Assembly (NCBI RefSeq): GCF_036250755.1
Contig: NZ_CP109583.1
Span: 4,712,001-4,776,000, forward strand
Direction: 5' to 3'
DNA from: Streptomyces uncialis
Lineage (GTDB): Bacteria; Actinomycetota; Actinomycetes; Streptomycetales; Streptomycetaceae
DNA: 64,000 nt
Made by a program: the position numbers and the translations under genes. Numbering within the stretch: position 1 is the first letter of the stretch; every line of letters begins with the position of its first letter. Below, one piece after another: positions 1 through 64,000 of this stretch. Below the pieces are notes generated by a model that had not been told where the DNA came from, ran no database searches, and saw only the letters and a program-made list of their open reading frames with translations.

Positions 1-706
1 CGACAGCGGCGACAACCTCCGGCTCGGACACGGCGACCGGCTCGGGCACAGCCACCGGCTCCGGCTCAGCCACGGCCACCGGATCGGGGGTCACCTCGGC
101 CACCGGCTCCGGGGACTTCTCGGCAACCGGGGCCGGGGTGTCCGGGGTGTCCGGGGTGTCCGGGGTGTCCACGGCCGGGGCCGGGGCGTCGGGAACGGCG
201 GCCGAGGTATCGGCGCCCGTACCCGGCGATGTGGCCGACGCCGGGAAATCCGTACCCGTCGACTGCGCCGGCAGGTCCACCCCCGTCGGCGGCACCCGTA
301 CCGGCTCCGCCGGACGCGGCACCGTGACGTTGTCGAACGCGGCGGAGACCAACTCGTCGGCGACGGACGACTGCGCGGGGACCTTCACCGCCGGGGCGTC
401 GCCGGTACCGGCCGCCGGAGCGGTAGCCGTGTCCCCGGCCTCGGCGGTCCCGCCGGACGCGTCCCCCTCGGACCGCTCGGATCCGGCCGCCTCCGTGGCG
501 CCCTCGCTCCCGCCGGACCCGGAGGTCCCGGTGGACGCCGCCGCGGGCACCGGATCGGGCCCCGTGGCCTGCGCGGGGACGGGCGCGGACTCCTGCTCAG
601 CGGCCTGTGCCGGCGCGGATGCGGCGTCCGGCTCGGCACCCTGCGCAGGCACCTCGGCCTTCCGCGACCGCCCGAACACATCCCGCAGTCGACTAAGAAT
701 GCCCAT
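1..706 (-). CDS. Low-complexity Pro/Ala/Glu-rich protein, 3' end outside window
   Basis: The reading frame is open from an ATG at 706 to the left edge, giving about 235 visible residues with the C-terminus missing. A GAAGG Shine-Dalgarno lies upstream of the ATG. The protein starts with a short basic, possibly amphipathic segment (MGILSRLRDVFGRSRK), followed by a long linker rich in Ala, Pro, Glu, Gly, Ser and Thr. The only non-repetitive stretch is around DELVSAAFDNVTVP. The visible end is made of EPVAV-type repeats. My memory is that Streptomyces VWA-domain proteins can begin this way, but no such domain is visible here. Function is unknown. It is divergent from the DUF839 gene. Confidence 0.6.
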   Translation of the reverse strand, partial: MGILSRLRDVFGRSRKAEVPAQGAEPDAASAPAQAAEQESAPVPAQATGPDPVPAAASTGTSGSGGSEGATEAAGSERSEGDASGGTAEAGDTATAPAAGTGDAPAVKVPAQSSVADELVSAAFDNVTVPRPAEPVRVPPTGVDLPAQSTGTDFPASATSPGTGADTSAAVPDAPAPAVDTPDTPDTPDTPAPVAEKSPEPVAEVTPDPVAVAEPEPVAVPEPVAVSEPEVVAAV

Positions 707-940
707 GTGCGCAACCCTTCAGATGAGTTGTTCCGCCGATCCCTGGCCAGGACGGCCACGTAAGGTTAGCCAAACGCCCGGATGATCACCGGCCGACCCA
801 CCCCCGGGGCCCGGCGGCAGCCCCTGCCCTGCGCGCCGGATTCACCCCGCGTTCACGTTTCGTCCCTTTTCCCGCGATCGGGCCCGCCTAGTTTCACGGC
901 GAAAGCACATACACCGGACGCACACCAAGGGGAGCGAGAA

Positions 941-3037
941 GTGCGCGAACTTCTGCCGATGATCGCCACGCACGCGGGCGGTCGCTCCGCCCTGACCTGT
1001 AGATACCGCTGCGGCGACGCCTGCTTCGGCGAGGTCCCGAACACCAGCGGCAACGAGTACGCGGGCGATGTGATCGCCGGAGCCCTGAGCCGTCGCGCGG
1101 TGATGCGCACGGCGGCCGTGGTGACGGTCGCCGCCGCCGCGGGCGGGACGGTCCTCGGCACGGGCGCGTCCGAGGCGCGGGCGGCCACCGTCCCGCAAGG
1201 CGCCGCCGCCGGACGCCACAAGCCGCGCGGCAAGGCGGCGCGCGGGCTGCGCTTCACGCCCGTCGCGCCGAACCGCGCCGACCAGGTCACCGTCCCCGAG
1301 GGCTACGGGCAGAACGTGGTGATCCGCTGGGGCGACCCGATCCTGCGCGGCGCGCCCGCGTTCGACCCGGACCGGCAGTCGGCGCAGGCCCAGGCAGGTC
1401 AGTTCGGTTACAACAACGACTTCCTGAGCCTGCTGCCGCTGCCCCGCGAACGCGGCCGTCAGGTGCTCGTGGCCAACCACGAGTACACCGACGAGATGCT
1501 GATGTTCCGTGGCTACGACCCGGCGAACCCGACCCGGGAACAGGTCGAGATCGCGTGGGCGGCGCACGGCCTTTCGGTCGTCGTGGTCGAGGAGCAGCGC
1601 CGGACGGGCAAACTCACGGCGGTGCCCCGGCACCAGCTGAACCGGCGGCTCACCCTCAGCAGCGAGTTCCGGCTGACCGGCCCGGTGGCGGGTGACCGCC
1701 TGGTGCGGACGAAGGCGGACCCGCGCGGGGTGAGCGTCCTCGGCACGCTCAACAACTGCGCGGGCGGCGAGACCCCGTGGGGGACGACGCTGCACGGCGA
1801 GGAGAACTTCAACCAGTACTTCGCGCACGCCGACCGCGTCACGGACCCGGTCGCGGCGGCCCGGCTGAAGCGGTACGGGATCTCGGGCGGTGCGTCGGAA
1901 CGCAAGTGGGAACGGTTCGACGACCGGTTCGACCTGGTGAAGGAGCCGAACGAGGCCAATCGTTTCGGCTGGGTCGTGGAGCTGGACCCGTACGACCCCC
2001 AGTCGACGCCCCGCAAGCGGACGGCGCTCGGCCGGTTCAAGCACGAGGCCGCGGCGCCCCGGCTCACCCGGGACGGCCGTCCGGTCGTGTACATGGGGGA
2101 CGACGAGCGGTTCGACTACTTCTACAAGTTCGTCTCGTCGAAGCGGCACATGCGCGGTAACAGCCGCATCGCGCACGCGCACAACATGACGCTGCTGGAC
2201 GAGGGCACGCTGTACGTCGCGAAGCTGACGGGTGACTCGCCCGTCCGGCAGATCGACGGTTCGGGCACGCTGCCCGCCGACGGCGAGTTCGACGGCGGCG
2301 GTACCTGGATCCCGCTGGCGACGGCGAAGTCGCACGGCCGCGCGGTGTCGCACGTACCGGGGATGACCGCGCAGGAGGTGTACGTCTTCACCCGGCAGGC
2401 CGCGGATCTGGTGGGCGCCACGAAGATGGACCGCCCGGAGGACGTGGAGCCGTCGCCGCACAGCGGCAAGGTGTACGTGGCCCTCACCAACAACTCCGAC
2501 CGCGGCAAGCCGGGGAAGGCGGGCGCGGACGAGGCGAACCCGCGCAGCCTCAACAAGCACGGCCAGGTGCTGGAGCTGACCGAGTTCTGGGACCGTCCGG
2601 ACTCCACCCGCTTCGCGTGGAGCCTGTTCCTGGTCGCGGGCGACCCGGACGACCCGTCGACGTACTTCGCCGGGTTCCCCAAGGAGCGGGTGTCCCCGAT
2701 CTCCTGCCCGGACAATGTCGCCTTCGACCCGCACGGCAATCTGTGGATCTCCACGGACGGCAACGCGCTCGGCACCCACGACGGGCTGTTCGGGGTCGCC
2801 ACCCGCGGCGAACGCCGCGGCGAGCTGAAGCAGTTCCTCACCGTGCCGACGGGCGCGGAGACCTGCGGCCCGGTGATCCAGGACCGCCGGGTGCTGGTGG
2901 CCGTGCAGCACCCCGGGGAGGTGGACGGGGCGAGCGTGGAGAAGCCCGCGAGCACCTGGCCGGACGGTCCGGGCAGGCTGGTCCGTCCGTCGGTGGTCGC
3001 CGTGTGGCGCGCGGACGGCGGGGACATCGGGGTGTAG
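941..3037 (+). CDS. DUF839/PhoX-like secreted protein with Tat-type signal
   Basis: The 698-residue product belongs to the DUF839 (PhoX-like phosphatase) family: beta-propeller proteins that are exported and, in PhoX itself, are Ca/Fe-dependent alkaline phosphatases. The GTG at 941 is chosen because AAGGGGAG sits just upstream; an in-frame ATG at 782 has no ribosome site. An N-terminal stretch of about 45 residues with several Cys precedes a twin-arginine motif (SRRAVMR), a hydrophobic Ala/Val segment and an Ala-rich cleavage region. Propeller-like blades follow, including motifs such as NNCAGG and DNVAFDPHGNLWISTDG. The long frame on the opposite strand is a GC-rich shadow. Phosphatase activity is inferred from family only. 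Confidence 0.88.
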   Translation: MRELLPMIATHAGGRSALTCRYRCGDACFGEVPNTSGNEYAGDVIAGALSRRAVMRTAAVVTVAAAAGGTVLGTGASEARAATVPQGAAAGRHKPRGKAARGLRFTPVAPNRADQVTVPEGYGQNVVIRWGDPILRGAPAFDPDRQSAQAQAGQFGYNNDFLSLLPLPRERGRQVLVANHEYTDEMLMFRGYDPANPTREQVEIAWAAHGLSVVVVEEQRRTGKLTAVPRHQLNRRLTLSSEFRLTGPVAGDRLVRTKADPRGVSVLGTLNNCAGGETPWGTTLHGEENFNQYFAHADRVTDPVAAARLKRYGISGGASERKWERFDDRFDLVKEPNEANRFGWVVELDPYDPQSTPRKRTALGRFKHEAAAPRLTRDGRPVVYMGDDERFDYFYKFVSSKRHMRGNSRIAHAHNMTLLDEGTLYVAKLTGDSPVRQIDGSGTLPADGEFDGGGTWIPLATAKSHGRAVSHVPGMTAQEVYVFTRQAADLVGATKMDRPEDVEPSPHSGKVYVALTNNSDRGKPGKAGADEANPRSLNKHGQVLELTEFWDRPDSTRFAWSLFLVAGDPDDPSTYFAGFPKERVSPISCPDNVAFDPHGNLWISTDGNALGTHDGLFGVATRGERRGELKQFLTVPTGAETCGPVIQDRRVLVAVQHPGEVDGASVEKPASTWPDGPGRLVRPSVVAVWRADGGDIGV

Positions 3038-3062
3038 CCCACCTCCAGCAGACGGGACGGGC

Positions 3063-4046
3063 TCACGGCGTGTCGGCGGCCGAGGCGAGCGGGCTACGGG
3101 GGCGTCCGATACCGGGACGGTCCCGGCCCGCGAGCCACTCCCGGTACGCGGGTGCCTCCCGGGCCACCTCCCAGTAGGCGTCGGACAGATCGTCGTACAC
3201 GGCCTCCAGCTCCGCCTCCGTCCGCGCCGCGAGGAACAGCCGTACGCCGATGGGGTCCCCGACCAGCGGTCGCACGGCGGTGTCGGGGCGCGGGCGGGTC
3301 GTCGGCTGGGAGACGGTGACCACCTCGCCGTCGGCGACGAGCGTGTACGCGGTGAGGTAGTCGCCGTGCAGCACCCGGGGGCTGAGCCCGGCGGCCCGCA
3401 GCACCCGGGACAGCGCGTCCCACTCCCCGTCGACGGTCGAGTCGACCATCCAGCGGTCGTCGGCGAGTTCGGTGAGGGCCACGGTGCGCCGGGCGGCGGC
3501 CGGGTGGTCGGCGGCGAGCGCCACGAACTGCGGTTCGCGTTCGACGAGGACCCGGGTGCGCAGCTCGGCGGGGAACCGCAGCGGGCTGCCCTCGACCTCG
3601 TGGACGAACGCCACGTCGAGCTGTCCTTCCGCGACCATCCGCAGCAGCGCGTTCGGGGACACGTCCATCTGGAGGGTGGGTTCGGTGCGGGGGTAGCGCA
3701 GCCGGAGCCTGCGGAGCCAGCCGGGCAGGGCGCGGCTGGCGGTGGAGCCGATGAGGAGCTGGGTGCCGTCGGCGGTGCGTCCGGCGGCGGCCCTGGTGTC
3801 GGTGACCAGGGCCCGCATCTCGGCGACCAGCGGGCGGGCCCGGCCGAGCAGCGCGCGGCCGAGCGGGGTGGGGCGGCAGCCCGTCCGCTCCCGGGTGAAG
3901 AGCGCTCCGCCGACCGCCTGTTCTATCCGGCGGAGCTGGGTGCTGAGGGTGGGCTGGGCCACGCCCAGGGCACGGGCGGCCTTGTGCAGACTGCCCGTGT
4001 CGGCGATGGCGCACAGCGCGCGGAGGTGCCTCACTTCGAGGTCCAT
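3063..4046 (-). CDS. LysR-family regulator, probable activator of the snapalysin gene
   Basis: A 327-residue LysR-type transcriptional regulator. The N-terminal winged HTH covers about residues 1-60 (LRALCAIADTGSLHKAARAL then QPTLSTQLRRIE), and a co-inducer-binding domain follows from about residue 90. It is divergently transcribed from the snapalysin gene, an arrangement known from several Streptomyces in which the LysR protein activates the neutral protease. The intergenic region holds a T-N11-A dyad near the protease gene and a second inverted repeat next to this gene's own start, so activation plus autoregulation is the natural inference. The C-terminal 25 residues are Gly/Pro/Arg-rich and probably disordered. 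Confidence 0.9.
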   Translation of the reverse strand: MDLEVRHLRALCAIADTGSLHKAARALGVAQPTLSTQLRRIEQAVGGALFTRERTGCRPTPLGRALLGRARPLVAEMRALVTDTRAAAGRTADGTQLLIGSTASRALPGWLRRLRLRYPRTEPTLQMDVSPNALLRMVAEGQLDVAFVHEVEGSPLRFPAELRTRVLVEREPQFVALAADHPAAARRTVALTELADDRWMVDSTVDGEWDALSRVLRAAGLSPRVLHGDYLTAYTLVADGEVVTVSQPTTRPRPDTAVRPLVGDPIGVRLFLAARTEAELEAVYDDLSDAYWEVAREAPAYREWLAGRDRPGIGRPRSPLASAADTP

Positions 4047-4052
4047 GACAGT

Positions 4053-4070
4053 TGAGCGTAGAACCGCTCA
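4053..4070. promoter_or_regulatory. Inverted repeat beside the lysR start
   Basis: TGAGCG-6-CGCTCA is a perfect 6-bp inverted repeat beginning 7 bp upstream of the LysR start codon. Its position would let a bound protein block lysR transcription, so autoregulation is plausible but unproven. Confidence 0.45.
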
Positions 4071-4321
4071 GGTCGTCACACCAGACGTCCCCACCCGGCC
4101 ACCCCGCCCCGGCACCCCCTCGTACCCCGCTGAACTGCGGCTTTCCGGGGCGGAGGTGACGTCAGGTGGCGCGGGGGCGGGGACGGTGGGGACGGCGGGT
4201 GGCGCGGGGGCGGGAGCCGGTGGGGACGGCGGTGGCGATGTGGCGCGGTCGGCGGGGGCGGCGGATGGCGCTCTGAACGCCGCCGGTGGGCGGACAGGCG
4301 GACGAGGGGGTCCGGACGGCG

Positions 4322-4336
4322 ATAGCCCGGCGCTAT
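4322..4336. promoter_or_regulatory. LysR-type T-N11-A operator for snapalysin
   Basis: ATAGC-5-GCTAT is a perfect inverted repeat with the T-N11-A spacing typical of LysR-family binding sites (T4323, A4335). With flanking G and C it extends to GATAGC-5-GCTATC, 4321-4337. It lies about 100 bp upstream of the snapalysin ATG, a usual distance for an activator site. Confidence 0.65.
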
Positions 4337-4435
4337 CCCCGATTGCCATCATCCCGGCCGCGTCGAACTCCCCGACACTCACTGGAAGTTCGACCCCACC
4401 CTCCGAAGCAACGAAGCACACGAGGAGCCCCCCAC

Positions 4436-5131
4436 ATGAAGCCCCCCACAAGCTTCCTGTCCCCCGCGCTGGGTCTCGCCCTGGCCGCGGTCACCCTCGG
4501 TATGACCGCCGCCCCCGCGGCGGCCGGGGAGATCAGCACCCCCGAAGCGGCCGTCGCCGTGTCGTCGACGGAGTCGATAGCCCGCTACGAGGGCTCCGGC
4601 GAGGACAAGAAGGCGACCCGGGCCTTCTACGAGGCCGTACTGAAGTCGGTGGCCGAGAAGCGCGCGGCCAACCCGGGTGCGGCGGCCGTCACCGTCGTCT
4701 ACAACGCGTCCCGCGCGCCCTCGTTCCGCCAGCAGATCGCGAGCAGCACGTCGATCTGGAACAGCTCGGTGTCCAACGTCCGCCTCCAGGAAGGGGCCAG
4801 CGCCGACTTCTCGTACTACGAGGGCAACGACGCCCGTGGTTCGTACGCGTCGACCAACGGTCACGGCCGGGGCTACATCTTCCTGGACTACCGGCAGAAC
4901 CAGCAGTACGACTCGACCCGGGTCACCACCCACGAGACGGGCCATGTCCTCGGACTGCCGGACAACTACCGGGGCCCGTGCAGCGAGCTGATGTCCGGCG
5001 GCGGCCCCGGCACGTCGTGCCGCAACGCCTACCCGAACGCCAACGAGCGGGCCCGGGTGAACCAGCTCTGGGTCAACGGCTTCGCCAAGGCCCTGGAGAA
5101 GGCCGGCGCGACCCTCCCGAAGGCCGGCTGA
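4436..5131 (+). CDS. snpA: Snapalysin (small neutral metalloprotease, M7)
   Basis: A secreted zinc endopeptidase of 231 residues, the usual preproenzyme size for snapalysin. ATG 4436 follows GAGGAG at 4422. A signal peptide occupies about residues 1-30 with an Ala-X-Ala cleavage region, and a short pro-region follows. The zinc site is the metzincin-like [12 protein letters not shown]166, E167 (catalytic), H170 and D176, where Asp is the third ligand as in snapalysins. Two Cys downstream (GPCSEL and TSCRN) probably form the conserved disulfide. Expression is expected to depend on the divergent LysR regulator. An intrinsic terminator follows at 5189-5223. Confidence 0.95.
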
Positions 5132-5188
5132 ACCCCGGCCGACCGACCCCGGACCGGCCCTGGCCGACCGTTCCGGACACCCCCCACA

Positions 5189-5223
5189 GGTGCGGGCCGC
5201 CCCTTCCTGGGGCGGCCCGCACC
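5189..5223. terminator. Intrinsic terminator after snapalysin
   Basis: A perfect 15-bp GC-rich hairpin (arms 5189-5203 and 5209-5223, loop TTCCT) lies 58 bp after the snapalysin stop. It also sits just beyond the 3' end of the convergent FUSC gene, so it can serve both strands. There is no U-tract, as is common in Streptomyces. Confidence 0.85.
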
Positions 5224-5295
5224 GCCTGTCCGTCCCGGTAACGGGTACGCCCACCGGCAGGGACCCGGAGCCGGATCACGTAGGCCCGCGTCCGC

Positions 5296-7233
5296 TCACG
5301 TACGCGGTGAGGCGATGGCGCGCGCGGCGGTGACCTCCCGCCGCAGCGGACACAGCACGCTGTCGTCCTCGACGGCGGAGAACTCGGGCCGGAACTCCCG
5401 CAGCACCGCGCTGGTCCGCAGATTCCCGGAGAGCGCGAGCAGCTCGCCCACCACCTCCGCGACCTCCTCCGTACGCGGCGGGTCCGCCCCGTGCCGTACC
5501 CGTACCCGCGCGCCGGTGGTCGCGTCCGCGATCCGCTCGACCGCGACGACCAGCGGCCACCAGGCCGCCGCGTGCCGCCCGGTGGGCGGCGGTTCGGTGA
5601 GCGCCCGCTGGAACTCGGTGCGGATGGCCGACAGGTCCCGGTACAGCCGCCGCCGTTCCCGGGCCCGTGCCACATGGTCCGAGTCGGGGGCGAACGCGCA
5701 GGTGATGTACGCGGCGGTGTCGTCGACGGCGTCGGCGAGCCGGTCACCGACCCGGGTGTGCCAGCTCTCCGGCCACAGCAGGTATCCGGCGACCAGGGCG
5801 ATCGCGCAGCCCATCAGACTGTCGAGCAGCCGGGGGACGAGCAGCCCGACGCCCTCACGGTTGAGGATGTCGGACAGCAGCAGGATCACCGGGGTGATGG
5901 CGGCGGTCTGGTAGCCGTAGCCCCGGGCGGAGAACACCGGGACGAGCGCGCCGAGCACCAGCATCACCGGCACGTCCCACCAGCCGCGCGGCACCTGCGC
6001 GAGGACGGCCGCGGCGGCGACGAGCCCGACGACGGTGCCGCCCGCGCGCAGCACGGCCCGCGAGAACACCGAGCCGAAGTCGGGCTTCATGACGAAGGTG
6101 ATGGTGAGCGCCACCCAGTACGAACGCGGTACGGGCACCAGCGAGACCAGGGCCTGCGCCAGCCCGATGCACAGGGCGAGCCGCAGCCCGTACCGCCAGG
6201 AGGCGCCGGACAGCAGGGCCGCGTGGGCGGTGGCGCGGGCCCGCGCGCCGAGGGCGGCGGGCCGGCCGAGCCGGTCCTCCAGGTCGCCGGGCCCGAGGTC
6301 GCGGCGGGCGACGACGTCGGCGGCGTGCGCGACGGCCTGTGCGGCGACGCGCGCGGCGGGCGAGTCGTGCGCGACGGGGTCCGGCCGTCCGGCCTCGGCG
6401 CGGCCCGAGGCGATGGCGTCGGCGAGGGTGCGCACGGCGGCCGGGATCGCGGGCGGCAGCGGGGTCGCCCACTGGTCGGCGGCGGGCGCGGACTCGGCGA
6501 TGGGGGTGATGGCGTTGAGGGTGGCGACCAGCCGCACCAGGTCCGGCCCCCGGCCGTGGTAGCGGGCGCGATGGGCGAGGACGAGGTCGTACGCGCGGTT
6601 GAGGCTGGTCGTCAGCGCGACCCGGGTCTCCGGATAGCGCTCCGTACCGGCGGCTTCGAGCAGATCGGCGGCGGCGCGGTACGCGGCGGCGACCGCGGCG
6701 CGTTCGGGCACCTGGGCGCGCAGCGGCCAGGCGAGCAGCCCGAGGACGAGGACGAGCAGCCCGCCGCCCGCGAGCAGCGCGGGCGCCACCCACCAGGCCC
6801 CGGGCATGGGCAGTCCGGCGCCCACCACGGCGTTCAGCAGCAGCAGGAGTCCCGATACGGAGGCCACCGCGCCGATGCTGGACATCATCCCGGACACCAG
6901 CGCGACCCCGGTGACCACGCCGACGGCGACCCATCCGTGCCCGTACACCGCGGCCCCGACGGTCACCCCGACCGCCCCGAACAGCTGCGGCACGGCGATG
7001 TTGAGCACCCGCATCCGGTAGGCGTCGGCGGTGTCGCCGATGACCCCCGACAGTGCTCCTATCGCCGCGAGCGCCCCGTACTCGGGCCGCCCCACGGCCA
7101 GCCCGACGGCAAGCGGCACGACCAGCGCGACCGCGGCCCGCACGACCGCCGCCCACGGCACCGCGACAGGCTCCGACCGCACGGCCCCGACAAGCCAGGC
7201 GGGCGGCGCGAAACGGCTGCTGGATGAGGCCAT
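5296..7233 (-). CDS. FUSC-family integral membrane protein (putative aromatic-acid exporter type)
   Basis: About 645 residues with two blocks of transmembrane helices (about residues 25-160 and 360-480) separated by a soluble helical region. This is the layout of the fusaric-acid-resistance/FUSC and YccS/AaeB-like proteins, thought to export aromatic acids or similar compounds. GGAGAA precedes the ATG at 7233; upstream in-frame ATGs at 7251 and 7302 lack a ribosome site. The C-terminal 120 residues are soluble and helical. Substrate cannot be read from the sequence. It converges on snapalysin and shares its terminator. Confidence 0.85.
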   Translation of the reverse strand: MASSSSRFAPPAWLVGAVRSEPVAVPWAAVVRAAVALVVPLAVGLAVGRPEYGALAAIGALSGVIGDTADAYRMRVLNIAVPQLFGAVGVTVGAAVYGHGWVAVGVVTGVALVSGMMSSIGAVASVSGLLLLLNAVVGAGLPMPGAWWVAPALLAGGGLLVLVLGLLAWPLRAQVPERAAVAAAYRAAADLLEAAGTERYPETRVALTTSLNRAYDLVLAHRARYHGRGPDLVRLVATLNAITPIAESAPAADQWATPLPPAIPAAVRTLADAIASGRAEAGRPDPVAHDSPAARVAAQAVAHAADVVARRDLGPGDLEDRLGRPAALGARARATAHAALLSGASWRYGLRLALCIGLAQALVSLVPVPRSYWVALTITFVMKPDFGSVFSRAVLRAGGTVVGLVAAAAVLAQVPRGWWDVPVMLVLGALVPVFSARGYGYQTAAITPVILLLSDILNREGVGLLVPRLLDSLMGCAIALVAGYLLWPESWHTRVGDRLADAVDDTAAYITCAFAPDSDHVARARERRRLYRDLSAIRTEFQRALTEPPPTGRHAAAWWPLVVAVERIADATTGARVRVRHGADPPRTEEVAEVVGELLALSGNLRTSAVLREFRPEFSAVEDDSVLCPLRREVTAARAIASPRT

Positions 7234-7350
7234 GACGGCATTCTCCGCCATGGCGGGGCGCGTGCGGCGGTACGGCCGGGGCAGGTCCCGCCGGGGCGTC
7301 ACGCTCCGCCGGGCCGGAGTTCACCCCCGCCGGTTCCGCGCCGAGAGGAT

Positions 7351-7620
7351 GAGACCGTCGAAGTCGACGGGGCGCCAGCGGTCGCGGCCCGCTGTGCGTA
7401 CGGCCCAGCCCTGTTCGTTCGTCGCGGGCTCGACCCGGACGACCTGGTGGTGACGCGCCGGCAGTACCCACCGCAGGTCTGGGCCGCCCTGCTCCGACGG
7501 CACGGCTTCGTGAACCTCGACGCACAGGCGGTCGCCGCCCCCGAACCGGACGGCCGGGCCACGCTGCTGGTCCGGGGCGAACGGCCCGCGTATCGCGTAC
7601 ACCGGCACGCCCCACGCTGA
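7351..7620 (+). pseudogene. 3' remnant of a class I SAM-dependent methyltransferase
   Basis: The plus frame ending TGA 7618-7620 encodes about 89 residues with normal high-GC codon use but no start codon and no N-terminal SAM-binding motifs. It reads like the C-terminus of a small-molecule methyltransferase: ETVEVDG, then GPALFVRRGLDPDDLVVTRR, then QVWAALLRRHGF, then ATLLVRGERP. The N-terminal two thirds are absent; the upstream sequence is the promoter side of the FUSC gene. The open frame on the minus strand (7321-7638) looks like a shadow. I read this as a decayed gene, probably left by a deletion. Confidence 0.55.
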
Positions 7621-7739
7621 GCACGCCCAGGAACCCACTCCCCCGAGTGAACGTGTGGCCGGGCTCAGCGAACGCCGGGCCGGGGACCGTCAGCCCAAGG
7701 ACACTGGCCCTCCCGTAGAGAGCGTGAGGAGGCCCGGAG

Positions 7740-8024
7740 TTGGCGAAGTCGTTCACCACCACCATCGGCGGCAGCAAGGTCGAGCTGCCCGGCACGATCC
7801 GTACCATCCGTGAAGCGCTGGCTCCGGAGCTGGTCGACGCCTTCATCGAGGACGTGGAGGACGCCGGGCCGGACGAGGTCCCCGGAGTTCTGGCCCGATG
7901 GGCGCTGCGTACGCCTCAAGCCCATGACCCGGGTGAGGAAGAGCAAGTCGCCCGCATCCTCGACGGGGATACCTCAGGCCTCGTCTACGCGGACGAGGGC
8001 GACGAGTGCGGGAGCGCCGGGTGA
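7740..8024 (+). CDS. Small acidic hypothetical protein
   Basis: A 94-residue acidic protein starting at TTG 7740, with a clear AGGAGG at 7727-7732. It starts MAKSFTTTIGGSKVELPG and contains a helical acidic core (LAPELVDAFIEDVEDAGPDEV). No signal peptide, membrane segment or known motif is visible. The strong ribosome site and codon use support a real gene. Function unknown; an antitoxin-like or regulatory role would be guesswork. Confidence 0.65.
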   Translation: MAKSFTTTIGGSKVELPGTIRTIREALAPELVDAFIEDVEDAGPDEVPGVLARWALRTPQAHDPGEEEQVARILDGDTSGLVYADEGDECGSAG

Positions 8025-8084
8025 GCTTCCGGATCGCCTGTAGGGACGACCTGCAACTCCGCCCCAACTCATAGCCTTTGCACC

Positions 8085-8717
8085 ATGGCGACATCCGCAG
8101 AGCCCAAGTACCAGGGCCTGATCTTCGACTTCTTCGGAGTCCTGACCTTCAACATGGTCGAAGTGATCTCGTACTTCGAGGACCGGGAGGGGCTCGCGAG
8201 GGGAACCTTCCTTCGCGGCTGGGCCGATCCACGAGGACAGGAGCTCTTCCGGCGGCTGGAACTCGGGGAGATCACCCAGACCAACTGGAACACCGGCTTC
8301 GCCGCCCTGATCGGCGTCGCGCCTGACGACCTGATGGCCAGGTATCTTCACGACGCCTTCCCGGCCCACCACGTGCTGAAGGTGGCGCGGCAGGCACGGG
8401 CCGCCGGGATCAGGACGGCTGTGGTGTCGAACAGTCTCGGACGGGAGCCGTACGACCCCTACGCGGGTTTCGACCTGGAGCGCTCCTTCGACGCGGTGGT
8501 GCTCTCCGAGGAGCACGGAGTGCGCAAGCCGGACGCCGCCATCTTCCGCCTGGCGCTCGACGAACTCGGTGTGCCGGCCGAGCGGTGTCTGTTCGTCGAC
8601 GACAGCGAACAGAACCTCGCCGCCGCCCACCGGCTCGGCATCACACCGCTGCTGGCGCTGGACGAGGTGGTTGCGGCCCGACGCCTCCGCGAATTGCTCG
8701 GGCTGACCGACGAGTAG
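8085..8717 (+). CDS. HAD-IA family hydrolase
   Basis: A 210-residue haloacid dehalogenase-superfamily protein. Motif I is IFDFFGVLT near residue 14; motif II is VVSNS (about 110); motif III is the Lys in GVRKPD; motif IV is FVDDSEQN (about 170). The Asp normally two residues after the nucleophile (general acid in phosphatases) is Phe here, as in some YihX/epoxide-hydrolase N-domain relatives, so phosphatase activity may be altered. A helical cap lies between motifs I and II. Substrate unknown. It precedes an SDR-type gene in the same direction with a gap of about 120 bp. Confidence 0.85.
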   Translation: MATSAEPKYQGLIFDFFGVLTFNMVEVISYFEDREGLARGTFLRGWADPRGQELFRRLELGEITQTNWNTGFAALIGVAPDDLMARYLHDAFPAHHVLKVARQARAAGIRTAVVSNSLGREPYDPYAGFDLERSFDAVVLSEEHGVRKPDAAIFRLALDELGVPAERCLFVDDSEQNLAAAHRLGITPLLALDEVVAARRLRELLGLTDE

Positions 8718-8840
8718 GAACCCGTGTACGGACCCGCTTCCGTCGCACGCCGCACGGTGCCCGGTCCCGTTGGTGTGGTCGTGTGCGCGGCACCCGTACG
8801 CGGCATGGCGGATCGGTGCGCTCGGCGGAAGGATCACTTC

Positions 8841-9866
8841 ATGAGGATTCTGGTACTGGGCGGAACGTGGTTCCTGGGCAGGGCTGTCGCCGTGGCGGCG
8901 GTAGACCGCGGCTGGGACGTGTCCGTGTTCAACCGGGGCAGGTCGGGAAGCACCCCGGACGGCACACGGGCGATTCAGGGGGATCGGACGAACGTCCACG
9001 ACTTGGCGAAGCTGGCAGGGCGCGGCCCGTGGGACGCGGTGATCGACACGTCGACGTCCGAGCTCGCGCCTCGCGATGTACTGGCCGGAGCACACGCCCT
9101 GCAACCCGTTGCGGACCGGTACGTCTACGTCTCCACGGTCAGCGCCTACCAGGGCTGGCCCGCCGAAGCGCTCACCGAGTCATCAGTCCTGCTGGACGCC
9201 CCCGCCGATGCCGACGCCGACTTCGGACGGCTTCCGGACGGCTGGAAAGGGCCGGACCTGCACTACGGCCGTCAGAAGGCCGGGGCCGAGCGGGCGTCCG
9301 TGGCGGCGTTCGGCCCCGACCGGGTCTCGGTCCTGCGCCCCGGGGTGATCCTCGGACCCGGGGAGTACGTGGGCCGTCTGCCCTGGTGGCTGCGCCGTGC
9401 CGAGCGGGGCGGCGCGATCCTGGCACCAGGTGAGCCGGGCCGGACCATCCAGCCCGTCGATGTCCGCGACGTGGCCGCCTTCGCGCTCGACCAGGCTGCG
9501 GCGACGACCGGCGGCGCCTACAACGTGACGGCGCCGATCGGCCGGGAGACGATGGGCGGCTTCCTCGAAGCGTGCCTGGAAGTCACCGCCGGTGACGGGC
9601 ACCTCGTGTGGACGCCCGACGACGTGCTGGAGGCCGCGGCGGTTCGGCAGTGGACGGAGCTCCCGCTGTGGCGCACGCAGGCCGGGGTGTGGAACATCGA
9701 GTCGTCCCGAGCGCGGGAGGCCGGGTTCGCGTGCCGACCGCTGTCCGAGACCGTCCGCGACACCTGGCGATGGCTGAGCGAAGGCGGAACACCGGTCGCG
9801 CACCCCCGGTGGGCCAAGCACGGCATCGACCCGGTGAAAGAGGCGGAGATCCTGGCCCGGTCGTAA
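8841..9866 (+). CDS. NAD(P)-dependent epimerase/dehydratase-like protein (extended SDR)
   Basis: A 341-residue extended short-chain dehydrogenase/reductase. The Rossmann glycine motif is GGTWFLG at residues 7-13, and a YGRQK sequence matches the YxxxK catalytic pair. Later motifs (RPGVILGPGEY, then QPVDVRDVAAFALD) are typical of epimerase-like or isoflavone-reductase-like members. GGAAGG at 8827-8832 favours ATG 8841; the in-frame upstream ATG has no site. Substrate not deducible. Confidence 0.88.
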   Translation: MRILVLGGTWFLGRAVAVAAVDRGWDVSVFNRGRSGSTPDGTRAIQGDRTNVHDLAKLAGRGPWDAVIDTSTSELAPRDVLAGAHALQPVADRYVYVSTVSAYQGWPAEALTESSVLLDAPADADADFGRLPDGWKGPDLHYGRQKAGAERASVAAFGPDRVSVLRPGVILGPGEYVGRLPWWLRRAERGGAILAPGEPGRTIQPVDVRDVAAFALDQAAATTGGAYNVTAPIGRETMGGFLEACLEVTAGDGHLVWTPDDVLEAAAVRQWTELPLWRTQAGVWNIESSRAREAGFACRPLSETVRDTWRWLSEGGTPVAHPRWAKHGIDPVKEAEILARS

Positions 9867-9920
9867 CGGTGTGCCCTCACGAGCCGCACCCGTGCCCGCC
9901 CCACGTGCGGCGAAGGGCTT

Positions 9921-10472
9921 TCAAGCCGCCCGCAGCGGCCTGATCATCGAGGCGAACACCGGGGAGTCCGGGAAGGGCTGCTGCTCGCCGAACTTCGTGT
10001 ATCCCCACGCCTCGTACACGGCCTGGACGGCACCCTCCCCGGCGGCGGGGTCGACCAGCAGGGTCACGCGTTCCTCGGTACGCCGGTCCAGCCACGCCTG
10101 ATGGATCTGCCGCGCGACACCACGGCCACGCCACTGCTTCCGTACGACGATCTCGTTGAGGGCGGCCGTACGGGAACCCGTCTCGTCCGTCGACCCCGGA
10201 GGCACCGGCGTCGTCATGGAACGCCACCAACGGGTGTCCGGCCCGAGCGGCATACCGAACGCGAATCCCACCGGGACATCCCCTTCATGGCCGACGACCG
10301 CGGACCATCCCGGGCGGGACGCGTAAGCGGTCAGCCGTTCGTCGAACCGGTCCACGGTGTGGAAGGGGCCCGTGAGACCGAAGTCCCGGTGCCGCACCTC
10401 GGCGTGGATGTCGAGGATGGTCTGCCTGACCTCGGGCAGGGTCTCGGCCGAGTAGTGCGTGAGGTCGATCAT
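9921..10472 (-). CDS. GNAT acetyltransferase (copy 1)
   Basis: A 183-residue GNAT-fold N-acetyltransferase. The acetyl-CoA binding motif A is in IVVRKQWRGRGVARQIHQAW. The start at 10472 is set by GGAGAGG a few bases upstream; three further in-frame ATGs upstream are created by a 9-bp tandem repeat. The protein is clearly paralogous to the next GNAT (both begin with HY..., RQT..DIHA and end with ..E.WGY.K.GE..PF.DSP.FA.M.R.L), indicating tandem duplication. It is the last gene of an HTH-GNAT-GNAT operon. The amine substrate is unknown. Confidence 0.85.
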   Translation of the reverse strand: MIDLTHYSAETLPEVRQTILDIHAEVRHRDFGLTGPFHTVDRFDERLTAYASRPGWSAVVGHEGDVPVGFAFGMPLGPDTRWWRSMTTPVPPGSTDETGSRTAALNEIVVRKQWRGRGVARQIHQAWLDRRTEERVTLLVDPAAGEGAVQAVYEAWGYTKFGEQQPFPDSPVFASMIRPLRAA

Positions 10473-10484
10473 CGGGTTCCTCTC

Positions 10485-10511
10485 CATGAGCTTCATGAGC
10501 TCCATGAGCTG
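10485..10511. repeat. Three 9-bp tandem repeats spanning alternative starts of GNAT copy 1
   Basis: CATGAGCTT, CATGAGCTC and CATGAGCTG are adjacent copies of one 9-mer. On the minus strand each supplies an in-frame ATG just ahead of the GNAT copy 1 ribosome site (reading MELMKLMERNPM). Confidence 0.85.
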
Positions 10512-10516
10512 GCTGC

Positions 10517-10558
10517 GGCTACGGCTACGGCTACGGCTACGGCTACGGCTACGGCTAC
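10517..10558. repeat. Hexanucleotide microsatellite (GGCTAC)7
   Basis: Seven perfect GGCTAC units (preceded by one GGCTGC) lie between the two GNAT genes. The stop codon of GNAT copy 2 (TAG on the minus strand, 10555-10557) is in the first unit it reaches. In the frame of GNAT copy 1 the tract is open and would read Arg-Ser repeats. Slippage could change spacing between the genes. Confidence 0.9.
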
Positions 10559-11070
10559 GGAAGGGTGCGGAGCATGACGGCGAACAACGGCGAGTCGGCG
10601 AACGGTCGCCGCTCCCCGACCTTCCGGTAACCCCACCGCTCGTACAACGCCTGGACCTTGGGGTGTTCGGAATCCACCGACAGCACGGCCAGCGACTCCG
10701 TCCGCCCCACGAGCAAGGCGTCATGGAGGCGCGCGGACAGCCCGGTCCCGCGCCACCTCGCGCCGACAGCGAGTTCGGACACGCCGTAGGTGGCGGTTTG
10801 CCCGGTCGGCGGCTCGGTGTGGCCGCGCCACCATTCACGCCCGTCGGCCAGCGGAGCGCCGTACACGAAGCCCGCCGGTGCCTCACCGTCGTACGCGATG
10901 ACGCAGGTGAAGCCGGGGCTGCCCGTCCAGTGGTCCACGAACCAGGGGAACCGTGCCGTGAAGGGGTCTCCGGGGTCGCTCTCCGGGAGGGCGGCGTGGA
11001 TGTCGATGAGGGTCTGCCGGATGGCGGCCCGGTCGGCGTGTGTGTAGTGGCGCAGGGTGATCGCGCTCAA
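10555..11070 (-). CDS. GNAT acetyltransferase (copy 2)
   Basis: A 171-residue GNAT acetyltransferase. I start it at TTG 11070, two bases after the stop of the upstream HTH gene, because AAAGGAAG sits six bases ahead; no good ATG exists. The acetyl-CoA motif is in ELAVGARWRGTGLSARLHDALL. It is a paralogue of the downstream GNAT gene. The near-contiguous spacing implies translational coupling with the regulator. Substrate unknown. Confidence 0.8.
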   Translation of the reverse strand: MSAITLRHYTHADRAAIRQTLIDIHAALPESDPGDPFTARFPWFVDHWTGSPGFTCVIAYDGEAPAGFVYGAPLADGREWWRGHTEPPTGQTATYGVSELAVGARWRGTGLSARLHDALLVGRTESLAVLSVDSEHPKVQALYERWGYRKVGERRPFADSPLFAVMLRTLP

Positions 11071-11072
11071 GG

Positions 11073-12401
11073 TCAGCTTCCTTTCGCGTTCATCAGCTCG
11101 GTCCAGTCGCGGGCCTGCACGGACGTCGGAGCACGGCGCACGAGCTCGCGTCGGTAGTCGCCCAAGGCCGTGCGCATACGTGCGGGCAGCGGTGTGCCGT
11201 CCATGATGTCGAAGACGGACGCGGCCGTCGTGTAGGAGAGTTCCACGTCGTCTTGTTGTAGTTGCGCGGTGGCCATCCGTGTGGTGATGAGGCCACGGTT
11301 GCGGCGGAATCGGGGCGGGAGTGCGGCGAGGGCCTGATGGGCTGACGCTTCGGCCTCCTCGGGAGCACCCAGTTCGAAATGCACAACCGCGCTGAGCGCC
11401 CAGAGTTCGGCGGAGCCGTAGAAGTCGAGCCATGAGGGCCGGGGCGCGTCGAGCGTGGAGGCGGTCTTGGTCAGGGATTCGCCAGCCCGACCGAGTTGGC
11501 GCAAGGCTGACTGCTTGTCTCCCGCGCCCGCATGGGCAACGGCAGAACGCGCATGTGCGAGAGAGGCGAGCAACGGATCCCGCCTCGCGACAAGGGCTTG
11601 AGCTGCCTCAGCAGCCGCTATCGCGTCGGCGTGCCGAGATTGGCGGAACGAGACCATCGACATCACGTTCCACACGGAGAGCTGCGCGTAGTGGTCCTGC
11701 GACATGCCCGCCAACACGGTAGCTCGGGCCAGGTGCGAGTGGGCACGGTCGAAGTCACGGGAGTCGAAGCATGCCCAGGCCGCGCGAGTGGTGTATTCGG
11801 CGCCGATGCCATGGAGCCGCTTGCGGATGCGCTGTGTGGCACTGCGCTCTTGGAGTCCGAGTGCCCGCTGTGCACCGGCAATAGCGGCGTCCTCCAAGGA
11901 CTTGTGGCCGCCTCGACGGTCATCCATCAGAGTGAGGTGGTCCAGGTCCTGGCGTAGGCGCTGCACATCGGAAATGCCGACCTGGGAACTGGCCAGTACG
12001 GGTGGCGCAGGAGCGGTCGGACCCCCGCTCGTCGGCGCTGAGGACATGTCGGGTAGCGCCGCGCCTGCGGTGATGGCTGCGGCTGCGGTGGTGAACCGGC
12101 GTCGCTTCACAGATCCCTCCACGAAGGCTTGGCGGACGAGTACCGCCGACCTGGGTGGGGGCTTCTGGAAGCCCAGTTCGGCGAGTTCACATCCGAATTC
12201 TTCTTCGAGTGCGCGCCTTTGTCTCGCCTGCGGCCACCGCGTTTTTCCAGTCAACCAGTTCCGGATATGGCGGTCCTGGAGGGTCCCGTACCTCCCGGTG
12301 AAGCCTTCGATGCGCTTGTTCAGCGATTCTGCGAGCTCGTGTTGCCTCATGCCACGCGCTTCCATACGGGCGGCGAGTAAGTGGTTCCGCGACATGCACA
12401 C
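11073..12401 (-). CDS. XRE-type HTH regulator with TPR-like C-terminal region
   Basis: A 442-residue protein with an N-terminal lambda-repressor-like HTH (MRQHELAESLNKRI and DRHIRNWLTGKTRWP, about residues 15-70), a linker, and a long helical region with TPR-like repeats (such as AEYTTRAAWACFDSRDFDRAHSH written in shorter helices from about residue 190 on). Such HTH-TPR proteins are numerous in Streptomyces and act as pathway-specific or developmental regulators. It begins at GTG 12401 or ATG 12395, and the ribosome site is weak. It is divergent from the ATPase gene and leads the GNAT-GNAT operon. Confidence 0.82.
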   Translation of the reverse strand: MCMSRNHLLAARMEARGMRQHELAESLNKRIEGFTGRYGTLQDRHIRNWLTGKTRWPQARQRRALEEEFGCELAELGFQKPPPRSAVLVRQAFVEGSVKRRRFTTAAAAITAGAALPDMSSAPTSGGPTAPAPPVLASSQVGISDVQRLRQDLDHLTLMDDRRGGHKSLEDAAIAGAQRALGLQERSATQRIRKRLHGIGAEYTTRAAWACFDSRDFDRAHSHLARATVLAGMSQDHYAQLSVWNVMSMVSFRQSRHADAIAAAEAAQALVARRDPLLASLAHARSAVAHAGAGDKQSALRQLGRAGESLTKTASTLDAPRPSWLDFYGSAELWALSAVVHFELGAPEEAEASAHQALAALPPRFRRNRGLITTRMATAQLQQDDVELSYTTAASVFDIMDGTPLPARMRTALGDYRRELVRRAPTSVQARDWTELMNAKGS

Positions 12402-12567
12402 ACCGTAGCCATCCCGTCACAACAGCGAAGACCGTTCTGGCAAGAATTGCCGGTCAGCGGACGCCCGGCGTCCCGCCGTATTGCCTGTCGAACTCCGTTG
12501 TCCGCTCGTTGAATTGGCACACCCACTCCCAGAGCCGCCCGGTCGGCTCACGCCAGGAAGGGCAGCC

Positions 12568-13008
12568 ATGGGCCTGACCCGATCTCCCGCCGGAACCGCG
12601 GCACTGAACAACGACGAGTGGTCGATGACCTACGCGATGGTGCCGCGCGTCGTGTCGCTGGCGCGGCGTCACACCCAGCGGTTCGTGGAACGGGTCGGCT
12701 GGAAGGGTGACGCGGATGTGGCGGTGCTCGTGGTGTCCGAGCTCGTGACGAACGCCGTCCGTTACGCACGGGTCCCAGGCCGTGCCCTGACGCTTCGGCT
12801 CCGCGTCCAGGAGTGCGGCGGCCTCCTCGTGGACGTGTCCGATCCGCTGCCCGACTTCCCGTGCTTCGACGAGGACACCACCCGCGCGGACGACGAGGGC
12901 GGCCGGGGGCTGCCGCTGGTCCGTCTGCTCTCCGAGCTGTCCTGGCGCCCCGACCCGGACGGTCGCGGGAAGACGGTCCGCGCGTGCTTGCCACCGTCCC
13001 CCGGGTGA
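12568..13008 (+). CDS. Histidine-kinase-like ATPase (anti-sigma factor type)
   Basis: A 146-residue stand-alone HATPase_c domain of the RsbW/SpoIIAB-like kind abundant in Streptomyces. The N-box is VVSELVTNAVRYAR and the G-box region is DDEGGRGLPLVRLLSE. GGAAGG at 12555-12560 sets ATG 12568. Such proteins often phosphorylate anti-anti-sigma factors or partner HTH regulators, and the divergent HTH gene makes a regulatory pair plausible. No DUF397 partner is present. It is followed by the small Cys-rich gene and methyltransferase in the same direction. Confidence 0.85.
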   Translation: MGLTRSPAGTAALNNDEWSMTYAMVPRVVSLARRHTQRFVERVGWKGDADVAVLVVSELVTNAVRYARVPGRALTLRLRVQECGGLLVDVSDPLPDFPCFDEDTTRADDEGGRGLPLVRLLSELSWRPDPDGRGKTVRACLPPSPG

Positions 13009-13115
13009 CAGATCCCGCTCCGGCCGGACCCATGACCGCGATCCCGTGTCACGACACGTCCCGGCGACGGGGCGGGCCCAGCCGGGCTGCTCCAACCGAA
13101 CTTCCAGGAAGAACG

Positions 13116-13540
13116 ATGACGACCACGAGGCTCTGCGACGACTGCCAAACCACCATCCGATGGTGGCACCACCCCTGCGTGCGCCGGATCAACTTCTCCG
13201 CCTCCGGGCCCGGAAGCCGCTCCTATATGCACCGGTCCTGCGCCGAGTACTGGGCGATCTCCTGTGCCGCGTGCGTGCGGGCACGGATCTTCGGCAGGCC
13301 CGAGCAGGAGCACCGCTGCTACGACACCACCCGGGTGCCGAGGTTCTTGCCCCGGAGCCGCCTCTGCCCGTGTTCCTGCCGGACCGGCCGCCGCTGGACG
13401 GGCGGAAGGCGGCGGCACTCCTGAACACCTTGCTGCCCCCTATGCCGGTCAGGAACTGGATCGAGGCCGAGACCGATATGCCCCTCACCGACGCCACCGC
13501 CACGGCCACCGCCGACGAACTCGTAGGAGCGACCCCGTGA
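13116..13540 (+). pseudogene. Cys/His/Trp-rich small protein gene with apparent frameshift
   Basis: ATG 13116 has a good AGGAAG site and opens a frame with coding-type codon use up to about 13335: CDDCQTTIRWWHHPC, then RSCAEYWAISCAAC, possibly a zinc-binding module. From about 13340 the high-GC3 coding pattern moves to another frame (AEVLAPEPPLPVFLP, later LTDATATATADELVGATP) that ends at TGA 13538, overlapping the methyltransferase GTG by 4 bp. Without a shift the first frame stops at 13424 after 102 residues. Either a 1-bp deletion, a sequencing error or a recoding event joins them. The tail is coupled to the methyltransferase. Function unknown. Confidence 0.5.
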
Positions 13541-14706
13541 CCACCCATCCCGAACCCGAGGCCCGGATGCGGGCGCTGGCCGCCGATCTCGTACGCGACG
13601 GCTCCATCCGTTCACCGGAGTGGGAGAGCGTCTTCGCCTCCGTGCCGCGTCATCACTTCGTGCCCCGGTGGTACGAGGCGGCCACCGATCCACGGGGCAT
13701 CACCGTATGGAACGAGCGCGACGACACCGACCGTGAGGCATGCCTGAGGACGGTCTACAGCGATGCCACGCTCGTCACCGGCCTCGAACCCGGTACGTCC
13801 GAGCGGGTCGGTGACCGGGCCTGGACCGGGGTGGCCACCTCGTCCAGCACCCAGCCCGGACTCATGGCCGGGATGCTCGAAGACCTGCGGGTCGGTGACG
13901 GTCATCGGGTCCTGGAGATCGGTACCGGCACCGGGTACAACGCCGCGCTGCTGTCCGCCCGGCTGGGCGACCATCTCGTCCATTCCATGGACATCGCCCC
14001 TGAGCTGGTGGAAACGGCGGGCCGACGACTTGCGGCGCTCGGCTTCCGTCCCGCGCTGGCCCATGGGGACGGGCGTGCCGGGTTCCCCGGGGGTGGCGGT
14101 TTCGACCGGATCATCGCCACCTGCTCGGTCCCCCGGCTGCCGGACGCCTGGATCGGGCAGCTCCTCCCCGGCGGGTCGATCCTGAGCGACCTCGATCTCG
14201 GCATCGCGGGCGGCCTGATGCGCTTCACCCCCGAGGAGGACGGAACCGTGCTCGGTCGCTTCACCGTGACCACCGGACAGTTCATGCCGGCCCGCGCCGA
14301 TGCCCTCTCGTACGGACAGGCCCCCCGGGTTCCCTACGCCCCGGACTCGGGGAAGCGGCCCTCACGCGTCACCGCCGACGCCATCCGGGGCGCCTATCCG
14401 TTCCGGCTGCTGCTGGCCTTCGCCCTGCCCCGCGCGGAGCTCGTCCATCACACCGACGACGACGGCACCTGGTCCGTCCAGCTCCAGACCTCCGAAGGGG
14501 CCTGGGCCCGGGTGCCCCTCGGCGGGGAGTCGTACGTCACCGAGGGCGGTGACGGTGCGCTGTGGCGGGAGGCCGAGGCCACCTGGAGCTGGTGGAACGA
14601 GCAGGGGCGGCCCGGCCTCGACCGCTTCGCCGTCGTCCGGAAGCCCGACGGACGGATGCACGCCCGCTGTCTGTCCACACAGGCACGCTGGGACCTGGGT
14701 ACCTGA
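13537..14706 (+). CDS. PCMT-like methyltransferase of the peptide-maturation type
   Basis: A 389-residue protein with a protein-L-isoaspartate-methyltransferase-like core (PRHHFVP near residue 30, SSSTQPGLMAGMLE near 105, SAM motif VLEIGTGTGYNAALL) followed by a long C-terminal domain. That architecture matches methyltransferases that accompany ATP-grasp-modified peptides or FxLD-type lanthipeptides rather than the roughly 220-residue housekeeping repair enzyme. No ATP-grasp, LanB/C or obvious precursor lies nearby, so it may be an orphan. GTG 13537 overlaps the previous stop (GTGA). Confidence 0.78.
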   Translation: MTTHPEPEARMRALAADLVRDGSIRSPEWESVFASVPRHHFVPRWYEAATDPRGITVWNERDDTDREACLRTVYSDATLVTGLEPGTSERVGDRAWTGVATSSSTQPGLMAGMLEDLRVGDGHRVLEIGTGTGYNAALLSARLGDHLVHSMDIAPELVETAGRRLAALGFRPALAHGDGRAGFPGGGGFDRIIATCSVPRLPDAWIGQLLPGGSILSDLDLGIAGGLMRFTPEEDGTVLGRFTVTTGQFMPARADALSYGQAPRVPYAPDSGKRPSRVTADAIRGAYPFRLLLAFALPRAELVHHTDDDGTWSVQLQTSEGAWARVPLGGESYVTEGGDGALWREAEATWSWWNEQGRPGLDRFAVVRKPDGRMHARCLSTQARWDLGT

Positions 14707-14792
14707 CGCGCGAGGGACCCCGAGGTACCGGTCGCTCCGAAGTCCGACCGGGCCCGGGAACGGTGCACTTCAGAACTGTCGAGGGGGCGCTT

Positions 14793-15467
14793 GTGGCACG
14801 TCTGGTGCTGTGGGACATCGATCACACGCTGATCGCGACGGGCGGTGTGGGCCGTGAGCTGTCGGCTGCGGCGTTCGAACAGGTGCTGGGCATCCCGATG
14901 CGGGAACAGGCGACGGTCGACGGCCTGACCGAAGCTGTCATCTTCCGGGAGACCGCCCGGTTGCACGGCGTGGACAGCGACCGGGCCATGTTCGAGCGGT
15001 TCGCGGCTGCCCTGGCCGAGGAGCACGTCCGGCGCGCCTCGGACCTGCGCGAGCGGGGGCACGCCCTCCCCGGGGCTGCGGAGGCCCTCGCCGCGCTCGC
15101 TGCGGCGGGGGTTCGGCAGACCGTCGTCACAGGGAACGTACGAGCCGTCGCCGGGATCAAGCTCGCCGTCTTCGGACTGGATCGGCACATCGACTGGGCC
15201 GTCGGAGCCTACGGGGAGGATGCCGACCTGCGGCCCGCGCTGGTGCGTATCGCCTTGGCACGCGCCGAGGCTTCCCCGGTCGACGCGGTCGTGATCGGAG
15301 ACACTCCCGCCGATATGGCGGGGGCCCGCGCCAACGGGGTCCCGGTGATCGGTGTGGCGACCGGCCGCTCCGACCCACGGTCTCTTCAGCGCTCCGGAGC
15401 CGACACGGTGCTCATGGGCCTGGACGACACCGACGGCCTCGTGGAGCTGGTGCTCGGTACCGGGTGA
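14793..15467 (+). CDS. HAD hydrolase, phosphoglycolate-phosphatase-like
   Basis: A 224-residue HAD-superfamily phosphatase. Motif I is LWDIDHTLI with both catalytic Asp residues; motif II is TVVTGN; motif III is upstream of motif IV VVIGDTPADMAGARANG. A helical cap separates motifs I and II. It resembles Gph/PGMB-type phosphatases; substrate unknown. GAGGGGG just upstream selects GTG 14793 over the GTG at 14763. Confidence 0.85.
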   Translation: MARLVLWDIDHTLIATGGVGRELSAAAFEQVLGIPMREQATVDGLTEAVIFRETARLHGVDSDRAMFERFAAALAEEHVRRASDLRERGHALPGAAEALAALAAAGVRQTVVTGNVRAVAGIKLAVFGLDRHIDWAVGAYGEDADLRPALVRIALARAEASPVDAVVIGDTPADMAGARANGVPVIGVATGRSDPRSLQRSGADTVLMGLDDTDGLVELVLGTG

Positions 15468-15630
15468 CACGTCCGGGCCGGGGTGGTCTCGGCTGTTACG
15501 TTCGACGGGTGCGTCCTCGCGGGACGTGGCCGCGTCCCGGGCGGGCGTGTGGCGAGCGGTGAGGAGCGGGACGTATGCGGGTGGACCACTGTGGTGACGG
15601 CCCCTACGACGGTGCGGGGTCGGTCGCGTG

Positions 15631-15888
15631 ATGGCGCGGAGCAAGCTCATCCAGGAGCTTCGGCGGGACGGCTCCGCCCATACCGCCGCGACCGCCGCCG
15701 CGCTCGTCGAGGACTACGCCCATCAGCTCGCCGTCGAACTGCGGGACACCGGGCACCGGGAGGCCGCCGACCTCATCGACCCCCGCGCGGGACAGTGCGT
15801 GTGCGGGGCGCCCTCCGGCGACGACCAGGAGAGCGCGGAGATGCGCCGGTACTGGCAGCACTCCCGGTCGTGCTCCCTGGGGGAGTGA
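15631..15888 (+). CDS. Small hypothetical protein with Cys-rich C-terminal half
   Basis: An 85-residue protein (MARSKLIQELRRDGS) with a helical N-terminal half and a C-terminal CVCGAP...WQHSRSC arrangement that could bind a metal. The start is ATG 15631 or the adjacent GTG 15628; the ribosome site is not strong. Codon use is coding-like. No function recognised. Confidence 0.6.
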   Translation: MARSKLIQELRRDGSAHTAATAAALVEDYAHQLAVELRDTGHREAADLIDPRAGQCVCGAPSGDDQESAEMRRYWQHSRSCSLGE

Positions 15889-16101
15889 CCCCGGCGCCCA
15901 CCCCCGACGCCCACCCCGACGCAGTCCCCCGTACCCGCCCCGACATCCGCCTCGGCGCCCGCCCCGACACGCCTCCGGTACGCCCCCGGTTCGGACCGCG
16001 CCGGGCAGGTCCGCCCATCTGCCCGAGGAGACCCACCCGCCCCGGGCGGCCCACCTGGCCCGGGGAGACCCACCCGCCCCGGGGCGGGCCTTGGGCGCCG
16101 G

Positions 16102-17541
16102 TCACACCAGGCGGCGGATCTCTCCCCGGACGCGGTAGAAGCCGCCGCTGGACGGGTGGAGCGCGTCGACCACGTAGCGGGCGCCCGGCTCGCGTATGCC
16201 GCGCGGGAACTGGACGTTCCAGTCGGAGTCGTAGCCGTCCGAGACGACATGGACGCGGACCCGCGAGCCCTGCTGGACGCACTCCACGACGATGCCGCCC
16301 GCCGGGGCGACGCTGACCGTGGCCAGGGCGGTGGGCGACGCGGCGGGCGTGTAGGTGGGCAGGGCGGCGGCGGACTTGATGTCACGGGCGACGGGCACCG
16401 TGCCGTGCTGGGCGGCGGCGATCGCCGCGTCCGTGGCGTCCACGCACACCAGCGAGCCGTCGGTGGTGACCATGTACAGCCGCTCGTCCAGGTACTGCAT
16501 CGACAGGGCCGAACCGCTGCCCGTGCCCAGCTTCCACAGCCGGTTGCCCGCCGCGTCGAAGCAGTACACCGACGACGACGAGTCGCCCGCGAAGACATAC
16601 GCGCCGCCGGGGGCCGTGGCGCAGGAGTACACCGAGGCGTCGCAGCGGTAGGTGGCGAGGATCTTGCCGGAGTCCTTGGACAGCCGCTGCACGACGTTGC
16701 GTGAGGTGCCCGCGTACACCTCGTCGTCCTCCTGCCAGCCGAAGAGGACCCCGCCCTGGGTCGGGGTGTGCCACAACTCGCCGGTGCCGTTGGCCGCGTA
16801 CGCCGTGACGCCCTTCTGGTGGCCGTGGTAGACGCCCCGGCTGTCGGCGCGGACCATCCATCCGTAGTCGCCGGAGGACTTGCGGGACCACTGGTGCTCG
16901 TCCTCGTGGTCGATGACGGTCAGCCCGCCCTTGGCGTCGGAGACATCGAGAACGCCCTCGTGGATGTCCAGCCAGAAGATGTCCACATCGGGGGTGATCG
17001 TGTACGCGCCGTACGGCAGCTTCGAGGACAGGTCGTACACCGTGCCGTCGTCGCAGCCCGCGTAGATCCAGAAGTCGTCGGCGACCAGGCACTTGACCCC
17101 GTCGGGCAGGGAGTAGCGGGCGAGGACCTCGCCGCCGTGACTGAGCGTGTAGACATCGCCCGACTGGTTGCCCACCCAGCAGCGGTCCTCCGCGATGTGG
17201 ATGCCGAACGCCGCCGACCCGGTGCGGAACCGCCACAGCACCGGGGCGACCGAACGCGCCGTCGACGGGGCCGAGGTGACCTGGCGGCGGGTCACCGCAC
17301 GGGCCGCGCGACCGCCCCGCACCGCCGGGGCGTACCCCTTGCGGACCTTCTCGCCGAGCTTCTTGGCCGCCGCGGCATGCGCCTTCTCGACCGTGGGGAA
17401 CGACGACACCTGGGTCTGTCCGTCGGCGCCGATCCTGCCGTAACGCACCGAGACGACCGTCCCGTCGACGGTCACCTCGTAGAACTTGTGGGCGCCCGCG
17501 CCCTCCTGCGACAGCTCCAGATACGTCGTCGAAAGCGACAT
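16102..17541 (-). CDS. WGR-like domain fused to a PQQ/beta-propeller region
   Basis: A 479-residue protein. The first 75 residues look like a WGR domain (nucleic-acid-binding in PARPs and bacterial relatives), but the signature is YGR (VSVRYGRIG). After a basic Ala/Arg-rich linker (about 80-105) comes a beta-propeller of PQQ-like repeats (VGNQSGDVYTLSHGGEVLA, later YAGTSRNVVQRLSKDSGKIL and FAGDSSSSVYCFDAAGNRLW). The start at 17541 has GGGGAGGGG upstream. No signal peptide. Function unknown. Confidence 0.82.
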   Translation of the reverse strand: MSLSTTYLELSQEGAGAHKFYEVTVDGTVVSVRYGRIGADGQTQVSSFPTVEKAHAAAAKKLGEKVRKGYAPAVRGGRAARAVTRRQVTSAPSTARSVAPVLWRFRTGSAAFGIHIAEDRCWVGNQSGDVYTLSHGGEVLARYSLPDGVKCLVADDFWIYAGCDDGTVYDLSSKLPYGAYTITPDVDIFWLDIHEGVLDVSDAKGGLTVIDHEDEHQWSRKSSGDYGWMVRADSRGVYHGHQKGVTAYAANGTGELWHTPTQGGVLFGWQEDDEVYAGTSRNVVQRLSKDSGKILATYRCDASVYSCATAPGGAYVFAGDSSSSVYCFDAAGNRLWKLGTGSGSALSMQYLDERLYMVTTDGSLVCVDATDAAIAAAQHGTVPVARDIKSAAALPTYTPAASPTALATVSVAPAGGIVVECVQQGSRVRVHVVSDGYDSDWNVQFPRGIREPGARYVVDALHPSSGGFYRVRGEIRRLV

Positions 17542-17825
17542 GACAGACCCCTCCCCCAGGACGGAACGGACGATTCCTGTACGCCTGTTCCCACTGCCAA
17601 GAACACTAAGGGTCACCACTGACAGCCGCCCAGCCCCCTCCCGCCACCTGTGGATAACTCCGCACAACGGTTCCCACCGTTCCTCAGCGGCCCGGCCCGA
17701 CCGGCGACCTGTGGACAACCTGCCCGCGCGTCCGGCATGGCCGCGCCCCCGCCCCCCGTAACCGCCCCGCCCCCCGTGACCAGCGCCCCCGTACCCCGTA
17801 ACCGCCCCGCGCCCTACGTACCGCC

Positions 17826-18917
17826 CTACTCCCCGGCCGACGACTCCGCAGGCGCCACATCCGGTACCGCCACCGGGACCGACCCCCCGGCGAGGGACCG
17901 CGCGCCCGCGACGCCCACCAGGGACGCCGCCACCGCCTGCCGCACCGGGATCAGCGGGGGCGCGCCGTCCTCCACGGTCGCCCGGAACGCCGTGAGCAGC
18001 AGCGCCGTGCCCTCCGCCGCGCGTTCCACGGTCCGTCCGCCGAGGGTCAGCGGCGGCGGTACGCGTTCCTCGTCACGTACCGTCGCGGCGGCGCCGGGAG
18101 GCGCGGTCCAGCTCTCGCCCCGTACCCGTACCGACCACGCGCGTGCGCCCGGCGCGCGCACCGACTCCGCGAGCCCGCGGGTGCCCCGGACGCCCACCCA
18201 GCTCCAGTGGCTGTCCGGTTCGCCCTGGAGGAAGCCGTGCCGGGTGACGGCGAGGGCGCCGCTGGACAGCCGTACGGTCATGACGACCGCCGCGCGGGGG
18301 TCGGCCTCGTCCACGGTGAACGCGGAGACCTCGACGGGCCACGCGCCGGTGAGCGCGAGGACGGGGGAGAGGGTGTGCGTGCAGTACGCGGTCGGTGCGA
18401 GACGGCCCCGCCAGTGGTCCGGGTCGCCGATCAGCGCGTCGACCGCTTCCGGCGCCATGCCGTGCAGGTAGTCCGCCTCGATCAGCGAGATCCGGCCCAC
18501 CTCACCGGCGTCGACGGCCGCGCGGATCAGCCGGACATGCGGGTGCAGGACGTAGTTCTCGGCGAACGAGTAGGTGGCCGTGGAGCGTTCCGCCGCCGCG
18601 ATCAGCCGCCGCCCCTCCGCCTCGTCCGCGCACGCCGCAGACTCCGACAGGACGTGGACGCCGTGCTCCAGGAAGGTGACGGCGAGCGGCGCGTGCGCGT
18701 AGAAGTCGTTGGCCAGGACCACCGCGTCCAGGCCGAGGTCCAGCAGGTCCTCCCAGCGGGCGGTGCTCAGCGCGTCCGGCAGCGTTTCCCGGGCGGCGGC
18801 CCGCCGTGCCTCGTCCCGGTCGCAGACGGCGACCACGTCCATGCCCACCCGGCGGCACCAGTCCGCCAGGTGGAGCCCCATCATCCCGAGTCCGACGATC
18901 CCTGTGCGCATACCCAT
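17826..18917 (-). CDS. Gfo/Idh/MocA-family oxidoreductase
   Basis: A 363-residue protein with an N-terminal Rossmann fold (GIVGLGMMGLHLADW) and a C-terminal substrate domain, as in NAD(P)-dependent sugar or inositol dehydrogenases. The family's usual EKP motif, whose Lys is catalytic, reads ESA here (HVLSESAACADEAE), so canonical dehydrogenase chemistry is doubtful. Starts at 18917 or ATG 18911. Monocistronic in appearance. Confidence 0.83.
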   Translation of the reverse strand: MGMRTGIVGLGMMGLHLADWCRRVGMDVVAVCDRDEARRAAARETLPDALSTARWEDLLDLGLDAVVLANDFYAHAPLAVTFLEHGVHVLSESAACADEAEGRRLIAAAERSTATYSFAENYVLHPHVRLIRAAVDAGEVGRISLIEADYLHGMAPEAVDALIGDPDHWRGRLAPTAYCTHTLSPVLALTGAWPVEVSAFTVDEADPRAAVVMTVRLSSGALAVTRHGFLQGEPDSHWSWVGVRGTRGLAESVRAPGARAWSVRVRGESWTAPPGAAATVRDEERVPPPLTLGGRTVERAAEGTALLLTAFRATVEDGAPPLIPVRQAVAASLVGVAGARSLAGGSVPVAVPDVAPAESSAGE

Positions 18918-18977
18918 ACGGGCAGCGTCACACGGGTGCGGGGGGCGACCGCAACTCCTTTACGCCGTAAGGCTGTT

Positions 18978-19041
18978 CGCCTACGACTGCTCTCGTACGA
19001 CTGCTCTCGTACGGCCGTTCCCGGGTGGCCGTTCCCGGGTG
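18978..19041. repeat. Short tandem duplications upstream of the oxidoreductase gene
   Basis: A 14-bp unit (TACGACTGCTCTCG) occurs twice in a row, followed by two copies of GGCCGTTCCCGGGT. These look like recent slippage products in the 146-bp gap between two minus-strand genes. Confidence 0.65.
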
Positions 19042-19063
19042 GCCGGCACGCGGCCGGTCGGCC

Positions 19064-20089
19064 CTACTCCGCCCGCGCCGCCCCCGGGGTCTCGTGCAGG
19101 GTGAGGTCGACGACGACCGTGCGGTGGTCGGTGTCGCCCAGGTCCAGGAAGCGGGCGCCGCTCGCGGCGAACTCCTCCGACACCAGGACGTGGTCGATCT
19201 GCGCGCCGATGAGCCGGGCGGTCGACGCGGGCCAGGTCGCGGTGCGGGAGGCGTCCGCGATCCGGGCGCCGTCGCGCAGCCCGGTGTCGAGGAGGCGGCG
19301 GAACGCGGCGTGGTCCTGGGTGGCGTTGAAGTCGCCCGCGACGATCGTGGGACCGTCCCCGGCGGCGGCGAAGTCGTGCAGCGCGTCGAGTTCGCGCCGC
19401 CAGGTGCCGAGTTCACCAGGCAGCGGGGGCATGGGGTGGGCGAGCTGGAGCCGGACCGGACGGCCCTTGACCTCGGCCACCGCGCCGGGCATGCCGAGCG
19501 TGCTGCCGGGGATGCCGCCGGTGCGGCGCAGCGGGGTGCGGCTGAGGATCGCGGAACCCGCGGCGCCGTACTCCTCGACGGCCGAGCTGTGCGGGTAGTC
19601 GCCGCCGAGCTTTCCGCGCAGCGCCGCGAGGCAGCCCGGGTCGCACTCCTGGACGAAGAGGAGGTCGGGGCGTTCCCGGCCGGCCGCCTTGATCAGGGCG
19701 TCCGTCGCGCCGCCGTACTCGACGTTGGACGTCATGACCCTGAGCCGGGCGAGCGCTTGGCCCGCCGGGTCGGAGACCTTGCCGTACGGCTCGGTGTACC
19801 AGGCGACCGCGCCGAGTGCGAGGACGCCCCACACCAGTCCGGTGCGCCAGCGCGCGAGCACCGCGAGCAGTAGGGCGAGCGCGGTCGGCGCGAGCAGCCA
19901 GGGCAGGAACGCGAGGAGCTGCGGTACGGGGGTGACCCCGTCCACGTCCGCGATCCGGCAGCCCATCACGACGCTGACACCGAGGAGCAGCAGCCCCGCG
20001 AACCAGGCCCCGGCGCCTGCCCGACGGCGCCCTTCGTACGGCGGGAGCCCGGGGAAGGTGCTCCCGTCGCTCCGTGTGGCCGTGGCCAT
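19064..20089 (-). CDS. Membrane-anchored endonuclease/exonuclease/phosphatase-family protein
   Basis: A 341-residue protein. Three N-terminal transmembrane helices (about residues 28-105) precede an EEP domain on the outer face: RVMTSNVEYGG, then DLLFVQECDP, then IVAGDFNATQDH and the terminal DTDHRTVVVDL with the catalytic Asp-His. The family includes nucleases and sphingomyelinase-like phosphodiesterases; this subfamily is common in actinomycetes with unknown substrate. ATG 20089 is preceded by GAAGG. Confidence 0.87.
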   Translation of the reverse strand: MATATRSDGSTFPGLPPYEGRRRAGAGAWFAGLLLLGVSVVMGCRIADVDGVTPVPQLLAFLPWLLAPTALALLLAVLARWRTGLVWGVLALGAVAWYTEPYGKVSDPAGQALARLRVMTSNVEYGGATDALIKAAGRERPDLLFVQECDPGCLAALRGKLGGDYPHSSAVEEYGAAGSAILSRTPLRRTGGIPGSTLGMPGAVAEVKGRPVRLQLAHPMPPLPGELGTWRRELDALHDFAAAGDGPTIVAGDFNATQDHAAFRRLLDTGLRDGARIADASRTATWPASTARLIGAQIDHVLVSEEFAASGARFLDLGDTDHRTVVVDLTLHETPGAARAE

Positions 20090-20162
20090 GTCCACCTTCG
20101 CCTTTCCCGCGTGTGCGGCGCGCCGCGGGTCCTGTGCGCCCCGTGCGCGCCTCCCGGGCAGG

Positions 20163-21290
20163 TTACGTACCGCCTGAATCCTCCCTCAAGGACGGCGGGA
20201 CGTCGGTGACGGTTGCCCCCGCGGGCTCCCGGTGCGCGCGGCCGTCGGAGTCGACGGCGGGTTCCGGCAGGTCAGCGGGCCACGGCAAGGGCATCGGGGT
20301 GCCGATGGCGATGGCGTCGGGGTGGGGGACGGCGTGGGTTTCGGGATGGCTGACGGGGTGGTGCGCGGGGTCCGGTGCGGTGCCCTGGGTGGGGGCCTGG
20401 GTGGGGGCCTGGGCGGGGGCCTGTCCCCCGGTGGCGGTCCGGGCGCCGCGTACGCCCTCGAAGCGGCCCGCGGCCCATGCGGTGAGCGCCACGACGACAC
20501 CGGCCGTGAGGATCACCCACGCGGCGGTGCGCAGTGAGCCGGTGAGCGCGTCGAACACGGCGCCCGCCGCCGCGCGGGACACATGCGGCGGCAGGTCCGC
20601 GAGGGTCACCTCCCGGCAGACGGCGATCCCGGCGGCGAGCACCGCCGCGCTCGCCGCCGCGCCGAGGGCGGTCGCGGTGACGGCGCGGCGGCGGACCGTC
20701 GCGAGCAGGATGCCGCCGAGGGCGAGCAGCACGGACACGGCGGGCAGCCAGACCCCCGCGAATTCGAGCATGTGGAACCCCTTCCGCAGGCGCTCCGGTT
20801 CCTCGCCCCGGAGCACGGTGACGACCGTGGGCTCGACCGGGATGCGCCCGGCGAACGGGACCCCGTCGTGGACGAGTCGCTCCTTGACCCGTTCGGTCAC
20901 GGGAGCGAGGTCGATGGTGACGCTCTCGCCGTGCTGTTCGCGGACCGCGCGCATCACGACGTCGTGCGCCGCGCGGTTCGCGGCGTCCCAGCCGGCGCGG
21001 TACGCGTCGGTGCCGGTGAACGAGCCGACGGCGTCCCGGACGAACAGCCGGACCGTCCGCTCCTGGAGGGGGCCCCGGTCGACCTCGCGCATGATGCCCG
21101 CGGTGACGGCGTCCGCGAAGGCGTCCCGGACGCCCGGTTCGGTGGCCAGGGGGGCCATCGCCGCGGTGTACGCGTCGGGGTCGCCTATTTCGAGGCGTGC
21201 CCAGGTCGCCAGCGCGCCGAGGGGCAGCAGGGCGCAGGCCGTGGCGGTCAGCGTGGCGGCGAGGGCGCCGCGGGCTGTTGTTCGGGGCAC
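20163..21290 (-). CDS. Integral membrane protein with large extracytoplasmic domain
   Basis: About 375 residues from GTG 21290. An N-terminal transmembrane helix (LAATLTATACALLPLGALA) is followed by a soluble helical domain of about 150 residues, then three more hydrophobic helices (about 185-280) and a low-complexity Pro/Ala/Thr/Gln tail with AQAPTQ repeats. The ribosome site is weak, so the start is uncertain. I recognise no catalytic motif. It lies downstream of the repeat array at 21.4-22.0 kb and in the same direction as the nuclease-like gene. Confidence 0.7.
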   Translation of the reverse strand: MPRTTARGALAATLTATACALLPLGALATWARLEIGDPDAYTAAMAPLATEPGVRDAFADAVTAGIMREVDRGPLQERTVRLFVRDAVGSFTGTDAYRAGWDAANRAAHDVVMRAVREQHGESVTIDLAPVTERVKERLVHDGVPFAGRIPVEPTVVTVLRGEEPERLRKGFHMLEFAGVWLPAVSVLLALGGILLATVRRRAVTATALGAAASAAVLAAGIAVCREVTLADLPPHVSRAAAGAVFDALTGSLRTAAWVILTAGVVVALTAWAAGRFEGVRGARTATGGQAPAQAPTQAPTQGTAPDPAHHPVSHPETHAVPHPDAIAIGTPMPLPWPADLPEPAVDSDGRAHREPAGATVTDVPPSLREDSGGT

Positions 21291-21426
21291 GGTTCCACGG
21301 AAGTCCTCCGGACGGGTGGGCGCGAGTGGGGTGCGTCGTTCGGGGGGTTCCGGGCCCCGATGGACGCATCTGGCACGCGGGGGCGTGCGGCTCGTGCTAA
21401 TCGCTTCCGCGGGGGTGTCGGTTTTC

Positions 21427-21461
21427 GTCGTCCGTCGTCCGTCGTCCGTCGTCCGTTGTCC
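21427..21461. repeat. Heptanucleotide tandem repeat
   Basis: Four perfect GTCGTCC units followed by GTTGTCC. It borders the composite repeat array and may be prone to slippage. Confidence 0.85.
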
Positions 21462-21519
21462 CTGTCCCTTGTCCGTGCGGGTGCGTGGTGCCTTGCGGCA
21501 CGGCACTGGGGTTTGTCCG

Positions 21520-22037
21520 GGTGCACGTATTCACGGCTGTGCGGGTCGCTCGTGGGTGCGCAGTTCCTCGCGCCCCTGGATGCTGCCCCAGCCGGTTGTC
21601 CGTCGGGTGCGGGGCGGCCCTCGTCTTTGCGCAGTTCCCCGCGCCCCTTCGGGGTCGCCTCGGGTGCACGTATTCACGGCCGTGCGGGTCGGCCGCGCCC
21701 CTGGATGCTGCCTCAGCCGGTCGTCCGTCGGGTGCGGGGCGGCCCTCGTCTCTTGCGCAGTTCCCCGCGCCCCTTCGGGGTCGCCTCAGGTGCACGTCCC
21801 CACGACCGTGCGGGTCGGCCGCGTACCTGGATGCTGCCCCAGCCGGTCGTCCGTCGGGTGCGGGGCGGCCCTCGTCCTTTGCGCAGTTCCCCGCGCCCCT
21901 TCGGGGTCGCCTCAGGTGCACGTCCCCACGGCTGTGCGGGTACTCCGGGGGTGCGCAGTTCCCCGCGCCCCTTCGGGGCCCGCCTCGGGTGCACGTATTC
22001 ACGGCCGTGCGGGTCGTTTCCCCGCGTCCCTTCGGGG
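21520..22037. repeat. Composite intergenic repeat array 1
   Basis: The gap between two minus-strand genes (21291-22037) holds no credible gene. It carries the 20-bp core GCGCAGTTCCCCGCGCCCCT at 21558 (one mismatch), 21629, 21755, 21881 and 21953, plus a degenerate copy near 22018. Spacing is 71, 126, 126 and 72 bp. The 126-bp unit is a tandem repeat whose length is a multiple of three, which is why long spurious frames cross it. Between cores are words such as GGATGCTGCC, TCGGGTGCGGGGCGG and GGGTGCACGT. Most cores run into CCCCTTCGGGG hairpins. Confidence 0.9.
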
Positions 22038-23405
22038 TCACGGGGCCTTTGTCCGGCGTACCCGGCGGCGGCGGGGTGGCCGCTGTGCGGTCTCCCACGG
22101 GGGGCCGCCCGGTTCCTCCTCGTCCCAGAACCCCGTCCCCGCCTCCGTCCCCGTACCCCGCACCGCGAAGATCGTCGTGTCGTCGCCGAGGTGTCCGTTG
22201 CAGTGGGCGAGGGTCGCGTCCCGGACGAGGGTCACCAGCCGTTCCGGCCGGGCGTTCTCCGGATCGGCCGCCACCATCCCGGTGACCGCCTGGAACAGCG
22301 GGAAGAAGACGCCGTGCGCGTCGCGGGCCTCGGTCACCCCGTCGGTGACCAGGAGCACCGTCTCGTCGGGGCGGACGGCCACCCGCTGGACGAGTGCCGG
22401 GCTGTCGGAGAGGTCCCCGAGGCCGAGCGGCAGCCCGTCGCCGGGGACGAGTTCGCGGACCCCGGCGGGGCTGACGAACAGCGGCGGCTGATGGCCGAAG
22501 TTGACGATCTCCAGCCGGGACCCGGGCCGCTCGGACGGCGGGAACCCGAGCAGGACCGCGGTGGCGAACCGGTCGCCGTCGTCGCGGCCGACCCGCAGAC
22601 AGTAGTAGCGGTGGCGACGCATCCGGGTCTCCAGCCGCTCCGCGACGGTCGACAGCCGTGGCTCGTGGTACCCGGACTCCCGGAACGAGCCGAGCAGCAC
22701 CGCCGCCCCGTCGACCGCGCCGAGGCCCTTGCCCTGGACGTCCCCGAGCAGGACCCGGGTGCCGTGCCGGCTGGGCTGGATGTCGTAGAAGTCGCCGCCG
22801 ACCTTGGCGACGCTGTCCGCCGCGAGGTAGACGGCCGCGTGGTCGAGTCCGCCCCAGCGGGGCGGCAGCGGGCGCAGCACGGTGAGCCGGGTGGTGTCGG
22901 CCACGTCCCGCATGTGCAGGGCCCGCCGTTCGTTGCGCAGCCGTACCCAGCTGGCACCCGTGGCGAGCGCACCGCCGATGCCGACGAGGATGAAGTCGGG
23001 CAGCCCGGTCTGGAACTCGTGCGGCCAGGCGTTGTCCACCAGGGTGTACGCCGCCAGCGAGATCACCGCGAAGGCCGCCGTCCCCCACACCCCGCACAGC
23101 GCCGCCGCGATCCCCGGGACCATCACGATCCAGGAGGCCACCCGGAACTCGCCCCCGGTGTTCCAGTCGAACAGCACGAGGGCGACCAGCAGGACCAGCG
23201 GCGGCAGCCACGCCACGCTGTACCCCCGTATCCGCAGGGAGGACGTGGCGGCGGGCTCCTGACCGCCCGGCACGGGGAAGGAGCCGAGGGGCACCCCGGC
23301 GCGGGTACGCGGGCCCCCGTCGCGCCGGCGCACCCGGCCGCCGCCGGGTCGCGGCGGGCGGGCGCGGGAGTCCGGCGGGGCGGGGTGGGAGCTGCGGATA
23401 CGCAT
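22038..23405 (-). CDS. Membrane PP2C/SpoIIE-type serine phosphatase
   Basis: About 455 residues: a Pro/Arg-rich N-terminus, a hydrophobic region with about four membrane helices (about 60-165), then a SpoIIE/RsbU-like PP2C domain with metal-binding motifs KVGGDFYDI and LLGDVQGKGLGA and late motifs LLVTDGVTEARD and GDDTTIFAVR. Such phosphatases dephosphorylate anti-anti-sigma factors in partner-switching networks. ATG 23405 is chosen as first start after the upstream gap; the ribosome site is weak. The upstream membrane protein gene is 32 bp away, suggesting an operon. Confidence 0.88.
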   Translation of the reverse strand: MRIRSSHPAPPDSRARPPRPGGGRVRRRDGGPRTRAGVPLGSFPVPGGQEPAATSSLRIRGYSVAWLPPLVLLVALVLFDWNTGGEFRVASWIVMVPGIAAALCGVWGTAAFAVISLAAYTLVDNAWPHEFQTGLPDFILVGIGGALATGASWVRLRNERRALHMRDVADTTRLTVLRPLPPRWGGLDHAAVYLAADSVAKVGGDFYDIQPSRHGTRVLLGDVQGKGLGAVDGAAVLLGSFRESGYHEPRLSTVAERLETRMRRHRYYCLRVGRDDGDRFATAVLLGFPPSERPGSRLEIVNFGHQPPLFVSPAGVRELVPGDGLPLGLGDLSDSPALVQRVAVRPDETVLLVTDGVTEARDAHGVFFPLFQAVTGMVAADPENARPERLVTLVRDATLAHCNGHLGDDTTIFAVRGTGTEAGTGFWDEEEPGGPPWETAQRPPRRRRVRRTKAP

Positions 23406-23437
23406 AGGGCGCCGGGTGTCCGTAGCGGGACGGGGGC

Positions 23438-23863
23438 TCAGTCCTCGTTGATGTAGTAGTGGTAGTAGGTCGCCGCGAACACACCGGCGGCCACCGCGAG
23501 GGAGATCCCCGTGGAACGCAGCACGGAGTGCCCGGTCTGGCTGTAGCAGAAGCCGAAGGCGAGCCCGGCGAACACGGCCCAGGACATCGCGCGCGGTCCG
23601 GAGCGCAGGGCCGGTCCCACCCGGTGCAGTGCGAAGGCGACCGCGGCGACGGCGATACCGGCGGCGAAGCCGAGGAAGATGTTCCAGCCGGTGACCTGGT
23701 AGCCGCTCGCGTCCCGGCTGATCCCGGAGATCCAGAAGCCGTACACGACGCCCAGCAGGACGGGCAGCCAGGTGCCCGGCGCCATGGGGTCGACGGCGGA
23801 CGACGCGGCGGGGGTACGGGGACGCGGGGCCGGGGTCCCCGTTGCGGGGGCCGTGTGCGTCAT
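23438..23863 (-). CDS. Small four-helix membrane protein
   Basis: A 141-residue protein with a Pro/Thr-rich cytoplasmic start and four hydrophobic helices ([64 protein letters not shown]). GGAAG precedes ATG 23863. It is immediately upstream of the phosphatase gene, in an apparent operon. No function recognised. Confidence 0.75.
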
Positions 23864-24156
23864 GGGACCACTTCCTCTCCATGGGCGCTGCCGGGCGGGC
23901 CGGGTGTGCCGGGTGTGCCGTGCGGTCCGGCCGTCGCCCGTACCTCTCCAGAGCACACCCGGGGGGCCGTGCGGGCAACTTGTGCCGGGTCCCGGACCGC
24001 CGCCAAGAAATTCGCACACACATTCGGCAAGGACCGATGAGTTCCGGCCCCGCCACCGGTCCCCACTCCACGGACCGCACTCCCACGCGTTCGCCCGGCA
24101 CCGTCCGGCGCGGATCGTGGACCATGGATGAAACGGACGAAAGGCGCGAGGCGGAC

Positions 24157-25236
24157 ATGAGCAGCGCACAGAGCGGACGGGCGGCCACCACGGCCGGGCC
24201 CGCCATCGAGACCGAGGGCCTGGTGAAGACGTTCGGCGGCACCCGGGCGGTGGACGGCGTCGACCTCGTCGTCCCCGTCGGCACCGTCTACGGCCTCCTC
24301 GGGCCCAACGGCGCGGGCAAGACCACCACCGTCAGGATGCTGGCGACCCTGCTGCGGCCCGACGGCGGCCGGGCCCGCGTCTTCGGCCACGACGTCGTCC
24401 GCGAGGCCGACGCCGTACGCACCCGGGTCAGCCTCACCGGCCAGTACGCCTCCGTCGACGAGGACCTCACCGGCACCGAGAACCTGGTGCTGCTCGCCCG
24501 GCTGACCGGCCACGGCCGCAAGGCCTCGTACGGGCGGGCGGAGCAGCTGCTCACCGCGTTCGGACTTGAGGAGGCCGCCGAACGCCAGGTCAAGAACTAC
24601 TCCGGTGGCATGCGGCGCCGTATCGACATCGCCGCCTCCATCCTCAACACCCCTGACCTGCTCTTCCTCGACGAGCCCACCACCGGGCTCGACCCGCGCA
24701 GCCGCAACCAGGTCTGGGACATCATCCGCGCGGTCGTCGCCCAGGGCACCACCGTGCTGCTCACCACCCAGTACCTCGACGAGGCCGACCAGCTCGCGTC
24801 CCGGATCGCCGTCATCGACCACGGCCGGGTGATCGCGGAGGGCACCAAGGGCGATCTCAAGGCGTCCGTGGGCGCGGGTTCCGTGCATGTCCGGCTGCGG
24901 GACGCGGGCCGTCGCGAGGAGGCCCGGGAACTGCTCGCCCGCGTCCTCGACGCGCGGGTCGTCCTCGAACCCGACCCCGTCGCGCTCAGCGCCCGGATCG
25001 GGCAGGACACCGCGCCCGACGGGCACAACGCCGCCGACCAGGCGTCCCGCGCGCTCGCCGAACTGACCCGCGCCGGGATCACCGTCGACAACTTCGCGCT
25101 CGGCCAGCCCAGCCTGGACGAGGTCTTCCTGGCCCTCACCGACCGCCCCGTCACCCCCGCGCACGACCGGCCCCCGCATGACCGGCCCGCGAACGACCGG
25201 CCCACGAACGAGCCCACGGAAGAGGCAGCGGCATGA
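24157..25236 (+). CDS. DrrA-type ABC transporter ATP-binding protein
   Basis: A 359-residue ATPase of the daunorubicin-resistance DrrA family. Walker A is [10 protein letters not shown], the signature is [11 protein letters not shown], Walker B is [12 protein letters not shown], and the switch His lies in [13 protein letters not shown]. The C-terminal extension ([21 protein letters not shown] region) is typical of DrrA. ATG 24157 follows GAGGCGG; ATG 24124 is also in frame. Its stop overlaps the permease start by 4 bp, so the two are translationally coupled and probably form a drug or lipid exporter. Confidence 0.92.
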
Positions 25237-26081
25237 GTACCGTGACCACCACGGACGCCCAGGAACTCGCCCCCGTCCGGACCGACTCCCTCGCGGATCT
25301 GCTCATCGCGAAGGACCGGCCGCCCCGGCCGGGACCGCTCTCCGCGTCCCTCACCTTCGGCTGGCGGGCCATGCTGAAGATCAAGCATGTGCCGGAACAG
25401 CTCTTCGACGTGACCGCGTTCCCGGTCATGCTGATCCTGATGTACACGTACCTCTTCGGCGGGGCCCTCGCCGGGTCGCCCCAGGAGTACATCCAGTACC
25501 TGCTGCCCGGCATGCTGGTGATGTCCATCGTCATGATCACCATGTACACGGGTGTCGCGATCAACACGGACATCGACAAAGGCGTCTTCGACCGCTTCCG
25601 GACCCTGCCCGTGTGGCGGCCCGCCGCGATGGTCGGGTACCTCCTCGGCGACATGGTCCGCTATGTGATCGCCTCCATCGTGATGATCAGCGTCGGCCTG
25701 ATCATGGGCTTCCGCCCGGACGGCGGGCTCCTCGGCGTGCTCGCGGGAGTCGCGCTGCTGGTCGTCTTCTCGTTCGCGGTGTCGTGGGTGTGGACGATGT
25801 TCGGGCTGCTGCTGCGCACCGAGAAGTCCGTCATGGGCGTCAGCATGATGGTGATCTTCCCGCTGACGTTCCTCAGTGACATCTTCGTCAAGCCGGAGAC
25901 CATGCCCGGCTGGCTCCAGGCGTTCGTCAACCACAACCCGATCACCCATGTCGCGACGGCCGTGCGGGAACTGATGGCCGGACACTGGCCCGCCGCCGAA
26001 CTGGGCTGGGCGGTGGGCTGGTCCGCAGCTCTCGTCGTCGTCTTCGGGACGCTGACGATGCGGATGTACAACCGGAAGTAG
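25233..26081 (+). CDS. DrrB-type ABC-2 transporter permease
   Basis: A 282-residue ABC-2 permease with six predicted transmembrane helices, the partner of the preceding ATPase (ATGA overlap). Hydrophobic segments include [42 protein letters not shown] and [19 protein letters not shown], with the conserved [15 protein letters not shown] region near 215. DrrAB-like pairs export antibiotics or hydrophobic metabolites; the substrate here is not apparent. Confidence 0.92.
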
Positions 26082-26190
26082 CGCCCGGGGCGCGCCGGGG
26101 CCTCGTCGGTTCTCGCGGGTCCGCGCCGGTCCTCGCGGGCCAGGCCGCGCCGATCCTCGCGGGCCAGGTCACCCGGGCCGGGTACTCCGG

Positions 26191-27636
26191 TCAGTCGGCG
26201 GGACGGGGGGCCGGGCGGTCGGGGGCCAGGCGGGCCGCCCGGCGGGACAGATAACGGGCCTCCGGTTCGCTGAGGGTGCGCCGGGCGGCCTCCTGGTACG
26301 CCGCCCGCGCGGCCACCGGGTCCCCGGCGCGTTCCAGCAGATGGGCCCGTACGGCGTACAGCCGGTGGTTGCCCGCGAAGGGGCCCGGCGAAGGCGTCGC
26401 CTCCTCCAGCCGGTCCAGTTCGGTGAGGCCCGCCCGCGCGCCCCGCACCATCGACAGCGCCACCGCCCGCCCGAGCGCCGCCATCGGGTCCGGGCCGAGG
26501 GCCACCAGCACGTCGTACAGGGCCAGGATCTGCGGCCAGTCCGTGTCCCGCGCCGACGCCGCCTCACCGTGCAGCGCGGCCACGGCCGCCTGCACCTGGT
26601 AGACGCCGACGGGCGGGCGGCGCAGCGACTCCTCGACCAGGGCGGTGCCCTCGGCGAGGGCGGCACGGTCCCACAGGGCGCGGTCCTGCTCGTCCAGCGG
26701 CACGAGTTCGCCGTGCGGACCGGTACGGGCCGCGGCGCGGGCGTCGGTCAGCAGCATCAGCGCGAGCAGTCCCGTGACCCGGCCGTCGTCCGGCAGCAGC
26801 GCCCGCAGGACGCGGGTGAGCCGGATCGCCTCCCGCGCCAGGTCCCCGCGGCGCAGCCGCTGTCCGGACGTGGCCGTGTGCCCTTCGGTGAAGATCAGGT
26901 ACAGCACCTTCAGGACGGCCCCGAGCCGTTCGGCCAGCTCGGCGGGGTCCGGCCGCCGGAACGGGGTCCCCCGCAGCTTCTCCTTGGCGCGGCTCACCCG
27001 GCGGGCGATCGTCGCCTCCGGTACGAGATGGGCGCGGGCGATCTCGGCGGTCGTCAGTCCGCCGACCGCCCGCAGGGTCAGCGCGACCCGTGCCGCCGGG
27101 CTCAGTTCGGGACGGCAGCACAGGAACAGCAGGGTCAGGGTGTCGTCGCCGCTCGGCGCGCGGGACTCGCCGGGCGACGGCGCGGTGCGCTCGTGCGCGG
27201 GCACGAGCCGCGCCGCAGTCTCCTCCCGGCGGCGCCGGGACTCCTCCGCCCGCAGCAGATCCGTGAGCCGCCGGGACGCCACCTTGATCAGCCACCCCCG
27301 GGGGTTCGCGGGCACCCCGTCGGCCGGCCACTGACCGGCCGCCGCGAGCAGCGCCTCCTGGACGGCGTCCTCGGCCAGGCCGAAGTGCCCGTACCGGCGC
27401 ACCAGCGCGCCCAGCACCTGCGGCGCGTGCAGCCGCAGCAGATCCTCGACGCCGCCCGCGCGGTCACCGCCGCCGGCCCCGCTGCCGCTGACGTGTCCGC
27501 CGTCTGCGTCGCCGGGGCCGTCGCCGTCACCACGGACGCGGGCGTCGCCGTCACCACGGACGCGGGCGTCCCCGTCACCACGGGCGCGGGCGTCCCCGTC
27601 CCCGTCAGCGTCCCCGCGTCCGTCGCCGTCCCTCAC
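26191..27636 (-). CDS. ECF42-type RNA polymerase sigma factor with long C-terminal extension
   Basis: A 481-residue protein with sigma region 2 (DLLRLHAPQVLGALVRRYG then DAVQEALLAA), region 4 (LTLRAVGGLTTAEIARAHL then ATIARRVSRAKEKLR) and a roughly 220-residue TPR-like C-terminal extension. That extension and the adjacent DGPF/YCII gene define the ECF42 group, in which the extension controls activity in place of an anti-sigma factor. The start is GTG 27636 (GGGAG upstream), 31 bp after the YCII gene. The first 55 residues are Gly/Asp/Arg repeats encoded by tandem 24-bp units and are unlikely to be part of the sigma fold. Confidence 0.9.
   Translation of the reverse strand: MRDGDGRGDADGDGDARARGDGDARVRGDGDARVRGDGDGPGDADGGHVSGSGAGGGDRAGGVEDLLRLHAPQVLGALVRRYGHFGLAEDAVQEALLAAAGQWPADGVPANPRGWLIKVASRRLTDLLRAEESRRRREETAARLVPAHERTAPSPGESRAPSGDDTLTLLFLCCRPELSPAARVALTLRAVGGLTTAEIARAHLVPEATIARRVSRAKEKLRGTPFRRPDPAELAERLGAVLKVLYLIFTEGHTATSGQRLRRGDLAREAIRLTRVLRALLPDDGRVTGLLALMLLTDARAAARTGPHGELVPLDEQDRALWDRAALAEGTALVEESLRRPPVGVYQVQAAVAALHGEAASARDTDWPQILALYDVLVALGPDPMAALGRAVALSMVRGARAGLTELDRLEEATPSPGPFAGNHRLYAVRAHLLERAGDPVAARAAYQEAARRTLSEPEARYLSRRAARLAPDRPAPRPAD
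27520..27591. repeat. Three 24-bp tandem repeats in the sigma-factor N-terminus
   Basis: Near-identical 24-bp units starting at 27520, 27544 and 27568, with a partial fourth. On the minus strand they encode 8-residue Gly-Asp-Gly-Asp-Ala-Arg-Val-Arg repeats. Copy number could vary without changing frame. Confidence 0.85.
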
Positions 27637-27667
27637 CGCTCGCTCCCGGTACGTGGTTCCCGGACCG

Positions 27668-28087
27668 TCAGGCGGTGATCTCGCCCTGGGCCATCAGGGG
27701 CCGGATCACCACCGGCCGGATCGCCGATCCCGCGGGCTGCGGACACCGGGTGACCCGGGCCGCGATCTCCGTGACCCGGTCCAGGCTCGCGCAGTCCAGG
27801 ATCCAGTATCCGGCGAGGACCTCCTTCGTCTCCCCGTAGGGACCGTCCGTGACCACCGGCTGCGGATCGTCGGGGGCGCCGGTCACGAACCGCGCCAGCG
27901 CGGGCTCCGTCAGCCCCTGGCCGTCGATCAGTTCCCCGCTCTCCGCGAGATCGTCGCTCAGCGCGCTCATGAACGCGCCCATCGCGACCAGGTCCTGCTC
28001 GGTGTACGCGGGACTCCCGTCGGAGCTGTCGCCCCGCATGGCCGCGTAGTCCGCCTGTGTACCGAGGATCATCACCATGTACTTCAT
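27668..28087 (-). CDS. DGPF/YCII-domain protein linked to ECF42 sigma factor
   Basis: A 139-residue YCII-related protein. It begins MKYMVMILG and carries the family signature VVTDGPYGETKEVLAGYWIL (DGPF motif, here DGPY). AGGGAG precedes ATG 28087. Genes of this kind are the conserved partners and likely targets of ECF42 sigma factors, and here it lies directly upstream of and co-directional with one. The biochemical role is unknown. Confidence 0.9.
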   Translation of the reverse strand: MKYMVMILGTQADYAAMRGDSSDGSPAYTEQDLVAMGAFMSALSDDLAESGELIDGQGLTEPALARFVTGAPDDPQPVVTDGPYGETKEVLAGYWILDCASLDRVTEIAARVTRCPQPAGSAIRPVVIRPLMAQGEITA

Positions 28088-28277
28088 TACGGCTCCCTTG
28101 AGAGTGCTCCAGTGGCACCGGTCCTCCGGTTCCATGGATACGTCGGAGCCGGACACGGTTTCCGGACAGTCCTCCCACGATCCGCGCGACTTTTCCCGGA
28201 ACCACCACCGACACGGTGACCGGACCCGTCCCGGAGCCGTTCGCGGTCCGCCGCCCTCGGAGCGAGGTCCGCCGCCC

Positions 28278-28628
28278 TCAGAGCGACAGGAAGCCCAGCG
28301 CCACCGGAGCGGCCGAGAACAGCAGCATCACACCGGGGGCCGCCAGACCCTTGGTGTCCTTGGCCCGCAGATGGGCGATCAGGGCGCCCACGAAGTACAG
28401 CACCGCGCCGATGCCCGCCGCGATGCCGAGCGGGCGGTAGAAGATGCCCGCGAGCAGCCCGAGCGCGGCGGCGAACTCCAGCACGGCGAGCGGGACGAAC
28501 CAGCTCAGGGGCACGCCGAGCCCGGTGATGGTGTCGGTCACCCGCTGCTCGCGCACCAGCTTCCCCCGGCCGGAACCGGCCAGCATCAGGGCGAACAGAA
28601 CGGCGACGACCACGTAGGCGATGTACAC
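28278..28628 (-). CDS. DoxX-family membrane protein
   Basis: A 116-residue four-helix membrane protein of the DoxX/YphA-like superfamily (YVVVAVLFALMLAGSGRGK, FVPLAVLEFAAALGLLAG, IAAGIGAVLYFVGALIAHL). GTG 28628 is preceded by AGAGG. It is divergent from a MarR gene and shares the operator at 28657-28678, so it is probably the main target of that regulator. DoxX-like proteins are linked to redox and thiol stress, but the exact role is unknown. Confidence 0.85.
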   Translation of the reverse strand: MYIAYVVVAVLFALMLAGSGRGKLVREQRVTDTITGLGVPLSWFVPLAVLEFAAALGLLAGIFYRPLGIAAGIGAVLYFVGALIAHLRAKDTKGLAAPGVMLLFSAAPVALGFLSL

Positions 28629-28656
28629 GGGGACCTCTTACGGTCTAGGCAGACAG

Positions 28657-28678
28657 ATCGTTGAACCATAACAACGAT
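28657..28678. promoter_or_regulatory. MarR-type operator between doxX and marR
   Basis: ATCGTTG-8-CAACGAT is a perfect 7-bp inverted repeat in the 89-bp divergent gap. The AT-rich spacer and central position between doxX and marR fit a MarR dimer controlling both genes. Confidence 0.75.
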
Positions 28679-28717
28679 TGACGAAACCGGGTAATGGACG
28701 GCTGTTAGGGTATTCAC

Positions 28718-29173
28718 ATGGTGGCGGGCGAGGCGGAAGAGATGACCGAGGGCCTGGCGTTCCTGCTGGCCAGGCATGGTGCGGGCGCCCAGATGATGCT
28801 CCGCAGAGCGCTGGTCTCCAGCGGGCTGACACCGCGGCACATGATGACCTTGAAGCACCTGGACACGGGCCCGGTGAGCCAGCAGGCCCTGGTGGACATG
28901 CTGGAGGTCGACCCGAGCGTGCTGGTGGCCGTCCTGAACGACCTGGAGCGCGACGAGCTCGCACTGCGCCGCCGCGACCCCGCCGACCGGCGCCGGCACA
29001 TCGTGGAGATCACCCCCGCCGGAGCCGCTGTGCTGCGCAGGTCGGACGAGATCCTCGCGGAGGCCGAAGGAGAGCTGTTCACCCATCTCTCCCCGGCGGA
29101 ACAGCTCCTGCTGCGCGACCTCCTGAACCGGATCAACGTCTCCCCCGACCAGTTCACCTGCACCGAGGACTGA
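28718..29173 (+). CDS. MarR-family transcriptional regulator
   Basis: A 151-residue winged-helix regulator: dimerisation helices at both ends, recognition region VSQQALVDMLEVDPSVLVAVLNDLE, and the MarR wing motif RRDPADRRRHIVEITPAG (Asp-x-Arg-x-x-x-hydrophobic). No conserved redox Cys near the N-terminus. It is divergent from doxX with an operator between, so autorepression and repression of doxX are expected, probably relieved by a small molecule. The TetR gene starts 39 bp downstream. Confidence 0.9.
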   Translation: MVAGEAEEMTEGLAFLLARHGAGAQMMLRRALVSSGLTPRHMMTLKHLDTGPVSQQALVDMLEVDPSVLVAVLNDLERDELALRRRDPADRRRHIVEITPAGAAVLRRSDEILAEAEGELFTHLSPAEQLLLRDLLNRINVSPDQFTCTED

Positions 29174-29212
29174 CGTCGGCGGCGACACCCCCACGCTCCC
29201 CGAGAGGCCCCC

Positions 29213-29836
29213 GTGACCAGCGATGACGCGCACCCCCCACCCACCGCCGGCACCACCGCCGACGGCCGGGAACGCAAGGGCCAGCGCACCCGCCGCCGCA
29301 TCCTGGAAGCCGCCCGCAAGCAGTTCGCCCAGTCCGGGTTCGAACGCGCCACGATCCGCGCGATCGCGGCCGACGCGGGCGTCGACAAGGCGTCCGTCAT
29401 CCACTACTTCGGCACCAAGCAGGAACTCTTCCGGGAAGCCGCGGACTGGCACATCCCCGTCACCGAACTGACGACGGACGACCCCGGCCAGTCCGTCGAG
29501 AACTACCTCCGGTACATGCTGACCTCGTGGTCCAACGACCCCGACACCCCGATGACGGCGTTGCTGCGCGCCAGCATGACCAGCGAGGAAGCGGCGGCCC
29601 TGCTCCGGGAACGGGTCACGGAACAGGCCGTGGACCCCGTCGCCGAACGCCTCGGCGACGACCCCGACGCCCGGCTGCGCGCCGCCCTCGTCGGCGCGAT
29701 GATGATGGGCATCGCCACCCACCGGTACGTACTGCGGCTGCCGGACCTCGCGGCGGCCGACCTGACGGACGTACTGCGCGTCTCGGTCCCCGTCCTGCGC
29801 GAACTCCTCGTGAGGCCCGACGACCGCCCCGCCTGA
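29213..29836 (+). CDS. TetR-family regulator of the downstream exporter
   Basis: A 207-residue TetR-type repressor. The HTH is at about residues 25-70 (RRRILEAARKQFAQSGFERATIRAIAADAGVDKASVIHYFGTKQELF in continuous form, given here only as landmark). GTG 29213 has GAGAGG upstream. It lies ahead of a DHA2-type exporter gene whose promoter contains inverted and direct repeats, which suggests it represses that exporter until a ligand binds. A strong terminator separates the two. Confidence 0.88.
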   Translation: MTSDDAHPPPTAGTTADGRERKGQRTRRRILEAARKQFAQSGFERATIRAIAADAGVDKASVIHYFGTKQELFREAADWHIPVTELTTDDPGQSVENYLRYMLTSWSNDPDTPMTALLRASMTSEEAAALLRERVTEQAVDPVAERLGDDPDARLRAALVGAMMMGIATHRYVLRLPDLAAADLTDVLRVSVPVLRELLVRPDDRPA

Positions 29837-29870
29837 AGCCTCCCACCGCCCCGGGCCCCGAACCCGGGGT

Positions 29871-29912
29871 CCCGAATCCGGAGTCCCAAATCCGGAGTCC
29901 CAAATCCGGGAG
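29871..29912. repeat. 14-bp tandem repeat ahead of terminator
   Basis: About three copies of a TCCCAAATCCGGAG-like unit directly precede the terminator after the TetR gene. Confidence 0.75.
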
Positions 29913-29939
29913 CCCGCCGTCCACGCGGCGGGCTCCCGG
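29906..29939. terminator. Intrinsic terminator after the TetR gene
   Basis: A perfect 14-bp hairpin: arms 29906-29919 and 29926-29939, loop TCCACG, rich in G/C. Confidence 0.85.
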
Positions 29940-30031
29940 CGTTCCCGGACGGGCCGGACACACGCGGGTGTCACTCATGGCGGTACGCCCCGTGAAGGGC
30001 CGGTGCGACCCGTGAAGGGAGGTGTGACGCG

Positions 30032-30075
30032 TTTCTCAACGTACGGTGAGAAATAAAAATCAACGTACGTATAGT
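30032..30075. promoter_or_regulatory. Operator/promoter of the DHA2 exporter
   Basis: An unusually AT-rich stretch. TTTCTCA-8-TGAGAAA (30032-30053) is a perfect inverted repeat. CAACGTACG occurs twice (30037 and 30061), 24 bp apart, the second within the self-complementary ACGTACGT. TATAGT at 30071 is a candidate -10 box. This looks like the TetR operator region. Confidence 0.65.
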
Positions 30076-30148
30076 TTTCACGGTGGTCCGGCCGGACGGC
30101 CCCGCCGAACCCCGGTACCCCCGTGAGAACACCTAGGAGCACCACGTC

Positions 30149-31654
30149 ATGACTGCAACCGCGTCCGGCCGCGAGGCCCCGGCCGCCGTCCAAAGACACC
30201 TCGGCTGGGCACTGGTGGTGATCGCCGCGGCCCAGCTGATGGTCGTGCTGGACGGCACGATCACCAACATCGCGCTGCCGAGCATCCAGTCCGACCTGGA
30301 TGTGTCGGCGTCCACGCTCGCGTGGATCGTCAACTCGTACGCCCTCGCCTTCGGCGGTCTGCTGCTGCTCGGCGGCCGGGCGGGCGACCTCTTCGGGCGC
30401 CGCCGGATGTTCCGCGTCGGCATCGTCGTCTTCACCGTCGCGTCCCTGCTGGGCGGCTTCGCGACGAACGAGGTGACGCTGATCGGCGCGCGCATCCTCC
30501 AGGGCATAGGCGCGGCCATCGCCGCCCCGACCGCGCTGTCGCTGATCACCACGAACTTCCCCGAGGGCGCGCCCCGCAACAAGGCCATGGGCGTGTACGC
30601 GGCGATGGCGGGCCTCGGCTCGACCGTCGGACTGCTGCTCGGCGGTGTGCTGACGGACTACCTCGACTGGCGCTGGGTGTTCTTCGTGAACATCCCGATC
30701 GGCATCGCGGTCCTCGCCGGTACGAAGCTGCTGGCCGAGGGCAAGCCGGAGCACGGACGGCTGGACGTGCCGGGCGCGATCACCGGTACGGGCGGTCTGA
30801 TCGCCCTCGTCTACGGGATCACCCGGGGCGGCGAGCACAGCTGGTCGGACGGGCTGACACTCGCGTCGTTCGCCGTGGCGGCCGTGCTGCTGTCGGTGTT
30901 CCTGGTGCTCCAGACGAGGTCGGCGCACCCGATGATGCCGCTGCGGCTGTTCCGGGACCGGGGCCGCTCCGGCGCGTACGTCACGATGCTGTTCCTGGGC
31001 GCGGGCATGTTCGCGACCTTCTACTTCCTGACCCTCTACCTCCAGCAGATACTCGGCTACAGCCCGGTGGAGACAGGGCTCGCGTACCTGCCGTTCACCG
31101 TCGGCATGATGGTCTCGGCCGGGCTCGGCTCCCGGCTGATCTCCCGCTACTCGCCGCGCGCGATCGCGGGCCCCGGCCTGCTGATCGGTGCGCTGGGCAT
31201 GCTGTGGTTCGCGAGGCTGGAGCACGACTCGTCGTACGCGACGCATCTCGCCCCGGCGATGTTCGTCACGGCGCTGGGGCTCGGGGCGAGCTTCGTGCCG
31301 ATGACGCTAGGTGCGGTGCGGGGGGTGCTGCCGGAGGACTCCGGGATCGCGTCGGCGCTGCTGAACACCGCGCAGCAGATCGGTGGCGCGCTGGGGCTGG
31401 CCGGGCTCACGACCGTGGCGATGACCACGGCGGACGATCTCGTGCCGGATGCCTCGGGCACGTTCTACCGGGCGATGGCCACGGGGGATGCCGCCCTCCT
31501 CGACCGTGCCGGTCAGGCGCTCACCGAGGGGTACGCGGCGGCGTACCTCGTGGCCGCGGGGCTCTTCGTCGCGGGGCTGATCATCACGGTCACCGCCGTC
31601 CGCGGCGACAAGCCCGACGCAACGGCCCCCCTCCCGGCCGCCCACCTGGGCTGA
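30149..31654 (+). CDS. MFS transporter, DHA2 (14-helix) drug exporter family
   Basis: A 501-residue proton-coupled exporter with 14 hydrophobic segments. Landmark motifs are LDGTITNIALPSIQ (motif D1), AGDLFGRRRMF (motif A) and IGAALGLAG-like glycine-rich helices late in the protein. AGGAG lies ahead of ATG 30149. It is preceded by a TetR gene and an operator-rich promoter, the common arrangement for inducible multidrug efflux. The downstream gap is repeat array 2. Confidence 0.92.
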   Translation: MTATASGREAPAAVQRHLGWALVVIAAAQLMVVLDGTITNIALPSIQSDLDVSASTLAWIVNSYALAFGGLLLLGGRAGDLFGRRRMFRVGIVVFTVASLLGGFATNEVTLIGARILQGIGAAIAAPTALSLITTNFPEGAPRNKAMGVYAAMAGLGSTVGLLLGGVLTDYLDWRWVFFVNIPIGIAVLAGTKLLAEGKPEHGRLDVPGAITGTGGLIALVYGITRGGEHSWSDGLTLASFAVAAVLLSVFLVLQTRSAHPMMPLRLFRDRGRSGAYVTMLFLGAGMFATFYFLTLYLQQILGYSPVETGLAYLPFTVGMMVSAGLGSRLISRYSPRAIAGPGLLIGALGMLWFARLEHDSSYATHLAPAMFVTALGLGASFVPMTLGAVRGVLPEDSGIASALLNTAQQIGGALGLAGLTTVAMTTADDLVPDASGTFYRAMATGDAALLDRAGQALTEGYAAAYLVAAGLFVAGLIITVTAVRGDKPDATAPLPAAHLG

Positions 31655-32531
31655 CCGGTTTCCCCCCGGGGCCGCGGGTCGCCTTCACTCGCGCCCCCGG
31701 GGGTCCGTCCGGCTGGACGTACTTGTCCCTGTGCGGGTCGGACGGGGGTGCGCAGTTCCCCGCAGGTCGCCTTCGCTCGCGCCCCGAGGTCTGTCCGGCT
31801 GGACGTACTCCGTTCCGTGCCGTCGCTCGTGGGTTTCGCGCAGTTCCCCGCGCCCCTGGGTGGTGCCCCTTCGGGTTTGTCCGTCGGGTGCGGGTCTGCC
31901 CTCGTCTTCGCGCAGTTCCCCGCGCCCCTGGATGCTGCCCCGTTGCTGTCGCTCTTCGGGTGCGGGCCGGTTCTCGTTTTCGCGCAGTTCCCCGCAGGTC
32001 GCCTTCGCTCGCGCCCCGAGGTCTGTCCGGCTGGACGTACTCCGTTCCGTGCCGTCGCTCGTGGGTTTCGCGCAGTTCCCCGCGCCCCTGAAGGGGCACT
32101 CCTCTCCTCTCGCAGTCGCATGGCTGCGGGAGGGGGTGGGCGGGAATCTCTGCCCGCAGACTCCGATGCTCTTCAGTCGGGCAAGGGGGACGTCCGACCG
32201 AGCGCGTTGGAGCGAGGACGGAGAATCCCGACCGGCACCGACCCGAAGAACAACAGAACGCGCCCCAAAGGGGCGCGGGGAACTGCGCGAAGACGAGAAC
32301 CGCCCCGCACCCGAAGAGCGACGACCAGAGGCAGCATCCAGGGGCGCGGGGAACTGCGCGAAACCACCGGGCGACGGCACAGGAAACAGGTGCGCCCACC
32401 GGGACAGACCTGGGAAGCGCAAGCGAAGGCGACCTGCGGGGAACTGCGCAGACCACCGAGCGACGGCACAGCAACGAAGTACGTCCCGCCGGACAGACCT
32501 GGGAAGCGCAAGCGAAGGCGACCCGCGGGGA
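31655..32531. repeat. Composite intergenic repeat array 2 (two facing halves)
   Basis: Between convergent genes, with no credible gene inside. Core GCGCAGTTCCCCGCGCCCCT or its truncated form starts at 31750, 31838, 31910, 31982 and 32070 on the plus strand, and its reverse complement at 32269, 32340 and about 32430. Spacing is 88, 72, 72, 88 and then 71, 90. 31750-31857 and 31982-32089 are identical over 108 bp. Between the two halves (about 32123-32260) lies a second conserved block also found inverted in array 3. The long frames crossing this region are repeat artefacts. Confidence 0.9.
32260..32276. terminator. Hairpin attached to repeat core
   Basis: GCGCCCC-AAA-GGGGCGC, a perfect 7-bp stem that runs directly into the reverse-complement repeat core. 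It could terminate transcription from either convergent gene. Confidence 0.55.
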
Positions 32532-32780
32532 TCAGCCGTCCGCCGGCTCCCGTTCGCGGGCGGCCCGCGCCCGCTCCTTCGCCTCGCGCCGCTTCCTGCT
32601 GCGAGGCCCGAACGTGAAGAGGTTCGTCGCCACGATCACCACCGCCGCGGCCATCCACAGCACCCCCTGCCCCTGGAGATACGCGACGAACGCCAGGATC
32701 AGCAGGAACCCCGCCCCCAGCAGCCCCGCCCAGTCGGCGGCCCGACCCAGCCAATCCCCGTAGTCCCGGTTCCGACTCAC
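32532..32780 (-). CDS. Small membrane protein with basic tail
   Basis: An 82-residue protein with two hydrophobic helices (WAGLLGAGFLLILAFVAYL and MAAAVVIVATNLFTF) and a strongly basic/charged C-terminus (RSRKRREAKERARAARERE). GGAGG directly precedes GTG 32780. Function unknown. Confidence 0.72.
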   Translation of the reverse strand: MSRNRDYGDWLGRAADWAGLLGAGFLLILAFVAYLQGQGVLWMAAAVVIVATNLFTFGPRSRKRREAKERARAAREREPADG

Positions 32781-32869
32781 AGGACCTCCTTCCCGCCCCA
32801 AGGCCAACAGAGCCACCATTGTCCCCCGGCGGCCCCGAAAGGGAATCGGCCCCGAGGGGGAATCGCGGT

Positions 32870-33358
32870 TCAGCCGTACATCCGCCGCATCGCGAAGTCG
32901 ACCATCTGCTCCACGGCCTTGGCGTCGAACACCATCCGGTGGTCGCCCTCCATGTCGAGGACGAAGCCGTACCCGGTGGGCAGCAGATCGATGACCTCCG
33001 CCCCGGTGATGACGAAGTACTTGGACTCCTTGCCGGCGTACCGGCGCAGCTCCTTGAGCGAGGTGAACATCGGGATCACCGGCTGCTGGGTGTTGTGCAG
33101 GGCCAGGAAGCCGGGGTTGTCGCCCCGCGGGCAGTACACCTTCGACGTGGCGAAGATCTGCTGGAAGTCCTCCGCGGCCATGGACCCCGTGGTGAACGCC
33201 CGCACCGCGTCCGCGAGCGACGGCGGTGAGGGCTCCGGGTACAGCGGCGCCTGCTGCTGCCCGTACCCCCCGGCCATCTGCTGCTGCGGCGGGGGCTGCG
33301 GCTGCGCGTAACTCTGCCCAGGGGCGGCGCCGCCCACGTGCTGCTCGTAGCCGTACAT
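32870..33358 (-). CDS. SseB-like domain protein with Gln/Pro/Tyr-rich N-terminus
   Basis: A 162-residue protein. The first 50 residues are Gln/Gly/Pro/Tyr-rich and probably disordered; the rest fits the SseB N-terminal domain (VYCPRGDNPGFLALHN, then PMFTSLKELRRYA, then VIDLLPTGYGFVLD). Related proteins are small soluble proteins near secretion or enhanced-serine-sensitivity genes, of unclear role in actinomycetes. ATG 33358 chosen; weak ribosome site. It is divergent from the acyl-CoA dehydrogenase gene. Confidence 0.75.
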   Translation of the reverse strand: MYGYEQHVGGAAPGQSYAQPQPPPQQQMAGGYGQQQAPLYPEPSPPSLADAVRAFTTGSMAAEDFQQIFATSKVYCPRGDNPGFLALHNTQQPVIPMFTSLKELRRYAGKESKYFVITGAEVIDLLPTGYGFVLDMEGDHRMVFDAKAVEQMVDFAMRRMYG

Positions 33359-33543
33359 GAGCGCAAGGGTACCGAGCGGGGCCCCGCCCGCGGACCCGGC
33401 CCGGCCGGGTCGTGGGACACCGGCCGGGACACCGGCCGGGGCGGGTCCGTGAGGTGGCCGGATTCCGCCCGCGGAGCATGGCGCGGCGGTCCGGAACCGA
33501 GGCCCGGCCCGCAGACTCCCCCCGGTCGGGGGTTGCACGTTAT

Positions 33544-33555
33544 TACCGACGGGTA
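33544..33555. promoter_or_regulatory. Palindrome in the acyl-CoA dehydrogenase promoter
   Basis: TACC-GACG-GGTA sits in TTATTACCGACGGGTAGC. TTGCAC (33533-33538) and TAGCAT about 17 bp later resemble -35 and -10 boxes, so the palindrome would overlap the promoter spacer. A TetR-type fatty-acid regulator is a reasonable but untested binder. Confidence 0.5.
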
Positions 33556-33627
33556 GCATCATCGGAGGAACGTGCTACTCGTCAGTACACACACGTCATC
33601 ACCCGAGCTACCTACGGAGCCGTCGTC

Positions 33628-35454
33628 ATGGGGCACTACAAGTCGAATCTCCGCGACATCGAGTTCAACCTCTTCGAGGTGCTCGGGCGCGACAAGGTGT
33701 ACGGCAGCGGACCGTTCGCCGAGATGGACGTGGACACCGCGCGCAGTGTCCTGTCCGAGCTGACCCGGCTCGCGGAGAACGAGCTGGCCGAGTCGTACGC
33801 GGACGCCGACCGCAACCCGCCGGTGTTCGACCCCGCCACGGGCAGCGCCCCGCTCCCCGAGTCGTTCAAGAAGTCGTACAAGGCGTTCATGGACTCCGAG
33901 TACTGGCGTCTCGGCATCCCGGAGGAGATCGGCGGCACCACCGCGCCCGCCTCCCTGATCTGGTCCTACGCGGAGCTGGTGCTCGGCGCGAACCCGGCGG
34001 TGTGGATGTACTCCTCCGGCCCCGCGTTCGCCCGCATCCTCTTCGAGGAGGGCACCGAGGAGCAGAAGAAGCTCGCGTCGGTCGCCGTCGAGCGCATGTG
34101 GGGCTCCACGATGGTGCTCACCGAGCCCGACGCCGGTTCGGACGTGGGCGCGGGCCGCGCGAAGGCCGTCCGCCAGGAGGACGGCTCCTGGCACATCGAG
34201 GGCGTGAAGCGGTTCATCACCTCCGGTGAGCACGACATGGAGGAGAACATCCTCCACTACGTCCTCGCCCGTCCCGAGGGCGCCGGTCCCGGCACCAAGG
34301 GCCTGTCCCTCTTCCTCGTCCCCAAGTACCTGTTCGACTTCGAGACCGGTGAGCTCGGCGAGCGCAACGGCGCCTACGCCACCAACGTCGAGCACAAGAT
34401 GGGCCTCAAGGCGTCCAACACCTGCGAGATCACCTTCGGTGACCGGCACCCCGCCAAGGGCTGGCTGATCGGTGACAAGCACGACGGCATCCGGCAGATG
34501 TTCCGGATCATCGAGTTCGCCCGGATGATGGTCGGCACGAAGGCCATCTCCACCCTGTCGACGGGCTACCTCAACGCCCTGGAGTACGCCAAGGAGCGCG
34601 TCCAGGGCCCCGACCTGGCGAAGTTCATGGACAAGGCCGCGCCCAAGGTCACCATCACCCACCACCCCGACGTCCGCCGCTCGCTGATGACGCAGAAGGC
34701 GTACGCGGAGGGCATGCGCGCGCTCGTGCTGCACACCGCGTCCGTCCAGGACACCATCACCGCCAAGGAGGCGGCCGGTGAGGACGCCTCGCACGAGCAC
34801 GCGATGAACGACCTGCTGCTGCCGATCGTCAAGGGCTACGGCTCCGAGAAGGCGTACGAGCAGCTCGCCCAGTCGCTCCAGATCTTCGGCGGCTCCGGGT
34901 ACCTCCAGGAGTACCCGGTCGAGCAGTACATCCGGGACGCCAAGATCGACACCCTGTACGAGGGCACCACCGCGATCCAGGGGCAGGACTACTTCTTCCG
35001 GAAGATCGTCCGCAACCAGGGCGCCGCGCTGAACTCCCTCGCCGAGGAGATCAAGAAGTTCCTCGCCATCGGCTCCGGCGGCGACGAGCTGGCCGCCGCG
35101 CGCGAGCAGCTCGCCCAGGCGGCGGTCGAGCTGGAGGCCATCGTCGGCGTCATGCTGACGGACCTCGCGGCCACCGAGAGCGATGTCCGGTCGATCTACA
35201 AGGTCGGACTCAACACCACCCGGCTGCTGCTCGCCTCGGGCGACGTGGTCGTCGGCTATCTGCTGCTGCGGGGCGCGGCGGTCGCCGCCGAGAAGCTGGA
35301 CTCCGCGGCGCCGAAGGACCGCGCGTTCTACGCGGGCAAGGTGGCCGCGGCGAAGTTCTTCGCGGCGAACGTCCTGCCCGCGGTCACCACCGAGCGCCGG
35401 ATCGCCGAGTCCGTCGGCCTCGACCTGATGGACCTGGACGAGGCAGCGTTCTGA
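33628..35454 (+). CDS. fadE5: Acyl-CoA dehydrogenase, FadE5-like
   Basis: A 608-residue FAD enzyme, longer than the usual 380-residue acyl-CoA dehydrogenases because of an extra C-terminal domain. It resembles mycobacterial FadE5 along its length: N-terminus [21 protein letters not shown]/substrate motif [16 protein letters not shown], and near 435 [12 protein letters not shown] with the catalytic Glu. FadE5 oxidises medium- and long-chain acyl-CoAs to trans-2-enoyl-CoAs, the first step of beta-oxidation. ATG 33628 follows CGGAGC. A strong terminator follows at 35566-35599. Confidence 0.93.
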
Positions 35455-35489
35455 CCCACCCCTGACCCACCCCCTGACCCACCCCCTGA
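35452..35489. repeat. 12-bp tandem repeat after the acyl-CoA dehydrogenase stop
   Basis: About three and a half copies of TGACCCACCCCC begin at the gene's own TGA stop codon, so the repeats supply extra in-frame or near-frame stops. Confidence 0.75.
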
Positions 35490-35565
35490 GCCGTCCCCGC
35501 GCCACCCCGCCGATCCGGCGCCGGGCCCTCCCGGACCCCGTCCCCACCCCGACCGGACCCCGTCC

Positions 35566-35599
35566 GGCCGGCACGGTCCCTCCCCGGACCGTGCCGGCC
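35566..35599. terminator. Intrinsic terminator after acyl-CoA dehydrogenase
   Basis: A perfect 14-bp hairpin with arms 35566-35579 and 35586-35599 and loop of 6, about 110 bp past the stop. Confidence 0.85.
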
Positions 35600-36038
35600 T
35601 GGCGGGGTCCGGCCCCGTACGGCCCGGAGCACCCCGTGCGACGGCCCGGGCCCCCCGCGCGCTCCGGTCCTGAACCCGCGCGCTCCGGTCCTGAAGCCCT
35701 ACGGCGGTGGGTCGGAGGGTGTGCGGCGGTGTGGCGGACGGTGGACGGCGGTGGGACGGACGGTGTGCGCGGGGCGTGCGCGGGCGTGCCGGGTGGTGCG
35801 GGGACCGGGCCGCGCCCCCGGTTCCCCGACCACGCCGACGGACCGCCCGAACGGGTCGGCGGCGGACCGGCGACGACCCCGCACCGGCCCGCCCCCGGTC
35901 CCTGGTGGGCGGCGGTCGGGCACCCGCCCGGGAGCCGACACCCTTACCCGGGGGGCAACTGCCCGGGGCATGTACATTTCACTCAAGGCCCGCTCCCACC
36001 CGCAGGAGCGCGCCTTCCCGCGTCGTTAAGGTGAACCC
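35600..36038. other. Noncoding gap before the aminopeptidase gene
   Basis: Very GC-rich sequence with open frames in several phases but no credible gene or ribosome site. The last 100 bp hold the presumed aminopeptidase promoter, where base composition drops (TGTACATTTCACTC near 35970). Confidence 0.6.
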
Positions 36039-37331
36039 ATGAGCCAACCCCCCCGCTTCGACCGCGGTCACACCGACGACCTGATGACCTTTCTCGCGGC
36101 CAGCCCCTCCCCCTACCACGCCGTGGCGAACGCCGCCGAACGGCTGGAGAAGGCGGGTTTCCGGCAAGTTGCCGAGACCGACGCCTGGGACGGGACTGCG
36201 GGCGGGAAATACGTACTGCGCGGCGGTGCGATCATCGCGTGGTACGTCCCCGAGGGCGCCTCGCCCCACACCCCGTACCGCATCGTCGGAGCGCACACCG
36301 ACTCGCCGAACCTGCGGGTGAAGCCGCAGCCGGACCTCTCCGCGCACGGCTGGCGGCAGATCGCGGTCGAGATCTACGGCGGCCCCCTGCTCAACTCCTG
36401 GCTCGACCGTGACCTCGGACTCGCGGGCCGGCTCTCCCTGCGTGACGGCACCCACCGGCTGGTCGACGTCGACCGCGCGGTCGCCCGCGTACCGCAGCTC
36501 GCCATCCATCTGGACCGCAAGGTGACGCCCGAGGGCCTGAAGCTGGACCCGCAGCGCCATATGCAGCCGATCTGGGGTTTCGGCGACTCGCTCGACGGCG
36601 ACCTGATCCGGTTCCTGGAGGACGAGTACGGGCTCGACGAGGACTCGGTCACCGGCTGGGACCTGATGCTCCACCCCGTCGAGGCCCCCTCCTACCTGGG
36701 CCGCGACAAGGAACTCGTCGCGGGGCCCCGGATGGACAATCTGCTGTCCGTCCACGCGGCCACCGCCGCGCTCACCGCCGTCGCCGCGGCCGAGGACCTG
36801 CCGTACATCCCCGTCCTCGCCGCCTTCGACCACGAGGAGAACGGCTCCCAGTCCGACACCGGCGCGGACGGCCCGCTGCTCGGCTCCTGTCTGGAACGCT
36901 CCGTGTACGCGCGCGGCGGCTCGCTGGAGGACCGCGCCCGCGCCCTCGCCGGTACGGTCTGCCTGTCCTCGGACACCGGCCACGCCGTGCACCCCAACTA
37001 CGCGGAACGCCACGATCCAACGCACCACCCGCGCGCGGGCGGCGGCCCCATCCTCAAGGTCAACGTCAACAACCGCTACGCCACCGACGGCTCGGGGCGT
37101 GCCGTGTTCGCCGCCGCGTGCGAGAAGGCGGGCGTACCTTTCCAGACATTCGTCTCCAACAACGCGATGCCCTGCGGGACGACCATCGGGCCGATCACCG
37201 CGGCGCGGCACGGCATCAAGACCGTCGACATCGGCGTCGCGATCCTGTCCATGCACAGTGCGCGTGAGCTGTGCGCGGCCGACGACCCGCATCTGCTGGC
37301 CAACGCGCTCGTCGCGTTCCTCAGCGGCTGA
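36039..37331 (+). CDS. M18-family aminopeptidase (aspartyl aminopeptidase type)
   Basis: A 430-residue cytoplasmic metalloaminopeptidase. Metal-binding landmarks are VGAHTDSPNLRVKP (about residue 85), AFDHEENGSQSDTGADGP (about 265) and a late TTIGPITAARHGIKTVDIG with the final metal His. M18 enzymes remove N-terminal acidic or other residues and form large tetrahedral dodecamers. ATG 36039 has AAGGTG upstream. Length is normal for the family. Confidence 0.93.
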   Translation: MSQPPRFDRGHTDDLMTFLAASPSPYHAVANAAERLEKAGFRQVAETDAWDGTAGGKYVLRGGAIIAWYVPEGASPHTPYRIVGAHTDSPNLRVKPQPDLSAHGWRQIAVEIYGGPLLNSWLDRDLGLAGRLSLRDGTHRLVDVDRAVARVPQLAIHLDRKVTPEGLKLDPQRHMQPIWGFGDSLDGDLIRFLEDEYGLDEDSVTGWDLMLHPVEAPSYLGRDKELVAGPRMDNLLSVHAATAALTAVAAAEDLPYIPVLAAFDHEENGSQSDTGADGPLLGSCLERSVYARGGSLEDRARALAGTVCLSSDTGHAVHPNYAERHDPTHHPRAGGGPILKVNVNNRYATDGSGRAVFAAACEKAGVPFQTFVSNNAMPCGTTIGPITAARHGIKTVDIGVAILSMHSARELCAADDPHLLANALVAFLSG

Positions 37332-37464
37332 CCGCGGGCCGGTCGCGGACCGCCCGCCCGGAGCCCGCCCGGACCGCCCCGCATGGACACGGCCTTCCCG
37401 GGTACCCGGGTTCAGTACAGCAACTGCCGTACCGACAGGCGTGTCTGACACGGAGGCGAGATTC

Positions 37465-37680
37465 ATGGGGCTGGGCGGATGCATCGTATTCATCGCGGTG
37501 GGCGCGATCCTCACATTCGCGACGGACTGGGAGATGCAGGGGGTGAATCTCGACGTCGTCGGGCTGATCCTGATGGCGGTCGGCCTCATCGGGGTCGTGA
37601 CCTTCAGCAGCATCGCCCGGCGACGCAGGGTCATGGTGCCGGGCGGCACCACGACGGTGGTGGAGAACCCCCCGAAGTAG
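37465..37680 (+). CDS. Small two-helix membrane protein (DUF6458 type)
   Basis: A 71-residue protein with two hydrophobic helices (GCIVFIAVGAILTFA and VVGLILMAVGLIGVVTF) and a basic RRRR cytoplasmic turn. It matches a small actinomycete family I know as DUF6458. GGAGG precedes ATG 37465. Function unknown. Confidence 0.82.
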   Translation: MGLGGCIVFIAVGAILTFATDWEMQGVNLDVVGLILMAVGLIGVVTFSSIARRRRVMVPGGTTTVVENPPK

Positions 37681-38180
37681 GTCGACCTCGCAGGTCGCCT
37701 TCGCTTGCGCTTCCGAGGTCTGTCCGGCGGGACGCGCTTGGTCCTGTGCCGTCGCTCGGTGGTTTCGCGGTTCCCCGCGGTTCGCCTTCGCTTGCGCTTT
37801 CCAGGTCTGTCCGGCGGGACGCGCTTGGTCCTGTGCCGTCGCTCGGTGGTTTCGCGGTTCCCCGCGGGTCGCCTTCGCTTGCGCTTCCGAGGTCTGTCCG
37901 GCTGGACGCACTCCGTTCATGTGCCGTCGCTCGGTGGTTTTGCGCAGTTCCCCGCGCCCCTTTGGGGCGCTCCCGGGCGGTTCTTCGGGTCGGGGCCGGT
38001 CGGGATTCTCCGTCCTCGCTCCAACGCGCTCGGTAGGGACGGGAAGGTGGCCCCACTGGTGGCGTCGGAGTCTGCGGGCAGAGATTCCCGCCCACCCCCT
38101 CCCGCAGCCGGGCGACCGCGCGGGGAGGGGGCGAAAGGCAACCTCGGGAGGGCGAGCGGAGGCGGCCCGCCCGGCCGGGG
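37681..38180. repeat. Composite intergenic repeat array 3
   Basis: The gap between convergent genes. Three direct copies of an ~87-bp unit start at 37693, 37779 and 37867 (words GGTCGCCTTCGCTTGCG, GGTCTGTCCGGCGGGACGCG, GTGCCGTCGCTCGGTGGTTT). The third ends in a full core at 37942-37961. From 37970 to about 38108 the array carries the second conserved block of array 2 in inverse orientation, with a different internal ~35 bp. No gene. Confidence 0.9.
37954..37970. terminator. Hairpin attached to repeat core in array 3
   Basis: GCGCCCC-TTT-GGGGCGC, a perfect 7-bp stem extending from the core, between convergent genes. Confidence 0.55.
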
Positions 38181-40001
38181 TTACGGCATACCCGCCAGGA
38201 CCAGTGTGAGGCGGTTCGTGGCGGCGGGGACCAGTCGGACCGGGACGCCCCAGTCCTGCTGGTGGACGTGGCACGCGGGGTACTCGTTCGCCGGGTCGTC
38301 GTCGCAGGACGCCGCCATCGCGGAGACATGGAGGACCCCTTCCCCCACCTCCGGATCGAGGTCCACGGTCCGCGTCAGATCCGTCCCCGCGCCCTCACCC
38401 GAGCGCAGCAGCTCCGGCGGCGTCGAGGAGACCAGCAGCCGGGTCGACGGACCGTACCGCGCGTCGAGCTTCTGACCGGCCGGTGCCTGGAAGACGACAT
38501 CGAGGCTCAGCGGACCGGGCGCGACCTCCGTGGCCTCCCGGCGGGTGCGATGCGCGACCCCGTCGACACGAACCGCCTCCTCGGGCAGCCGGAGCCGGGT
38601 GAGCCGGTGCCGCGCCGACTCCACGACGACGATGTCCCCGTCCACGACGACCGCGTCGGACGGCTCCCGAAGGTCCGTGGCGAGCGTGGTGACCTCCCCG
38701 GTCGCGGGGTCGTAACGCCGCAGCGCGTGGTTGTACGTGTCGCTGACCGCGACCGAACCGTCCGGCAGCACGGTGACCCCCAGCGGATGCTGGAAGAGGG
38801 CCTGCTCCGCGTCCCCGTCCCGGTGCCCGAAGTCGAACAGCCCCGTACCGACGGCCGTGCGGACCGCGCCGTCGGACCCGATCCAGCGCAGCGCGCTCGT
38901 CTCGGAGTCCGCGACCCACAGCCGGTCACCGGCGGCGGCGAGCCCCGACGGCTGCGCGAACCACGCCTCCGTACCCGGCCCGTCGACCAGCCCCTCGTTG
39001 GTCGTCCCGGCGGCCACCGTGACCGTGCCGTCGGCGGGGTCGTACGTCCACAGCTGGTGGACGCCCGCCATGGCTATCCACACCTTGCCGCCGAAGAGGG
39101 CCACGTCCCACGGCGACGAGAGGTCGACCTCGCGCGCCGGACCGCTGGTGGGCGATCCCTGCCACCACTGGCGTCCCGTGCCCGCGAGGGTGGTGACCTC
39201 GCCGCTGACGAGGTCGAGGCGGCGCAGCGCGTGGTTCACGGTGTCCGCGACCACCACGGAGCCGTCGTCGAGCGCGGCGAGCCCCTGCGGCTCGTTGAAC
39301 TCCGCGCGGTCGGCGGACCCGTCGGCCAGACCCCGGGTGCCGGAGCCGAACCGGCGGACGACGCTCTCGCCGTCCGACGCGAGTTCCACGAGCTGGTGGC
39401 GGGTGGTGTCCGAGACGAGCAGGTTGCCGGAGGGCAGCAGGAGGACCTTGCCGGGGAACCGCAGGCTCGTGGCGACGGGCTCGGGTGCCACGTACGGTCC
39501 GTCGCCGCGCCGCAGGGTGCCCTTGGCCGTGTGCTCGGCCTCCAGCTCCTCCACGAGCCGCTCGATCGCGTGCGCGTGCCCCTCACCGGCGTGCTGGGCG
39601 ACGACGTAACCCTCGGGGTCGATCACGACGAGCGTCGGCCACGCGCGTACGGCGTACTGCTTCCAGGTCGTGAGCCGGGGGTCGTCGAGTACGGGGTGCT
39701 CGACCCCGTACCGCTCGACGGCGTCCACGACCGCCTGGTGGTCCGCCTCGTGCACGAACTTGGGGGAGTGCACACCGATCACCACGACGGTGTCACGGTG
39801 ACGCTCCTCCAGCTCCCGGAGCTCGTCCAGGACGTGCAGGCAGTTCACACAGCAGAACGTCCAGAAGTCCAGCACGATGATCCGGCCGCGCAGCTCCGCG
39901 AGGCTGTACTGGTGGCCGCCCGTGTTGAGCCAGCCGCCCTCACCGGTGAGCTCCGGCGCGCGAACGCGGGCACTCCGGGGAGCCTTCTCCTGATCGTCCA
40001 T
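38181..40001 (-). CDS. Thioredoxin-like/NHL-repeat protein (NHLRC2 type)
   Basis: A 606-residue protein with an N-terminal thioredoxin-fold domain (about 25-160) carrying FWTFCCVNCLHVLDEL, where CxxC reads CVNC, followed by an NHL beta-propeller (about 175-500: GLAALDDGSVVVADTVNHALR, later GVTVLPDGSVAVSDTYNHALR) and a C-terminal beta domain. This domain order matches NHLRC2-like proteins. It has no signal peptide. The start at ATG 40001 lacks a clear ribosome site and may be leaderless. A role in redox or protein quality control is only inferred. Confidence 0.87.
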   Translation of the reverse strand: MDDQEKAPRSARVRAPELTGEGGWLNTGGHQYSLAELRGRIIVLDFWTFCCVNCLHVLDELRELEERHRDTVVVIGVHSPKFVHEADHQAVVDAVERYGVEHPVLDDPRLTTWKQYAVRAWPTLVVIDPEGYVVAQHAGEGHAHAIERLVEELEAEHTAKGTLRRGDGPYVAPEPVATSLRFPGKVLLLPSGNLLVSDTTRHQLVELASDGESVVRRFGSGTRGLADGSADRAEFNEPQGLAALDDGSVVVADTVNHALRRLDLVSGEVTTLAGTGRQWWQGSPTSGPAREVDLSSPWDVALFGGKVWIAMAGVHQLWTYDPADGTVTVAAGTTNEGLVDGPGTEAWFAQPSGLAAAGDRLWVADSETSALRWIGSDGAVRTAVGTGLFDFGHRDGDAEQALFQHPLGVTVLPDGSVAVSDTYNHALRRYDPATGEVTTLATDLREPSDAVVVDGDIVVVESARHRLTRLRLPEEAVRVDGVAHRTRREATEVAPGPLSLDVVFQAPAGQKLDARYGPSTRLLVSSTPPELLRSGEGAGTDLTRTVDLDPEVGEGVLHVSAMAASCDDDPANEYPACHVHQQDWGVPVRLVPAATNRLTLVLAGMP

Positions 40002-40466
40002 ACGTTCAGGATGCACCCGCCCGACAACGAACGGACAACCGGGTGCCCGCCCGCCCAAAGGGGCGCGGGGAACTGCGCGAAACCACCGAGCGACGGCACA
40101 GGAACGAGTACGCCCAGCACAGAAAACCCAGGGGCGCGGGGAACTGCGCGAAGACGAGAACCGGCCCGCACCCGGAGAACAACAGCAGGAGGCAGCATCC
40201 AGGGGCGCGGGGAACCGCGCACCCCACGAACGACGGCACAGGAACGAGTCCGCCCACCCGGAGAGACCTGGGAAGCGCAAGCGAAGGCGACCCGCACAGG
40301 AAACCCAGGGGCGCGGGGAACTGCGCGAAGACGAGAACCGGCCCGCACCCGGAGAACAACAGCAGGAGGCAGCATCCAGGGGCGCGGGGAACTGCGCACC
40401 CCCGTCCGACCCGCACGGGGACAAGTACGTCCCGCCGGACAGACCCAGAAGCGCAAGCGAAGGCGA
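40002..40466. repeat. Composite intergenic repeat array 4
   Basis: A gap between two minus-strand genes. Reverse-complement cores start at 40059, 40130, 40201 (one mismatch), 40307 and 40378; spacing 71, 71, 106, 71. The block starting at 40124 recurs at 40301 (offset 177) and matches for about 90 bp. Inter-core words include GACGAGAACCGGCCCGCACC and GGAGGCAGCATCC. No gene. Confidence 0.9.
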
Positions 40467-41255
40467 TCAGGCTCGGAAGTGGGGCCGGCGGTCCTTGAGG
40501 GCCGGGAACTCCTCCCGGACCACACCCACCCGCGCGGGGTCGAACTCGACGGAAAGCACCGCGTCGCCCGCCCCCGTGACCTCCCCGAGGACCTCGCCCC
40601 AGGGGTCGATCACCATGCTGTGTCCCGCCTGGGGCACCCCCGCGTGCCCCCCGGAGGTCCCGCAGGCGAGGACGAACGCCTGGTTCTCGACGGCCCGCGC
40701 ACGCGCCAGCAGCGTCCAGTGCCCGAGCCGCCGCTCCGGCCACCCCGCGGAGACGACCAGCACCTCCGCCCCCGCGTCGACCAGCCCCCGGAACAGCTCG
40801 GGGAACCGCAGGTCGTAGCAGGTGGAGAGACCGACCGTGGTCCCGGGCAGCCGCACGGTGACCAGCTCCGAGCCCGCGCCCATCAGCACCGCCTCGCCCC
40901 GGTCGAAACCGAACCGGTGGATCTTGCGGTACGACGCGGCGAGCGAGCCGTCGGGGGCGAAGACCAGGGAGGTGTTGTAGAGGGTGCCGTCCGGGTCACG
41001 CTCGGGCACGGACCCCGCGTGCAGCCAGACGCCCGTGTCGGCCGCCGCCCGGGCCATCACCTCGTACGTGGGCCCCTTCAGGGGCTCGGACTCCGCGGCG
41101 AACGACTCGTACGCGAACGCGCCGGTCGTCCACAGCTCGGGAAGCACCACCAGGTCCGCGTCCGACTGCTCCCGGACGAGCGAGGCGACCCGGGTACGGC
41201 GGGAAGCGACCGATTCGGCGTCGTCTGCGCCGATCTGGAGGAGAGAGGCGCGCAC
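40467..41255 (-). CDS. Nitrilase-superfamily carbon-nitrogen hydrolase
   Basis: A 262-residue amidase with the full catalytic triad: E40 (VVLPELW), K111 (SYRKIHRF) and C146 (GLSTCYDLRFPE). Length and the absence of extra domains fit omega-amidase or Nit1/Nit2-like members acting on small amides or damaged metabolites. GTG 41255 is used. It is divergent from the maleylpyruvate isomerase-like gene. Confidence 0.92.
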   Translation of the reverse strand: MRASLLQIGADDAESVASRRTRVASLVREQSDADLVVLPELWTTGAFAYESFAAESEPLKGPTYEVMARAAADTGVWLHAGSVPERDPDGTLYNTSLVFAPDGSLAASYRKIHRFGFDRGEAVLMGAGSELVTVRLPGTTVGLSTCYDLRFPELFRGLVDAGAEVLVVSAGWPERRLGHWTLLARARAVENQAFVLACGTSGGHAGVPQAGHSMVIDPWGEVLGEVTGAGDAVLSVEFDPARVGVVREEFPALKDRRPHFRA

Positions 41256-41455
41256 ACTACCACCGTCCTGGCATTCAAGTCGTCAACACGGCCTACGATC
41301 GTCACACGAAAGCACTGCCGGGGTCTCGTCAACCAGCGTACTGTCCTTTCCGGGGAACCCCCGGACCCCCACCCGCGCCGAGCCCGGCCCACCGCACGCA
41401 GCACGCCCGACCCGCAACGCAGCCCGCCGCAAGCAACAACCGCCCGAGGGGTCTC

Positions 41456-42280
41456 GTGAGTCTCCATCCCAGCCTTCAGAACTACGCCGACGCCTGGACG
41501 CACTCCGTGGAAGCGATAGCGGAGCTGGTGCAGCCGCTCGTGGAAGGGGAGTGGAACCGCGCGACACCCTGTCCGGGCTGGTCGGTCCGGGACATCGTGT
41601 CGCATGTCATCGGCCTGGACTGCGAGATGCTCGGCGACCCGCGGCCGATCCACACCCTGCCCCGCGATCTGTACCACGTACAGACGGAGCACCAGCGGTA
41701 CATGGAGATGCAGGTCGACGTCCGGCGGCATCACACCGGGCCCGAGATGACGTCGGAGCTGGAGTACACGGTCATCCGCCGCTCGCGGCAGATCCGCAAC
41801 GAGACCCGGCAGCCGGAGACGAAGATCCGGGGGCTGCTCGGCAGCGAGGAGACCCTGGAGTTCGCGATGCGCAGGCGCGCGTTCGACATCTGGGTGCATG
41901 AGCAGGATCTGCGGATCGCCCTCGCCCAGCCCGGCAACCTCGACTCGCCCGGTGCGCACATCGCGCGGGACGCGATGCTGGAGGCGCTGCCGAAGGTCGT
42001 CGCGAAGGACGCGGGCGCCCCGCCCAACTCGGCCGTGGTGGTGGACGTGCACGGGCCGGTGGAGTTCCTGCGGACGGTACGGGTGAACGCGGACGGCCGG
42101 GGTTCGGTCGACGGCGCGCCCTCGCTGGGCCCGCTGGTCACCCTGGGGCTGGACTGGGAGACGTACTTCCGGCTGGCGTGCGGACGGGTGTCCCTGGAGT
42201 CGGTGCGCGAGCGCATCAAGGCCGAGGGCGACCAGGAGTTCGCCGCGGCGATCCTGCGCAACTTCGCCATCACCCCCTGA
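41456..42280 (+). CDS. Maleylpyruvate isomerase/DinB-like mycothiol-dependent family protein
   Basis: A 274-residue protein of the actinomycete TIGR03083-type family. The N-terminal four-helix DinB/MDMPI domain has the TPCPGWSVRDIVSHVIGLD motif, in which the His contributes to a metal site, plus RRAFDIWVHEQDLR near residue 145. A C-terminal domain follows. Relatives use mycothiol as cofactor or perform unknown thiol transfers. GTG 41456 has GAGGGG upstream. Confidence 0.85.
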   Translation: MSLHPSLQNYADAWTHSVEAIAELVQPLVEGEWNRATPCPGWSVRDIVSHVIGLDCEMLGDPRPIHTLPRDLYHVQTEHQRYMEMQVDVRRHHTGPEMTSELEYTVIRRSRQIRNETRQPETKIRGLLGSEETLEFAMRRRAFDIWVHEQDLRIALAQPGNLDSPGAHIARDAMLEALPKVVAKDAGAPPNSAVVVDVHGPVEFLRTVRVNADGRGSVDGAPSLGPLVTLGLDWETYFRLACGRVSLESVRERIKAEGDQEFAAAILRNFAITP

Positions 42281-42441
42281 CCCCGTACGCCCCGCACGCC
42301 CCACCCGTCCGCGAGCAGCGAGTACTCAGCACCGCGCGCCGACGGCCCGGTACGCCCCTGCCCCCACGTACGCCTTCCGACCCGGCGTCACCGCCGGACC
42401 CCCAGGCCCGAACCCCCGGCCCCCACGGGCCTGTCGGCGCG

Positions 42442-43752
42442 TCAGGCCGCCGGTACGTGCACGGTGGTGACCCTGCTGGCGACGAGCCGTTCCCGTTCCC
42501 GGGTGGCGGCGCGCGCCCGCAGCCGGACGATCTGCGCGAGGCCGACCGCCTGGAGGACGAACACCGCCGAGAACGCGGCCCGGTACTCGCCGCCGGTCAG
42601 GTCGAGGAGCAGTCCGACCGCGAGCAGGGTGGTCATGGACGCCACGAAGCCGCCCATGTTCACGATCCCGGAGGCGGTGCCCTGGCGTTCGGGCGGGTTC
42701 GCGGGGCGGGCGAAGTCGAAGCCGATCATGGAGGCCGGCCCACCGGCGCCGAGGACCACGCACAGGGTCACGAGCACGGCGAGCGGGGGCCGGCCGCCCG
42801 GCCAGGCCAGGGTGAGCGCCCAGACGGCCGCGGTCGCCCCGACCGTGCCGAGGACCAGGGGCAGCCGCGCCGCGTGGTGCCGGGCGACGATCTGTCCGTA
42901 CACCAGGCCCACCAGCATGTTGGAGACCACGAGCAGGGTGAGCAGTCCGCCCGCGGCGTCCGGGGTCAGGCCCTGCGCCTCGACGAGGAACGGCAGCCCC
43001 CACAGCAGCAGGAACACCATCGCCGGGAACTGCGAGGTGAAGTGGACCCACAGTCCGATCCGGGTACCGGGCTCGGCCCAGGACGAGGACAGCTGGCGCC
43101 GGACGAACGCGGCGCCCTGCCGGGGCCGGGTCCCCTCCGGCCGTTCGGCCGCGCCGGGGTGGTCCTTGAGGAACAGCAGCAGCGGGACGAGGACGAGCAC
43201 CCCGGCGAGCGAACTGCCCGCGAACGCGGCCGTCCAGCCGACGCCGTGCAGCAGCCGTGCGACGACCAGGGTGGAGACGAGGGTCCCCGCCATACCCGCG
43301 AGTCCGGCGAGCTGCGCGATCATCGGACCGCGCCGCGCCGGGAACCAGCGGGTGCCGAGCCGCAGCACACTGATGAACGTCATCGCGTCGCCGCAGCCGA
43401 GCAGCGCCCGCGCGGCGAGGGCGGTGCCGTACGAGGGGGCGAGCGCGAAGCCGAGCTGTCCGGCGGTGAACAGCACGGCCCCGATGACCAGCACCTTCTT
43501 GGTGCCGAGCCGGTCGACCAGCAGGCCGACGGGTATCTGCATGCCCGCGTACACGAGCAGTTGCAGTATCGAGAAGGCGGACAGGGCGGACGCGCTGATC
43601 CGGAAGCGGTCGGCCGCGTCCAGGCCGGCGACGCCGAGCGAGGTGCGGAAGATGACCGCGACGAAGTAGACGGAGACCCCGATCGACCAGACGACGAGCG
43701 CGCGGCGCCCGCCGGGTGGGTCGCCGGGCAGCCCCGCCGACCCGGCGCTCAC
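42442..43752 (-). CDS. MFS transporter paired with a GntR regulator
   Basis: A 436-residue 12-helix major facilitator. Motif A is GLLVDRLGTKKVL between helices 2 and 3. Helices include LVVWSIGVSVYFVAVIF and a late MGGFVASMTTLLAVGLLLD. It resembles anion:proton or sugar-acid symporters, but substrate is unknown. Its GTG start at 43752 overlaps the upstream GntR stop by 4 bp, so transporter and regulator are co-translated. Confidence 0.88.
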   Translation of the reverse strand: MSAGSAGLPGDPPGGRRALVVWSIGVSVYFVAVIFRTSLGVAGLDAADRFRISASALSAFSILQLLVYAGMQIPVGLLVDRLGTKKVLVIGAVLFTAGQLGFALAPSYGTALAARALLGCGDAMTFISVLRLGTRWFPARRGPMIAQLAGLAGMAGTLVSTLVVARLLHGVGWTAAFAGSSLAGVLVLVPLLLFLKDHPGAAERPEGTRPRQGAAFVRRQLSSSWAEPGTRIGLWVHFTSQFPAMVFLLLWGLPFLVEAQGLTPDAAGGLLTLLVVSNMLVGLVYGQIVARHHAARLPLVLGTVGATAAVWALTLAWPGGRPPLAVLVTLCVVLGAGGPASMIGFDFARPANPPERQGTASGIVNMGGFVASMTTLLAVGLLLDLTGGEYRAAFSAVFVLQAVGLAQIVRLRARAATRERERLVASRVTTVHVPAA

Positions 43753-44474
43753 CGGACGTCACCCCGGGCGAGGCCGGAGAACCAGCCGATGTGGCGGTGC
43801 ACGACGTCGACGGCGCGGTCGGTGTCCCCGGCGCGCAGCGCGTCGAGGATCTCCTCGTGCTCGGTCAGGGTCTTGGCGATCCGGTCGGGGTGGGAGTGCA
43901 TGACGGCGACGCCCATCCGCAGCTGCCGGTCGCGGAGCTGCTCGTAGAGCCGGGAGAGGATCTCGTTGCCGCCGCTGCGGACGATCTCGACATGGAAGCA
44001 GCGGTCGGTGACGGCGGCCTCGGTGAACCGGCCGGCCGCCGCGTGCGCCTTCTGCTCGGTGAGGAGTTCGGCGAGGCGGGCGATCAGCCGGGGCGGCGCG
44101 GGGACGGCCTTGCGGATGGCGTGCTCCTCGACGAGCAGCCGGGTCTCGACGACGTCCGCGATCTCCTGCGCGGAGACGGGCAGGACGAGGGCGCCCTTCT
44201 TCGGGTAGAGCTTGATCAGCCCCTCGACCTCCAGCCGCAGCAGCGCTTCGCGTACGGGGGTCCGGGAGACGCCGACGGCCTCGGCCAGCTCGCCCTCGGT
44301 CAGCAGGGTCCCGCCTTCGTAGCGGCGGTCCAGTACGGCCTGTTTGACGTGGCCGTAGACCCGGTCGGCGGCGGGCGGCTGCTTGGCGGCGGGTCCGGTG
44401 GGAGGAGCGGCGGCGGCGCCTGTCGCACGGGTCCCGGGAGCGGCGGTCAGGGCGGCGGAGGCAGGCATGCGCAC
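43749..44474 (-). CDS. GntR-family regulator with FCD domain
   Basis: A 241-residue FadR-subfamily regulator. After an Ala/Pro-rich N-terminus (1-35) comes the winged HTH (LLTEGELAEAVGVSRTPVREALLRLEVEGL) and a helical FCD ligand domain with metal-site residues (FHVEIV and, near the end, EHEEILDAL and HIGW). FCD regulators usually respond to organic acids. It precedes and overlaps the MFS gene, suggesting local control of uptake. Start GTG 44474 or ATG 44468. Confidence 0.9.
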   Translation of the reverse strand: MRMPASAALTAAPGTRATGAAAAPPTGPAAKQPPAADRVYGHVKQAVLDRRYEGGTLLTEGELAEAVGVSRTPVREALLRLEVEGLIKLYPKKGALVLPVSAQEIADVVETRLLVEEHAIRKAVPAPPRLIARLAELLTEQKAHAAAGRFTEAAVTDRCFHVEIVRSGGNEILSRLYEQLRDRQLRMGVAVMHSHPDRIAKTLTEHEEILDALRAGDTDRAVDVVHRHIGWFSGLARGDVR

Positions 44475-44793
44475 AGCTTAGATACAAGACGTACGCATGA
44501 CGAGGAGGGTCCAGGATGCGGACCCGGGAACGGAGGGGGGAATTCCGTGCGCCGCCGGTGATAACTCCGCGATATCCCCGCCGGTCCGGTCATCGGTAAA
44601 TCATGGGATCGGCCGGGGATAGGGCGGGGATATGGCGACAAAGAGACCGGGTGGAGGATTCTCCGCGAACACAGGGGATTCCTTTACCTTTTCCATGCAT
44701 CCATCACCCCGCCCCAAGAGTCTTCAGCAAGTGCGGCATCTTCCTGTCGCCGCACGGATATACGTATTTCCAGGGGCGTTTGGAGCATTCAAG
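44475..44793. other. Promoter region of the DD-peptidase gene
   Basis: A comparatively AT-rich gap without a gene. It contains a perfect 11-bp inverted repeat (annotated separately). The open frame from 44632 in phase with the DD-peptidase lacks a signal-peptide start and is probably leader sequence. Confidence 0.6.
44572..44633. promoter_or_regulatory. Long-spaced inverted repeat upstream of the DD-peptidase
   Basis: ATATCCCCGCC (44572-44582) and its exact complement GGCGGGGATAT (44623-44633) are separated by 40 bp. It could be a looped operator or an mRNA leader structure. Confidence 0.45.
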
Positions 44794-45690
44794 TTGAGTA
44801 CTGGCATCAAGGGCATTCGTCGCGCTTCGGCCGTTACCGTGACACTCACGGCGGGCGCGATGCTCGCCGGAGGCGTGACCGCCACCTCGGCCCAGGCCGC
44901 TTCCCCGGCACCGCCGGCCATCACGGCCAAGGGCGGCTATGTGATGAACAACGCGACGGGGCGCACTCTTTACAGCAAGGCCGGGGGCACCAAGCTGTCC
45001 ACGGGCTCCACCACGAAGATCATGACCGCCAAGGTGGTGCTGTCGCAGCGGAATCTGAACCTCGACTCCAAGGTGACGATCCAGAAGGCGTACAGCGACT
45101 ACATCGTGTCGAAGGGCGCCTCGTCGGCAGGGCTGTTCGTCAACGACAAGGTGACGGTCCGTCAGCTGCTGTACGGGCTGATGCTGCCGTCCGGCTGTGA
45201 CGCGGCCTACGCGCTGGCGGACAAGTTCGGCAAGGGTTCGACGCGCGACGCCCGCGTCAAGTCGTTCATCGGCCAGATGAACAGCACCGCGCGGACCCTC
45301 GGTCTGCGCAACACCAAGTTCGACTCGTTCGACGGCATCAGCAACGGAAGCAATTACTCGACGCCGAACGATCTGACCAAGCTCGCGAGCAACACGATGA
45401 AGAACTCCACGTTCCGGACCATCGTGAAGTCGAAGACCACCAAGCAGAAGGTCACCACGCGCAGCGGTGGCTACCGCTACATGAACTGGAAGAACACCAA
45501 CAAGCTGCTCGGGACCTACCCGGGCGCCATCGGCATCAAGACCGGCTCGGGCCCCCAGGCCAAGTACTGCCTGGTCTTCGCCGCGACCCGCGGCGGCAAG
45601 ACGGTGATCGGCACCGTCCTGGCGTCCTCCTCCGAGGCCAACCGCAACGCGGAGGCCAAGAAGCTGATGGACTACGCGTTCAAGCGCTGA
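44794..45690 (+). CDS. D-alanyl-D-alanine carboxypeptidase/transpeptidase, K15 type (S11)
   Basis: A 298-residue secreted penicillin-binding protein. TTG 44794 is chosen: GGAG lies 8 bases upstream and the product then begins with a proper signal peptide (basic start, hydrophobic TVTLTAGAMLAGG, cleavage near AQA-AS). Active-site motifs are S72-T-T-K75, then SGC at 133-135 in place of the usual SxN, and KTG in GIKTGSG. SGC is the hallmark of the Streptomyces K15 DD-transpeptidase. The enzyme trims or cross-links peptidoglycan stem peptides outside the membrane. A bidirectional terminator follows. Confidence 0.93.
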   Translation: MSTGIKGIRRASAVTVTLTAGAMLAGGVTATSAQAASPAPPAITAKGGYVMNNATGRTLYSKAGGTKLSTGSTTKIMTAKVVLSQRNLNLDSKVTIQKAYSDYIVSKGASSAGLFVNDKVTVRQLLYGLMLPSGCDAAYALADKFGKGSTRDARVKSFIGQMNSTARTLGLRNTKFDSFDGISNGSNYSTPNDLTKLASNTMKNSTFRTIVKSKTTKQKVTTRSGGYRYMNWKNTNKLLGTYPGAIGIKTGSGPQAKYCLVFAATRGGKTVIGTVLASSSEANRNAEAKKLMDYAFKR

Positions 45691-45708
45691 CGCGACCGCA
45701 GACGGAAC

Positions 45709-45754
45709 GGGGCCGTGCCCCGGCCGGTTTCACCACCGGCCGGGGAACGGCCCC
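45709..45754. terminator. Bidirectional terminator between DD-peptidase and bkdC
   Basis: An 18-bp stem: outer arms GGGGCCGT/ACGGCCCC and inner arms CCCCGGCCGG/CCGGCCGGGG with one G-A mismatch and loop TTTCACCA. It lies between convergent genes. Confidence 0.88.
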
Positions 45755-45774
45755 TTCTCGTACCGCACCGGGGA

Positions 45775-47283
45775 TCACGCCCAGGCGATGAACCTCTTGG
45801 GCTGTTCCAGAACCGCCGCCAGATCGGCGAGCACCCGGGAGCCCAGCTCGCCGTCGACCAGCCGGTGGTCGAAGGAGAGGGCGAGGGTGGTGACCTGGCG
45901 GGGCTTCACCTTGCCCTTGTGCACCCAGGGCTGGAGCTTGATCGCGCCGACGGCGAGGATCGCGGACTCCCCCGGGTTCAGGATGGGGGTGCCCGTGTCG
46001 ACGCCGAAGACCCCGACATTGGTGATGGTGACCGTGCCCCCCTGCATCGCGGCGGGTGAGGTCTTGCCCTCACGTGCCGTGGCGACCAGTTCGGCCAGGT
46101 CCTTCGCCAGCTGCGGCAAAGACTTCTCGTGCGCGTCCTTGATGTTCGGGACGAGCAGTCCGCGCGGGGTGGCGGCGGCGATGCCCAGGTTCACGTAGTG
46201 CTTGCGCACGATCTCCTGGTTCGCCTCGTCCCACGCCGCGTTGACCTCCGGGTTGCGCTTGATCGCGACCAGCAGCGCACGGGCGATCAGCAGCAGCGGA
46301 TTCACCCGCAGCCCCGCGAGACCGTAGCTGTCGGCGTCCCGCTTGAGCTCCTCCACCAGCTTCATCGTGCGCGTCACGTCGACGGTGACGAACTCGGTGA
46401 CATGCGGGGCGGTGAACGCCGAACCGACCATGGCCTGCGCGGTCGCCTTGCGGACCCCCTTGACCGGGATCCGGGTCTCCCGCGCCCCGGACACGGGCGC
46501 CTGCGGCTGTACGTGCTCCTGGGTCTCCGCCTCGGGCTGGGGCGCCGGTGCCTGCCGGGCCCCGTCCGACGGCTCCGCGGCCGGGGCGGACACGGCACCG
46601 TTCGCGGTCCCGGGTCCGGCCGCCGCGTGGACGTCCTCCCGGGTGACGATCCCGCCGGGACCGCTCGGTGTCACCACCGCGAGATCGACCCCGAGGTCCT
46701 TGGCCAGCTTGCGGACGGGCGGCTTGGCGAGCGGCCGCGCGCCGTTCGCGGCGGGAGCCGGGGCGGGCGCGGGGGCGGGTGCCTCGGCCACCACGGGAGC
46801 GGGCGCCGGTGCCGGGGCCTGCGCCGCCGGGTCCTGCTTGCGCGGCCTGCGGCGGGTCGAGCTCTCGGCCACGCCGTACCCGACCAGCACCGGCGTACGG
46901 CCCTGGGGCGCGGGCTTCTCCCCGGTGGGAGCAGCGGGGGCCTCGGGGGCGGCCGGGGTGGACGCCGGGGCCTCGGGGGCCTCCGGGGCGGGGGCGGCCT
47001 GGGCGAGGGTGCCGCCACCGCCCACGTCCACGGTGATGATCACCTGCCCCACGTCCACGGTGGTGCCCGCGGGGAACCGCAGTTCGGCCACCACCCCGTC
47101 GAACGGGATCGGCAGCTCGACGGCCGCCTTGGCGGTCTCGACCTCGCACACGACCTGTCCGTCGGAGACGGTGTCGCCGACCTTCACGTACCAGGTGAGG
47201 ATCTCGGCCTCGGTCAGGCCCTCGCCCACATCGGGCATCTTGAACTCGCGCACGGAAACGGACGCCTGGGTCATCGTGGTCAC
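45775..47283 (-). CDS. bkdC: Branched-chain 2-oxoacid dehydrogenase E2 (dihydrolipoyl acyltransferase)
   Basis: A 502-residue E2 subunit. Lipoyl domain at about 13-88 with lipoyl-Lys 52 in VETAKAAVE; a long Ala/Pro linker containing VLVGYGVAESSTRRRPRK; peripheral subunit-binding domain (VRKLAKDLGVDLAVVTPSG); catalytic domain ending FDHRLVDG with the His/Asp acyltransferase site. It transfers branched acyl groups (isobutyryl, isovaleryl, 2-methylbutyryl) to CoA, supplying primers for branched fatty acids and polyketide precursors. The start is GTG 47283 just after the bkdB stop; the RBS overlaps that stop. Confidence 0.95.
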   Translation of the reverse strand: MTTMTQASVSVREFKMPDVGEGLTEAEILTWYVKVGDTVSDGQVVCEVETAKAAVELPIPFDGVVAELRFPAGTTVDVGQVIITVDVGGGGTLAQAAPAPEAPEAPASTPAAPEAPAAPTGEKPAPQGRTPVLVGYGVAESSTRRRPRKQDPAAQAPAPAPAPVVAEAPAPAPAPAPAANGARPLAKPPVRKLAKDLGVDLAVVTPSGPGGIVTREDVHAAAGPGTANGAVSAPAAEPSDGARQAPAPQPEAETQEHVQPQAPVSGARETRIPVKGVRKATAQAMVGSAFTAPHVTEFVTVDVTRTMKLVEELKRDADSYGLAGLRVNPLLLIARALLVAIKRNPEVNAAWDEANQEIVRKHYVNLGIAAATPRGLLVPNIKDAHEKSLPQLAKDLAELVATAREGKTSPAAMQGGTVTITNVGVFGVDTGTPILNPGESAILAVGAIKLQPWVHKGKVKPRQVTTLALSFDHRLVDGELGSRVLADLAAVLEQPKRFIAWA

Positions 47284-47294
47284 AGCCCTCCTCC

Positions 47295-48281
47295 TCAGTA
47301 CGCCAGCGAGCGGTCGACGGCGTCGAGCACCCGGTCGAGACCCGGCAGGTACTCCTCCTCCAGCCGCGCCGGGGGATACGGCGCGTGGTAGCCGCCGACC
47401 CGCAGGACGGGGGCCTCCAGGTGGTAGAAGGACCGCTCGGTGATCCGCGCCGCCAGCTCCGCGCCCGAGCCGAGGAAGACCGGCGCCTCATGGACGACGA
47501 CCAGCCGGCGGGTCTTCTCCACGGACGTCTGCACCGTGTCGAAGTCGATCGGGGAGATGGACCGCAGATCGACGACCTCCAGCGAACGGCCCTCCTCCTC
47601 GGCCGCCGCGGCGGCCTCCAGGCAGACCTTCACCATCGGGCCGTACGCGACCAGCGTGAGATCGGTGCCCGTACGGACCACGGACGCCTTGTGCAGCGGG
47701 CCGGGGATCGACTCGGGGTCGACCTCGCTCTTGTCCCAGTAGCGCCGCTTGGGCTCGAAGAAGATGACCGGGTCGTCGCTCTGGATCGCCTGCTGGAGCA
47801 TCCAGTACGCGTCGGAGGAGTTCGACGGGGAGACCACCTTCAGGCCCGCCACATGCGCGAACAGGGCCTCCGGCGACTCCGAGTGGTGCTCGACCGCGCC
47901 GATGCCGCCGCCGTAGGGGATACGGATGACGACCGGCAGCTTGATCTTGCCCAGCGCCCGCGCGTGCATCTTCGCGAGCTGCGTGACGATCTGGTCGTAC
48001 GCCGGGAAGACGAAGCCGTCGAACTGGATCTCCACCACCGGGCGGTACCCGCGCAGCGCGAGACCGATGGCCGTGCCGACGATGCCGGACTCGGCGAGCG
48101 GGGTGTCGATGACCCGCTCCTCCCCGAAGTCCTTCTGGAGTCCGTCGGTCACCCGGAACACCCCGCCGAGCTTGCCCACGTCCTCGCCCATCACCAGGAC
48201 CTTGGGGTCGGTGTCGAGCGCGCGGCGCAGGGATTCGTTGATCGCCTTGGCGATCGGCAGCTTCTTGACGGCCATGGTCAC
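47295..48281 (-). CDS. bkdB: Branched-chain 2-oxoacid dehydrogenase E1 beta subunit
   Basis: A 328-residue transketolase-like E1 beta subunit. Landmarks are VLVMGEDVGKLGGVFRVTDGL, PLAESGIVGTAIGLALRGYRPVVE-type region, and the PYGGGIGAVEHHSES loop. With BkdA it forms the thiamine-diphosphate E1 that decarboxylates valine-, leucine- and isoleucine-derived 2-oxoacids. GTG 48281 overlaps the bkdA stop by 4 bp, so stoichiometric co-translation is likely. Confidence 0.95.
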   Translation of the reverse strand: MTMAVKKLPIAKAINESLRRALDTDPKVLVMGEDVGKLGGVFRVTDGLQKDFGEERVIDTPLAESGIVGTAIGLALRGYRPVVEIQFDGFVFPAYDQIVTQLAKMHARALGKIKLPVVIRIPYGGGIGAVEHHSESPEALFAHVAGLKVVSPSNSSDAYWMLQQAIQSDDPVIFFEPKRRYWDKSEVDPESIPGPLHKASVVRTGTDLTLVAYGPMVKVCLEAAAAAEEEGRSLEVVDLRSISPIDFDTVQTSVEKTRRLVVVHEAPVFLGSGAELAARITERSFYHLEAPVLRVGGYHAPYPPARLEEEYLPGLDRVLDAVDRSLAY

Positions 48282-49438
48282 TTGTCCTCCCCGTCCGCGA
48301 ACGACGCCTGGTAGGCGGCGAACTGCGCGCGCTCCTCGTCGACGAGCGCGTGCCCGTCCGCGTACACGTTGTCGAAGATGGCCAGATGCTCCGGGTCCGG
48401 CATGGCCCGCACCACCTCACGCACCCGCTTGCCGAGTGCCTCGCTCTCGGCCTCCAGCTCCGCGAAGAACGCCTCGTCCGCGTGCGACTGGGCCTCCAGG
48501 TACGCGCGCAGCCGGATGATCGGGTCCTTGGCCTCCCAGGCCGCCCGCTCGTCGTCGTGGCGGTAGCGGGTGGGGTCGTCGGACGTGGTGTGCGCGCCCA
48601 TCCGGTACGTGAACGCCTCGACCAGGGTCGGCCCCTCGCCCCGGCGGGCGCGCTCCAGCGCCCAGCGGGTGACGGCGAGACACGCGAGGACGTCGTTGCC
48701 GTCGACCCGTACACCGGGGAAGCCGTAGCCGCGTGCGCGCTGGTACAGCGGCACCCGGGTCTGCTTCTCGGTCGGCTCGGAGATCGCCCACTGGTTGTTC
48801 TGGCAGAAGAACACCACGGGCGCGTTGTAGACCGCCGAGAAGGTGAACGACTCCGCCACGTCGCCCTGGCTGGAGGCGCCGTCACCGAAGTACGCGATCA
48901 CCGCCGAGTCCGCGCCGTCCTTGGCGATGCCCATGGCGTAGCCGGTGGCGTGCAGGGTCTGCGAGCCGATGACGATCGTGTACAGGTGGAAGTTGTTGGT
49001 GGTGGGGTCCCAGCCGCCGTTGTTGACCCCCCGGAACATCCCGAGGAGCAGTGTGGGGTCGACGCCCCGGGTCCAGGCGACGCCGTGCTCCCGGTACGTG
49101 GGGAACACGTAGTCGTCCGGGCGGGTGGCGCGGCCCGAGCCGATCTGCGCGGCCTCCTGGCCGAGCAGCGAGGCCCACAGGCCCAGCTCGCCCTGGCGCT
49201 GGAGGGAGGTCGCCTCGGCGTCGAAGCGGCGGGTGAGGACCATGTCGCGGTAGAGCCCGCGCAGCTCCTCGGGGGTGATGTCCTCGACGAACGCGGCGTA
49301 CTCGGCGAGCGCCTTGGTCGGCCTGACCCGCTTGCCCTCGGGGGTCAGAAGCTGGACGAGGTCGGGCTGGCCGCCCGGGGTCTTCTTCGCGGCGGCCCGC
49401 TTGCGCGGCCCCCGCGTGACAGTGCTCTCCACGGTCAC
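48278..49438 (-). CDS. bkdA: Branched-chain 2-oxoacid dehydrogenase E1 alpha subunit
   Basis: A 386-residue ThDP-binding subunit. The ThDP motif is YFGDGASSQGD...CQNNQWA; the phosphorylation-loop region YRMGAHTTSDDPTRYR is also present. GTG 49438 follows GGAGGAG by 8 bases; the frame extends further up without a better start. It is first in the bkdA-bkdB-bkdC operon, facing a response-regulator gene across a 317-bp gap with a strong palindrome. Confidence 0.95.
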   Translation of the reverse strand: MTVESTVTRGPRKRAAAKKTPGGQPDLVQLLTPEGKRVRPTKALAEYAAFVEDITPEELRGLYRDMVLTRRFDAEATSLQRQGELGLWASLLGQEAAQIGSGRATRPDDYVFPTYREHGVAWTRGVDPTLLLGMFRGVNNGGWDPTTNNFHLYTIVIGSQTLHATGYAMGIAKDGADSAVIAYFGDGASSQGDVAESFTFSAVYNAPVVFFCQNNQWAISEPTEKQTRVPLYQRARGYGFPGVRVDGNDVLACLAVTRWALERARRGEGPTLVEAFTYRMGAHTTSDDPTRYRHDDERAAWEAKDPIIRLRAYLEAQSHADEAFFAELEAESEALGKRVREVVRAMPDPEHLAIFDNVYADGHALVDEERAQFAAYQASFADGEDK

Positions 49439-49755
49439 GTGCTGCTCCTCCGTCGGTCCGGCCGCCCGGGTTCGCCGGGCGGGCCAGTGCGGTCGCCTGA
49501 CCCCGAGACCCGCGCACGGGGTGGGTGCGTCGGCCGGGAACAGGCGTGACAGGTGCCCCGGCGAGCGCCCTGCACCAAGCACGTTACCCAGTGTCGCGCC
49601 TTGCCGCGAAAACCTCCTGACCTGCAATTTTCCTTGGAACTCCAAGTAAATCGCGCGGGCCGGGAACTCTCGCTGGTCACAGCGTCGGGCAAGTGCCCGC
49701 AGGGGGCCGGAACAGGCGAACGTTATCCCGGGGACCCCGGGCAGCGGAAGAGATC
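49439..49755. other. Divergent promoter region bkdA / response regulator
   Basis: No gene. The central part (about 49600-49660) is less GC-rich than its surroundings and holds the palindrome annotated below, the only obvious regulatory signal. Confidence 0.65.
49629..49650. promoter_or_regulatory. Palindromic operator upstream of bkdA
   Basis: CTTGGA-AC-TCCAAG is a perfect 6+6 palindrome at 49633-49646. After one mismatch on each side the symmetry resumes with TTT at 49629-49631 and AAA at 49648-49650. It lies about 200 bp upstream of bkdA in an AT-richer patch. An Lrp/AsnC- or TetR-type regulator of branched-chain amino acid use would be a sensible binder. Confidence 0.6.
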
Positions 49756-50433
49756 GTGTGTGAGACTGACAGCGTGCGCGAAGAGGGAAAAATTACGGTA
49801 TTTCTTCTCGACGACCATGAGGTCGTCCGCCGCGGTGTCCACGAGATGCTGAGCGGCGAGGACGACATCGAGGTCGTCGGTGAGGCGGGCACCGCGGCGG
49901 AGGCCCTGGCGCGTATCCCGGCGGTCCGTCCGGACGTGGCCGTGCTGGACGTCCGGCTGCCGGACGGCAGCGGTGTCGAGGTGTGCCGGGAGATCCGGTC
50001 GGCCGACGAGTCCGTGAAGTGCCTGATGCTGACGTCGTTCGCGGACGACGAGGCCCTCTTCGACGCGATCATGGCGGGTGCCTCGGGCTATGTCCTCAAG
50101 GCGATCCGCGGCAACGAACTGCTGTCGGCGGTGCGTGAGGTCGCCGCCGGGAAGTCCCTGCTCGACCCGGTCGCCACGGGGCGGGTGCTGGAGCGGCTGC
50201 GGGACGGCGGCCGGGACAAGGGCGACGCGAAGCTGGCGTCGCTGACCGAGCAGGAGCGCAAGATCCTCGATCTGATCGGGGAGGGGCTGACCAACCGGGT
50301 GATCGGTGAGCGGCTGCACCTCGCCGAGAAGACCATCAAGAACTATGTGTCCAGCCTGCTGTCCAAGCTCGGGATGGAGCGGCGCAGCCAGGCGGCGGCG
50401 TACGTGGCACGCATCCAGGCCCGCCGGGACTGA
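49756..50433 (+). CDS. NarL/FixJ-type (LuxR-HTH) response regulator
   Basis: A 225-residue two-domain response regulator. Receiver domain with the acidic pair DD in FLLDDHEVV, phospho-Asp in DVAVLDVRLPDG and Lys in GYVLKAI; LuxR-type HTH in SLTEQERKILDLIGEGLTNRVIGERL at about 155-215. It resembles DevR/DosR-like regulators. No sensor kinase gene adjoins it. GTG 49756 is preceded by GGAAGAG. Divergent from bkdA. Confidence 0.9.
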   Translation: MCETDSVREEGKITVFLLDDHEVVRRGVHEMLSGEDDIEVVGEAGTAAEALARIPAVRPDVAVLDVRLPDGSGVEVCREIRSADESVKCLMLTSFADDEALFDAIMAGASGYVLKAIRGNELLSAVREVAAGKSLLDPVATGRVLERLRDGGRDKGDAKLASLTEQERKILDLIGEGLTNRVIGERLHLAEKTIKNYVSSLLSKLGMERRSQAAAYVARIQARRD

Positions 50434-50529
50434 CCCCCGCCCGGTACTTCCGTCACGGGGGTTTCGCGGGGGTTCGGGACCTTCGGCCCGGGGGGTGCGG
50501 GCCGGGGTTCCCTGTCGCGGTGGCGGCGG

Positions 50530-50994
50530 ATGGCCGACATTGACCGTATGCCCCTGCCCACGCCCAGCTCCGCGTCGCCGGACCCCGCGGGCGACACCGC
50601 CCGCGCCTACGCCCTGCTGGCCGGGACCGGTCACGGGCGGGTGGCCACGAGCATGCGCGCGCTCCCGTTCCTCGCCACCGCGCGCCACATCCTGGCCGAC
50701 GGCCGGCTGCTGCTGCGGATGCACCGGGGCACCGGCTATCACCAGGCGTGCGTCGGCAGTGTCGTCGCGTACGGCGCGGACAACCTCGGCGGGCGGGACG
50801 CGGCCGGGGGCGAGTGGTCCGTGCAGCTCGTCGGGGTGTGCGAGGCCGTGCGGCCGAGCGACGGGGAGCTGCTGCTGTTCGGTCCGGTCCCGGGGCGGAT
50901 GGACGGGGAGCCGTACGACCCGGTGTATCTGCGGATCGAGCCCCAGTTCATCACCGTGCACACCGCGGACCCGGCGCCGCCCGCAGGGGACTGA
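50530..50994 (+). CDS. Pyridoxamine 5'-phosphate oxidase-like FMN-binding protein
   Basis: A 154-residue split-barrel protein. Core features GRVATSMRALPFLATARHIL, then LLLRMHRGTGYHQACVG and WSVQLVGVCEAV match small flavin-binding PNPOx-like proteins found in large numbers in actinomycetes. GGTGGCGG precedes ATG 50530; ATG 50548 is an alternative. Substrate unknown. Confidence 0.82.
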   Translation: MADIDRMPLPTPSSASPDPAGDTARAYALLAGTGHGRVATSMRALPFLATARHILADGRLLLRMHRGTGYHQACVGSVVAYGADNLGGRDAAGGEWSVQLVGVCEAVRPSDGELLLFGPVPGRMDGEPYDPVYLRIEPQFITVHTADPAPPAGD

Positions 50995-50999
50995 CCGGG

Positions 51000-51137
51000 C
51001 CCGCCGGCCGCGACGGGATCAGGCGGTGGTGCCGGGACCGGAGGGTGCTTCCGAGGCCGGACGGTGGTTCCCAGGCCGGAGGGTGTGCCGGGACCGGACG
51101 GTGGTTCCCGGGCGGGAGGGTGGTGCTGGTGCCGGGA
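51000..51137. repeat. Imperfect direct repeats between convergent genes
   Basis: Degenerate copies of GCCGGGACCGGAGGGTG and GTGGTTCCCAGGCCGGA fill the gap between the PNPOx-like gene and the kinase gene. No hairpin as clear as other terminators. Confidence 0.55.
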
Positions 51138-52862
51138 TCAGGGGGTGGTGCCGCCGTCGCCGCCCGGGTCGCCCGCACCGCCGTTGCCGCTGCCGGCCGC
51201 GCCGCCCTCACTGCCCGCGGCGCCGCCCTCGCTTCCGGCCGAGCCGCCCTCGCTGCCACCCGGGGACTCCCCCGTGCCGGGGGACTCGCCGGTGCCGGGG
51301 GACTCCCCGGTGTCGCCGCCGTCCGTCTCGCCGCCGGTGGTGGGCGCGCCGGTCGGTTCCCCGGTGGTGTCGTCCCCGCTCGGGGTGGGCGACGTACCGG
51401 TCGTCGGCTGACCGCCGCCCGGCTGCTGGGAGTAGGACGAACGGCCGCTGCCGGGCTGCTGCTGCTTCGGCGGGGTCCAGGTGTCGTCGTCGCCGCCGTC
51501 GTCGTCGCCGCCGGTGCCCGGACCGGTGTCCTGGCTGGGCGTCGACTCCTTGGACTCCTTGGCGGAGGGGCTCGGCTTGTCCGACTTGGTCACCGAGGGC
51601 GGCTTGTTGGTGTCCGGTTCCTTGGTCTTGCCCGACAGCTGGCTGACGGCCACCGCGATACCCACGGCGATGGCGACGACCGCGAGGGCGGCCAGCAGCC
51701 ACATCTTGTTGCGGCCGCGGCCCGGACCGCCGGAGCCGTGGTCGTCGTACCCGCCGTAGCCGCCGCCCGCGCCCTGCGGCATCTGCTGGGGGATCTGCGA
51801 GGTGCCCGAGTCGGGGTGCGGCAGCGCGGTGGTCCCCGCGACGCCCATCCCCATGCCCATCCCCATCGCGGGGGTGTGACCGCCCTCGTGGGTGTCGACC
51901 GGCCCGGTGTTCCAGGTACCGGTGTGGCTGCCCTGCTCGTACAGCATCTGGATGCCGTACTGGATCAGGCCGCGCATCTCCTCGGCGGTCTGGAAGCGGT
52001 CGTCGGGGTCCTTCGCCAGCGCCCGCATGACCAGGCCGTCCAGCTCCGGCGGCACCCCGTCGGAGACCTCGGAGGGCGGGACCGGGATGTCCTGGACGTG
52101 CTGGTAGACCACCGACAGCGGGGTCTCGCCGGTGAAGGGCGGACGCAGGGCGAGGAGTTCGTAGAGCAGACAGCCCGTGGCGTACAGGTCGGAGCGGTGG
52201 TCGACGGCCTTGCCGAGCGCCTGCTCCGGGGAGAGGTACTGCGGGGTACCCATGACCATGCCGGTCTGGGTCATGGTCGACTGCGCGCCGTGCAGGGCGC
52301 GCGCGATGCCGAAGTCCATGACCTTCACGGCGCCGTTGTGCGTGATGATGACGTTCGCGGGCTTGATGTCCCGGTGCACGATGCCGTGCTCGTGGGAGTA
52401 GGCGAGCGCCTCCAGCACCCCGGAGACGATGATCAGCGCCTGTTCCGGCCCGGGGGCCTCGGCGTTGATCAGCAGATCGCGGATCGTGCGGCCCTCGACG
52501 ATCTCCATGACGATGTAGGGGACCACCTGGCGGCCCACCTGGTCCTCGCCGGAGTCGTACACGGCCACGACGGCGTGGTGGTTGAGCCCGGCGACCGACT
52601 GTGCCTCACGGGTGAAGCGGGCCTTGGACACCGGGTCCTCGGCGAGGTCCGAGCGCAGCAGCTTCACGGCGACGGTCCGGCCGAGCCGGACGTCCTCGGC
52701 GGCGAACACCTCGGCCATCCCGCCCCGGCCGAGCCGGTGCGTCAGCCGGTAGCGGCCGTCCCCGACCAGTCCGCCGTTGCCCCACAGCTCCGGCGCGTCA
52801 GACATACCGCCACCACCGGCCTCGGGGTCGGACGGGCCCTGGGCGCGCTGCGTCTGTGCCAT
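51138..52862 (-). CDS. Membrane Ser/Thr protein kinase without PASTA domains
   Basis: A 574-residue Hanks-type kinase. N-lobe LGRGGMAEVFAAED and AVKLL, catalytic loop VHRDIKPANV, DFG in VMDFGIA, activation loop MTQTGMVMGTPQYLSPEQA. The kinase domain ends near residue 300; a Met/Gly-rich juxtamembrane region and one transmembrane helix (MWLLAALAVVAIAVGIAVAVS, about 390) follow. The outside part is disordered, made of Ser/Thr/Gly/Pro runs with GESPGT and GSEGGAA repeats, so it lacks the usual PASTA sensor. Divergent from a PASTA kinase. Confidence 0.93.
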   Translation of the reverse strand: MAQTQRAQGPSDPEAGGGGMSDAPELWGNGGLVGDGRYRLTHRLGRGGMAEVFAAEDVRLGRTVAVKLLRSDLAEDPVSKARFTREAQSVAGLNHHAVVAVYDSGEDQVGRQVVPYIVMEIVEGRTIRDLLINAEAPGPEQALIIVSGVLEALAYSHEHGIVHRDIKPANVIITHNGAVKVMDFGIARALHGAQSTMTQTGMVMGTPQYLSPEQALGKAVDHRSDLYATGCLLYELLALRPPFTGETPLSVVYQHVQDIPVPPSEVSDGVPPELDGLVMRALAKDPDDRFQTAEEMRGLIQYGIQMLYEQGSHTGTWNTGPVDTHEGGHTPAMGMGMGMGVAGTTALPHPDSGTSQIPQQMPQGAGGGYGGYDDHGSGGPGRGRNKMWLLAALAVVAIAVGIAVAVSQLSGKTKEPDTNKPPSVTKSDKPSPSAKESKESTPSQDTGPGTGGDDDGGDDDTWTPPKQQQPGSGRSSYSQQPGGGQPTTGTSPTPSGDDTTGEPTGAPTTGGETDGGDTGESPGTGESPGTGESPGGSEGGSAGSEGGAAGSEGGAAGSGNGGAGDPGGDGGTTP

Positions 52863-53189
52863 CAGTCCTCGCCGTCGTTTCTGCCCGCGTGCGCGCGGTG
52901 GTTGTCACGGTCTCCGTCGGCCCACGCTACAGCCTTCCCCGGCCCCTCCGTTCCGAGATGGACCGGCCATCGAACCCTTAACGTGCGCTTCGGGGCAAAT
53001 CCTGTGTACGTCGTACAGAGACGCTGTAACGCTTCCGCGACGCTTCACCCGCTCAGGGTCACGGAACGGGTCCCCCAACTTGACGTGTCGGTACCCTCCG
53101 GCAGACTTGGCCGGTAATAGCGCAATCGATCACCGAACGCGGAAGCCGGGCGGGCACTGAGCCACCCGGGCCGATGGGGGACGCAAGTC
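52863..53189. promoter_or_regulatory. Divergent promoter region of the two kinase genes
   Basis: No gene. TGTAC-GTC-GTACA at 53005-53017 is a perfect palindrome in the middle, and ACGCTGTAACGCTTC nearby contains a short direct repeat of ACGCT. A shared operator for both kinases is possible. Confidence 0.5.
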
Positions 53190-54851
53190 ATGAGCCAGGA
53201 CGGCGCGCACGGTCGCTACGCAGGGCGTTCGGTCGGTGGCGGACGCTACCAGCTACGGGATCTGCTCGGCGAGGGCGGCATGGCCTCGGTGCACCTCGCG
53301 TACGACTCCGTCCTGGACCGCCAGGTAGCGGTCAAGACGCTGCACACCGAACTGGGCCGGGAGCCCGCGTTCCGTGAGCGGTTCCGCCGCGAGGCGCAGT
53401 CCGTGGCGAAGCTCACGCACACCAATATCGTCTCGGTCTTCGACACCGGCGAGGACGAGCTGAACGGCTCCACCACGCCGTACATCGTCATGGAGTACGT
53501 CGAGGGCCGGCCGCTCGGTTCGGTACTGGAATCGGACATGGCGCAGTTCGGCGCGATGCCCACCGACAAGGCGCTGAAGATCACCGCGGATGTGCTGGCG
53601 GCGCTGGAGATCAGCCACGAGATGGGCCTGGTCCACCGGGACATCAAGCCGGGCAACGTCATGATGACCCGGCGCGGTGTCGTCAAGGTCATGGACTTCG
53701 GCATCGCGCGCGCCATGCAGTCCGGGGTCACGTCGATGACGCAGACCGGCATGGTGGTCGGCACCCCGCAGTACCTCTCCCCCGAACAGGCCCTCGGCCG
53801 GGGCGTCGACGCCCGTTCGGACCTCTACTCCGTCGGCATCATGCTGTTCCAACTCGTCACCGGACGGCTGCCGTTCGAGGCGGACTCCGCACTGGCCATC
53901 GCGTACGCGCATGTCCAGGAGGAGGCGGCCTCGGCGTCCTCGATCAACCGGGCGGTGCCCCCGGCGGTCGACGCGCTGATCACCCGGGCGCTGCGGAAGA
54001 ACCCCAACGAGCGGTTCCCCAGCGCGGAGTCCATGCGGGACGAGTGCCTGCGGGTCGCCCAGTCGCTCCAGCAGGTCGCGCCGAGCATCGTGCCCGGCGC
54101 CCGGACGGCGAGCGGGTCGGGTGTCGGCTCGGCCGTCTTCCCGCCCGTCGACCGGACCGCGGCGCCGCCGCCGGGTCCCGTCCACACGCCGTACCAGCCG
54201 GGCCCCTACGGCCCCTCGACACCCGCGCCCGGCCCGAACCACGCCCCCACCCCCGGTTACGGCTATCCGCAGCAGCAGGGGTACGGGACCCCGGCCCCGC
54301 CCGTCGGGTACGGCGTCCCGCAGCAGGCGCCGACCCCGCCGCCCGCGTACGCCATGGCACCCCACCAGCAGCAGGGGCCGGGCGGTGGCCGCCGGTCGCG
54401 GGGCCGCGGGGCGGGGGTCGCCGTCGCGATCGCCGTCGCGATCGCCATCGTCGGCGGCGCGGCCTACACCTTCACGAACAACAACAACGACCCCGGCGAC
54501 GACGAGGCCGGGGGCAACGCTTCGCCGTCGGTGTCCGCCAGTGCGGACACCGGTGGCGAGTACCGGGGTCCGGACACCACGAAGGTCATCGAAGAGACCG
54601 AGTGCACGGAGCCCGAGACCTCGTACAGCGACGAGAACATGGTCGAGATGCCCGACTTCACGCTGAAGCACATCGGCTCGGTGAAGGAGTGCCTCCAGGC
54701 GGCGGGCTGGCAGTTCGACACGACGGACGTCGCCGAGAACACCTACGGGGACGGCGCGGTGATGAAGCAGTTCCCCCGGGCGGGCACCGACTTCGACCCC
54801 GAGGACCCCCCCACCATCCAACTGGACGTCTCCACCGGCAAACCCCAGTAG
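53190..54851 (+). CDS. Membrane Ser/Thr protein kinase with one PASTA domain
   Basis: A 553-residue Hanks-type kinase of the PknB kind. LLGEGGMASVHLAYD and AVKTL, VHRDIKPGNV, VMDFGIA, GTPQYLSPEQA. After a Pro/Tyr/Gln-rich linker (about 300-400) comes a single transmembrane helix (VAVAIAVAIAIVGGAAYTF) and a C-terminal PASTA-like domain (VEMPDFTLKHIGSVKECLQAAGW in the start region). PASTA domains bind muropeptides or lipid II and tie kinase activity to cell-wall state. A hairpin terminator follows 30 bp after the stop. Confidence 0.93.
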   Translation: MSQDGAHGRYAGRSVGGGRYQLRDLLGEGGMASVHLAYDSVLDRQVAVKTLHTELGREPAFRERFRREAQSVAKLTHTNIVSVFDTGEDELNGSTTPYIVMEYVEGRPLGSVLESDMAQFGAMPTDKALKITADVLAALEISHEMGLVHRDIKPGNVMMTRRGVVKVMDFGIARAMQSGVTSMTQTGMVVGTPQYLSPEQALGRGVDARSDLYSVGIMLFQLVTGRLPFEADSALAIAYAHVQEEAASASSINRAVPPAVDALITRALRKNPNERFPSAESMRDECLRVAQSLQQVAPSIVPGARTASGSGVGSAVFPPVDRTAAPPPGPVHTPYQPGPYGPSTPAPGPNHAPTPGYGYPQQQGYGTPAPPVGYGVPQQAPTPPPAYAMAPHQQQGPGGGRRSRGRGAGVAVAIAVAIAIVGGAAYTFTNNNNDPGDDEAGGNASPSVSASADTGGEYRGPDTTKVIEETECTEPETSYSDENMVEMPDFTLKHIGSVKECLQAAGWQFDTTDVAENTYGDGAVMKQFPRAGTDFDPEDPPTIQLDVSTGKPQ

Positions 54852-54881
54852 GGGCCGGAGAGCCGGACAGCCGACGGAAGG

Positions 54882-54899
54882 CGCCCCGAAAGGGGCGCG
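54882..54899. terminator. Hairpin terminator after the PASTA kinase
   Basis: GCGCCCC-GAAA-GGGGCGC, 7-bp stem with a stable GAAA tetraloop, 30 bp past the stop, directly joined to the first repeat core of array 5. Confidence 0.75.
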
Positions 54900-55170
54900 G
54901 GGAACCGCGCACCCCACGAGCGACCCGCACAGGAAAAAGTACGCCCAGGAACGACAACCCAGGGGCGCGGGGAACTGCGCACCCACGTCCGTACCCGCAC
55001 AGGGACAAGTAGGGGACAGGTGGAACCCCAGGGGCGCGCGGAACCGCGCGAAACCCACGCCCGTACCCGCGCAGCGACAAGCACCGCGTAGCGACAACCA
55101 CGGGGACCGGGGGGGAACTACGGGGACCGGGGGGAACCCCGGGGCGCGGGAGGCCCAGAGCATAGGGCCC
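54892..55170. repeat. Composite intergenic repeat array 5
   Basis: Between convergent genes (54852-55208). Cores in reverse-complement orientation start at 54892, 54961 and 55030, with exact 69-bp spacing and diverged third copy. Two GGGGGAACTACGGGGACCG-like words follow near 55105-55140. No gene. Confidence 0.85.
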
Positions 55171-55208
55171 TCCCGGGGGCTCAGACGCTTCGGGGAGGGC
55201 CCGGCGGA

Positions 55209-55745
55209 TCAGAGGTACGGGCCACCCGTACGGCCACCCGGGTGAACCTGCTCATCGTCGCCCCCGACACCCGGCGGAAGCGCCCGCCGCATCTGCTCCA
55301 GCTGCGCCCGCGCTGCCATCTGCTGCGCGAACAACGTGGTCTGGATGCCGTGGAAAAGCCCCTCCAGCCACCCCACGAGCTGCGCCTGCGCGATCCGCAG
55401 CTCCGCGTCGCTCGGTGTCGCCTCGTCCGTGAACGGCAGCGACAGCCGCTCCAGCTCGTCCACCAGCTCCGGCGCGAGACCGTCCTCCAGCTCCTTGACC
55501 GAGCTGGAGTGGATCTCCTTGAGGCGCTGACGGCTCGCCTCGTCGAGAGGTGCCGCCCGCACCTCCTCCAGAAGCTGCTTGATCATGCTGCCGATGCGCA
55601 TGACCTTGGCGGGCTGCTCCACCATCTCCGTCACCGGCACCTCGCGGAAGTCCTCGTCTCCTCCGCCGCCCAGTGCCATTCCGTCCTGGCCCACGACCAG
55701 GACCTGGGGGCTGTCGGGCGACCGTTCGTTCCTCGGCATCTCCAT
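55209..55745 (-). CDS. bpa: Bacterial proteasome activator (Bpa)
   Basis: A 178-residue protein of the Bpa (PafE) family, an ATP-independent ring-shaped activator that docks on the 20S proteasome and feeds it unfolded proteins. The helical core runs from about residue 35 to 155 (VMRIGSMIKQLLEEVRAAPL, LGWLEGLFHGIQ-type helix). The C-terminus is GGPYL, matching the GQYL-type docking motif that inserts into the proteasome alpha ring. ATG 55745 is the first of two close ATGs (55739). The PadR gene lies 47 bp upstream in the same direction. Confidence 0.92.
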   Translation of the reverse strand: MEMPRNERSPDSPQVLVVGQDGMALGGGGDEDFREVPVTEMVEQPAKVMRIGSMIKQLLEEVRAAPLDEASRQRLKEIHSSSVKELEDGLAPELVDELERLSLPFTDEATPSDAELRIAQAQLVGWLEGLFHGIQTTLFAQQMAARAQLEQMRRALPPGVGGDDEQVHPGGRTGGPYL

Positions 55746-55790
55746 GGGCCCATTGTCTCGCACCCGGGCGCCCGGCGGAGTGGTGCCCCC

Positions 55791-55804
55791 GATCATTCAT
55801 GATC
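55791..55804. promoter_or_regulatory. Perfect palindrome between padR and bpa
   Basis: GATCAT-TC-ATGATC covers the padR stop codon and lies about 50 bp upstream of bpa. It could be a PadR operator controlling bpa, or a chance AT-rich symmetry. Confidence 0.4.
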
Positions 55805-56362
55805 CACCCCCCGGCCGGCGGGTCCGCCCCGGCCGGCCGTCCCCCGCAGCCGGGACTCGCAGTGGTCCAGCCAGCGGGCCTCCGCCTCGGCGCGGAACAC
55901 CTGCTGTTCCAGGAGCAGCAGCCGTGCCACCTCGTCGGGACGGGTGGGCCGCGACGCGAGGACCGCGAACCACCGCTCGTTGTGATCGCGCAGCGCCCGC
56001 GCCACATGACGCCGCTGGGCGTCGATCACCGCCCCCACGTCGACCACGGAGGTCTCCATGGCCATCGCCAGTTTGATGGCCAGCTCGTCCCGGGCCGGGC
56101 TCACCCGGTCCACCGGCCGTCCGAACCAGTCCGCCAGCTCCGCGCGGCCCTCGTCGGTCAGCGCGTACAGGGTGCGGCCCGCGTCGTCCGTACCGCTCTG
56201 GACGACCAGCCCGTCCCGTTCCAGCCTGCCGAGGGTCGTGTACACCTGCCCTACGTTCAGCGGCCAGGTCGTGCCCGTCCGCGCCTCGAACTCCGAGCGC
56301 AGACGCGAGCCGTAGCGCGGTCCCCGGTCGAGGAGGGCGAGCAGGCCGTGGCGTATCGACAT
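55793..56362 (-). CDS. PadR-family transcriptional regulator
   Basis: A 189-residue PadR regulator. The winged HTH occupies residues 1-85 (IRHGLLALLDRGPRYGSRL, then NVGQVYTTLGRLERDGLV and GRTLYALTDEG); a helical C-terminal domain mediates dimerisation. ATG 56362 is taken by alignment to family starts; the ribosome site is weak. Co-directional with bpa. Confidence 0.9.
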   Translation of the reverse strand: MSIRHGLLALLDRGPRYGSRLRSEFEARTGTTWPLNVGQVYTTLGRLERDGLVVQSGTDDAGRTLYALTDEGRAELADWFGRPVDRVSPARDELAIKLAMAMETSVVDVGAVIDAQRRHVARALRDHNERWFAVLASRPTRPDEVARLLLLEQQVFRAEAEARWLDHCESRLRGTAGRGGPAGRGVDHE

Positions 56363-56426
56363 AGTCGGAAGAGATACCGGCCCCGGGGGCGGGGCGCCAG
56401 AGGCTTCCCCGCCGCCGTGGCGCCCG

Positions 56427-57233
56427 TCACAGGGCGCGCAGCCGCCAGCCCATGTACCCGAGGCCGAGGCCGACCAGGACCAGTCCGGTGCCCAGCGGAA
56501 GGATGCCGAGGGGGGTGCCGTAGGAGCGGGACGGCGCCGGGGGCACGTCGTCCGCCGCGTGGTCGACGGTCCCGGGGACGGCGGCCTCGTCGTCCTGCGT
56601 GTCCGGTTCCGGCGCGGTGTCCGGCGTCCACATCGGCAGCGGCCGGCCGGGGCGGTCGGGCAGCGGCTCCCGGGGCACGTGCGGGGGACGCGAGGTCCGG
56701 GGCGACGGCGACGTACGGGGTTCGGCGCTCTCGCGGGGGCCGGTGCGGCGCTCGGGCCGTCCGGGCCTGGGCCGTCCCTCACCCGGTTTGCTCCCGGCCC
56801 GTGACTCACCGGGCCACGGCACCTCGATCCGGATGCCGGGCGGCGCGGGCGCCGGTACGGCCGGCACAGGGGCGACGGGTACGGGGGTCACCGGGACCGG
56901 GGTGACCGGCGCGGGGCCGGTCGGCGGATGTCCGGGCGGCGAGGTGCCGGACGGCGGGCGGCCCGTGGCGGTCGGTGCCGGGTGGACCGGGGCGGTACCG
57001 CGTGGTGGCCCCGGGGTGCCGGACGGGTGCCCGGCGCTGACCGGCTGGAACGGCTGGGCGGGCCGGGGCGGTGCGGGGGAGTGCGCGCCGGGCGCCGTGG
57101 ACGGCCTGCCCGGCAGGGCCGCCGCCGCCACCGGCAGCAGGACCACCTGGCCCGTCAGTGCCAGACCGAGGAGCAGCCGCGCGGCTCCGGTGCCGCACAC
57201 CCAAGAACCCACGGTGACCGCCCTCCAGGCCAT
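56427..57233 (-). CDS. Secreted/membrane Pro-rich protein
   Basis: A 268-residue protein with an N-terminal hydrophobic signal or anchor (LLLGLALTGQVVLLPVAAAAL), a long Pro/Gly/Arg/Ser-rich low-complexity middle with TPVPVTPVPVAPVPA repeats, and a C-terminal transmembrane helix (GILPLGTGLVLVGLGLGYMGW) plus short basic tail. This resembles surface-anchored actinomycete proteins, though no LPxTG-type sorting signal is present. ATG 57233 preferred; TTG 57254 is upstream in frame. Confidence 0.68.
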   Translation of the reverse strand: MAWRAVTVGSWVCGTGAARLLLGLALTGQVVLLPVAAAALPGRPSTAPGAHSPAPPRPAQPFQPVSAGHPSGTPGPPRGTAPVHPAPTATGRPPSGTSPPGHPPTGPAPVTPVPVTPVPVAPVPAVPAPAPPGIRIEVPWPGESRAGSKPGEGRPRPGRPERRTGPRESAEPRTSPSPRTSRPPHVPREPLPDRPGRPLPMWTPDTAPEPDTQDDEAAVPGTVDHAADDVPPAPSRSYGTPLGILPLGTGLVLVGLGLGYMGWRLRAL

Positions 57234-57702
57234 GCCCCCAGACCATCGTGACAAGCCTCACACACCCCCCGAACCCAAGCACCCCGAACACCCCCAAAAG
57301 AACCCCACCCACGCCCCCCGGCCCCGGCCCTCTCGCCCCCGAGCCCTCCGGCTCCCGGCTCCCGGCTCCCGGCTCCCGGCTCCCGGTGAGGCAACCCGCA
57401 CCCGCGTGACGACCCCAGCCAGGCAGGGCGCCCCCGAAGGGGCGCGGGGAACTGCGCAAAACCACGGACGCCCCGCACCCGCGTGACCGCCGCAACCGGG
57501 CAGAGGGCCCCGAAGGGGCGCGGGGAACCGCGCACCCCCGGACGCCCCGCACAGGAACAAGCGGGCCCAGGTGGCAAAACCCCGGCGCCGCAAGCGAAGG
57601 CGCCCCGCGAGCCGAGACCCGCGATCGCCGGACGGTCGGACCGCCGGACGGACAGGCCCGCCGAACAGTCGGACCGGACGGACCGTCACACGCGCCGGAC
57701 GG
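57234..57702. repeat. Composite intergenic repeat array 6
   Basis: A gap between minus-strand genes. Two reverse-complement cores start at 57438 and 57514 (76 bp apart), each with GCCCC-GAA-GGGGC hairpin potential; 57428-57445 forms GCGCCCC-4-GGGGCGC. A run of five CGGCTCC-type heptamers lies at about 57350-57385. No gene. Confidence 0.85.
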
Positions 57703-58680
57703 TCACACCGTCAACAGCACCTTCCCCACATGTCCGCCCTCCTCCAGCACCGAATGCCCCACCCCCGCGTCCCACATCGGCACCGCGCGGTCGACGACCA
57801 CCCGCACCCGCCCCGCCGCGACCAACGGCCACACATGCTCCCGCACGGCCGCCACGATCGCCGCCTTCTCGTCCGCGGGCCGCCCCCGCAGGGAGGTCGC
57901 CGACACCGTGCCCCGCTTCACCAGCAGCGCCCCGATGTTCAGCTCCGCCTTGGCCCCGCCCTGCAATCCGATGACGACCAGCCGCCCGTTCATGGCCAGC
58001 GCCCGTACGTTCCGGTCGAGGTACGACGCCCCGATGATGTCGAGGATCACGTCCGCGCCCGCGCCGCCCGTCGCCCTGCGGACCTCCTCCACGAAGTCCT
58101 GTTCACGGTGGTCGACCAGGATGTCCGCGCCCAGCTCGGCACAGCGCTCCAGCCGCTCCCGGCTGCCCGCGGTGACGGCGACCGTCGCACCCACCGCCTT
58201 GGCCAGCTGGATCGCCATCGTGCCGATCCCGCTGGCCCCGCCATGGATCAGCACGGTCTCCGCGGGCCGCAGCCCCGCGCACATGAACAGGTTGGACCAC
58301 ACCGTGCACGCCACCTCGGGCAGCGCGGCGGCCTCCACCAGGGAGACCCCCTCGGGCCGGGGCAGCAACTGCCCGACGGGCACCGCGACCTGCTCCGCGT
58401 AGCCGCCGCCCGAGAGCAGCGCGCACACCTCGTCACCGACGGACCAGCCCACGACCCCGGGGCCGAGCGCGGCGATCCGGCCCGAACACTCAAGCCCGGG
58501 ATAGGGGGACGCGCCGGGCGGCGGATCGTAGCGGCCCTGACGCTGGAGCAGATCGGCGCGGTTGACGGCGGAGGCGACCACCTCGACCAGGACCTCGCCC
58601 TCCCCCGGTACGGGATCGGGCACCTCGTCCCAGTTCAGTACCTCGGGTCCGCCCGCCTCGGCAATGGTGATCGCACGCAT
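57703..58680 (-). CDS. NAD(P)H:quinone oxidoreductase-like MDR protein
   Basis: A 325-residue zinc-free medium-chain dehydrogenase/reductase. The N-terminal GroES-like domain (VNRADLLQRQGRYDPPPGASPYPGLECSG in two overlapping blocks) is followed by a nucleotide-binding AxxGxxG-type motif in ETVLIHGGASGIGTMAIQLAK. It resembles TIGR02824/PIG3-type quinone reductases. ATG 58680. No zinc ligands seen. Confidence 0.9.
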   Translation of the reverse strand: MRAITIAEAGGPEVLNWDEVPDPVPGEGEVLVEVVASAVNRADLLQRQGRYDPPPGASPYPGLECSGRIAALGPGVVGWSVGDEVCALLSGGGYAEQVAVPVGQLLPRPEGVSLVEAAALPEVACTVWSNLFMCAGLRPAETVLIHGGASGIGTMAIQLAKAVGATVAVTAGSRERLERCAELGADILVDHREQDFVEEVRRATGGAGADVILDIIGASYLDRNVRALAMNGRLVVIGLQGGAKAELNIGALLVKRGTVSATSLRGRPADEKAAIVAAVREHVWPLVAAGRVRVVVDRAVPMWDAGVGHSVLEEGGHVGKVLLTV

Positions 58681-58739
58681 GCGGCGAGGCTACTCCGCCG
58701 ACCGCACCGGGCCGGTACGTGGCGCCCGGCGGAACCCGG

Positions 58740-59837
58740 TCATTCCCGGGGGAGTTGTCGCGTGTCAGGGGCCGAAGCGCTGCGCGGCGAGGCGCGGACG
58801 ATGGTGATCAGACGGTCCGTCGACTGGAGTTTCCCGATCGCGGGATCGTCGTAGCCGAGCACCCGGTGCCCCCGCACCACGCTCACCACCAGATCCCCGG
58901 TCTCCCGGGCGCCCAAGCCCACCTCGGCCTTTATGACCGGTCGTTCCACGATGTCGAGGCCCGTGCCCTGCTGGATCAGATCCTCCATCACCATGCCCGC
59001 GCTGGGGCTGAGCACGGAGAGCCCGAGCAGCCTTCCGGCCGCGCTGGCACTGGTGATCACGGAGTCGGCGCCGGACTGCCGCAGCAGCGGCGCGTTCTCC
59101 TCCTCACGAACCGCGGCGACGATCTTCGCCGCCCGGTTGAGCTGGCGCGCGGTGAGTGCCACCAGGACGGCCGTGTCGTCGCGCTGGGTGGCGATGATGA
59201 TCTGCCGTGCCTTCTGGACCTCGGCCCGCAGCAGCACATCGCTGCGGGTGGCGTCGCCGATCACCCCGACGAACCCCTCGGCGGTCGCCGCCTCGATGAC
59301 CTTGCCGCTGGGGTCGACGATCACGACCTGGTCCTTCTTCAGCCCGGTCGCGCAGACCGTCTGGATCGCGGAACGCCCCTTGGTGCCGAAGCCCACGACG
59401 ACGGTGTGATCACGCAAGTTGGACCTCCAGCGGTTCAGGCGCCATTCCTCCCTGGTGCGCTCGGTGAGCACTTCCAGGGTCGTACCGACCAGGATGATCA
59501 GGAACACCACACGCAGTGGGGTGACGACAAGGATGTTGATGAGCCGTGCGCCATCGCTCACGGGCGTGATGTCACCGTAGCCCGTGGTGGAGAGCGTGAC
59601 GGTGGCGTAGTAGAACGCGTCGAGCAGGTCGACGGAGTCGTCGGAGTTGTCTCCGTAGCCCTCACGGTCGAAGTACACGATGAACGCCGTACCGACGAGG
59701 ACGAGCAGCGCCATCAGCAGCCGCTTGGCGACCTGCCACAGCGGACGCTCGACGACGCGTTTGGGCAGCTTGACCCGCCCGGTGACCAGATGTTCGTCGG
59801 CCTGACGGGCGATCGCGTCATGGCCCGGAAGTTTCAC
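58740..59837 (-). CDS. Two-helix potassium channel with RCK domain
   Basis: A 365-residue K+ channel. TM1 (RLLMALLVLVGTAFIVYF), pore with selectivity filter TLSTTGYGD, TM2 (LINILVVTPLRVVFLIILVG), then a TrkA-N/RCK domain (VVVGFGTKGRSAIQTV) and TrkA-C-like region. RCK domains gate in response to nucleotides or ions. GTG 59837 overlaps the moeA stop by 4 bp, coupling the channel to an unrelated cofactor operon. Confidence 0.92.
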   Translation of the reverse strand: MKLPGHDAIARQADEHLVTGRVKLPKRVVERPLWQVAKRLLMALLVLVGTAFIVYFDREGYGDNSDDSVDLLDAFYYATVTLSTTGYGDITPVSDGARLINILVVTPLRVVFLIILVGTTLEVLTERTREEWRLNRWRSNLRDHTVVVGFGTKGRSAIQTVCATGLKKDQVVIVDPSGKVIEAATAEGFVGVIGDATRSDVLLRAEVQKARQIIIATQRDDTAVLVALTARQLNRAAKIVAAVREEENAPLLRQSGADSVITSASAAGRLLGLSVLSPSAGMVMEDLIQQGTGLDIVERPVIKAEVGLGARETGDLVVSVVRGHRVLGYDDPAIGKLQSTDRLITIVRASPRSASAPDTRQLPRE

Positions 59838-61639
59838 GTGGAACACACCCCAACGGCGGAAAGTGACCAGGGTAGGTCGAGAATCTCCAGTTCGTGCCCG
59901 GCCCGGACCCCACCGGGCGGCACCACCGCGATCGCGTCGGCGGCGGCGATCCCCCGCAGCATCGCCGGTCCGCTGTAGCGCAGCGGTACGGCCTCGTCGC
60001 CGCGCAGGGACACGGGGACGAGCCGGGTGTCGGACGGGTGCCCGGTGACCGCGTCCCGTACGGGTGCCGTGCACGGCTCCGGTGCGGGGCGTCCGGCCAA
60101 GGCGCGGATCAGCGGTTCGGCGAGCGTCAGCAGACCGGAGACCGCGGCGAGCGGATTGCCGGGCAGCCCGACGAGGTACCTGGGGTGCCGTCCGCCGGTG
60201 AGCCGGGCCAGCAGCATGGGGTGACCGGGACGCACCCGCACCCCGTCCACCAGGAGTTCGGCGCCGAGCCGTTCGAGGGTGGGCCGCACATGGTCGGCGG
60301 GGCCCGCGGCGGTGCCTCCGGTGCTGATGATCAGGTCGGCCGTGGACGCGGTCAGCGCGTCGTGGAGCGTGGCGGCGTCGTCGCGGAGATGACGGACGGC
60401 CGTCACCTCGACGCCGAGCGCGTGCAGCCAGGGGGGCAGCAGCGGGCCGAGCGCGTCGCGGATGAGCCCGTCGTGCGGCAGGCCCTCGTCGAGCAGTTCG
60501 TCACCGAGGACGAGGATGTCCGCGGTGGGTCGCGGGACGACGGTCAGCGTGTCGTAGCCCGCGGCGGCGGCGAGGCCCACCACGGCGGGGGTCACCAGGG
60601 TCGCGGCGGGCATCAGCAGATCGCCCTCGCGGCACTCCTGGCCGCGCGCACGGATGTCCTGGCCGGGCTGGACCTCGCGCGACGGATACAGCTGACCGTG
60701 GCGGTCGGCGTGGGCGTGTTCCGTCCTGACCACGGCGGTGGCGTCCTTGGGGACCCGGGCACCGGTCGCGATCCGTACCGCCTCGCCGTCGGTGAGCGGC
60801 GAGGGCGTGGTCCCGGCGGTCCCGGCGAGGACCCCCGCGCCCGTCTCGCGGACGGTCCAGGGGGCGGGACCCGAGACCGCCCAGCCGTCCATGGCCGAGG
60901 TGTCGAACGACGGAAGGTCCGTCAGCGCGGTGAGCGGGTGCGCGAGGGCCACTCCCGTGGCGGTGTGCAGCGGGGCGCGCACCGCGGGTCTCGTACGCCG
61001 CTCCGCCGCACCGGCCGCGGCGGCACGATCCCGCGCGACGGTCCAGGGGACGTGGCCGGGGTGTTGATCGGGGGGCTGCTGGTCGGGGTGCCGCTGGTCG
61101 AGCTGCCCCTGCTCCGGGCGCTGCTGATCGAGATGTCGCTGGTCGGGGGGCTGCTGATTCGGGTGCGGCTGATCCGGGTGCCGGCGGCCGGTGTGTCGGG
61201 CGGGTGCCTGCGCGGGGTGTCGGGCGGGTCGCCGCGGGCCGGAGTGCGGTGGGGCGGGGGCCTCGGTGCTGACCGGTCCGGTGTCGGTGCTGGCCGGTCC
61301 CGTGTCGGTGCCGGTCGGGGCCTTGTCGGTGCTGACCGGTCCTGTCTCGGCGAAGGCCGGGTCGGTGTCCGGGTCCGTGTCGGTGTCGGTGTCCGGGTCG
61401 CCCCGCCCTGCGTCGGCCGAGGCCGGGCCCGTCGCGCTGGATTCCTCCGTGCCGTCACCGGGGCCGGGTGGTGCGGGAGCCGGGTCGGGTGGGGTTTCCG
61501 GGGCGCCGGGGCCCTGTCCCGTGTGGTGCGCCGGGGCCGGTCTCCCGTCCGTCGTGCCCGTCGTGCCCGTCGTTCGCCGGGGGGTTTCGGTGACGGCTTC
61601 GTAGAGGGCCAGATGGTCGTCAGGATGCGGGCCGGTCAT
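59834..61639 (-). CDS. moeA: MoeA molybdopterin molybdenumtransferase with giant low-complexity N-terminus
   Basis: A 601-residue protein whose conserved part begins near residue 197 (VPWTVARDRAAAAG) and carries MoeA landmarks: FDTSAMDGWAV, VRIATGARVPKDATAVV, DILVLGDELLDEG, ISTGGTAAGPADHVRPTLERLG and VGLPGNPLAAVSGL. MoeA inserts molybdate into adenylylated molybdopterin. Residues 20-196 are Thr/Pro/Asp and then Gln/His/Pro repeats (TDTGPVST, DQRHPDQQ), far beyond a normal 400-residue MoeA. ATG 61639 overlaps the mobA stop. Confidence 0.88.
   Translation of the reverse strand: MTGPHPDDHLALYEAVTETPRRTTGTTGTTDGRPAPAHHTGQGPGAPETPPDPAPAPPGPGDGTEESSATGPASADAGRGDPDTDTDTDPDTDPAFAETGPVSTDKAPTGTDTGPASTDTGPVSTEAPAPPHSGPRRPARHPAQAPARHTGRRHPDQPHPNQQPPDQRHLDQQRPEQGQLDQRHPDQQPPDQHPGHVPWTVARDRAAAAGAAERRTRPAVRAPLHTATGVALAHPLTALTDLPSFDTSAMDGWAVSGPAPWTVRETGAGVLAGTAGTTPSPLTDGEAVRIATGARVPKDATAVVRTEHAHADRHGQLYPSREVQPGQDIRARGQECREGDLLMPAATLVTPAVVGLAAAAGYDTLTVVPRPTADILVLGDELLDEGLPHDGLIRDALGPLLPPWLHALGVEVTAVRHLRDDAATLHDALTASTADLIISTGGTAAGPADHVRPTLERLGAELLVDGVRVRPGHPMLLARLTGGRHPRYLVGLPGNPLAAVSGLLTLAEPLIRALAGRPAPEPCTAPVRDAVTGHPSDTRLVPVSLRGDEAVPLRYSGPAMLRGIAAADAIAVVPPGGVRAGHELEILDLPWSLSAVGVCST
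61051..61580. repeat. Repeat-rich coding tract in moeA
   Basis: Degenerate tandem DNA repeats (GACCGGTCC, CGGTGCTG and GGTGCTGCTG-like words) encode the moeA low-complexity insert. Their drift suggests repeated slippage within frame. Confidence 0.7.
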
Positions 61640-62700
61640 GGAGCATCGGGCCGGGGCGCGGCGGAGTCGGTGCCGGAAGCGGGAGCGGGGTTCGGGGCGG
61701 GGTCCGGGTCCGGGGCGGGGTCCGTCGGCCGCGTCCGTGCCGTCGGGTCCGTCGGCGCTCCGGGCCCCGGGGTTGCGGTCGGGTCCGTCGGCGCTTCGGG
61801 CTCCGGGGGTTCGGCCGGGTCCGTGGGTGCCCGGGGTCCCGGGGGTTGGGCCGGGTCCGGTTGTTCCGTGGCCCAGCGGGTGGCCAGGTCCGTCGCGCGG
61901 CGGGCCGCCGAGGCCACCGCCTCGGGGTCACCGCCCGCGCGGGCCGCCGCGTAGCCCACGAGGAACGTCGTCAGGGGCGCGGCGGGGCGGGCGACCCCGT
62001 GCGCGGCGTCCCGGGCGAGGTCCAGCAGCAGCGCGGTGTCGACGTCGAGGTCGATGCCCAGCTCGTCCTTGACCGCGGTCATCCATTCGTCCAGCACATG
62101 CCCATGCTCCCTGATCCGGGCGCGGGCCGTCGCGATGTCCTGCCAGGTGTCGCAGTCGAAGGAGGCGAGGGGGTCGGGGAGCCGGACCACGCGGAGGGCC
62201 GCGATCAGGGGGCGCAGCGGCAGACCGGCCGGGCCGCCGTGCTCCCTGATCCGCGCGGCGAGCGCGTCGCGCAGCGGGCGGGTGCGGTAGGCGGCGACCA
62301 GTGGCTGGTCACGGCCGTGCGCGTCGGTGAGCAGGACGGCGTCGGCGTCGGGGACGGCGTTCAGTGCGGCGGGCAGACCGCGTACCGACCGGCGGTCGAG
62401 GAACGGCAGGTCGGCCGAGAGGACGACGGTCACGGGGGCGGTGACGTGCCGCAGTCCGGCGTCGAGGGCGGCGAGGGGGCCGCCGCCGGGCGGGTCCTCC
62501 CGGGCCCACCGCACGGGTCGGGCGGTGGGCCGTGGCGCGGCGACGACGACGGTCGACGCGGCGTCGGCGCAGGCCGTGAGGACACGGTCGAGCAGCGTGC
62601 GGCCACCCACCCGTATCCCCGGCTTGTCCGCCCCGTCGAGGCGCCGGGCGGCACCTCCGGCGAGGACCACGGCGTCGTACGCGCCGTCATTCGCGGTCAT
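61636..62700 (-). CDS. mobA: MobA-like molybdenum cofactor nucleotidyltransferase with C-terminal extension
   Basis: A 354-residue protein. The nucleotidyltransferase domain (1-190) has the P-loop-like AGGAARRLDGADKP and the metal site SADLPFLD; a helical DUF6457-type domain (about 205-280) follows; the last 70 residues are Pro/Thr/Asp/Ala repeats (PTDPA, EAPTDPT). MobA adds GMP to molybdenum cofactor. It overlaps moeA by 4 bp (ATGA), giving a molybdenum-cofactor operon that runs into the K+ channel gene. Confidence 0.85.
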   Translation of the reverse strand: MTANDGAYDAVVLAGGAARRLDGADKPGIRVGGRTLLDRVLTACADAASTVVVAAPRPTARPVRWAREDPPGGGPLAALDAGLRHVTAPVTVVLSADLPFLDRRSVRGLPAALNAVPDADAVLLTDAHGRDQPLVAAYRTRPLRDALAARIREHGGPAGLPLRPLIAALRVVRLPDPLASFDCDTWQDIATARARIREHGHVLDEWMTAVKDELGIDLDVDTALLLDLARDAAHGVARPAAPLTTFLVGYAAARAGGDPEAVASAARRATDLATRWATEQPDPAQPPGPRAPTDPAEPPEPEAPTDPTATPGPGAPTDPTARTRPTDPAPDPDPAPNPAPASGTDSAAPRPDAP

Positions 62701-62793
62701 CCCCCGAGTATGGGCGCTGAGTGGATCAGCGCCGCCCCGGGGGCCGTCGTGGTGGTCGGCCGGCGCTCGGGGGAGGCGGCCCAGGGGTGCGGG

Positions 62794-64000
62794 TCAGAGG
62801 GTGCGCAGCAGCACCGCCGGTTGTTCCACGCAGTCCGCGACGTACCGCAGGAAGCCGCCCGCGACCCCGCCGTCGCACACCCGGTGGTCGAAGGTCAGGG
62901 TCAGCTCGACGACCTGGCGGACCGCGAGCTCTCCTTCGTGGACCCAGGGCCTCGGGATGATCCGGCCGACGCCGAGCATGGCGGCCTCGGGGTGGTTGAT
63001 GATCGGGGTGGAGCCGTCGACACCGAAGACGCCGTAGTTGTTGAGCGTGAAGGTGCCGCCGGTGAGTTCCGCGGGGGTGAGGCGGCCTTCGCGGGCCGCG
63101 TCGGTGAGCCGGGCGAACTCGGCGGACAGCGACTCGGCGTCGCGGGTATGGGCGTCCTTGACGACGGGCACCACCAGACCGCGCGGGGTCTGGGCCGCGA
63201 ATCCGAGGTGCAGGGCGTCGAACCGGACGATCTCCCGGGCTGCCGTGTCGACCGTGGAGTTCAGCTCGGGGTACCGCTTGAGGCCCGCGGCGCAGATCCG
63301 GGCGAGGAGCGCGAGGAGCGAGACCCGCGGGCCGGTCCCGGCGTTCATCGCGGTCCGCGCGCGCATCAGCTCGGTGGCGTCGGCGTCGACCCAGACGGTC
63401 GCCTCGGGTATCTCCCGGCGGCTGCGGGCCAGCTTGTCGGCGACGGCGCCCCGTACGCCCTTCAGCGGGGTACGGACGACGCCGCCCGCGGGGACGGACC
63501 GGTCGGCCGGGGAGCTCTCCGCCGACGGGCGGGGGGCCGGGGTCGTGGCGTGGTCCTGGCCGGGCACGGCACGCGGGCGTGTGCGCGCGGCGTGGGCCGC
63601 GTACTCCACGTCGGCGCGCAGTATCAGGCCGTCGGGGCCCGATCCGGCCAGCTCCGCGAGGTCGATGCCGTGCTCCCGGGCGAGCCTGCGCACGAGCGGC
63701 GAGATCACGGGGACGGGGCCGTCCCCCCGCGCGGGTGCCGTGCCGGGCGCGGCCGGGGTGTCCCGTCCGGCGGTCACGGACACGGGGATGCCGACGGGGG
63801 CGGGCCCAGGAGTCCCGGGGGTCCCGGTGGCCGGGGCGGTGCGCGGCACGGTGGCGGTCGGCCTGGTGGGGCCGACCCGGCGGCGCCGGGCGGGCGCCGC
63901 GGCGGTGCCGTATCCGACGAGTACGTTGCCCGAGGCGCCGTCGGCCTCCCGGGCGGCCCCGTTCGTGGCGGAGCCGTTCGTGGCGGAGCCGTTCGCGGCA
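62794..64000 (-). CDS. bkdC2: Second branched-chain 2-oxoacid dehydrogenase E2, 5' end outside window
   Basis: The frame runs open to the right edge (about 402 visible residues), lacking the N-terminal lipoyl domain. The linker contains NVLVGYGTAAAPARRRR, matching the VLVGYG...RRR word of the first BkdC; the subunit-binding domain is ISPLVRRLAREHGIDLAELAGSG; the catalytic end is FDHRVCDGGVAGG with the HxxxDG acyltransferase site. It presumably ends a second bkdA-bkdB-bkdC operon beyond the window. The ATG-like start at 63849 is internal, not the true start. Confidence 0.92.
   Translation of the reverse strand, partial: AANGSATNGSATNGAAREADGASGNVLVGYGTAAAPARRRRVGPTRPTATVPRTAPATGTPGTPGPAPVGIPVSVTAGRDTPAAPGTAPARGDGPVPVISPLVRRLAREHGIDLAELAGSGPDGLILRADVEYAAHAARTRPRAVPGQDHATTPAPRPSAESSPADRSVPAGGVVRTPLKGVRGAVADKLARSRREIPEATVWVDADATELMRARTAMNAGTGPRVSLLALLARICAAGLKRYPELNSTVDTAAREIVRFDALHLGFAAQTPRGLVVPVVKDAHTRDAESLSAEFARLTDAAREGRLTPAELTGGTFTLNNYGVFGVDGSTPIINHPEAAMLGVGRIIPRPWVHEGELAVRQVVELTLTFDHRVCDGGVAGGFLRYVADCVEQPAVLLRTL

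Follow-up and report, generated by a model that had tools for sequence, protein, structure and literature searches.

Intergenic arrays of an inward-facing 20-bp repeat and a strand-specific hairpin in Streptomyces uncialis, a candidate non-autonomous mobile element family

The intergenic DNA of Streptomyces uncialis carries a 20-bp core repeat in high copy number, in arrays whose opposed cores face inward, commonly around a central element that folds on one strand. We suggest, with close to even confidence, that each array is an island of non-coding, non-autonomous mobile elements, a family resembling REPINs and Neisserial intergenic mosaic elements (NIME), whose members were moved as a folded strand and then grew in tandem. 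Among the options raised in an initial annotation of this DNA, a non-autonomous element fits best with the dispersed copies, the inward ends, the presence or absence of the element at one site and the strand-specific hairpin.

The core repeat and its arrays

In the window, that is, the whole 64-kb stretch of DNA analysed, the core was found at 21 sites at three or fewer mismatches (16 exact), where 0.07 were expected, and none of 100 shuffles of the window gave as many as 21, which confirms the repeat first noticed. The annotated figure of about 24 copies corresponds to the 24 sites of the half-core GCGCAGTTCCCCGC at one mismatch or fewer, the extras beyond the full cores being three truncated cores (Table 1) and a stray one-mismatch site at 48315. 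As had been claimed, each of the six arrays occupies a gap between predicted genes; the gap is convergent in three cases (31.7-32.5, 37.7-38.1 and 54.9-55.1 kb) and codirectional in the other three. The source genome (G000) was found to hold 1,139 exact and 1,380 one-mismatch copies of the core, and within Streptomyces exact copies ranged from 0 to 1,139 per genome; of 295 genomes counted, 172 had at least one, and G000 and G059 (728 copies) had the most. The excess that was to be sought across the genome and the genus was thus confirmed, and structural conservation was found as well. The genome-wide scale, the inward orientation and the conserved central hairpin of arrays 2 and 3 had been missed by the initial annotation.

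Table 1. Arrays, hairpins and partial cores in the window
Feature	Position	Strand	Remarks
Array 1, cores only	21520..22037	+	cores 21558, 21629, 21755, 21881, 21953, all +; between two - genes
Array 2, complete composite	31655..32531	.	+ cores 31838, 31910, 32070; hairpin; - cores 32269, 32340; convergent gap
Array 2, central structured hairpin	32133..32244	+	covariance-model training sequence; z -3.8 on this strand
Array 2, truncated core, 5' half	31750..31763	+	half-core search
Array 2, truncated core, 5' half	31982..31995	+	half-core search
Array 2, truncated core, 5' half	32436..32449	-	half-core search
Array 2, terminator-like site: innermost - core bearing a GC hairpin of its own and then a T-rich tail	32259..32277	-	sole such site in 31.0-41.5 kb
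Array 3, one + core (37942) and hairpin	37681..38180	.	convergent gap
Array 3, central structured hairpin	37987..38098	-	covariance-model training sequence; z -4.4 on this strand
Array 4, cores only	40002..40466	-	cores 40059, 40130, 40201, 40307, 40378, all -
Array 5, cores only	54852..55208	-	cores 54891, 54961, 55030, all -; convergent gap
Array 6, cores only	57400..57702	-	cores 57438, 57514, both -

Spacing was measured in a sample of G000 made up of 98 stretches of 20 kb and the window (22% of the chromosome). Same-strand cores were 69-77 bp apart in 243 of 278 cases, while 29 longer spacings were scattered from 88 to 163 bp. Of the two spacing classes first described, the shorter is therefore real and dominant, but that of 86-126 bp is no second kind of unit; at least some long spacings contain a truncated core, as read at 21648-21755 and also in the long-spacing clusters. 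The spacers fall mostly into six large clusters (237 of 278), and since they belong to few repeated families a CRISPR-like reading was rejected. Identity above 90% was reached by 13.6% of the 177 pairs of adjacent spacers, compared to 0.25% of unlinked pairs, and the outer unit measures 69-73 bp in G000 and 57 bp in G059.

Opposed neighbouring cores up to 400 bp apart in the sample were arranged plus then minus in 49 cases and minus then plus in none, and 41 of these 49 inward junctions enclose a directional hairpin element. Of the 49 hairpin-motif copies sampled, 41 had facing cores on both sides and eight on one side, and in no case did a core face away; copy L079 is truncated itself. By hand count among the matches listed, close core pairs were also inward in G222 (17, none outward) and G059 (12, none outward). 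An inward rule holding throughout the genus was rejected, since in G424 all four close pairs, among 21 listed places of 54 copies, face outward, and one core points away from the hairpin in each of L336 (G220), L381 (G140) and L384 (G007), the outward cores of the last two having four mismatches each. Terminal inverted repeats would suit the junctions of G000 but not those of G424, and the ends of the element are not fixed. Elsewhere in the genus, hairpin loci lacked a core within 300 bp in 17 of 30 cases and lacked one within 400 bp in 23 of 40 more, six of which overlap with the 30.

Structure and distribution of the central hairpin

On one strand the central element, of about 110-140 nt, forms a bulged hairpin in which an asymmetric internal loop and the positions of bulged A residues are conserved and the tip is variable. 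A covariance model (R1) was built from two genomes on the strand chosen because it folds better. The folding that had been proposed as a check revealed a conserved, strand-specific structure, as across 30 genomes 99.3% of 746 pair cells were paired and 11 of 25 pairs were compensated; none of 500 shuffles was as good, and partners slid by 1-3 columns paired in at most 51.8%. On the modelled strand G-U outnumbered A-C by 100 to 0 in A1 and by 22 to 2 in A2 (counted as cells, not events), A2 having been fitted to the model with both model-source genomes included. The window hairpins likewise fold better on this strand (Table 1) than on the complement, where z was -2.1 in array 2 and -1.4 in array 3. 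Among 31 G000 copies diversity (pi) was 0.04 in the arms and 0.35 in the tip, and the G222 copies gave 0.007 and 0.28; in G267 diversity in the middle (0.09) did not exceed that in the arms (0.14).

No known RNA family was found to match this hairpin. Searched with the 4,227 covariance models of Rfam, the whole window gave no match at the gathering threshold and array 2 none at E<=1, and in seven other loci the matches were limited to two of Scr3202 and one of a cobalamin riboswitch, all lying away from the hairpin, which indicates that the scan works there. The hairpin is apparently undescribed, no account of it having been found in the literature searched. A search by sequence had suggested that it is private to G000; this was overturned by the covariance model, which matched 87 of 295 Streptomyces genomes and scored at least two matches in 61 of these. 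As up to 13 candidates were scored per genome, a number reached in 13 of the 87, per-genome copy numbers are lower bounds. The core was present in 85 of the 87 hairpin genomes and in 87 of the 208 without a match (hand count, relatedness ignored).

One orthologous site was compared in 19 loci with both anchors. The hairpin was found in six of them (one being the query), was truncated in one and was absent in 12, where the gaps were 35-98 bp in 10 and 189 and 203 bp in the others. The locus of G067 looks like a deletion and that of G189 seems to retain a left remnant, and the pattern would also fit an old insertion followed by later losses. No target-site duplication was demonstrated at this locus, the one at which filled and empty sites were compared, its flanks being too diverged to see one. 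For array 3 (37.7 kb) no core counterpart was found in any of 43 anchored records; for array 2, none of 80 loci had both anchors; for array 4, one of 43 anchored loci had cores, and the gene content differs.

Proposed mode of movement and comparison with known elements

We infer that transposition is the cause of dispersal, that an enzyme performs it and that single-stranded DNA rather than RNA is the acting form. In its basic form the element would comprise two inverted, inward-facing 20-bp end repeats, either alone as a hairpin or around a cargo, most commonly in G000 the bulged hairpin constrained on one strand. The hairpin strand would fold when single, as in replication or repair, and a putative enzyme would act on the folded strand; the element may thereby reach new intergenic positions by copying or pasting. 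Copies landing in coding sequence or promoters are proposed to be purged by selection, which would leave the survivors at gene 3' ends, and after arrival the outer core-plus-spacer units may multiply by local tandem duplication, giving rise to unit lengths that differ between lineages. No plasmid or phage vehicle was found: one 321-bp element of G140 matched nothing among plasmids or phages, and viral contigs did not contain the exact core. Nor did insertion show a clear replication-strand bias (15-/10+ and 10-/14+).

MITEs are non-coding, intergenic elements of high copy number with inverted terminal repeats. The elements described here are likewise non-coding, intergenic and of high copy number, with inverted end repeats in G000 though not in G424, but differ in their tandem end arrays, and neither a target-site duplication nor an autonomous partner was identified, Y1_Tnp being the only mobilising domain searched. 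Integron attC sites are imperfect hairpins with bulged bases, a conserved stem, a variable tip and one constrained strand. The present hairpin is alike in all of these points of shape, but the elements are dispersed singly and not in cassette arrays. REPs are moved by the RAYT domain. REPINs, in the account of PMC3116915, are REP doublets forming hairpins, and like them the present family consists of short, high-copy extragenic repeats in inverted doublets with a spacer and predicted hairpins, amplified within a genome and bearing compensatory changes. Unlike them it has a long cargo hairpin between the ends and tandem arrays of outer units. The NIME comprise dRS3 and RS, dRS3 being ATTCCC(N8)GGGAAT with 6-bp terminal inverted repeats, and in the description of PMC3898611 they too have a 20-bp repeat in hundreds of copies, families of longer spacer elements (30-160 bp) between the repeats and intergenic arrays of similar size. 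The core is unlike dRS3, as given there, in sequence and symmetry, and here the cores face inward (in G000) with a structured hairpin often at the centre.

Alternative explanations and significance

It is unlikely, in our estimate, that these are gene 3'-end elements, that is, bidirectional terminators or RNA 3'-end stabilisers in which opposed-core hairpins stop convergent transcription and extra arrays are useful or harmless. Cores were found in 31 of 261 convergent, 52 of 720 codirectional and 4 of 229 divergent gaps of the G000 sample (convergent vs divergent, Fisher test, 6e-6), and 304 of 420 cores had a stop as their nearest predicted gene end, which supports such a role, although the gap classes are approximate because gene calling relied on a simple GC-position script (71% coding). 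Perfect palindromes formed by minimal core pairs in G212 (-46.8 kcal/mol) and G463, and the terminator-like site on an array core (Table 1), point the same way. However, shuffled sequence averaged 3.3 such sites where that 10.5-kb scan gave this one, hence no enrichment, the orientation of cores to the codirectional gene is balanced (129 vs 118), the 110-nt bulged hairpin would seem to exceed the needs of a terminator in length and conservation, and the 12 genomes lacking the element at the orthologous site evidently manage, mostly with gaps under 100 bp. Of the terminator or attenuator family first suggested, a possible side role is what stands. Neutral satellites, in which ancient terminator palindromes grew by slippage and were homogenised via gene conversion without transposition, appear quite improbable. 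The local tandem similarity of spacers, the linked stem variants segregating among G000 copies, the rarity of cores in the arms and the orthologous-site copy of G252, which resembles paralogues in its own genome (0.90-0.95) more than most of its orthologues (0.77-0.91), are in keeping with them; yet slippage makes neither new dispersed sites nor a conserved hairpin between inward cores in most junctions, and G007 shows no such homogenisation (0.77-0.85 to its own copies vs 0.87 to G104).

Likewise unlikely is that the central hairpin is a multi-copy structured non-coding RNA, for example protein-binding or processed, with the cores as boundary signals. The strand-specific G-U pairing, the compensatory changes, the strong fold on one strand only, and the conserved loop and bulges below a variable tip would suit an RNA, but the same pairing evidence is predicted by single-stranded DNA. 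Hairpins show no orientation preference to codirectional genes (same/opposite, 9/15 in G000 and 11/9 elsewhere, the latter from 70 loci of which six places were fetched twice, one came from G000 and 30 had no predicted gene on at least one side), which is also in keeping with a mobile element. A scan of the region with the sigma-70 consensus gave no promoter-like site (0.2 expected), and the motif exceeds 200 copies in one genome while 208 of the 295 genomes of the genus lack any match to the model. The classical REP/REPIN reading, with a RAYT transposase as the mover, would account for the extragenic inverted doublets and their copy number but is most improbable, as Y1_Tnp is absent from G000 and G059, the two core-richest genomes, and the core lacks the GTAG or GTGG head of the REPs tabulated in PMC2817692. 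Y1_Tnp was absent from G000 and eight more of the 17 core-bearing genomes tested, and the four Y1_Tnp loci fetched elsewhere had neither core nor hairpin, so that RAYT mobilisation was rejected for G000.

Returning to a mobile element, it is possible, if rather doubtful, that the family represents a new class of mobile nucleic acid in actinobacteria, with a strand-specific bulged hairpin of variable tip and inward 20-bp boundary repeats. An enzyme outside the Y1/RAYT family would move it, as folded single-stranded DNA or via an RNA copy, and in one genome it would have expanded to more than 200 hairpins and 1,100 ends. A genus heavily mined for antibiotics carries a large intergenic repeat system of which no description was found in the literature searched, and model R1 and the presence/absence locus provide means to test the mobile, RNA and terminator readings. 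If the element moves, a new enzyme that acts on folded DNA may be responsible; if transcribed, it would be a new multi-copy structured RNA; and if it terminates transcription, it would help to explain how convergent genes are insulated in high-GC genomes.

Core copies and array architecture

All six intergenic arrays described in the initial annotation were recovered, each between predicted genes, and three of the six gaps are convergent by gene prediction, in agreement with its count. The core, GCGCAGTTCCCCGCGCCCCT, has 21 sites in the window at up to three mismatches, against 0.07 expected; the annotation's count of about 24 corresponds to sites of the 5' half of the core alone (24, three of them truncated cores within array 2 and one a stray) and not to the full core. 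It had also proposed looking for a genome-wide excess, and in the whole Streptomyces uncialis genome (9,258,615 bases, three contigs) the core is present in 1,139 exact copies (576 and 563 by strand), or 1,380 at up to one mismatch, while its letters read backwards do not occur there. The observation stands, and the family is larger in extent than first described.

The genome was sampled as 98 evenly spaced 20-kb chromosome stretches plus one stretch from each small contig. At up to three mismatches, 399 cores were found in the chromosome stretches and none in the two small-contig stretches. Cores per Mb numbered 35 over the leftmost 1.2 Mb (13 stretches), 249 in the centre (78) and 7 at the right end (7). 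With the window included, 4 of 420 cores lay inside a predicted gene and 14 at stretch edges; cores were present in 31 of the 261 convergent gaps, in 52 of the 720 codirectional ones and in 4 of the 229 divergent ones. This classification is approximate, as gene prediction was crude (71% coding).

Of the two spacing classes proposed, the shorter was borne out, as 243 of 278 same-strand spacings (sample and window) measured 69-77 bp; the longer ones, 29 in number, scatter over 88-163 bp, with a truncated core inside at least some of them. The six largest spacer clusters contain 237 of the 278 spacers. Spacer identity above 90% was found in 13.6% of 177 neighbour pairs versus 0.25% of unlinked pairs, and since near-identity is far commoner among neighbours, it appears that arrays enlarge through local duplication. 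Opposed neighbouring cores up to 400 bp apart were arranged '+ then -' in 49 cases and '- then +' in none, and the cores of this genome therefore face inward.

Features located in the analysis
Feature	Location	Remark
Terminator-like core	window 32259-32277	
CGTCGTC-like short simple tandem repeat	window 21425-21465	adjoins array 1
CCGGCTC-like short simple tandem repeat	window 57340-57390	adjoins array 6
Five consecutive sampled stretches without a core	S. uncialis chromosome 5.10-5.49 Mb	close to the GC-skew sign change; possibly origin-proximal
Stretch between opposed cores	L118:1469-1864	resembles a short coding sequence; by eye, like a helix-turn-helix protein
Stretch between opposed cores	L060:2820-3175	resembles a short coding sequence
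Scr3202 sRNA and cobalamin riboswitch	L331:2435-2526 / L352:1950-2041 (same place); L329:2212-2350	near hairpin loci

The central hairpin

In 41 of the 49 opposed junctions the cores enclose a directional element, about 110 nt long plus flanks (truncated in one, L079); the remaining eight have other contents, among them two stretches of 356-396 bp. In sample and window together, each of the 49 motif copies was faced by cores, from both sides in 41 cases and from one side in eight. Among 31 S. uncialis copies nucleotide diversity (pi) was 0.04 in the arms and 0.35 at the tip, and in G222, another genome, where a diverged relative occupies the equivalent position, 0.007 and 0.28. This gap was smaller in five other genomes and absent in G267, where the 'middle' measured takes in inner stem.

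When 40 copies from S. uncialis and G222 were aligned with MAFFT and folded with RNAalifold, 25 pairs were predicted, none broken and four changed on both sides. The modelled strand, selected for its better fold, carries 100 G-U and no A-C combinations, which argues that one strand is constrained; the two window hairpins gave z of -3.8 and -4.4 against shuffles on that strand, and -2.1 and -1.4 on the complement. Folding with a covariance model, as the initial annotation had suggested, revealed a conserved structure: in a set of 30 genomes represented by a single match apiece, 99.3% of 746 cells pair, 11 of 25 pairs are compensated, and none of 500 shuffles equalled this on any of the five measures used. 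Among the S. uncialis copies linked stem variants segregate, and the observed combinations keep pairing through G-U; judging from these sequences, it is as if the copies exchange segments.

Distribution across Streptomyces and beyond

A sequence search of 295 genomes of the genus returned 215 hairpin-motif copies in S. uncialis and single chance-like matches in 15 other genomes; a separate comparison gave a weak partial match in G222. The view that the hairpin is private to S. uncialis was overturned by the covariance model, trained on S. uncialis and G222, which matched 87 of the 295 at E <= 0.001, both training genomes counted (61 with at least two matches, 13 with at least 13). The model had no match in 17 genomes outside the genus or in 80 named loci surrounding the M18 peptidase, and no Rfam family matched the hairpin in the window, array 2 or other hairpin loci. 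Exact cores occurred in 85 of the 87 hairpin-positive and 87 of the 208 other genomes, relatedness not being corrected for. Outside Streptomyces, the core was found in G504, a member of another genus in the family, with 199 copies, and 15 genomes belonging to other families lacked it. The exact core had no match in the viral contigs searched, nor did a 321-bp element among the plasmids and phages searched.

Other genomes follow the S. uncialis plan with different lengths. Among the places listed, G222 had 17 close inward core pairs (47-370 bp apart) and G059 had 12, with none outward in either. G059 has 728 exact cores yet no match to the model; its unit is 57 bp, and its array centres (L312-L321) hold different, short GC hairpins. 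Minimal forms in G212 and G463 are perfect core palindromes with a loop of 2-5 bases, that of G212 having a predicted fold of -46.8 kcal/mol. Of the 30 hairpin loci used for the structure test, 13 had a core (up to four mismatches) within 300 bp, facing the hairpin in 12, and 17 had none; in a second set of 40 loci, drawn from six genomes and overlapping the first at six loci, one lay within 400 bp in 17, facing in 15. The exceptions are single cores directed away from the adjacent hairpin in L336 (G220), L381 (G140) and L384 (G007). In G424 (L422-L425) the four close core pairs among 21 places listed are all outward, the reverse of the S. uncialis plan, and each core could apparently base-pair with sequence beyond it.

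Possible mobility and termination, and relation to known repeats

Occupancy was compared across the genus at a G252 hairpin lying between a GNAT acetyltransferase gene and a convergent gene. Both anchors were present in 19 of 30 loci retrieved; the hairpin was present in six (query included), truncated in one and absent from 12, where the gap was 35-98 bp in ten and 189 and 203 bp in two. G189 retains an apparent left end of the element. For array 3, whose own gap is 500 bp, the corresponding gap was core-free in all 43 records with both anchors, measuring 29-224 bp in 28 and holding 1.5-3.9 kb of other sequence in 15. This shows discrete gain or loss, by whatever mechanism. No target duplication was visible between filled and empty sites at one locus, where the flanks are too diverged to reveal one. 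The G252 copy is closer to its own paralogues than to most orthologues; that of G007 shows no such closeness. Hairpins showed no preferred direction with respect to neighbouring genes, and none that was clear with respect to replication.

We infer that the composite is mobile and moved by an enzyme. In other systems, REP elements are associated with RAYT transposases (PMC3116915, PMC2817692). A search of the S. uncialis genome for the Y1_Tnp domain gave nothing at E <= 0.001. The domain was present in eight of 17 genomes tested and also absent from G059, G222, G189, G032, G103, G109, G252 and G504, and four Y1_Tnp loci inspected had neither core nor hairpin.

A side-role in termination is plausible because cores lie at gene ends and form palindromes, and one of them is terminator-like; the scan total was below that of shuffles. 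Studies of Streptomyces 3' ends describe both U-rich and U-lacking ends (PMC8780764, PMC8269248), with no mention of such a repeat in the portions consulted. The core strings matched no paper in the open PMC literature, and none of the titles and opening abstract lines among the matches listed on intergenic repeats, MITEs, REPINs, structured RNAs and satellites in Streptomyces describes the family; in the parts consulted of PMC6749651, PMC2864571 and PMC1590033, Streptomyces appears only in other connections. The S. uncialis composite may be likened both to REPINs, REP doublets that form a hairpin, and to neisserial intergenic mosaic elements (NIMEs), the structured cargo hairpin being its own feature. 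The best description of the system is a REPIN/NIME-like composite carrying an apparently new structured cargo.
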